41,710 nucleotides of DNA, taken from Intoshia linei (taxonomy: Eukaryota > Orthonectida > Rhopaluridae). Position numbers and translations under genes: made by a program. This document shows, in pieces, positions 1-41,710 of this stretch; positions within the stretch are counted from its first letter, which is position 1; each line of letters opens with the position of its first letter. The DNA lies in assembly GCA_001642005.1 (NCBI GenBank), contig LWCA01000192.1:1-41710 (forward strand), written 5' to 3'. The notes under the pieces are model-generated. The model was not told the origin of the DNA and did not search any database. It saw only the letters and a program-made list of their open reading frames with translations.

Positions 1-469
1 CATTATTAAAAAATCACGATAAATAATGAATGTATAAGAAATTTACTATAGAAGAGATGAATTTTGACCAAAACTCGTTCATTATCATCGAAATTTATTA
101 TTTACGGTATTTATTATTGGCGAGTTAGACTGTATAGGTAAAAACGGCACAACTTAAATAATTAAGAATTACATAGCAATGAAAATATTGTATTGATATG
201 ATCACAAGTAGAACTTATAAGTCAGTATATTTAAATCTATATAAATCAGCTACATTCCCCTGAAAAACATTTTATGGTGTAAACACCATATTTTGATCAG
301 TATGAACTGATGTTTAATGAATAATATATGGCAAAGCGTAATTATAATATATGGTAAATTATAATTGACAAATAAAAATTAACAGTCTGAAGTTTGAATT
401 TTTATGTTTTGTTGATAAGACTTATCATAAGTATTTCATAAATACATAATTATAAATTTGTACCGTTTT

Positions 470-860
470 TGTATGTGACGCTTTTGTAGAGTACCATTTT
501 TATTATACCAAAAAATAAATTCACGTATAAAATCTAACTTAAAAATCCTATTATTAACTATTATCAATCCTTTAAAGCAGTGATTCTTAACCTTTTTTGA
601 CCTAAGCACCCCAAATATTGATCTTAATGACTGTGTACCCCTGATTAAAAATTAATTAATACAATATTAATTATAAATGAAGTGTTAACTAGTTACTTAA
701 ATTAAACGGATAAAATTTGCTTTGGTTCCCAAATTTGTTTCAGGTGGAACCATCATATCACATTACTTTTTACTTTAAACTGAATTATTCTATCTTAATT
801 TTTTGTGTTAACAAATTTGCGTAAACAATTTTAAAAACAATTGTTATATCATGTTTTTAA
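470..860 (-). repeat. Family A repeat copy, interrupted
   Basis: This stretch matches, in the same orientation, the repeat at 20040-20290 and 33250-33360: the tract around TATACCAAAAAATAAATTCA, the TCAATCCTTTAAAG block and the TTCCCAAATTTGTTTCAGG block. About 140 bases between 578 and 718 are foreign and start with CAGTGATTCTTAACC, a typical hAT-type end. Strand is arbitrary: minus means the GTACGTACAAACA end lies on the left. Confidence 0.6.
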
Positions 861-1545
861 TTTATTAAAACAATATAGATGGCGCATATTATTACATAAA
901 CAATTGATCATGTGACTTGATGCTTTTTGTTACATTGCAATTCCTTTTTTCGATTCAATTTTAGCTGAACTCAGCCTATGATTTTTCAGTGGTCAACAGA
1001 TTTTTTTGAAAAGATTTTCTCCACATCCCATGTATTTCAAATCGAGTCATTTTGAAAATTTGAAAGAATTCGCAGAAAAATATGAATTATTTTTACCATG
1101 TATATCATTAGATAAAGATCTCAAAGCAGAATATACTAAATGGTAAAAAAAACTTGATTCAAAGACCACTATCATACAATCAATCAAATTTGGAAACTAT
1201 TGTATAACAACCTTTAAATAAAATTAAGACACGCTTTAACTAGCTTGAAACTAGACACCTTGATATTAAAAGAGACAGCCATATATTCCTCGCTTCGCTC
1301 GCACCCCATTAACTAGCCTCTTGGATCCGCCCTTGAGCATAAATTTCAGAAAAAATAAAATTATATTAAACCTATTTTGTCATTTTCAATATGATGACTA
1401 GAGTCGACATTTTATTGCACTAAAAATTCGATGATAAATAAAGGTGGCACAAAACTCAATGAGTTTTGTGTTGAGTATTGTGCAAAAAATTTTTATATAA
1501 TTGAATTAAAAATTAATTAGTATATTGGTAATTCCCTGCTCCCAG

Positions 1546-1656
1546 GTATCTGTAGAACGTTCCTTCAATATTTTAAAAACTATAGATAGTTGCCAGAAAA
1601 CAATAATGTCAAGGAACTTCTTAGAGAATATTTTATTTATAAATTTAAATAAATAA
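1546..1656 (+). pseudogene. hAT transposase C-terminal dimerisation domain fragment
   Basis: The frame starting at 1546 reads VSVERSFSILKTI and continues through MSRNFLEN to a stop at 1654-1656. This is the hATC signature (S-x-ERxFS-x-LK..., then a short spacer and a leucine-rich helix) that mediates transposase dimerisation. It is the very end of a transposase; the catalytic part is gone or scattered upstream. The next hAT insertion (TSD at 1679) starts just after the stop. Confidence 0.7.
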
Positions 1657-1686
1657 ATTTGATTATGAAGGTCTTTTAGTTATTAG

Positions 1687-2451
1687 TAGGGCAATTTTTT
1701 ATTGACCTATAGAATAACAAAAAAACTGACCTAAAAATTAAATTTACTGACTTTATTTGACCTTAATTTGTTTTTTGTTTCTATGGTTAATACCAACTGA
1801 ATCTACCGTACCCCAAACCTTCATAACTCAATAGACTTTAGTATATAGACAATAGATAGTAGACTTTAAATCAATACAATATTTAATAAACATAATTTTA
1901 ATATTCCATAGGCCCCGATCATGATGGTGTCGGTCACTTTACATAATAAATTAATATGAATAAAACTTCAAATAAGGAATATTTATGTGTGTAATAATAA
2001 ATATGAATACCAAGAACTGCAAATGAAACAAACGATGTAAATCTCACTGTTTAATGTTAGAAATGTTGAAAATTATTAATGTTTATTGTAGTATAACATA
2101 ATATACTTCTTAACATTATCTGGTAAAAATTTCCAATTAAGTTACCAATTTTTTGAACAAACTGAAACTACGTTCAACAGATGGCGCTTTTCTTAATAAA
2201 TTACATAGATAAGATGGTATTTGTTCAATTTTATTGTTCATTATATCATAAATATTATTTTTTTAAGTCGAATATCCTTTAAAAAAAATATTGACTTTAT
2301 GGCATCTAAAAAAAACTTACTTTATGGCATTTATTGACTTTATAAATTGTTAATTAGTTAATTAATAAACATAATATTGATATCATGATGCTTGTTATTT
2401 CGTGCTGATTATCAAATAAAAAATGGCATTTTGCCATAAAAAACTGCCCTA
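1687..2451. mobile_element. Innermost hAT element, perfect 8-bp TSD
   Basis: GTTATTAG is duplicated at 1679-1686 and 2452-2459, immediately outside TAGGGCA and TGCCCTA ends. No open frame of use remains. A similar terminus, reading GTCAATAAAAAATTTGCCCTA, occurs alone near 36072-36092, so this family has more than one relic in the window. Confidence 0.8.
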
Positions 2452-2808
2452 GTTATTAGTCTTTATTGAATTTTTGAACTTAAGTATTGTGTTGAGTATT
2501 GTGCAAACCATTTTTTGAGCTTGAGTATTGTGTTGTGTTGTGTTGTGTTCCACCTCTAATGATAAATTATATTTTATTTATTAAAATTTAATCTATGACA
2601 TTTTAAAAATGACATTAAAATATTTTAAATAATATAATTAATGCCTCGTTATATGCCTCATAAAATAGTTTCATGTCTTCAAAATGCAACTTATTGAGTA
2701 GAATATTCAATCGGGTGAACAATGTTACTATTCTGTCAGAAAAACAGATAATTCTAGAATAAGGGTTACAGGCATCAGTGTTAAAATTTCTACTCCTTAA
2801 TCTATGAT

Positions 2809-3048
2809 TTAATGTATTGTTGATATAAAAAATTTACTCATTATGTGTGTTAGATTTTCTATGAGAATCCACGTGAAATTTTTTTCACATTTAATATGTT
2901 TACTACATATATTGCAAAATAATTTGCTTTTTATCATAATAAATTCGGATGGATATTCAGTGCAGAAAGATTGCACTTTTTCAATATCGGATAATCGTTT
3001 TTTGGCATTAAATTTAAAATAATTTTTTTTTTTTACTTTTAAATTCAT
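2809..3048 (-). pseudogene. hAT-type N-terminal zinc finger remnant
   Basis: The 79-codon frame contains FCNICSKHIKCEKNF, the CxxC half of a BED/CGGBP-like zinc finger found at the N-terminus of many insect hAT transposases. The histidine half is lost to a frameshift: one frame over, the DNA reads HVDSHRKSNTH, the expected H-x-H-like ending. Upstream residues are Lys-rich, as in these DNA-binding modules. It is a broken piece of the outer element's transposase. Confidence 0.5.
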
Positions 3049-3325
3049 TTAAATGAAGTACATGAATGTAGTAATAAAATGAAATAAAATAAACTTAAAT
3101 CACAAAAAGTGAAACTTAGTTATTGCACTCATAATTTTTATTATGTAAAAAATAAATTGGTTAGTGCAAATTTTGCATAAATGCTTAAATGCAATTTATA
3201 TGCGTGCATTTATTGCATTTAAAAATTAAAAATTAGCATTATCAACGCAAAATTTTGACTTAAAAACTACTTTTTAGCATTTAAAATTTTGTCTAAAAAT
3301 TACAGGCTCACAATTGTATAAAGCA

Positions 3326-3853
3326 GGCATTCTTAACACTTTTTCGTTGTGGACCCCAAAAAAATTAATTATAATGACAATTTTTAATGAATCATTACAT
3401 TTGGGTGAAACGAATAATGGTCAAAAGACATAGAGTACTCTATTTTTGCGAGGTGATAAACTTGATGAACTATTAATATTAACCTTAAACTTGTCAATGT
3501 TCCCAAAATGGAACATGTTTTTCAGGTATTGTTTACAGTACATTATTAGTTGTTTACTACATATTTTATCAGATCAATAAAAAGTCTATATTATCTATCC
3601 TTCCTGTGACGAATTAATATTTTATATCCCTTGGTTGATGTTTCATAGAATCATGAATATTGACTGATTTTTTGTCATATTTTCAATTTGAAATTTAAAG
3701 CTTTTTTTTATGAATGGAAACTTGGCTCGGTCATAAATAATAAAATAATTAAATTAAACCACTGCTTCTATAATAGAACAATAGAGATTTCTTAATAAGT
3801 TTTTACACTTGTAAGTAATTTAAGTGCTGTGGACCCCGTTGAGAATGGCTGGT
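3326..3853. mobile_element. hAT MITE with perfect 8-bp TSD
   Basis: GTATAAAG flanks both sides. The ends are CAGGCATTCTTAACAC and the inverted GTTGAGAATGGCTG; both halves carry the GTGGACCCC block just inside. No coding capacity. A diverged second copy lacking clear ends lies at about 34420-34840, sharing the GGTTGATGTTTC block and the ACTTGGCTYGGTCATAAA block. Confidence 0.8.
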
Positions 3854-3914
3854 ATAAAGTCAATAAAATTAGCATTATCATCGAATTTTTAGGTCAATAA
3901 AATGTCGACTCTAA

Positions 3915-5540
3915 TTATCATTAATATTCATGTGGAATAGATAAATTTCGTGAAAATAAATTTACATGTATATGTGTAATGCATTCCCCCAAAAATTTTA
4001 AAATCTGGAGACTAATTAAAGTAAGAATTCACACAATTCTAAAATAACGTTATTATTGTTTACTTAAAATGTTTAAAATTTTAATTGCACTACAATTTTT
4101 ATCGGTTATTATGGCCATAAGAAACACAACAAATCACACATCAACACGTAAAAATTTTTAATAATAAATAAAATCATCGTTTTTAGATCTAGAAAATATA
4201 ATTAGAGTTATTACGCCGATTAGCTTTGATGGTATTATTCAACTTCAACAACAAGTTTATTTTATTTAGATTTTAACAATACGTCGGTAAAGGAAGTTTA
4301 CCTTTTGCAATGTAATTACTCATTATTAGAGCCATTCTAATATTATGCTCTAAAGTCATTTACAAAGTACTCAGTAATGTTACATTTGAGAGGGTAAATA
4401 TTAACCGATTTTATTTTTTTGGATGAATGCTTAAAATCAAAAAAGGCTGATTTGCTAAAAATGAATGTGAAATATCCGGGTATATAAGTTTGGAAACCGC
4501 TGAAGTAATGTACATGATGAATGTATGATGCATAATTTGACTGCATATAATATATAAATAACATTATATAATGTTACTTTTAGATAATTTGATGAGTAAT
4601 TTTTATCATTTTCAAATTATTATTTATAAACGTCTGGCCTAAGCTATTTTTATATATCACTGATTGATCTGACCATACATTGATATCATGTAAGATAACT
4701 TTTCGTGATTCACGTCAATGTGAACAAATTACCAGATTTATTATAAAATCATCTTCTTTGTCAGTCTCGAAAAATTTCTTAAAAAAGTCGAAAAAATCTT
4801 ATTATAAGAAAATTAAAAGTCAAATCAAAGTAATTTTTCATCATTCCGATACGTCGCGATGGAATAATAATTCATAACTGATTTATAATTATGCTCGATG
4901 AATTTAATATTATGTAACAGAATAAATAAATGGTGTATCGCTTTTCATTTATAACTATTATAGCCTTAGATTAACTTTGTGAACATTCTTTATTTTGACT
5001 GTAAGAATTTGTCACTTTTTATAATATCAAAAATTTAAAATTCCATTTAATATTTCAATTATTATCCAATTTATCTCCGTTTTTTTTGCTTGAGAGATAC
5101 TTCAAGATTTGTTCTAATTTAGGTATTCTATATTTATATCATGTCAAATTATAGCAGGTAAAAATTTTTACTTTTACAAATACTATGTATACATATTTGT
5201 ATATACTTGTATGTTAACACTTTAACACCCATGAAGTGTGCCTGTGGTATATTTTTTGTGTATATTTTTGTAACTATACTTTACATTTACTTCACTTTAC
5301 ACATATATTTGTACATTACTTTTTATCAAAATAAATTTAATTGAAGTATGTTATTGATTATTTGTTATAAAATCTTGAATATTGGACAAGTTTTATGTAT
5401 ACAACACAATCCAGGAAATGTAATTATGTTAACTTAGTATATGGATAAGAAAACAGGAAATGGACATTATATTAATGTTTAAATACATACAAAAATTTTA
5501 CAATGATATTTTTTACAGTAAAATAACTAACAAACATATT
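3915..5540. other. Unassigned AT-rich stretch
   Basis: No recognisable gene or complete transposon. Short frames at 4343-4564 (minus) and 4680-4877 (plus) have no family features that I can identify. Two micro-exon-like sites occur: a 12-base interval at 4584-4595 between AG and GTAATT, and CAG at 5155-5157 before GTAAAA. Confidence 0.3.
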
Positions 5541-5544
5541 ATTA

Positions 5545-6640
5545 CATTCCATATAACCGGAATAAAAATTTCAATCGGAATAAGTGACGACTTCACGGTC
5601 AAAAAAGCATTTTAGTATTCATATTTTTTTTCAAAATATTTTATTAAAACAAAAAATGTGAAATAATTAACAATCAGAAAATTAAAAAAAAATTCTAATA
5701 GAGCTTATTCCAGTTGATATAAATACAAAAGTTCAACCCGAGAAATTCAAGCATTCCCGATGAAAAATAATTTTTAATATATTATCAACCAATATTTTGA
5801 TTAAAATAAAAATTTTAAATGTAAATATTGATCTTACAATTTAAAAAAAAAATGTGCAGTGAACGTCTACACATTTCCAATAAAGAAATATGGGTGGAAA
5901 TCTATATAATCCATTCCTTCGTAATTTTTATCATTGCTACGCAATTTTTAAATTTTAAATTATTATTTTTAAAACATTTTGAATAAAATTTAAATAGAAA
6001 CTAAACAACGAAACTAAAAACAACTTTGTTAATATCACTGTCAATGTCTATTAACTGTTAATGTCAACTTTTTTATATTTATTACAATCCAATGGAAATT
6101 TTGTAAAATTCGACTAAAATGTGTTTATAAAGCTAAGATTCGGTTAATTATTAATACATACAAAGTAATTGGTATTTTTAAGTATTTATTAAATTGGTAC
6201 TGAATATATATCATCACATTGAAAATGACAAAATAAATTTTTATTATTTTATTTTTTCTGGAATTTATGCTATTTATGACTATTTTTAGGTTGGACCGTT
6301 TTTTCTTTATTTTTAAATGTTAAACAAAAAATTAAGATGAAATAATTTACTTTAAAGTAAAAAGTAGTGTGATGTGATAGTTCCACCTGTAACAAATTTG
6401 GGAACCACTCCTTTAAAGGATTGATAATAGTGAATAGTAGGATTTTTAAGTTAGATTTTCAACGTGAATTTATTTTTTAAGTATAATAAAAATGTGCTCT
6501 CGGCAGAGCTAGGTCCTGTTTGTACGTAGTATGTAAATTTATTTTTTGGTAGTATAAAAATGTTCCCTCGGTAGAACTAGGCTACGAGTATAATAAAAAT
6601 GTGCCGTAGTTGTACTTAGTACATTACAGTCAACCTAGTT
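5545..6640 (+). repeat. Family A repeat, long copy
   Basis: Inverse of the copy at 20018-21180, shared from the AAGTGACGACTTCACGGTCAA block through the ATATTATCAACCAATA block to the diagnostic end CGGCAGAGCTAGGTCCTGTT. The end is partly triplicated (near 6500, 6560 and 6600). The stretch at about 5910-6290 is absent from the 20 kb copy; its 6166-6260 part recurs at 35390-35760. No coding potential, so non-autonomous. Confidence 0.7.
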
Positions 6641-6720
6641 AATATATTATACATATACGTATAACGGTTAATTATAATTATAATGATTATATCTATTGTA
6701 TAAGGAATGTAATTATTTAG

Positions 6721-7189
6721 CTCGTAAATTTATATTATTTTTAAAATTTTTATAATTTTCTATTTATGATTTCAGCTAGTAATGATTAATATTTTTTTTA
6801 TTTGTCTTTTTCCCATTGCGCCTTTAATATTGTCAATATAAATATTTAATTAGGATTATCGTTATAATTCAATAATTTTAGTGTGTATTATAATTATACT
6901 TTTACATTTTTTAATAAATTAACATTTCGACTTATTTACTAAAAATTTTAAATATTTTTAATGCAAAGTTTTATTCATATTAACTGAAGGGTTAATAAGT
7001 ATGAAAATAATTTTTTATTTAATAGTTATTTGTAATGCAATCATTGAATCATTATTTTATTTTAAAATTTTTTAAAATACATGCATTACTTGAAATGATT
7101 TAGTCTGTAATAATTTTTAACTTAATTTTTATTATCTTATTACTGTTGAATATACAAATACAAATACATTATAAATAATATTCTAGTAG
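6721..7189 (+). other. Micro-exon cluster 1
   Basis: Five units in 470 bases. Candidate exons are 6721-6723 (CTC), 6776-6778 (CTA), 6882-6884 (TGT, donor GTATTA), 7104-7106 (TCT) and 7187-7189 (TAG). Each follows a T-rich tract ending in AG and, with the stated exception, precedes GTAA. Gaps between them are 52-219 bases. The TAG triplet would be a stop in phase 0 but not in phase 1. An isolated earlier candidate with the same layout is CAG at 5155-5157 followed by GTAAAA. The cluster is cut off on the right by the hAT element at 7251. Confidence 0.5.
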
Positions 7190-10100
7190 GTAATTGAAAT
7201 TTTGAAATTTTTTTATTGTAATGGTGTTGGATGATAATTTTTTGTTTATATAGTGCGACCATAAGTACGTTATTTTATAAAGGCACAGTGCCAATAACGT
7301 ACTTTTAACGTACTAAATAAAGTTATGAATTTAAATTTTATATTACAAATTATATATAACTTTTACTTATTTTTACGTATATATAGTATATATTTTAACA
7401 TAAACCATTCAAATTCAATATTTATCACCATTCTACTTTGTTATTAGTAAAACTCAAGTTAATTGGATCAACATACAAAAATGTATCACAATTTATAACA
7501 AAATAAATTTAATTAACAAGATAAATCGAGATAAAATGTTCAATGAATTTGTTACAGTTGATGTATGTTTAAAAAATTCTCCTACTATTCCTCCTTGGAA
7601 GGATTTGTGTGATAATATCGATACTAATGGATTCAAAAAATTAATCCAGTTTTATTATTCTCTAAATTGCTCAAATACATATATAGAAAGAGTATTTAGT
7701 GTTACTAATAATTATTGGACAGAACATAAATCCAACCTTAGCTTAAAAACATTAAAATCTGTCATTTTATTTCGAGAAAATTCAAAGGAAAAATGTACTA
7801 ATGTTTATAAAAATCTGTTAAACGACATTTAAATTTGTAAAAACATTAATTCTAGCAATAAATACATATTTCATTTTCAGCAATTACTCATGGTTATCAT
7901 AAACTTTATGTCTCAATTTAGTTATTGTCTAGTTACACAATTTTTTTTATATATTTTTTACATTTTCGTTTCTAAGCAATATTAGTACGTTAAAAATATG
8001 GTCGCACTAGTTTATATTAACGGTTTCACATTTTATCGTTGTATTTTGATTTTTTTAAAAAAATTATTTTGTATATTTTATTTATTTTTCTTGTTTTTTA
8101 TTTTTAAAATCACTTGAAAGTTATATAAAAAACATTTAAAAAATTATTTATCATCAAATGTTATACTAAAGGCTTTATTTAATAGCCATAAATAAACCAA
8201 CTCTTAAGGAAAATACCATTTTACCCATAGGGTTAATAAAACTGGATTTTTCTTTTTAGTGTTGGTAAAACTAGAACTTTCTATAAAGGGTTGGTAAATT
8301 AGATTTTTAGTAAAAATGGTTGGATTTTTGAAATTTTAGTAAAAATTTTTGAATGATTCATATATGAATCATTAGATGTGAAACCGTTAATAACATAAAT
8401 AATACATGGTAATTATGAAATCATAGAATGTAATTAAAATTATTTATGTACATTAGGGGTATTTCATTTGGACTTTATTGAAATAAAAGAAATTATCTGA
8501 CTAGGAATAATCAGTTTCTAAGTAAAAATGCTACAAAAATATAAAAAGTCAAATGTTTTTTTAGGGAGTTAATCAATTTCCAGCGTAAAATTTTTTTTGT
8601 CATAAAACGTTTTACCTTTCCAAATTTGCTATTTTTGTATCTTTTGTTGAGTCACACGTTAATGTTATATATGTTATGTAGTTAAAAAATTGTAAATTGG
8701 TTTAGTATTTTTTATGTAAAAGTGGTTTTAGTATATAAAACAATTATAATATACAAAAAAAATAATAATAATAAACAAAAATCAACATAAATTGTATATT
8801 TAATAAATTTTACAAAAAAAGTGGACTTTCGTAGATCAGTTAAATAGCAAAACTGTGGTCTAATAATTTAAGTAATGACTAAGAACTACCAAATGTAGCG
8901 ATACTGAAAAATACTTTTAAAAATTTTAATCCACACGGGACACCTTACTTTACATGTATATTTTTAGTGTGTAAATATCACTTTTAAATTCAATTTATAT
9001 ACACTTACTTTATAATCACTTTTTATATAAATATCAATGTAATATGACGTAATTATTTATAGTAAGTTGTAATATGATAAATTTTTTTTTATATTATTAT
9101 AATAAAATCCATCTGTTTTATACATTTAATTTAACAAAATAAATAAGAATAATATAAACAATAATAATTATTATACATTATAATATATCAATCGTTATTT
9201 TTATTATTTAGTTAGTAATACAATATTCCAAAAAATATTTAATTTAGTTTAATAATTGGATGAATAATGTTACAATTAAATTGAAAAATTGTATATAACT
9301 GGAGAGGCAAACATTCACCGGATTTCAATTTTTTCAGAACAAAATAGAGCAATATAAGATTTATTTCAATATAAATAAGCATTATCTCAATGAGATAAAC
9401 TATAGAGAGAATATTGTATTCATCCATCATAGTGATAATATATAATATTTATATTATAATTATAATAGCAATTTGTAAATATATAATTATTAATTCTAAT
9501 GAATTTTTCACATTTTTTTTTATTATATTTTATGTACAATTGTATCTCAAATATTTTTTTTATTTAGTCCGTAATATATAAACCATATTAATTAATATAC
9601 AGCATTGTTTATATAATAACTTGTTTGTTTTGTACTTTGTGCTTTAATTTCATATCCTATTATATTTATATGTATATAACATGATATGCAATATTTGCTT
9701 CTGTGTGTTACCGTTTATTTCAATAGCTACTAGTCTTAGAATTTTATAAAGTCAACATTTCAATTACAGTTTTTTCCGGGAGTCTTATCAAAATAAATTT
9801 CAACCATATAAACTCATATCTTACGGGTCAAAAAGCCCAATCATCCTTTTTTTGAAAATCAAACGAGTTCGAGAATTAAAAAATATATACTCTGATACGG
9901 ATTTTAAAATCATAAATATTATGTTAAATTTAAATTTAAAAAAATATATCTTCAGGGCCAAAACCACAAATTACCCGTTTTTTTAATGAAAACGGCCCTA
10001 GAATTTAAAAAAATTACAGGTGATACAGTTGTATCCTGTTAACAAACACACAAAAATTTCAATCTGAATAAGTGACGTCTTTAAGGTCAAAAAAACAGTT

Positions 10101-13100
10101 TATTAAATTAAATTTTCAACGTGAATTTATTTTTTTAGTTGAATAAAAATGTGCACTCGGCAGAGCTAGGTGCTGTTTGTACGTAGTACATAGATAAAAA
10201 TGATAATGGATAAAAAAAGACAAGACAGATATAAGAATAATCAAAAATGTAACATAATAGTCAACCTAGTTTAAAAAGTTAAAAGTTAGTTATATAAAAA
10301 ATTATATTTTAAAATGCATTCAAAGTTTTACTTTGTGTGTCACGGCAAAAACTACTGTATACTTTAATATTATGAACATTGTAATTAAATTATTAAATTA
10401 TTACAATGGTGTAAGCTCTCCTTGGTCAGGGTTAAATAATAAATTATTTTCAAAATTCTTTTTTTATTTTACAAATATACACTAAATTTAACAAATTAAA
10501 CGTTGATAAAAATTGAACAAAGATACCTAGAATGAAAATTAAAAAAGTAAGTTGTTTAGTTATATACGGTAATTAACATAATACTTTGTACACCATGATA
10601 TTTATGTATGTGAATGCACACTAGTTCGTATTTGTTGCTTATTAGCGTAAATTGAGTTGCATAATAGCTCGTGTCTCTGTGAACAACACTGTAATAAACC
10701 TGAGACAGTATTTAAGGTCCTAGAATAAACATCAACATTATAGCGATATTTTATTATAATCGTTATTTAGAAAGTAAATTATTACATACAATGTAAACCA
10801 GAGGTGGGGAGAGAGTCCGCCTACTGAACAATTTGAAAATTATTTTATATTGATTTTTAATTTTAATGATACGTTTATATATTATCCTTACTTATTATAT
10901 ACATTATATATACAACATATTACAATTGTAATATGCTACGTAATATTTGTTTGTGTGTGTGTGTTCGACTTTATTTCAATAACTACCAATCTTAGCATTT
11001 TATTAAGTTTACATTTCAGTTACAGTTTTTTCCGCGCGTGATAATAAGATAAATTATAACTTCCCAAATTCACATCTTACGGGTCAAAAACCCCAATTGT
11101 TTTTTTTTTAAATATCGAACAAGTTAGAGAATTTAAAAAAATATATACGCTGATACGCATTTTAAAAGCATAAACATTATCATTAATTTAAATTTAAAAA
11201 AAATTATATCTTTAGGGCCAAAACCCCAAATTACCCTTTTTTTATGAAAACAGCCCTAGAATTTAAAAAAACTACAGTTGGTACTGTTGTAGCCTGTTAA
11301 CACACACAAAAATTACAATCTGAATAAGTGACACCTTCAAGGTCAAAAAAACAGTTTATTAAATTAGATTTTCAACGTGAATGTATTTTTTGGTATAATA
11401 AAAATGTGCCCTCGGCAGAGCTAGGTGCTGTTTGTACGTAGTACATAACAGTCAACCTAGTTAATTATAAATAATGATGATATAAATTTGTGATAAATAC
11501 AAATTGGAGTCTATTGACATTGTAAATTAAATTAAATTTAAGTTTTCATTTTCCATTGTAACCTGAAATTTTAATAAATTTTATTAATAAGGAAATTTTT
11601 TTTGTCAAGTCACTACAACCTTCTCACCTAAAGGTTCTCGGCTTTTTTTGTAAACTAATGTATACATGATTAAGTATAACATATTATATTTATATTATAT
11701 ATATATTATTTATAGTATATTTTGTAGCCTACTAATATGAATCATATACAGATAGTATTATTATAATATATATTCAACCGTAACAATGCGTAATTGTTAA
11801 AAAAATAAGATATTGTACTTTGTAAACAACTGTAAAATGGTTTCTATCTGATATGAATAACAATGCGCCAATCAATTTTTGTATGATTTGTATTGTATTT
11901 GTTCAATATGAATATCACAGCTAAAAAATGTATTAATTTTTATTGACAGGCATACATTAAATTAATAAAATTAAATATTACATATTATGTATCATAATAA
12001 CAGAAACCACTGTACGTCTAAATTTTAATATGATCTGTACATCAGGCGTGTCAAACTTGCGGCCCCTTTCAAATTCAATTGCGGCCCGCCACGACTTCGT
12101 AAATGTATATTTACTATATTATTAATGCTAATAATGTATGATATAATATTTATATTATGAAATATTCCAGATGAATTGTTTATCATCATTTGCACATCTT
12201 TACTGCGATAAGATCATATTTAATGATATCAATGATACGATTAAAATCATATTTAGTTCCACAATTTTTAAAAATCCGTGAAAGTCTTATCAAATTAACA
12301 TTCTAGTTTTATTATTCGAACATTAATTTAAAAAAATCAATCTTGCAGAATAGATACAAAACCACAAAAAAAAATATTTCGCTTCTAATTTTTAGGATAA
12401 AATTATCACACAAAAATTAAAAAGAAAGAACTCGCTACGTTTACTCCGTAATGGGCGATGATAATCTGGATTATCCATTAAATAATTAACTAATATTATA
12501 ATATTAGCACAACTGACTGAACAAATTTATCAAAAATTAAAAAAACAATGGCGCTCGAACTAAAAACATTGATTTCGATTATCTGATTATACATCACTTT
12601 TAATACACACTGTGTATTTGACAAAGATCTCGATTCATAGTATAATGATTTCCAAAGGTGATGCTATAAAAAAATTTATGATGCGGCCCGCCACGTAGTT
12701 GAGTTTGACATGACTGCTGTAAATTGTATACTGTACATATGTATATGTATCAATTTATCATTTAATGTTTATTTATTCCACTAGAGAGTAATATTAAAAT
12801 AATTTTATTAGAACAGAGGATGGGGAAGTGGGGCCTTTATGGCAAATTTTCAATAATTTTGTATTATAAAAAAAATTAAAACATTTATAATACATAATTA
12901 TTTATACAGAATATATAGTATACATATAATTATACATATAATATATATTACATACATAGTATTAATAAAACCATACAGAAGATTTTTGCAAAATGTTGCA
13001 TTTTTATTCTACTTGATCCGTAATAACATCATAAATCGTCTTTATATCGTTTTGTAAATGGTAGGGTAAACTAGAGATTTTGAACTAAAAATATATGTGT

Positions 13101-16100
13101 ATATAAAAATGAAAAAAGTTAATTGCATACAATTATTAATATCAGTCAAAGATATTGCCGAAGAATATTTCTGTCAATTTTCTAAATATAATACATTTTA
13201 TTTTCATCTTAACGGGTTCGAAGAAAAAATAAATTAAGCGTGTAAATTTTATGGTCCATTGAATGGAAAAAGTCACATATAACAGTTTTATCGCTGCACT
13301 GAAAAAAATGATTTTAAAGAATTCTTAGCTGAAATTTGAAGCGCTTTGCGGAATTTTTAAAATGGCGTCTACGCAAATTTTTATCTAATTTAATTATTAT
13401 TTTGTTTTATTCTCATTTTTAATTAATTACTCAACTTTTTCCCAGTCTGGACTTAATTTTTAAAATTTTGGAACATCATAATACTGTATACATGTTATGA
13501 TTCATTACTTGATATTGTAGTACAAAATTCAAGATATGATAATTAATTATTTAATAACAATTTAATTTTTTTTAATGAAGTCATATTTTTATACATTTTC
13601 AAAAAATTCGTTGAGACTTAAGAGTCTAAATTAGTGTCGGTTCTGCTCAAATCTGTTATTATTATTAATTCAATATGTTATTCTATGATGTAAATGATAT
13701 GTAATAATTTGAATTGTTTTTATCATCATAAAATGTGAAATAAAATCTCATAAAACTACACTTGTAGAAATGATATTTACATTTTTAATATATATTTCTT
13801 AATATTTGATAAATGTACGTAAACGATATTAGATTTATTGAGTTATCATTTCGGATTACACTAATATTGAATATTTTATACATTTACTAAAAAAATTAAA
13901 TATATTATAAAAAGTTTGGCGACACACTAACGTGTCACGACTCTCGACAAACCGTTTGGAAATCACTGATCTAACGGGAGACAGTTTTATCAGAAATGTC
14001 ATTGACATTTATTTTTTTTGAGTTGTATTAAAATTATTTTATTTACATAAATTTCTTAATGTGATAGTTTTTTGATGTTTTATCATTTTTATTTATCATC
14101 AAAACTGGGAAATAACTACGTTATAGGTAAAAATACATATGGATGCATGTAAACGTGATAAAGTGGCATAGCAACTTAAAAATATGAACCCGTTTATTTA
14201 AAAAACTAAGTTCTTGGACATAATTATAATAGTTTATTAATTAGTATCATAACTATTCATTATGTTAAATTTACTCAATTTTTAACAGACAGTAATATTT
14301 TTTTATATTTATTATATTGTTATGTGTAGTATATATATGATATATATATAATGTTACAAAATAAATATAAAAATATATATATTAATGAGTATTTTTATTA
14401 TTTAACATAATTGACACATTTTAATTATAATTAGTTTGTAAATCATTTAATTAAATAGATATTTAAGATATAAAAAAATATTGTTTGTTATATAGTACGG
14501 TGTCACCTCTTTTTTAAATTTTGAGGTTGTGATGGGAAATTAGAACTAATTGTGTGTATTTTTAAAATATAAAATCTATTCCGCCATCAAAAACCTTAAC
14601 ACTACCTATTCGAGTTGCGTTTGTAAAAATGTTAAATAAAAATTAAACTGAACTTTATTTGTAGAAATAATTATATAATGACATATCCATGGTTATTGGT
14701 TGTTATGTGTAAGTCATCATATTTAATGATATCAATGATATAAATTTTTTTTAATATTTATTTGAAAGATTTTTTAAATATATTTCTATAAATCATTTAT
14801 TTTGGGTTTTAGAGATGGTTAAAATCCTCTAAAAATCTAATAAATACATACAGTAAAGTGTCCTTATATGCACACTATGTATAAGACTTATAGACAATAT
14901 AATAAGTACACACATCACACATGAAATTTAAATACAATGAAGTCTGCTTATAAGTTAAAGTGGCCAAAAAAATACGTACTACAGTCAAAATCTAACTTAA
15001 AGAAAATGGCAAAACGTTAAAATCGCATTTAACGAATATGTTAATATAGATATATTAGAAATGTGCTGCTACTGCTGCTGTCTACTTTCCCCTCGAATAT
15101 ATAGCGTTAAATATTGTTATTGTGAAGTATTCTTAATTTTAAATAAATTGACAGATTGATAACTAATTTTCCTTGATTCTTAGATAAGTGTGACACCCTA
15201 ATATACGGTGTATGTTATTAATAGTAAAAACATTGAAATAGTCCGTAATATAATTATTTATATGTATTTCTAATATATTATTTTTAAATTAACATGTAAA
15301 CAAATTAAATTACAATATGGAGATTAATTATTAATTTTTTAGTTAGTAGATCATTAATTTTTATAATTTTATGACATTGCATTCAATGTATGAATAGTAT
15401 TCATACAGATATATTGAATATATCATGTCACTGAATTGAGAGAGTTTAATTTCTTATAACTTAAGTATTCATTATATAGTTTGTAATTAGTATTGTTATA
15501 TATTGTATGATATGTATTATAATCTATTTTCAATCTTCGTTGGCTTAATTTACTGGATACAGTTACCTGTGACAAGGCGTTTATAATGTTGTACAGTAGA
15601 ATCTCCTTAATCTAAAGTGCAATTTTGATTCAAAACAAGGAATTCTTTAACTACAATGATTATTTACAATTTTTAATTTGACGTTTTTATGACTCTAATA
15701 AAAATAAATAAATATAAATGTATTCCAAATAACGTTTAACAGCAGCTAAATCATTATATATGGAATATCGAACATCGATACAATTTAATTCTCTATATAT
15801 AAGATTAACTAAATAAATCATAAGTAATATTCATTCTATGTAACACTAAATTTTAAATGAAAAAATTTCGGACTAATAAAATTAACAAATAATATAAAAT
15901 GTAAATAAAATAATTCAGATATTTTCAATTTCAATTATAAAATTCATATAAAAATGAACATGTCAATATTTAAAATGAAGAGTATTTCAATGAAATTGAC
16001 TTTAACAAAAATGTACTTTTTTATATAGTAACTATATGGAAAGAAATAATTAGGTTCACAACTAAGAATTATTCAATGAAATTGACTTTATATTAAAGAG

Positions 16101-19100
16101 ATTCTACTGTATTACGTAGTGGCTAGAAAAATACGTACTATCACTTTTAGTTTATTTGGAATAAATTTTTATTCTTCATCATGGATATGTAGTTTTGGCT
16201 TTACATTTAATACCAAATAAACTAAAATTGATAGTACGTATTTTTTCTGGTTACTTTATATCACGACTAAATCTTATTTTATTCAACTGATTTTACTATG
16301 GAATAGTTGCATTGTATACTATTTAATACAATTATATTTTAGTCAGTAAATTAGATTATAAGTAAAAATAAATATGTATATTGCTTATTATCAAATTTAT
16401 ATATAACATTTAGTAAGTAATATCTTTAATAATATTTACATATGTTTATTTTATTAAATATTATTGTATATATTATGTGGTCATTTTCACCGAAATATCA
16501 CGATGATATCTCCATATACAAGGAATATAGTAAATAAAATTTAAGATATTTTAAATAGCGAGTAAAAATAAAAATATATTTATACCAAATCTGAATAATT
16601 AATTTATTACCAAAAATAATGAATATATTGACTAAAAATTTATATAATATTATAGTAGGTATGATGAATTTTATTCATATGTTCCACAAGAAAAAAAGCT
16701 CTGCATTTTTATATATAAGATATTAAATAATTTAATAAACGTTTATATATTATAGCTAGTAATTTTGTATCTAAAATGTGCATTGTAGTTATTATAATTG
16801 TATACTATCTATAAATATCTTTAATTGAGATGCTCCATTTCCAAATTATTTTTACGGAATTTAGGCTAATTTTTACCAAATCGTTAGAATTGATCAAATA
16901 CATATTGTAGATAAATAAATTTTAGACTAAACTGAATTAGTATTGATTCATAGTTATGATTATTGATCATAGTTATGTAACTCATAGTTAACTCGAAAGA
17001 AACTAAAGTGTTAATACTTATTTTATCTTAATTCCCAAGTAAGTGTGAATTTTTGTTTATTATTTTTTATTAATCTATAAAATTCTATTTTTAATTTTTT
17101 TCTTCCAACCATTTTTCAATTGATTAAAAATTTACTATAAAATCCCGTTTTAAAATATTGTTAAAACCTATCATTTACTATTTGAAACATTAATGTATAT
17201 AATTAAAATGTTAAGAATATACTTTTAAAATTAATTTAATGTCATTTTATTTATTGTTAGTGGGTACATTTCATATACAATATAGTTATATTTTTTTTTT
17301 AAAATTATTTATATATAGTGTTTTACGATCTTTCAAGTCATGTTTGCATAGAGTCGAGTCATGTTTGCACTTAATGAAGTCAATACAGGACTTCATAATA
17401 TAGCAATTTTACATGTAAATTATTCCATTTAAAGTTTAATTTAAATTATATATTTTATTATTTCCATCTTAAACAAATATTTTATTTAAATATACAGGGA
17501 ACAAAACTTATTTTACTGTTTATATCATACATCAATTAATATTTGATTTAATTTGCAAATTAAAATAAACAAATTTCTTAATTACCTACCACCGTATTCG
17601 CCATTTTTGAATCCAATCGATGATGTATTCTCAGTATGGAAGAATATTATCAAAAGAGCGTGTGTCCATAAAGAAATGCAACTTAAAGAAAAAATAACCA
17701 ACTCATTTGAAGAAATATCATCCGTGCATTGTGATAGTTTTTATAGGAAAATGCTACCCTATTTGATAAAATGCGAACGACATGAAATTATTAATGATTA
17801 AACATTTCCTTGCTATTTTATTCTTAAATACGTAGTTAAAATCTATATAAAGTGTACTAATAGAAATGTTAATCATACATTAAAAATTTAAACTAATTAT
17901 CGAAAAATGTGCAATTAATAATTTTATCATGAAAATAAATTTTTACGAATATATTGTGAAAGATTAATTTAACTTGTGCTTTTTAAGAACGACTTAAAAG
18001 TTTGTTAAACAAAAAATATCTAATAAATTTTGGTATATAATGGAATCTCTGTATTGACCATATTCATTGAAAAGATGACTTGAAAGATCGTAAAATTCTA
18101 TATTATGGGATTTTAAATTATACAATATAGCCAGTAAATATAAAAAATAAATCAATATTAAACACAATGACGTTATTAATTTACCCAATAATCCATGTAT
18201 TATGCAACTACCCGTATACTAATTTATTTAGAATGTAAATTTTATTATATTTAACGGTCACTAACGGAAACCTCCATTGTTATATAAAAAATGTTAAAGG
18301 GTATTAATCTTATATACTTCCAAATATGTTCATTTATTTTTTGAATAGTTAGTAAATAACACTAATCATCAATCTCGTAAAATATACTAACTATTATTAC
18401 AATTATATATTTCTCGCGTTAAAACTTATAAGTCAAATTTTATTTTCGTAAGGAAACTACGCGATTTAATGAAAATTATTGAATTTTGTAGAATAATACA
18501 TATAATATAATATGTATAATCTAAACATTAATTTATCAGATTGTAAATTTAAATTAATGTACATTGTACAATGTACTCCAATAATACATATTTTACGTTA
18601 TAGTATGAATACAATTTTACAGGTCTAAACTATTCTTAATCCTTTGTTGACGAATGTATGAAATTTAATACAGTGCATCTTTTATAAATTTACGGAGTAC
18701 CAGAACTTTAAAATTCATAATATTAAGTGGATATCATAAAGTTAAATGTTAGCGGAATAATTAAAATTTAATTGTATCCAAAAATCACTTAATAAATACG
18801 CCAATCATTAATAAAGACCTTGATTTTGTAAATATTAACTAAAAATATATAATCTTTATTAACATACAATGAATTGGAAATATTAAATAAAAAAAAATAC
18901 TGTATTGTTAGAAAGATTTAAATTGTATTTTCCATTAAACACAATTTTGAAAATGATGTATTAATGATATTAAAAATTTGGTATTAGGTATTTATCAAAT
19001 TTTATACATTCGTCATCTACAATATAAAATAAACTTTAAATAACGTTGATAAGATTTAATTTACAACAAAATTTTTATTACATTTTATATATTTTTCAAT

Positions 19101-22100
19101 AATAATTTATTTTGATAAAAATGACATACCATTAAAAAAATTATATAAAAAATAGTGGAAAAAAGGGAAAGGACCATTAATAGAGTTATCTATCCATAAA
19201 AACAAAGAAAATAAAAACTATGCAATCCTATAGATCATTTCAATTGTTTTTTGACTCATGACATGTTTGAAGAGACAGTGAAACAGTCAATTTATTATAC
19301 TACACAATGTGGTTCAATGTTTGTAGCCACTGTTGCAGAAATATACATTTTTTTGGAATCATTTTAAAAATGGGTGTTATCCCATTGCCGCGCTATAGAA
19401 TGTATTGGTCGGCCGAATTTACCGTTGGCAATATATCTCATTGTATGACCCGGGATCGGTTCGAAGACATAAAAAAATACTTGCATTTTGCAAAAAATGC
19501 ATAGCTAGTGACAGACAAAAATAATCCAAAAATTGACCGCTTATATAAAATATCTAAAATTCTTGAAATGTTCAGAAATGCATGTTTTACTTCACCCCTA
19601 AATTCAAATGATGGCATAATGAATAATTTTTATATATATTCGAGAAATCCACGAAAAGTAGACAAATCTTGTGGAAATAATTCTGGGGACGTAGTGGTAC
19701 ATTTATTTCAATCGTTGAATAAAATTAATCATATTTTGTGTTTTGATAATTACTTTAATTCATACGTCCTCTAGCAGTTTCTAGTAAAATAAAAAATTGA
19801 TTCTGTTGGTACAATGCGAAAGAATAGAATGCAACGAGCTCCTGTGATGGACGATAAAGTAATTAAAAAAAAATGTAGATGAACTATGGACTATGCTTTC
19901 AACAATAACAAAAAATCCATGTTGTTAAATGGCATGACAACGTTTTTATAAATGTTTTAATATGTAAATTCTACAATTGTGGCTAGAATTTACTCGAAAA
20001 ATTATTATATAGTAACTAGGTTGACTTTTAGTACTACGTACAAACAACACCTAGCTCTGCCGATGCACACTTTTATTTTACCAAAAAAATAAATTCATGT
20101 TGAAAATCTAACTTAAAAATTCTAATATTCACTATTATTAATCCTTTAAGGGAGTGCTTCCAAAACTTATTTCAGATGGAACCGTCATATCACATTGCTT
20201 TTCACTTTAAAGTGAATTACTCTATCTTAATGTTTTTTGTTAAGATTTGTGTTAAGAATTTTAAAAACAATTTGTATCCCATTTTTTTAGAAGTTTATTC
20301 CCAATTTATTAGACAGAATGTGTATATAATATTAAAAATGAATTCCCAAGGAATGAATATATAGATTTTCACCCATATTTATTTATTGGAAATTTTTTTT
20401 GAAATTATAGGAACAATATTTACATTTTAAATTTTTATTTTAATCGAAATATTTAAAAACTATTGGTTGATAATATATTCAAAATTATTTTTCACCGGGA
20501 ATGGGTAGATTTCAGGGGTTAAAATTTTCTATTTATATCAACTGGAATAAGCTATATCAGAATAATTTTTTTTTTAATTTTCGAACCTTTAATTATTTGA
20601 CGTTTTTTGTTTTAATAAAATATTTCGGAAAAAAAATATATGAATACTAAAATGCTTTTTTGACCGTGAAGTCGTCACTTGTCCAATTGAAAATTTTGGG
20701 GTGTGTTAACAAAATATAATTGTACCACTTGTAAATTTTTTTAAATTCTAGAGCTGTTTTTATAAAAAACGGGTAATGTGTGGTTTTGGTTCTGAAGATA
20801 TAATTTTTTTAAATTTAAATTTACAATAATGTTTAAAATTTTAAAATCTGTATCAGTGTATTTATTTTTTTAAATTCTCCAACTCGTTTGATTTTCAAAA
20901 AAAAGGGAATTGGGGTTTTTGTCCCGTAAGATGCGAGTTTGGGAGATCTTATTATATGTCCCAAATAAAAACTGTAATTGAAATAAGGACTTTATAAAAT
21001 TCTAAGACTGGTAGTTATTAAATAAAGTGGAACATACACAAACAAATATTGCGTAGAATATTATATAAGTAAGGATATGAATATATTTTTTCATCTTACG
21101 GTACGGCCTTATCAATTTTAAATTATTGGAATGTGGCCTTATGTATGAAATGGGTTTCTCACCCCTAGGTTAGTGTATTAAATTTTCTTTTTGAAGTTAC
21201 ATTTTTCGGAACTCATTGTTAAACCATAGAGAAAAGGTCATTATGAAAATAAATTTTTATAAAATGTATTGATTAGATCCGAGTAATTTACTTTAATATA
21301 TTATATGATATACTTTATAATATAAATGACATTTTTTGAAAATTAAATTTGTTAGATATAATATAATAATAATAATTACAATTTATAATTTTATAAAATT
21401 TAGTTCATGGTATATATATTAATTCAGTGTTTCCCAATCTTTTTTAAACTACGCCCTTTTATGTTCTTAATGAAACGAATGATTATATTCACTGCATCGA
21501 TTTTTTATTTTTTATTATTACAAATTACTATTATAGTTAAACCTGTCTACTGTGGACCGTAAAATTGAGTTGTTACAACAATTTTCATTGTAGTAAAGTT
21601 AGCAATTTTCATTGTTATGTTGAAAAATTTGTCAAAAACTATATTCATTGTCATATCCAATGGATAATCCATGGATTATCCACTGTAGACAAGTTGAAAA
21701 TTCTATTGTAAAATTTGTATTTACATTGAAATCATGATAGGAAATAATTTTAAAATCAATTTTCCTCTATAACAATTTCTACTTTATTCAAGTTGCACTA
21801 TAATAATGTATCAAAAATTTAAATTTTTTCCATAAAATGTAAAAATTACCTGTTGGGATTCACTACGGTCATTTGTTTACTTTAATATAAATTAAAAAAA
21901 TTGAATATTAGATAGTAATTTTTAATTTCAACAATATCAATATTGTTTAAATTTAGCAATTGAAAATGTAATTTAAATTCTAAAATATTTACTTAGCCAG
22001 TAATATTTAAATTTTTGAACTATAATTTAAATATTGGCAATACAGTCCAATCTATATAGAGATGAAAACAATCTCATAAATTGGGATCGTTATGCTTTAG

Positions 22101-25100
22101 ATATTGTCAGGTTAGATTACCGGATTGCTATCATAACTTTACTGACGGTTCTTTAGACTTTTGACTCTTTTGATGACTCAGATACACTAGCTCAAATTCA
22201 TAACCTAAACTGATTTACGTTTGACATATAACGAAACCAACATCTACATGCCATTACCAATCGAAGTTGACTCTTATCAATTGTACCTAATTAATACTAT
22301 CAAACCGTAACGCAATTATTTACCTATTTTTACCTAGAAGTTTTTTCGTAAATTTTTTTCGTATTGATTCAATGGTGATTCAGTTAGCGTTAAAGTGTAA
22401 GCGTGTTTTAAATTACAGGACAGAAGTATATGTTATTACTATAGATATAAAGTTTTACATGGGGAGTGGGCCTCACAATATTATTACTCATCAATTACCT
22501 CAAAATGATGACAGAAATCATATCAACATACCTATTACAGTTAATTCCCTGAAAAATTATTTTAATGGCGAATTTGTAACAATAAATATCGTTAAGGTAG
22601 CGATTCGCAAGAAAATTTAAAAAGTTTCAATTTTAGTTATCCATTATTTTTGGAATATACTTAATAGAATATAATTCTTGTATAAATCAATCACGTCATA
22701 TTAATTTTTATATATTGATAAGAATGTAGTCGACAATTACCAATATTCAATATCAATGTTTTGATGTAGATGTAGAAGTAGTGAGTTAATATATAACCGT
22801 ATTATAAGAACCGCCTTAGAAAAAACGTCTTAACGATATATACTGTATATTATTGAATTTATTTATATTTGCATTAAATAAATACACAATTTATTTAATT
22901 TTATTTTAGTAAGTAAATGATATTCGATATTTGAATATTTACATTTACATTACAAAGATGCATACAGTGAATGTTTAAATTTTATGGCTAATGGGTGCTT
23001 AGAGAGAATTTGAATTTAGATATTATCATATAAATATTATGTAGTATTATACTTTAATTAATTCAAGTAATGTGATAATGTTTTTGATTTTTGAAGTTGA
23101 CTATAAAAACATCACTTTCACCCCGGTCTAATTTATATAAATATAATAAAAATTTAGTTCGTAAATAAATATTAATAAGTTAAAGATTACAACAATCTAC
23201 TAATGCTTAAATTCTGTTAAATCTGCTATGTTAATATATTTCAATTTATAAATATGTATTTATGATTATTAAAAATTTAATAAAACTTTTATAATATTAA
23301 TTAATTTGTAAAATTACATAATATTGGTATAATTAAGGAGGTATATTATTTTTTAAAATATATTAATATAATATATTATTACGTGCTTACATAGTATATA
23401 ATATATAATATATATAATAAATATAAAATTAGTTAGTAAATAATAAAATATACATATACATAATAGGACTTAATTATAGTATTAATATATATATAAAATA
23501 TTATCGATTAATTTGTAATGTTTAGTGTGTAATAATTTTTGAATTTCAATTTCTATGCAATAAATTAACCATTACATGAAAGTATCACTTTCTACTTTTA
23601 TCTCATTTCTAAAATTTAAAAATGTTAAATTTAATGTTGAAATAAAAATAATGTAACTAGTTGGTAAATTAGAAATAATTATTAATATAAAATATTAAAT
23701 TGAGATTATGATATAATATTTATCAAAATCAGCTGGTAATGTTAAAATATTAATTTTTTATTTTTCATTTTTAAATTAATTTTTTTTTGATTCAAAAAGT
23801 TGGTAACTATAATAAATAATACAATAAATATATTAAGGTAAGGACCGGAGAGTTAACAGTGGACTTAGTTCAAATGAAAATTGTATATACATTAAGACAT
23901 AGATCGGCAATCATTAGTCCACATATTGATTTTGGTCGCTCTTTGAATAAATATGTACATTATTTGTTTTTCAATTTTTAAACACCGTTTTAAAAATTTT
24001 CTACTATAATTGGCTCACTATACTCATTTTTATTCTGAATTTTTAGATTGCCCTGGATATTATTTTGTTGAATATACTGGAACCGTTTCTCTCCGTAGCA
24101 CTAGTTAAAATTGAGATGTATCATGTGTAAATTTTCTAAAACGGGACCAGTCGATTTTTTGATATAAAAAAGTGACCCACCAAACGCAAAATGTTGCCGA
24201 TCCCTGTACTGTGGTGTATTTCGAAAACGTTGTCATTGGTAACATATTTAGATTGAATTTGTAAAAGTTGTATTAAGAACCCAACACCAATAAAATTTAT
24301 ATTAACACGAAGTCTCTCACGCATTTTTTATAATTTCATTCAAAAATATTAGAGAAAAGTTAAAAATGAACTTTATTATATTAAATAGTGAAATATGGTA
24401 GTTACTAAGCGTTAACCTTTTGAAGTAAAATAAGATTCGTCTAACCGTTAGACTCTAATGGTTATAATCTAACCATAAGTAAAATTAAATTATATGGGAA
24501 AAAGGAAACATGTCATGGTGAGGGGTTTTTTGAACTAAATTAAAAATATTTGTATCATTCCGCTGCAAATTAAATGATTATCATCATTCACCAATTCTTT
24601 TTTATAACTCAAAACAACCAAAAGTGGAATTGACCTAAAGTAAATTGTATGAAAAATGTTGTTACAATTAAATATTTGAAGTTTACATTGTAAATAAAGT
24701 TTTAAAACGTTTAAAAAACATTTCACTGTCATTCATAAAATATAAATATAATTTTTAAAGCTGGTAAATGATTTTATTTGTTATTATTGATAAATTTTTA
24801 TTAATGAAATGTTAAATTAACATTTAAATATTAACAAATATTAAAAATTAACATTTCATTATTATTTATATATTGGATAAACATCATATTTAATAGCTTG
24901 TAATATTTTATTTGAATCACAATATATATATGAAATTTTAGCTTCATTGACATGATTATAATGACAGATACCAGAATTTACTAAATTTTCAATTTGATCT
25001 ATTTAACTGAAGTCTAGTCTATACTAGAGTGTTTAACTTTTGTAAAAAGTACTGAGTTATTTATTAAGTATACATTATTATGTACTTAGTTTTATTTTTA

Positions 25101-28100
25101 CTGAGTTATTGGATTTTTTAAAAATTCAGTACAGTACTGTACTTGGATGAATAAGCTTATTTTTAAAATTTTTAATTTTGCAAATCATATTGCATCAGTT
25201 GAAAGATTATTTTCTGCGGTGAGATTATTCAAGTCTATTCTTAAATTAGGATTACGACATAATTAATTGAAACTGAATTTTAAAATTGAATAAAAACTTC
25301 ATGTCTACAAAAAGTAATTTATAATTAATTTTTTGTTAATAAATAATTTAATTATCTACTTTTAATGATACTATATATATTATAGTTTCTAATAAAATTT
25401 TAATATTATCTTTTTCTAAATATCAGTTATTTATTTATTATAAATAATATAATTTATTTCTATCTAAAATCAGAAACATTTATTGTATTTAATTTTTTTA
25501 CATCTTGTAAACGAAAACTGAAAATTTAACAAATTTTTAAAGTACTTTTACTAAAATTTGAAAAAAAAAAATTTTACTGAATTTTTATTTTTTAAAACTA
25601 ATTACTTACTTAATTTTTAAAAAAACTAAGTTGAACACACTAATCTATACTTAAAGACTATTTCATTTTGTCTGTGTATTGTTATTATATTTTATATGAA
25701 TCCAATTCTGATAGTTAGTAATCCAATACAAAAATTTATATAATATACTATATCATATTGTATATGCAATGTTAGGATTGTTAATGTTAGAATATTAAGT
25801 TGCATATAAAAAGGACCGATGATGTGATGATGAATGACGATTAAATATGATGATTGTCGCACAAACGTCCTTAAAAATAAAAACTTGTCTGTTTATTTGC
25901 GATATCACTAAATAATAACGGAAACAAGATTTACCCATAATTACCAATTAATAATTATAATTGAACACTGAATTTATTGAGGCGCTCATTAAATGCACAT
26001 ACAATGTAATACATTTATTGCAAAAATATCATTTAAAACTAAAAATTACGTTTAGACGGTAAATAGACTTATGATATTTAAATATAAATTAAACGGACAA
26101 TAAAATTAAAATTCACATATTTTATATTACTAATATATTAAATTCTTAGATGGTAAGTGTTAACGTTACCATTAATTGTAGTAAATATAAATAAACAGTG
26201 TCATATAAAATTGAATTTAATTTTTAGTGTGTAATTTGAATTATTAAAATTTAATAAACTACCAAATGAAATGTTAAATTGAAACATCCAACCTATTAAT
26301 CTAAATTTATTTAGTTTATAGTAATATTTAAATTAAAAAATTTTATTAGTGATTTATATGTTGTTAATTTAACGTTACTTTTAGACGGTATATTCAATAT
26401 TCCATAGGACAATAAGTTATTGTCAATAACATTTATTTAAATTATTAATCTGAAAATTAAATTTTAGACAGAAAACGTAAGATAGATTAATAATTATTAT
26501 TTTAATGATAAACTAATGTATTTCATTGCAGATAGTAAGAAACATATAAAATTAATCAAATCATCATAACATTAATATAGTTGGTAAATAATATATATTA
26601 GTATACAATTTTATAATAATAGATTATAATATATTTAAATTAAAATTTTTTAGAACGTAATGTATACATATTTCGTTATATATTTACAAAATATTTGATG
26701 ATTTCAACTGTTATTGATTACATTATTATTTTTTATAGTTGGTAATACACATTTATTTAACAATTAATAAAATAATACATTTTTAGCATGTAATACTAGA
26801 TGAAGATGCATGATTTATTCATGAATATAACATTGATTTAAAGCAGGGTGGTCCAAAGACGTGTCGAGTGAGGGCCAAAAAATTTAAAATTTTCGCGGAT
26901 CGTAATTTTGAAATATTTTTAAAATAATAATTTATTAATTCTTTTGCCTTAGTTTGATGTTCTAATTCAAATTTATAAAGCGGTTTTCTCCAATGCATTG
27001 CTCATTTTCATTCCATAAATAATTAATAAAGTTTATTGACATGCTCATTCACTTTTCATTGATAATTGCAGCTATATCGCTGCCTGGCCACATTTTTTGG
27101 ATCACTGTGATTTAAATGATAATTAGATTGAAAATATTTTTTATTATTATAAATGTAAACGTTTTGATATTTTAGACTGTAAATCGAAATTTATTCACAC
27201 TGACTTTGTAAATAAATTAATTTGTATTATAGTTGGTTATTTTAATTTTTAAAATGAACTACATTAAATTTAAATTTTTTTCAAATTTAAAATGGTATTG
27301 TATAGCATGTAATTATAATTAATATAATTATATTTTACTTTTAATGTCATTTAAATTATTTTTTATTATTTTATATTACACGTATTTAAGGTTATTTTAA
27401 TATTTGATATAATAGTTGGTATTTTTAAACAATATTACTATATATTCTTTTTATAATATTTCTAATTTTATTTATCCAGAAATTATGAGTAATCTAATTA
27501 ATAATGTTCATTGCAAATATTATAATTCTATCATTATAAATTCGAGCTAGGAACATAATACCCTCAACAAAAACCGTTTTAATCAAGTGATAATTGTACT
27601 TGAACATATATATTAAATATAAATTAAAAAAATTTTGACAAAAATGAAAACTAAACAGTCTAAACAATTTTAAAATAAATCTTAAAATGTATTATACTAG
27701 TGTGAATATATTTTAATCGATTGACTTTAATAATTTAATACAAATGAAAATTTGATTTCATGAATATTATATGTATTTACTAAATGTTAATACAAATGTA
27801 TATAAGGAAATTATAAAATCAATTAGAAAATAATTTCATTCCTATAAAAATCCCCCAGGTTGAATCTCTGCTTTAAATTAACGTAGAAAATTTATGAATC
27901 ATAATCATTATGATATTGAAAAATATAATATTTTTGTAACAATATTATAATTTATATAGCTAGTAAGAATATTGTCTATTTACTATTTACTAACATTTAA
28001 ATATAGTATTTATAATAATAATTATTATACATGATATTATATTATTATGAATTATAATTCAACTTTAATTTCAAAATTTTAATTTAAATTCATTTTTATA

Positions 28101-31100
28101 GGCAGTAATCATTAAAATGACAGTTAAGCCTCCACTATTAGCCAAAATAAAGAATTCAACTAAATTTTTTGGCGAATATTGGATATAAATTAACGTAAAA
28201 TAATATATCAATTAAATTTAGTAAGTAAATTTAAAATATATTATATAATTAATAGTAACTATGAGCGATTAAAATTAAAATTTTAAATCACTTGATTATA
28301 ATCATGATCAAGTTGATATCCTTTTATTTTTCTTATAAAGCAACCTCCAGTTTTTTCACATGTTTCATGATCTTTCGTGGTATCCCACTTGAAAATATTA
28401 TACTAACAGGTTAAAAATTATATATAATGATAATTTTAAATTTAAAGTAAACTGTACCATTTTACTGTAATAAGAATAAAAATATCAAATTATTAATTTT
28501 AGAAAAGAGTAAAATTTATTTACATTTAAAATCATCTAAAATAAATGTATTATCACAATTTAATTTAATCAATTGATAGAAAGTAACAATACATTTTATC
28601 AACAATTGACAAGAGATGATTTGTCATTCAATTAAAATTTTTTTAATAGAATGTAATAAAAACATAAATATAAAATATAATTATAAACAAGATAATTCTT
28701 CATCCACAAAGTTTTCTACGATAAAAAAAAAAAAAAAAAAANNNNNNNNNNNNNNNNAAAAAATCAATTTATGAAATTTTTACCCATATCTCTTTTTGAA
28801 AACGAGTAGACGTTTAATGCAATTTTTTTTAATTGTAGGATGAATATTTACATATTCATTATTAATTTTTATCATGCCATTTGAAAAATATAGTTTGATA
28901 ATATATTAAAAGTTATTTTACATCGGGAATACGTATATTTCTGAGATTAAATTTTTGTATCTTTATCAACTGGACTAAGCTATATCAGATCAATCTTCTT
29001 TTTTTAATTGTAGGACTGTTAATTATTTCAAATTGTTTGTTTTAATAAAATAGTTTCGAAATAAAAAAAATGAATACTAAAGTGGCTTTTTGACCTCTCT
29101 TCTCTTGATCTTTTTAAAATTCTAGGATTATTTTCATTGTTTAAAAAAAGCGTAATCTTGGTTTTGATATAAGTATTTAATTAATATCGTAGTCGGTAAT
29201 TCACTTAATTAAATTACTGTAGTGTACTGTCATAATTATCAATTTAAATTTTATTTAGCTTGTTATGTGAATAATTATTCATTTCTTTTATAAAAGATGG
29301 TATTTTATTTTTTAAATTAGTTCAATTCAATTTAATATTATATACTACATGTAGTCGTGTGTAAATTTATTTGAAATTTATTGTAATTATGAATAGGGTG
29401 TTCAGCTGATATTATTACACAAGCTGTTAATTAATCATTTTAGTCTGTAATTATTTTTTTATTTGTACATTATACGATAAAGTAGAATCTACATTGTAAA
29501 TGTAGATCAACGGTCTCTAATAAATTTGTTTTGTGATATCAACACAAAAATCAAATTTTTACGCCTATTATTTTTCTCGAACATTTTAAATTTTATTTTT
29601 GTGATATTTTTCATACTTTTTTAAAAAAATTCTCGATAAAATTAAAGGTTAATTACATAGATAATTGCGTATGTTTAATATTCATGATTTAATTTTTTAT
29701 TTCGTTAGTTGGTATTTATGCATAACAACTTTAACATATTTAATAAATAACTCTTAATATTTAATATTTTAGCTTGTAAATTTAAAGTTAATATAATAAT
29801 GTTTTGTACATTGTGCAATGTACAGTGTAATACAGATATACAGATTTTGTATACTAATTTTAAAAAAGCAGTTGGTAACATTTTTATTAGCTATTAAAAT
29901 TATAAAAATTAATGATATAATATTTTATGACATGGTATAATAAATTTTAAAATAATAGTGAGTAATGTTTTATTATTAAATTAATATAATTATTACTACT
30001 AAATGTTAAATTATAATTAAAAATTAAATACACACATAAACTGTATGTATAATTAAACTTTACCTATTATATTTCAGTCGGTAATTTTTTAATTTTATTT
30101 CATATTTATTAAATTAATGAAAAATTAAATTATATAAACCGAAATAATAATAATAATAAATTATTTTATATAAAAAAAATTATAGAAGGTAAAATCATCG
30201 TCTTTAATCATTGGATCCGCAGATCCTACCGTTTGCTATAAGCTTTTTATTAATGTAAAAAGTTTATTTAAAATATGTTGGAATATTTAAGTTTGGATTT
30301 AAATTTAAATTTGTAATTTTTACATGTCATTTAAAGTTGAAATCTGGATCTGAAAATAATTGTATTTCATACAGAATTTTCGTGAGTCAAGTTTATGTAA
30401 AAACTAAGTGGGAAGTCTTTGTATAATTTACCAGTACATTAGATTTAATTGTTAACATTGTTTTATTTTAGAAATTTGTAATTTTTATTTTTAGATTTTG
30501 TACCTAGTGTCGAACATACCGTACCCTCGACCCTCCTCGGATGGATAATTTTATTTTGTAAAATGTAAAAATGGAGCCTGATTTTACCAAAACTATCCTT
30601 GAATACCATAACCATTTTGTTTGTTACGTTTAAAATGTTAACCTTATAGCTCTATAGAGGTGGCTAAGGGCTATATAACACTACAAATTGTTTGTGATTT
30701 TTTTGTTAGGCATATTTTTCATTTTTAATGGCCGACAGCTGGCTAGATTCGCTTCTATTGTACCTTATGTTTTATTATTTAAAATAGTGAAGATAAGTAA
30801 ATATCACCATATGATTATTATATTTATCCAGAATTATGTGCACATATAAATTATTTTTTCAGTTATAATTTTAATTATGCATAATCAAATTTATACTTTA
30901 AGTCGATATTCATAAATTACGGTGGAACTTATAATATTATTCTTAATTTAGTTCAAAGTAAGTTTTGAAATTCTATTTTAATTATAAGCAGTCATTTATT
31001 ATATTTTAATATTTAGAAATATTAACTAAAGGTACACTAATTGCATTTTATATAAATTTATAATTTTTTAGTGGATGATAATAAAGGTAAATATAAATTT

Positions 31101-34100
31101 AATGATATGTAATACACATTGTGTATGATAAAGTGTTTAAATAATTTGAAACATTTTGTCATTTCCAATGACTCAATTACGCCGAGAACGTGACAGAGTC
31201 AATGCTAATTTGTTTTATAACTATGTAAAACTGTCCTCTTAAAATCAAATTATTGTTGTATTAATATATTTATTTTAGTAGGTAGTGATTATACATTTTA
31301 ATTTATGGCTTGTGTGTTTAAACCAGTGTTTCCCAACCCATTTTGCGTTATCGGCCATTTTTTAGAATTTTATTAAATATATTATTTTTATCGCCAAGTA
31401 AAAATAAAATTTTAATTTTGAAAGTAACGTTATATTATAGTATATATTTTATGCATGAACAAATAGATTTATTTTTTTTTCAACTAAATCAATTTTTCAC
31501 CAACAGTATGATCTTTTCCGCCTTTTGCGATAAGATGCCATTAATCCATTTTTATTTGATCATAAAATTATAATAATTGTAAAAATTTTATATTTATCGT
31601 CATATCTTTAGTATATTATAACTAGGGCGATTATTTTTTTAACTAGGGCAAATTTTGATATGTTCATAGACATCAAATTAAATCAACAACCTTAAAAACT
31701 TACATTTTCGAGTTTAATTCCTAAATTTCCAGTTTTTTAAAAATGAAAAAAGTCACAGAATTTTATAAAATATAAATTCTGGGTAGTTTTTAAAATCGTG
31801 AGTATCATAAATTACAACTTCAAAAACTTAAAATCAAATAAAAAGTGGCCCTCGATATAGCAACTGCTGTTTGCAGTATTGAATCTATTGTACTCCGAGG
31901 TACCTCTTCTGGAGTCTAGGCAAAAAATTTTTAAAATGGGAGCCTCATTTTTTCAAATTAAATATTAAAAAAAAATATCTTTGAATATTATAATTATTTT
32001 GTGTGTTAAATTTAAAATATAAAGTCAAGATCTTTAGAGAGGTTGGTAAGTACAATATGACACAAGCCATCGTTTTCGAAACAAATTTTTTATGGGCCTA
32101 CTTTTCATTTTGTAGGTGACCTCGAATTGGATAGGTTCGGATCAGGCTGTTTGTGCCAAGTACATAACAGTAAACTTTACTAGAGTTAGCGTGACTAAAC
32201 CAAGCTATTAATATTAATAATATTGTTCAAAATTAATATTAAATCAATCTAAAGTATTTATAATTCCAATCAATTCGTGAAATTTCCCTGGTCATTTCAA
32301 AATATCGCAGATTCCATCAAATTTTCGATGACCCACAAGTGGGTCTAAACCCACGATTGGGAAACACTGGTTTAGGGTACGTAATGATTCAATTAAATTA
32401 GTATACTAATTGGTAATTGTAGTTACTGAAAAATCAATACTTGTATCAATTCTATTTTAGAAAACTTGGAAAACGGTAAATTAAATTTTCTGTAAATTAC
32501 TATAAATTATGTCAAATATTTCATATTTCAATTTAGAAAGTTGGGATAACGGTAATAATATTAATTTATAACATAAAATTGAGATGAATGTGATTTTAAT
32601 CGTCCTGTATTCCAGTAAAATCATATTTCCGATCACTAGTTCTACTTGAGAAATAAAGAATTGAGAGGGCCTAGAAATTTAAAAATTAATGATGTATAAT
32701 ATACATCATATATCAATCATACATCAATATGCTTAAGATTTAATTACAAAGTGTTGGTCAAAGATATGTAATTCATACCCTAAACTCGAAAAAAAAGCTA
32801 TTGTATTTTTCTTACTTTTCGCATGAACGTATTAAAATATATAAATGTATATGAATGTGGATTTTACTCTAGGGAAATTTTTTTAGCCATATTTTGAAGG
32901 GGGTTTTTAAAGATATTTTTTTAACCATATTTTCAAGTGGTATTTTGTGGAAATTGAAGAAGTCACTTATTCAGATTGAAATTTTTTATGTGTCTTAACA
33001 GGATATAACTACTATCTGCAATTTTTTTTAAATTAGGGTTGTTTTCATTTTAAAAAAAAAAAATGTGGGGTTTTGATCGTAAAAATTATCATTAAATTAA
33101 ATCGTTAAATATACATTTATTGACCAAATTTTTAATATTTAATTTAGGCATGAATGAAATACGTAAATATAATAATCATTATAATAATAACAACGTTGAC
33201 TTTTATGTACTACATAGTACGTACAAACATCACCTAGCTCTGACGAGGGCACATTTTTATTCTACCAAAAAAAGAAATTCACGTTGAAAATCTATTTAAA
33301 AATCCTACTATTCACTATTATCTATCCTTTAAATGAGTTGTTTCCAAATTTGTTTCAGGTAAAACCTGGTTAGAATTGACTTTATTCTATAATAACGAAA
33401 AATATATATTCTTAAATACATATTTTTCAAAATGACAATATTAGATAGAATTTTTCTAATGGAATAAAAATACCTAAAATGATTAATATATCAATTTAGA
33501 GGAAATTAACGAAAGTAAATATATAAATTTATGATATAAATTGAAATTAATCTAAACTTGTCAAATATGTCAAAAAAATCATATCAAAACTCACAACTTT
33601 TGAGTCAGATGACGAATTCGGTAGTGAAAATTTTTTGAACGTTTTAAATCGATTGTATGTTTTATCCACCTAATAAATATATTACATTGCCCTAAATCTG
33701 ATTTATAATTTTTAGAGGTGTTTTTCTAATAATATTTTTAAATCACACCCAACATTTCTGATTCGTGATTGTTAAAATTTTTACATTGGAAACTTTGAGA
33801 ATGTGTTTATACAAATTTTATAGGAAAATAAAAAATTTTAACCAATTAAAGAGAAAATACTGTATTTTTAGTTTCAAACTACTTACAAAACATTACCGCA
33901 GGATTTTTTCTTTAGCATATATTACATAATTAATAAATTTAGATATAATTTTGATTAGTAAATTATCATAACTTGATATTGTATATAATATTTTATAAAG
34001 TATATTTAATAGAATAATTATACAATCATTTTTATTATATTTAAATTATTCTTATATTAATTTTAAAAGACTGTAATAATTCAATTTGATTTTCGTGATA

Positions 34101-37100
34101 ATTATTATTACTATGAATGCTCAATTTAACAAACACAACGTTACCTGAATTTTATGTTAATTTAAAATTTTAAAGAAGTTTAAGTACATTCCCAAATTTT
34201 AAAAAAGTTAAGGTATGTCTGTTTAATGTATCCTTTTATTTAAAATAATTAAAAATCCATTAGAGATACATTAATTGATAAGGATAAAGGTTATAATATA
34301 TAATAATATATTATAACCTCATAACAATAGTAGAGTCTTAAAGAAAAGAGATATAATACTTTTTTATTTTTTTTTACTTTTATACTTTTATAATATTTAT
34401 TTTTAATGAAGAGTTAAAAAAGGGATGAAGGTTAAACTTTATCCCGCTAATGTTCTCAAAATAAACATGTTTTTAGATTATTGTTTACAGAACATTACAA
34501 CTTACTCTATATTTTATTAAATCAAAAAAAAATCTAATAATATATTATTATCTATCATCCCTGCGAAAATAAATATTTTATAACCGTTGGTTGATGTTTC
34601 GAAAAATCATGAATATTAAAAGATTTTTTATATCATTTTCAATTTGAAATTTAAAGCTTTTGTTTTATTACTAAAAACTTGGCTTGGTCATAAAGTATTT
34701 TCCATCAAATGTATAATATTGTCATTGAAAATAATATAAATTACTATACTGGGGTGACTGTATTAATATAATAAAAACAAATGCTCCTAAAATGGAACAA
34801 TGGAGGTTTCCCAGTAAGTTTTTACAATTATGTTTACATTTACAATTATTTTGAATTTGAAAAATGTAATATTTCCGTACAAAATTATCAAATGTTTGTG
34901 TTGATTAAATTGAGGGTTGACTGTATTTATCTAAACTAATTAATTATGAAAAATCGTAAAATTCAGATACTAATTTAAGACACATAGCAAGTAAAATTAT
35001 ATTTAATATTATAAAATTTATGTATGATGAGACATCATTTGATGCGTAAAATTTCATTAAGTCGTAAAAAATTGGAATGTATGCTTTCTTGTGCGCGTAA
35101 ACATTGGATTTAATTGCATGGTTCAAAAATAAAAAAAATTTATTATTAATAATTTTGTACGAATATATTTTTACTGAGTTATACAATGGCAAAAGTGTAT
35201 CCATAATAATCTATATTATTGATAGATTATATATAAAAGCAAACTTTGATAAAATTACCATAGGAATAGAGAAGTCAATAAGTCAATGGCTTAATTTTCT
35301 ATACATCTTAAACTTATTGATGAAAAATTTGTTTTTTTATTACTTTTAATACTTTTTATTATTGCTTTTTTGGCTTTCTTTGGCTAATACATAATTGGTA
35401 TTTTTAAGTATTTATTAAATTGTACTGAATATATATTATCACTATAGGAGACTAAAAAGAGCACTTTTGAAATGATAAAACACGTATAAAAATAATAAAA
35501 TGTATGATACTAATTTTAATGATCATTCATTATAGCTAAGTGCATTATCTTTATGACATAATCGTGCTAAAACTGTGTTTTTTATATTTTAATTATATTT
35601 GAAATTGTTAAAAAACATTCATCAATGACATGTCATATCATTTTAGTGTAAAATAATATTTTGATCGCTTTACTCGTTTGTGTCTACTCTGATTATCACA
35701 TTGAAAATGACAAAATAGGTTTTTATAATTTTATTTTTCTGTTATTTATGCATAATTAATAAATATAATAATATAATAAATCAAATTATCAAATTTTCTA
35801 TGCCCAAAAATGAACAAATCAGACTCGTTAGTGCTTAACGCCATTTTATTTATTACATGTACTATATGTAATAATAATATGTAATAAGTATGTATGTTTA
35901 ATTACATTAAATATTTTTATTTGTCGTTCCAATTTTACAGTCTTCGGTTTTTGGAAACACTACCACGTACTGTACATTTATTCACTTTTAAAACAAATTG
36001 TTTTGTATTATTCTTTTTTAATCGTACTTTTTTATAGAAAAAGTTGCATTAAGTCAATTTTTTTTTAGAGTCAATAAAAAATTTGCCCTAATTATAATAT
36101 AATTATATATTGTTTTCACTGTTTAAATTACCAATATTATCAATTTATGTTATCTTTCTTAACGACTACAAACAGCATATCAAAATATTATTTGTATTTT
36201 CACGCTTTTAATTAATTAATTAGAGTTTTTTATACATAGTATATGAAATAGTACAGATATACAAAGTATATAAATGTATATAAAAATAACAATTGTTTTT
36301 ATTATAATTATATTATTTAAATATCCTTATTAAAGTCAGTAAGTTGTAAATAAAGTTAAGTTATAGTACAATCAATTACATTGATACATTTAGAAAGTAA
36401 ATATTTTGAAATTCATACAAATACGTATGCAAGTATATATAAACCAGTAAGTGTATGATCAAATTAAAAATTTAAATATATATTCTAGTTAGTAATAAAT
36501 TAAAATACATCAATAAATTGAACATTATATCAATTACATACATACAGTGCGCGTAATAAACATAGGAAACCCCGATTTATATTATTTTTTGGTCTATTAA
36601 CATTAATTTTCATGAATATTTCATCTCCATTAAAAAAGGAATTTAAAAAGTACGCTTGTTGATACCATTATTTTTCTTCTGCCACCTTTATATGAAAAGT
36701 TATCACACAAATCGCTAATTAGCCGCGCAATAAACATAGGCACCTTAAATTAAAATAATTTGTCTTTTCTCCTTTATTGACCACAACTTCTAGGCATCTA
36801 TTTTTCATTGTCAATACTAACTTTTCAATAGTATCTATATGGATATTTTTCCATTCTGTCAATATTATTTGCGTCAGCTGATACCTATTTTTAAATTGCC
36901 TGCCATTTTTGTATAAGGACCTTGCCAAAATTCCCCATAAGTTTTCTATTGGGTTAAGGTCAGGAGACTTCGATGGCCAGTTTATTACATTAACAGAATG
37001 TTCTTCAAACCATGTTTTAACAATACAAGAAGTGTGGATTGGAGCATTATCTTGTTGAAAAATGTAATTTGTACCATAATGAAAGTGAGCAAATGGAAGT

Positions 37101-40100
37101 AGAAATTCAAATAAGGTAAAAATATAATCCTCAGAGTTTTGATTTTTATTCAGAATCGCCAATTTGGATTTGCCTTTCTATGAAAATGCTCCCCAGACTA
37201 TTACCGATCCACCTCCACTTTGCCGCGTAAAGTAAACTTCTTTTTCCTTTCGTAGATCATGCCAATAAAACTGGAATTCATCAGGACCGTTTGATCAAAT
37301 CAGTCCAAATTGAATTTTTTTTTATCCGAGAATATCACAGAATTTTAATGTGTATCCAAATCCACGTATTTTCTGACAAAAAAAATCTTATTTTCTTTAT
37401 GAGCTTTTGAAAGGACCAGAGCATGATGTCGTTTACTCCATTGAAGGTGGGAACAATTACTTATTACCTGTTGAACGGTACAGAGCTTCACGTCTAATTC
37501 TGCATTTTGCATAATGTTTCTAGCTGTATATTGACCGCTTAAAGCCTCACGTATAATATGAAACTCCGTTCTTGAAGTAAGTTTCTTGGGCCTACCTGGA
37601 CTTTTTGACTTTCCATATGACTCTGGGTTGTGTATAAACCTCGATACCACATTTCTAGACCTTTTAATCTGCTTAGCAATGTATTTGTGTGATTTATTTA
37701 TTGTTTTTAATGCCATAATTTGACCTTTTTCAAAATCAGTTAAAAATACAACAAGCGTACTTTTTAATTCCTTTTTTAATAGAAATGAAATATTCATTAA
37801 AATTAATGTTAATAGACCAAAAAATAATATAAATCGGGGTGTCCTATGTTTATTGCGCGCAATGTATATTAAAAATATGTATAAATATAATAATATGTAT
37901 AAAATGGTTTTAATATGTGTTGTTACGATTCTAAGGAATCGTAAATCACTGAAATCGCTCGATGTTAGGAACCCGGAATCAGTAAAAAAATAACGCTTAC
38001 GTTTCTTTGGGAAATACGATAGTAATTAGTTTAAAAAAACTAAGTTTTTTTAAAATTAGATAAACTTGCTCAATATTATTTTTTTAATTTATTATGTATT
38101 TATATCATAAATAGTACATAACTTGGCATATAATGAGGAATTAAATTACATACTATTATAATTATGTATATATAATAAATAATATATATAAATAATAATT
38201 ATGTTATTATCTTATATATAAAATGAAGAGCTTTTTTTCCTGTCTAATGTATATACTATCTACAATGTATATTATACATACAATTATATTATTTTTATAA
38301 GTATACTATAAAATTTTTATTGTTAAAATACCATATAGTGCGTAATTTTTAAACTTATTTTATACATATAGTGGATCCACTATTAACCGCTGATTCCGTT
38401 ATTCACTAAAAAAACTAGTACTTTTGATTTTTAGTTTTTTTGTATAAAATTTTTACTTTTAATTTTTATTTTTTTTATATAAAACCTCCGTTATTCGCCA
38501 GTTTCCACTGTTCGATAAAAAATTTTTCAAATTAATCGAAAAAATAAAATAAATTGTATTTGCAAACCGCGAGTATATAGAAAAAATGTTAATATATCAT
38601 GATCTTTAAATTTGAAGAATTATATAACTTGTGATATGTGAATAAAATACCGTTTTCACTATTAACAACAGTAAAATTCATCTTTATAATGATATAAATA
38701 TGTATACTAAATTGATAAACATTTTCATAAAAACTGGGTCTATTATTCTCCAAAAATTGTGCATCCAGATTTAGGCAAATTCTGAAGGCTTCACTAAACA
38801 GACTAATTCGTCAATAATTATCTATAGTCTCTATATCAGTGCTTCCCAAACTATTTATGTTCATGGCGCAAAAAAATAAGTAAAAAATTGCGGCGCACTG
38901 TATACATTGCCTATATTTCTATCTTTAAAAATGTGTATTATCACAGTTGTTCTCAAACGTTTTTAATAAGGGTTCCCGTCAAATGCAATAATTATTAATT
39001 TTTTTATGATGAAAATTTTGAAAGATGATAATAATTACCGAAAAAAAATATTTTACACTTTGTTTTAGTGTATTTATAAAACGTATGTACTTTATGCATT
39101 AAAATTTAATGATTAGATAGACATTTTTATAATTTTAAATTATAGATCGTTAAAATAAATAATCAAAATTTAAAAAAAAACACAGATTCAGGTGCCGGCG
39201 CACCATTTGGAAGCACTGCTCCATATATACATATATACTGTATACTTTATAATATAGTACAGAGTTTATATTATATAATTATAATTTATATACGTTTTAT
39301 TTAGGATTAGGTATTTTATTTATTTTAAATAAATTCTCATACAATTGACAATCATCTTATATGTAGTTAGTAATTAAAAATATGTTACAATTTATTATAC
39401 GTTTTTAAAAAAAATGTAATTACATTGGACTACGATTATGTCAATGTACCATGAATTGAAATTGAATTTGAATGAGCCATTAAAAAATGGTTATGTGCTG
39501 GAAATCAATTTAAATCGTTTTCCATTTGGCAAAACGTTTTAAAAGTGATTATACTGTGTAAATTTTAAAGGAAGCTTTTGTAAGTTTTCACATATAAATA
39601 AATTTTTTATTTTGGGGTGTTTACCTGCACAAATAATCGTCAACTAAACATATTTTTCAAGTAACTTTCTATGAAAGAGGAGGGAATATCAATTTAATTG
39701 AATTAAGATTGCATAAAATAAAAATCGACTGTCAAAGGTTTATTTTTCATTTTTTTCGTAGTCTTTTGGAGAAATTTGATATTATATTTCTGTATTATAG
39801 TTAGTAATTTAATATATTTTAAAATTAATAACATTAGTATGTAACTAAATTATAATATTATATTTATATTATATTTATTATTATTATAAATGTAGATGGT
39901 TATTAAATTAATATTTATAATAATATTTATTTATGAAAAATGATAATAATCAAAAACAGTTGGTATATTATTTATGTTAACAGATTTAATTATGTATTAC
40001 AATTTATAATTATAATTAAAAAAGTATCACTGTCAAGTTACACCTTTCATGATTAAACATTCTGTTCATCATTATTCATTATACCCTACCATAAAAAATA

Positions 40101-40571
40101 GCACAATTAAAATTTTTATTATATTCAAATTTAGAAAATTTAACATATTATTAAGATTTCATGATTAAATAAAAATTCAACCTTTGAACTTTCGGAACAT
40201 AAAAAAATATAATTTAATTATAAATATATAAAAATATTATTTAATTAACTAAAATTATGAATAAATCTGTATTATATTGAATATGTAAATATGTATTAAG
40301 TTTCTAGAAATTTTATAACATATACGTATAAAAAATTACATTTTTAAAGGAAGTAATAAAAACTATAATTATAAATTATTTAAAATATACCAGACAAGTT
40401 TTATTTTTAAATATTAGTATGTAAATTGCTCAATTTCATTTAATGATATATTAATATTATATGTGAAAATACTTTTAGTCAGTAATATTTTGTTTATATT
40501 ATTATATTATATTATAATATAAATATTTACTTATAAGTTTTGGATATATCATAATAATTATTAAATAGTTT
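6721..40571 (+). CDS. Candidate gene made of dozens of 3-nt (and 6/9/15-nt) micro-exons
   Basis: Seen: about 80 units of the form T/A-rich tract, AG, three bases, GTAA (or GTAT/GTAG) on the + strand, spread over 34 kb and mostly outside recognisable transposons. The longer members found are nearly all multiples of three (6, 9 or 15). In 22-30.5 kb I counted about 38 forward units and only about 2-3 reverse-complement matches, so the signal is strand-specific. Read as 3' splice site, exon, 5' splice site, every exon is symmetric; with all introns in phase 1 the joined units contain no stop, while phases 0 and 2 contain several. Known: micro-exon genes with symmetric exons exist in schistosomes, and aphid bicycle genes have many short exons; neither is known to me as runs of 3-nt exons. 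Inferred: one gene with micro-exon coding. Product unknown; the 3-nt units give mostly hydrophobic and small residues, the 15-nt units acidic/Asn-rich ones. First and last exons not found. Alternatives: recursive splice points or a degenerate non-coding motif array. Confidence 0.5.
7251..8009 (+). mobile_element. hAT element with open C-terminal domain
   Basis: Ends are TAGTGCGACCAT at 7251 and ATGGTCGCACTA at 8009, a perfect 12-bp inverted repeat. GTTTATA is repeated on both outer sides (7244-7250 and 8010-8016). Subterminal copies of an ACGTACT/AGTACGT motif occur near both ends, as expected for hAT transposase binding sites. It contains the frame at 7536-7832 and lacks the rest of the transposase. 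Confidence 0.8.
7536..7832 (+). CDS. hAT transposase C-terminal (hATC) fragment
   Basis: The 98-residue frame carries the hAT dimerisation domain in its second half: a tyrosine-rich helix, then ERVFSVTNNYWTEHKSNLS and a leucine-rich stretch ending in FREN. Full hAT transposases are usually 500-700 residues, so only the last exon or a deletion remnant is present; no DDE catalytic residues are included. The frame is intact up to its stop, unlike most other transposon coding here, which may mean recent origin. The Met at 7536 is simply the first in frame and may not be a true start. Confidence 0.75.
   Translation: MFNEFVTVDVCLKNSPTIPPWKDLCDNIDTNGFKKLIQFYYSLNCSNTYIERVFSVTNNYWTEHKSNLSLKTLKSVILFRENSKEKCTNVYKNLLNDI
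8020..8388. mobile_element. Small TA-flanked MITE abutting the hAT element
   Basis: A perfect 12-bp inverted repeat, ACGGTTTCACAT at 8020 and ATGTGAAACCGT ending at 8388, is flanked by TA on each side, as in Tc1/mariner-type MITEs. A palindrome, TGATTCATATATGAATCA, lies just inside the right end. Repeated GGTTGGTAAA-like blocks fill the middle. The left end is only 10 bases from the hAT right end. Confidence 0.65.
8427..9570 (+). other. Micro-exon cluster 2
   Basis: Units between transposons: 8427-8429 (AAT), 8968-8970 (TGT, after a run of T), 9063-9068 (six bases TAAGTT, or three bases with a poor donor), 9212-9214 (TTA) and 9568-9570 (TCC). The larger spacing than in cluster 1 is partly explained by an apparent mariner-like MITE at about 8454-8945. 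Confidence 0.45.
8454..8945. mobile_element. Possible mariner-like MITE
   Basis: TTAGGGGTATTTCATTTGGA on the left loosely matches the reverse complement of the right boundary (TAAGGTGTCCCGTGTGGA), each beginning with TA. No frame is present. The match is imperfect, so this is a tentative call. Confidence 0.35.
9640..10275 (+). repeat. Family A repeat, internally deleted copy
   Basis: Begins in the TGATATGCAATATTTGCTTC region, runs through the ACTAGTCTTAGAATTTTATA block and ends with CGGCAGAGCTAGGTGCTGTT, the GTACGTAGTAC palindrome and AGTCAACCTAGTT. The middle third present in the 5545 and 20018 copies is missing. Confidence 0.7.
10797..11462 (+). repeat. Family A repeat, second deleted copy
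   Basis: Same structure as the copy at 9640, with an additional left terminus CCAGAGGTGGGGAGAGAGTC that may be the true outer end and a GT microsatellite near 10953. It ends in GCAGAGCTAGGTGCTGTTTG and AACAGTCAACCTAGTT. The two deleted copies lie about 0.5 kb apart in the same orientation. Confidence 0.7.
11463..12034. other. Unassigned AT-rich stretch
   Basis: No frame, repeat or micro-exon unit recognised here. Confidence 0.4.
12043..12716. mobile_element. hAT MITE with 8-bp TSD (one mismatch)
   Basis: Ends are CAGGCGTGTCAAACTTGCGG and the inverted form ending GAGTTTGACATGACTG; the GCGGCCCGCCACG block is just inside both ends and stands out as GC-rich. Flanks are CTGTACAT (12035-12042) and CTGTAAAT (12717-12724). 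No coding frame. Confidence 0.8.
12811..12870 (+). repeat. Family A left-terminus fragment
   Basis: CAGAGGATGGGGAAGTGGGG followed by a TTTTCAATAATTTTGTATTA block resembles the left end at 10798. The rest of the repeat is missing. Confidence 0.35.
12990..13968. mobile_element. Right terminus of a hAT-type element; rest undefined
   Basis: The end at 13968, read inward on the minus strand, begins CAGTGATTTCCAAACGGTTT and carries a GTCGTGACACG block, a familiar hAT-type terminus. The matching left end was not found, and the 980 bases named here hold no frame, so only the right boundary is supported. Confidence 0.4.
14497..15200. repeat. Family B element, first copy
   Basis: The stretch lies between CGGTGTCACCTC and the inverted GTGTGACACCCTA. 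The segment around 14605-14660 recurs inverted at the right edge of the window (41420-41500): both contain AACGCAACTCGAATAG or its complement and AATAAAGTTCAGTTTAA or its complement. The left end (about 14960) of a GTGGCCAAAAAAATACGTAC repeat, related to the MITE at 16116, lies inside. No clear target duplication. Confidence 0.45.
15594..16109. mobile_element. Pogo-like MITE with TA duplication
   Basis: CAGTAGAATCTCCTT on the left and AGAGATTCTACTG on the right form the inverted repeat, each flanked by TA (15592-15593 and 16110-16111), as in pogo/Tigger elements. Inside are two copies of a CAATGAAATTGACTTTA block. There is no transposase frame. A related single end lies at 40593. Confidence 0.65.
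16116..16254. mobile_element. Palindromic MITE (about 42-bp arms)
   Basis: GTAGTGGCTAGAAAAATACG begins an arm at 16116-16159 that pairs with 16213-16254, ending CGTATTTTTTCTGGTTAC; the arms continue through TAGTTTATTTGG and CCAAATAAACTA around a 53-base loop. An RNA of this stretch would form a long hairpin. A lone left arm relative is at about 14960. Confidence 0.65.
16343..17263 (+). other. Micro-exon cluster 4
   Basis: Six units: 16343-16345 (TCA), 16414-16416 (TAA), 16559-16561 (CGA), 16656-16658 (TAG, donor GTATGA), 16756-16758 (CTA) and 17261-17263 (TGG, donor GTACAT). TAA and TAG would end a phase-0 reading; in phase 1 both give ATA with the preceding A. Intervals of 68-142 bases separate the first five. 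Confidence 0.5.
17321..18095 (+). mobile_element. IS630/Tc1-superfamily relic with 21-bp TIRs
   Basis: A perfect inverted repeat, TTTTACGATCTTTCAAGTCA plus T at 17321-17341 and its complement at 18075-18095, encloses a C-terminal transposase piece (17553-17801). Near the left end an AGTCATGTTTGCA block is repeated directly. Most of the transposase is deleted, so mobility would need a partner. Confidence 0.75.
17553..17801 (+). pseudogene. DDE transposase C-terminal fragment
   Basis: The frame contains YLPPYSPFLNPIDDVFSVWK, the hallmark near the third catalytic residue in IS630/Tc1-type DDE_3 transposases (normally ...LNPIE...). Here the expected Glu is Asp; whether this is a D-type variant or decay cannot be told from one copy. 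The remaining residues are a helical tail with Cys and His. The first two catalytic Asp residues are absent, so it cannot act alone. Confidence 0.7.
18360..19236. other. Unassigned AT-rich stretch
   Basis: Nothing recognised: no conserved frame, no inverted repeat with duplication and no micro-exon unit. It separates the unit at 18349 from the piggyBac relic. Confidence 0.3.
19237..19960 (+). pseudogene. piggyBac-type transposase pseudogene
   Basis: Pieces of a PGBD-like DDE_Tnp_1_7 transposase follow in order: an N-terminal helix around FEETVKQSIYYTTQ (another frame), ILKMGVIPLPRYRMYWS, MTRDRFEDIKKYLHFA, a TAG stop, IDRLYKISKI, then VVVHLFQSLNKINHILCFDN (the usual DNxF motif is DNYF here) and, in a third frame, GTMRKNRMQRAPVM. 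Frame changes, stops and an internal deletion between these motifs show it is dead. The Cys-rich C-terminus and TTAA-flanked ends were not found. Confidence 0.75.
20018..21180 (-). repeat. Family A repeat, longest near-complete copy
   Basis: Runs from AACTAGGTTGACT and GTACTACGTACAAACA through TAGCTCTGCCGATGCACAC, the CCAATTTGTTTCAG-like block, ATCAACTGGAATAAGCTATA and CCCGTAAGATGCGAGTTTGG to CTCACCCCTAGGTT. The two outer ends are weakly similar when inverted (AACTAGGTTGAC and AACCTAGGGGTGAG), consistent with a DNA transposon. The short frames inside (such as 20176-20364) lack features. Confidence 0.7.
21428..21866. mobile_element. Possible hAT MITE
   Basis: CAGTGTTTCCCAATCTTTTT at 21427 is a typical hAT end, and GTTGGGATTCACTAC near 21853-21866 could be its inverted partner. 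A strong internal palindrome, GGATAATCCATGGATTATCC, is at about 21662-21681. No clear target duplication was seen. Confidence 0.4.
22030..22900 (+). other. Unassigned stretch with an 82-codon frame
   Basis: This region is less AT-rich than its surroundings. The frame at 22372-22620 starts MVIQLALKCKRVLN and ends in a basic KVAIRKKI; I recognise no family, signal peptide or membrane segment. It could be a fragment of an unknown element or chance. It fills the gap between the micro-exon units at 21998 and 22910. Confidence 0.25.
23904..24206. mobile_element. hAT MITE relic
   Basis: The right end, read on the minus strand, is CAGGGATCGGCAACATTTTG, a very common hAT terminus; the left end, ATAGATCGGCAATCATTAGT, is its diverged partner. 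The stretch between has no valid frame. No target duplication was recognised. Confidence 0.55.
24210..24750. other. Unassigned stretch
   Basis: It contains an imperfect palindrome around CTAACCGTTAGACTCTAATG near 24440. The frame at 24535-24732 (minus) shows no family features. No micro-exon unit with a good acceptor was found. Confidence 0.25.
25025..25642 (+). mobile_element. hAT element with 8-bp TSD (one mismatch)
   Basis: Ends are TAGAGTGTTTAACTT and the inverted AAGTTGAACACACTA; flanks are GTCTATAC (25017-25024) and ATCTATAC (25643-25650). Subterminal repeats of an AGTAC/ACTGAGTT motif are seen at the left. It contains the hATC remnant at 25180-25266. Confidence 0.75.
25180..25266 (+). 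pseudogene. hAT dimerisation domain remnant
   Basis: The frame reads ANHIASVERLFSAV followed by RLFKSILKLG and a TAA stop. The SVERLFSA core is the hATC signature. A further in-frame LKLNFKIE after the stop looks like the former tail, so the stop is probably a decay mutation. Confidence 0.7.
25720..26050. other. Unassigned stretch
   Basis: Low-complexity start followed by a GATGATGATTGTCGC-like segment. No frame or unit recognised. Confidence 0.25.
26056..27418 (+). other. Micro-exon cluster 7, the densest run
   Basis: Fourteen units in 1.36 kb: 26056-26058 (ACG), 26150-26152 (ATG, followed by the full donor GTAAGT), 26228-26230 (TGT), 26385-26387 (ACG, donor GTATAT), 26468-26476 (nine bases ACAGAAAAC, donor GTAAGA), 26532-26534 (ATA, after TGCAG), 26581-26583 (TTG), 26654-26656 (AAC), 26739-26741 (TTG), 26787-26789 (CAT), then the hAT MITE 26843-27108, then 27176-27178 (ACT), 27233-27235 (TTG, donor GTTATT), 27306-27308 (CAT) and 27416-27418 (TTG, donor GTATTT). 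Predicted introns without the MITE are 45-154 nt, matching short insect introns. ACG, TTG and CAT each recur here. This is the best stretch for an RNA test. Confidence 0.6.
26843..27108. mobile_element. hAT MITE with perfect 8-bp TSD
   Basis: GATTTAAA flanks both sides (26835-26842 and 27109-27116). Ends are GCAGGGTGGTCCAAAG and the inverted TTTTTTGGATCACTGT. It splits the interval between the micro-exon units at 26787 and 27176, with no unit inside. Confidence 0.8.
27420..27955. other. Interval without units
   Basis: No transposon ends with duplication and no frame were found; a CCCCCAGGTTGAATCTCTGC block at about 27854 could be part of an old hAT end. Confidence 0.25.
27960..28652 (+). other. 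Micro-exon cluster 8
   Basis: Units at 27960-27962 (CTA, donor GTAAGA), 28102-28104 (GCA), 28222-28224 (TAA), 28503-28508 (six bases AAAAGA after a T-run AG), 28580-28582 (AAA) and 28650-28652 (AAT). The run stops before the poly-A, the N gap and a family A fragment at 28770. Confidence 0.5.
28742..28757. other. Assembly gap (16 N) after a poly-A run
   Basis: Sixteen N follow about 19 A, and the next bases are again A-rich. The true length here is unknown, and units may be missing. Confidence 0.95.
28770..29165 (-). repeat. Family A fragment beside the gap
   Basis: Matches the central part of the 20018 copy, including TATCAACTGGACTAAGCTAT and the GAATACTAAAGTGGCTTTTT block, but lacks both outer ends. 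Confidence 0.6.
29193..30477 (+). other. Micro-exon cluster 9
   Basis: Units at 29193-29195 (TCG), 29259-29261 (CTT, donor GTTATG), 29355-29360 (six bases TCGTGT), 29444-29446 (TCT), 29709-29711 (TTG), 29773-29775 (CTT), 29872-29874 (TTG), 29959-29961 (TGA), 30078-30080 (TCG, after TTTCAG), 30186-30188 (AAG) and 30472-30477 (six bases AAATTT). TGA would terminate phase 0 but not phase 1. Confidence 0.55.
30495..30770 (+). repeat. Family A variant (family C) fragment
   Basis: Shares the order GGAGCCTGATTTTACC, the CCATAACCATTTTGTTTG block, CTCTATAGAGGTGGCTAAG and GGCTAGATTCG with the stretch at 31870-32160. That second copy ends in a diverged family A end, so family C is probably a relative of family A. 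Confidence 0.5.
31324..32369. mobile_element. hAT element, 15-bp TIRs
   Basis: CAGTGTTTCCCAACC at 31324 and the inverted ATTGGGAAACACTG ending at 32369 define it; outer flanks GTTTAAAC and GTTTAGGG agree at 5 of 8 positions. It has absorbed a family C copy (31870-32190). The 76-codon frame at 31343-31573 is within non-coding sequence and shows no transposase motif. Confidence 0.65.
31870..32190 (+). repeat. Family C copy ending in a family A-like terminus
   Basis: Similar to 30495-30770; the right end, CTGTTTGTGCCAAGTACATA followed by ACAGTAAACTTTACTAG, is a diverged form of the family A terminus (CTGTTTGTACGTAGTACATA). Confidence 0.5.
32940..33365 (-). repeat. Family A copy in two pieces
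   Basis: An internal piece (CACTTATTCAGATTGAAAT through TGTGGGGTTTTGATCG) is followed at 33190-33365 by the terminal piece with GTACGTACAAACATCACCTA and the TTCCCAAATTTGTTTCAGGT-like block. Both read in the minus sense, but their order differs from that of a complete copy, so two insertions are likely. Confidence 0.6.
33520..34060. other. Unassigned AT-rich stretch
   Basis: No gene, transposon end or micro-exon unit recognised. Confidence 0.25.
34420..34840. repeat. Second copy of the 3326-3853 hAT MITE
   Basis: Shares the AACATGTTTTTAGATTATTG-like block, the GGTTGATGTTTCG block, CAATTTGAAATTTAAAGCTT and GGTTTCCCAGTAAGTTTTTA in the same order and orientation. Outer ends are eroded. Confidence 0.55.
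35390..35760 (+). repeat. Family A internal fragment
   Basis: Matches 6166-6260 (AATTGGTATTTTTAAGTATT and CATTGAAAATGACAAAATA), with about 230 bases inserted between the two blocks. The two frames near 34944-35349 overlap on opposite strands just to the left and lack family features. Confidence 0.5.
36545..37864 (-). mobile_element. Tc1-like transposon with ~66-bp TIRs and an inner repeat
   Basis: The ends are CAGTGCGCGTAATAAACATA and, inverted on the right, CATTGCGCGCAATAAACATA, each flanked by TA. The inverted repeats run on for about 66 bases at high identity. A second copy of the outer motif, CGCGCAATAAACATAGG, lies in the same orientation at 36724-36740, which gives an IR/DR-like left end such as is known from Sleeping Beauty-type elements; no inner copy was seen on the right. 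Confidence 0.9.
36719..37797 (-). pseudogene. Tc1-like transposase, DD34E, broken
   Basis: The transposase reads leftward from 37797. An N-terminal paired-type HTH region (ALKTINKSHKYIAKQIKRSR) is followed by a GRPKKLTSR AT-hook-like linker, a second helical region, and the catalytic core: FSDKKKF (first Asp), QQDNAPIH (second Asp) and PDLNPIENLWG (Glu), with 34 residues between the second Asp and Glu. Two stop codons (after VDLDTH and in the WGAFS region) and a frameshift between about 37270 and 37310 break it into pieces 37345-37797 and 36719-37162. The core residues are all still present, so decay is recent. The stop region overlaps the inner direct repeat of the left end. Confidence 0.88.
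37870..38330. other. Unassigned stretch
   Basis: Contains a GATTCTAAGGAATCG near-palindrome at 37927 and simple TA-rich sequence. No frame or unit. Confidence 0.25.
38360..38560. mobile_element. Pogo/Tigger-like terminal fragment
   Basis: GTGGATCCACTATTAACCGC and later CCTCCGTTATTCGCCAGTTT resemble the repeated blocks at the ends of pogo-type elements; a related CCTCCACTATTAGCC block occurs at 28128. Limits unclear. Confidence 0.3.
38837..39218. mobile_element. hAT MITE with 8-bp TSD (one mismatch)
   Basis: Ends are CAGTGCTTCCCAAACTATTT and the inverted ATTTGGAAGCACTG; flanks are CTCTATAT and CTCCATAT. The GCGGCGCACTG and GCCGGCGCACC blocks lie inside the two ends. A second hAT-like end (CAGTTGTTCTCAAACG at 38945) suggests a nested relic. 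Confidence 0.75.
39420..39780. other. Unassigned stretch
   Basis: No frame, transposon end or unit found. Confidence 0.25.
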
Positions 40572-40592
40572 GTAAATAATTAATTTTTAATA

Positions 40593-41380
40593 CAGTCGAA
40601 TCTCTCTATACCACTAGTGTCAATTATGCGGCCGCAATTATGGAATGTGCGTTATAACAAAATTTTTAACTCATATTTCTTTTTTAAAATATTTTTAACG
40701 ATTTATTTATTACTGATTAAAATTCTATTATTATTTATGCACGTATTCCATTATTGGTTTTTATTTCATTTTATTAATTAATTAAAACTGTTAGTTTTAT
40801 AATGATTTGAGTAAAGATATTTTTTGTGCGGCCAGCGTAATACTTTTTTTGTCACATTTAGCCCGCCAAGCAAATTGGGTCTAACACCCAGATCTGTACT
40901 AAAGGGCATATCATTGAAATACACTGTACGTTTAGGATGAAATTTAATTTTCATTTTCATAGTGTTTCTATATAAAAAGTACTATTGGAAGTTTTCTTTA
41001 TTTTAAATACATCACTTATGTATGAAATTATCATTGATTTTTAAAAAATTAAGATTTTTACATAATTAATTTTAATTTTTTGTTTTTTTAAGTTACTTTG
41101 TACTAGGGCAAAAAGTGTTAAATTATAAAGCAATCCTTACATCAATTTGGTAACAGATATAATATTCAAATTTCCCTTTAAAATGTGGTATGAAATTACT
41201 TATATAAATGATCATATCTGCTAAATTATATGCAATTCATAACATGCATTGAATAAAATATTTTAATAATGTAAATAGCCAGAATTCAAGAAATTAAATC
41301 GTTAATAAAATCCAAAAAATTGAGCTAGAAACAAATTTTAAAAAATAAACTATATAACTAAATATGAACAATAATATTAT
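40593..41380. mobile_element. Pogo-type end and undefined downstream sequence
   Basis: CAGTCGAATCTCTCTATACC follows TA at 40591-40592, a typical pogo/Tigger terminus. No matching right end is found. The 60-codon frame at 40778-40960 (minus) is Lys/His-rich with no recognised family. TAGGGCAAAAAGTG at 41105 resembles the end of the 1687 hAT family. Confidence 0.4.
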
Positions 41381-41419
41381 AAAGTCGGTACCACGTTTAA
41401 AAGCTCAAACGATAATTTA

Positions 41420-41710
41420 CGTTAAAATAAAGTTCAGTTTAAATTTATCCATAATATTTTTAAAGTGATATTTAAAATGACAAACGCAACTCGAATAGAT
41501 AGCTGTTATGTTCTGGGTCCTTGAAGGTCTCCAATCGTTAGCGAAACTATTTTTTATAATTTAAGTTAAGCTTTTAATACAAAATTATAAAGTGAGCGAG
41601 TTGTCTGCTCACTTTAACAACTATAACAACTAAACTGGTACAACACTACAATAGCTTTAAATGTTTTTGATTGCGAATTAGTTTTTTTATTTTAAAAATA
41701 CACACTTTTA
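41420..41710. repeat. Family B element, second partial copy at window edge
   Basis: AATAAAGTTCAGTTTAA and ACAAACGCAACTCGAATAG match the inverted 14605-14660 segment of the first family B copy, about 27 kb away. It runs off the window. Confidence 0.45.

Follow-up and report, generated by a model that had tools for sequence, protein, structure and literature searches.

Can a gene be made up of exons that are nearly all a single codon long? The question is raised by a stretch of 41,710 nt from Intoshia linei, an orthonectid and parasitic lophotrochozoan (for the parasitism see PMC6543705), in which units of AG, three nucleotides and GTAA recur along one strand. This whole stretch (C1046:1-41710 of an assembly of 34.65 Mb in 1319 contigs) is referred to as the window. 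A sequence-only reading had proposed that about 80 such units belong to one gene with exons of mostly one codon. Our analysis confirmed the observation and makes the single-codon-exon interpretation a strong prediction: the window very probably represents much of an Intoshia linei protein-coding gene whose internal exons have a length of exactly 3 nt in almost every case and of 6 nt in a few.

AG-N3-GTAA was found 74 times on the + strand of the window and 8 times on the - strand, while 500 dinucleotide shuffles gave 9.3 ± 2.9 copies with a maximum of 19. The strands are thus unequal, and the earlier figures of more than 60 exact copies, against about 12 expected from composition, were close to ours. 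With a T or C in front ([TC]AG-N3-GTAA) the counts were 66 and 2 (shuffles 4.5 ± 2.0, maximum 11). When all AG-to-GTAA spacings from 0 to 39 were counted, 3 was the sole outlier (74/8), the rest giving 3 to 19 per strand. The A of 70 of the 74 units lies within 6721-40571. Between 22 and 30.5 kb, where the sequence-only reading had about 38 forward units and two or three complements, we counted 32 with GTAA or 38 with GTA, and 2 on the complement. The motifs are short and the genome is 77% AT, both of which speak for chance, but the counts already refute this explanation, and stretches without arrays (75.5 kb) gave 16 and 15 on the two strands; next to no likelihood is left to it.

A splice-site matrix was built from 412 units in eight contigs including the window. 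The triplet was not scored, and the selection of these units already required GTA[AT] at the donor. T or C was found at position -1 in 360 of the 412 units, G was scarce between about -20 and -3, and the letters after the donor were rich in T and A. Beyond such splice-like letters the flanks carried almost no information, and no clear motif emerged when a branch point was sought around the units. The one ordinary intron examined, that of an Hsp70 gene, starts with GTTTTT and ends with TTTTAG. At a score of at least 10 bits the window has 83 units on the + strand and 6 on the - strand. The array proposed earlier, of about 80 units, contains 82 of the 83, from the triplet CTC, whose first base is position 6721, to the triplet TTT at 40569-40571, whose last base is 40571. 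Two of the 83, at 31279 and 31282, overlap and represent at most one real exon. The array continues almost to the right-hand end of the window, which may therefore lack part of the gene on that side.

A repeated DNA motif, such as a binding site or the ends or scars of mobile elements, might mimic paired splice sites, and the units are indeed numerous and located in AT-rich, repeat-laden regions. However, repeats (common to other loci fetched, or within the window) constitute 23.3% of the window and hold only 1 of the 66 [TC]AG units, which bears out the earlier statement that the units lie largely outside transposons. The nearly uninformative flanks, the restriction to a single strand over up to 34 kb and the avoidance of stop codons between neighbouring units described below also argue against a DNA motif, and we regard it as exceedingly improbable.

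The units are not confined to the window. A search of the genome with a one-unit pattern pointed to clusters on other contigs. Single matches mean little, since the pattern gave 84 and its reversed form 71, and five loci from the first one-unit pattern held no array. When pairs of closely spaced units were sought with three patterns, 94, 44 and 65 matches were obtained, whereas the reversed forms yielded 31, 34 and 24. Twelve extra contigs, all picked because they were flagged by the pattern searches, were read: first C615, C559, C329, C1112, C351, C897 and C171 (with the window, the first eight contigs) and later C1212, C527, C347, C938 and C488. All twelve were found to carry one-stranded arrays, which gives 13 contigs with the window. 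Repeated same-strand pairs of units also occur on C872, C881, C827, C520, C238, C896 and C443, which are likely or possible further arrays. An inner array boundary was found upstream in C1046, C171 and C351 and downstream in C615, C329 and C1112; the arrays are therefore not one giant gene. The remaining arrays extend to the end of their contig, and several contigs could each hold a piece of the same gene. The 13 contigs read and the others flagged support the prediction that one-codon-exon genes form a set in Intoshia linei, not the single gene first proposed.

In the 13 contigs (250.5 kb), 519 units of at least 10 bits lay on the strand of the array and 26 on the opposite strand, and single-strand runs extended up to 34 kb. 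The exon length was restricted too. At a threshold of at least 12 bits, forward and reverse counts were 402/7 for 3 nt and 35/8 for 6 nt, and no forward excess was seen for 0, 1, 2, 4, 5, 7 and 8 nt (9/10, 8/9, 3/11, 10/18, 6/9, 8/11 and 6/12). A slight excess was found at 9, 12 and 15 nt (14/10, 17/11 and 24/14). Lengths from about 28 nt upwards showed a mild excess, e.g., 22/7 at 41 nt, which we ascribe to acceptors paired with the donor of the following unit; some longer exons may also be present. The five contigs outside the training of the matrix repeated the strand and length result (40/0, 32/1, 30/1, 17/1 and 16/1). The distance between neighbouring units, less 3, had a median of 134 nt and quartiles of 83 and 429 nt, values that are inflated by missed units; the median intron of Intoshia linei is 57 bp (PMC6543705).

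These lengths bear on recursive splicing, in which long introns are removed piecewise at ratchet sites and the three bases would be lost and remain untranslated. It would account for an acceptor with a donor close behind it in every unit. However, zero-length units lacked a forward excess, only 3 nt and weakly 6 nt were enriched, and avoidance of stop codons in one phase between neighbours is unexpected if the bases are discarded. We consider ratchet sites of this kind very improbable.

The arrays appear to belong to the parasite itself. A contig (C495) carries an Hsp70 open reading frame that matches Intoshia linei HSP70 with 100% identity across 98% of its length, and the Hsp70 locus and the window have several repeats in common; host contamination as the source of the arrays is therefore unlikely. 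An aphid origin, which the AT-richness and the bicycle-like exon phase had suggested, was rejected on the strength of the Hsp70 match. A search of the genome for COX1 gave no match. On the contig of another array, a long open reading frame similar to Raptor of mTOR complex 1 was seen (C329:20001-23498, minus strand), with 26-35% identity to other animals and fungi; the 120 matches listed of 307 included none from Intoshia, which speaks neither for nor against the species assignment. In a comparison of the arrays at the DNA level, the similarities among the matches listed were repeats lying between units.

If the triplets are translated, their joined sequence should be readable. Three phases were tried, with 5000 shuffles of unit order within contigs, and the P values are given without correction for the three phases. 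The triplet itself as a codon was ruled out, since 38 of the 519 triplets are TAA, TAG or TGA. When the last base of a unit was joined to the first two of the next (phase 1+2), 6 stops were found at 506 junctions, compared to 27.9 ± 4.0 after shuffling, and none of the 5000 shuffles was as low. The alternative phase 2+1 showed no deficit (43 stops at 506 junctions against 41.3 shuffled). The first eight contigs had 1 stop at 376 junctions in phase 1+2 against 21.0 shuffled, and the window alone had none at 82 against 2.6 (P 0.04). The 35 six-nucleotide units contained no stop in the 1+2 phase and 3 and 4 in the other phases. These results support a codon predicted to be divided by the intron, with its first base upstream and the other two downstream. 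The sequence-only reading implies that neighbouring triplets, once joined, read through in one phase, and this was observed; it is corrected in that the triplet is not itself a codon.

The avoidance was found to depend on adjacency. A T stood before AA, AG or GA, the pairs with which it makes a stop, in 6 of 99 cases at lag 1, while other pairs had it in 135 of 407 (P 2.6e-9); at lags 2, 3 and 4 the numbers were 20/96 (P 0.06), 22/95 (P 0.20) and 30/92 (P 0.91). Stop avoidance is thus strong between neighbours, weak when one unit is skipped and absent further apart. For neighbours at most 150 nt apart, T preceded 1 of 50 such risky pairs and 67 of 218 others (P 1.7e-6). Of the six pairs that make a stop, five cover 200-1432 nt, which leaves room for a missed exon. 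The sixth, in C488, spans 122 nt, and missed exons in long gaps can therefore not explain every stop.

In the five later contigs alone, 5 of 130 junctions were stops, compared to 6.9 ± 2.0 after shuffling, a deficit that is not significant (P 0.24), and T preceded 5 of 25 risky pairs against 31 of 105 others. The strand and length results are thus repeated in fresh contigs, while the stop result is not independently repeated. Some arrays may have decayed, more exons may have been missed there, or the test may have been too small. The later contigs, together with the lack of a known homologue for the chain from C615 (below), are also what would be expected if the units were still spliced but had ceased to be translated, as exons in a non-coding RNA or in decayed genes. 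Against this stand the single stop in the first eight contigs and the exon lengths, which come solely in threes, and such an origin of the arrays as a whole seems quite improbable.

Under the preferred reading, that of translated one-codon exons, putative products were assembled by dynamic programming with the 1+2 phase, exon lengths in multiples of 3 and stops forbidden by design. Chains on the array strand contained far more exons than those on the other strand, i.e., 94/6 for the window and 76/3, 46/1, 36/3, 27/1, 40/1, 50/2 and 41/2 for seven other contigs. The chain predicted for the window has 104 residues, but will include false and omit true residues. No homologue of the C615 chain (77 residues) was found in a protein collection; short, partly wrong chains are weak queries. 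Comparison of the chains with each other gave 1 of 28 pairs above a z of 2.5 (z 3.3), a pair that is not trusted. Without clear similarity among the chains, no conservation between genes backs the one-codon-exon reading.

A stricter scan for first exons upstream of the arrays in C1046, C171 and C351 (25.4 kb) gave five candidates at four places on the + strand, one of them 6 kb from its array, and one candidate on the - strand; the background was 2 over both strands of four stretches (40 kb). A looser scan of four arrays with short upstream stretches gave none. The putative first exons, with their signal-peptide-like start, are suggestive only. Last exons were not found. We guess that the encoded proteins are short, with around 100 residues, and perhaps secreted. 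The features of the window are listed in Table 1; a search of the window against Rfam gave no match.

Table 1. Observed and predicted features of the window (positions in nt).
Feature	Position	Strand	Remarks
Candidate first coding exon with signal-peptide-like start	4069..4147	+	Prediction; would leave one codon base ahead of a GTA donor, the phase that the array needs; sole candidate of the stricter scan on + in 1-6700, with none on -
Possible first 3-nt exon, CAG, apart from the others	5155..5157	+	Matrix score 14 bits
Array of 3-nt exon units	6721..40571	+	82 of the 83 units of at least 10 bits in the window; 6 on - in the whole window
Open reading frame, 142 aa	7404-7832	+	No Pfam match; we take it to resemble the end of a hAT transposase
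Dispersed repeat	9677-10192, 10929-11447, inverted 20645-21067		Copies resemble one another at about 80-84%; others occur on further contigs and next to Hsp70
Densest part of the array	22910..30188	+	22-30.5 kb: 32 AG-N3-GTAA forward, 2 complement
6-nt exon unit, example (TTTATA)	26315..26320	+	By matrix score; 6-nt units of at least 12 bits in the window: 11 on +, 2 on -, one at 31279 being ambiguous (overlaps 3-nt calls)
Assembly gap within the array, 16 N	28742-28757		Follows a poly-A tract
Tc1/mariner-type transposon within the array	36542..38025	-	Matches to DDE_3 and HTH_Tnp_Tc3_1; inverted arms 36542-36661 and 37749-37867 (120 nt, 94%); transposase in two pieces, 36719-37177 and 37345-38025; outside the gene, in the intron between units 36489 and 38339

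How might such a gene be expressed? Exon recognition is usually thought to require room for factors at both ends of the exon. In each unit, exon sequence equivalent to one codon would lie between an acceptor and a donor, and with three bases to separate them these two sites would be too close for both sets of factors at once. Since 3-nt exons leave no room for recognition across the exon, splicing should proceed intron by intron, in a ratchet-like manner, the upstream exon being the constant partner as it grows from step to step. Each intron would interrupt a codon after its first base, and each splice would add one residue and leave a new donor for the next acceptor. Such a scheme would resemble recursive splicing, yet keep three bases per step. 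Because the frame is kept when a 3-nt exon is skipped or added, the gene could change by single residues. A possible step of this kind was seen in C559, where a recent tandem repeat of 229 nt (7912-8140 and 8130-8358, 99.6% identity) has doubled the unit CGA (8118 and 8336), an example of how arrays could gain single residues with the frame kept. The wider proposal, that of a codon-by-codon ratchet gene family in Intoshia linei adding one residue per splice in up to about 100 splices to give a short secreted protein, with alternative splicing changing single residues, is in our estimate evenly balanced between right and wrong.

On this wider proposal, one of the simplest animals would hold the most finely divided genes known. 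If the prediction of one-codon exons is true, an extreme of gene structure exists in a stripped-down parasitic animal. The spliceosome would there operate entirely by introns, with next to no exon separating them, and would provide a natural experiment on how short an exon can be. Genes with one-codon exons would escape gene finders and pose difficulties for ordinary RNA aligners, and a class of parasite proteins may therefore be absent from annotations.

Among known systems, recursive splicing uses ratchet points where an acceptor directly adjoins a donor and splicing is stepwise. The arrays share the acceptor beside the donor and the predicted stepwise splicing, but differ in that zero-length sites are not enriched (9/10 at 12 bits or more) and three bases are apparently kept per step. 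A single 3-nt microexon can be spliced, as in Drosophila homothorax (PMC7392893); there, an otherwise ordinary gene has just one such exon, which is alternatively spliced, whereas dozens would be consecutive here. Among the matches listed in a search of the open literature by titles and starts of abstracts, with the Intoshia linei genome paper and DeMarco 2010 outside its scope, there were no orthonectid microexons and no arrays of 3-nt exons.

The micro-exon genes (MEGs) of schistosomes have short symmetric exons of up to 36 bp, encode secreted proteins and lie in transposon-rich surroundings; they are stated to be without homologues outside schistosomes (PMC8293314). Signal peptides, secreted or membrane-bound products and variant proteins from alternative splicing are further marks of MEGs. 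The resemblance lies in many very short exons in multiples of three, by which the frame is kept, in a parasite and in transposon-rich surroundings. The exons predicted here are likewise symmetric and well within 36 bp (402/7 at 3 nt, 35/8 at 6 nt), but nearly all those scored are 3 nt long.

The bicycle genes of aphids, phylloxerids and coccids have on average about 17 exons, with internal exons that almost all start at codon position 2, and in one megacycle gene 2092 residues are spread over 118 exons, or about 18 for each (PMC9168663). Our arrays are similar in their many tiny predicted internal exons and in the phase, the stop deficit being confined to the phase in which exons begin at codon position 2 (it lacked significance when the five later contigs were taken by themselves). 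They differ in having one residue per exon, in occurring in Intoshia linei instead of aphids and their kin, and in the absence of the CYC (cysteine-tyrosine-cysteine) motif: the predicted chain of the window has no cysteine, and cysteine makes up 1.2% of the junction codons in the 13 contigs. Megacycle genes are likewise described as having no obvious CYC (PMC9168663). Membership in the MEGs or the bicycle genes is not claimed, and in the passages considered, PMC8293314 and PMC9168663 report genes of mostly one-codon exons for neither family. If our prediction is true, an orthonectid can be added, alongside schistosomes and aphids, to the host-associated animals whose genes are divided to an extreme degree, which raises the question of why such genes arise in animals of this kind.
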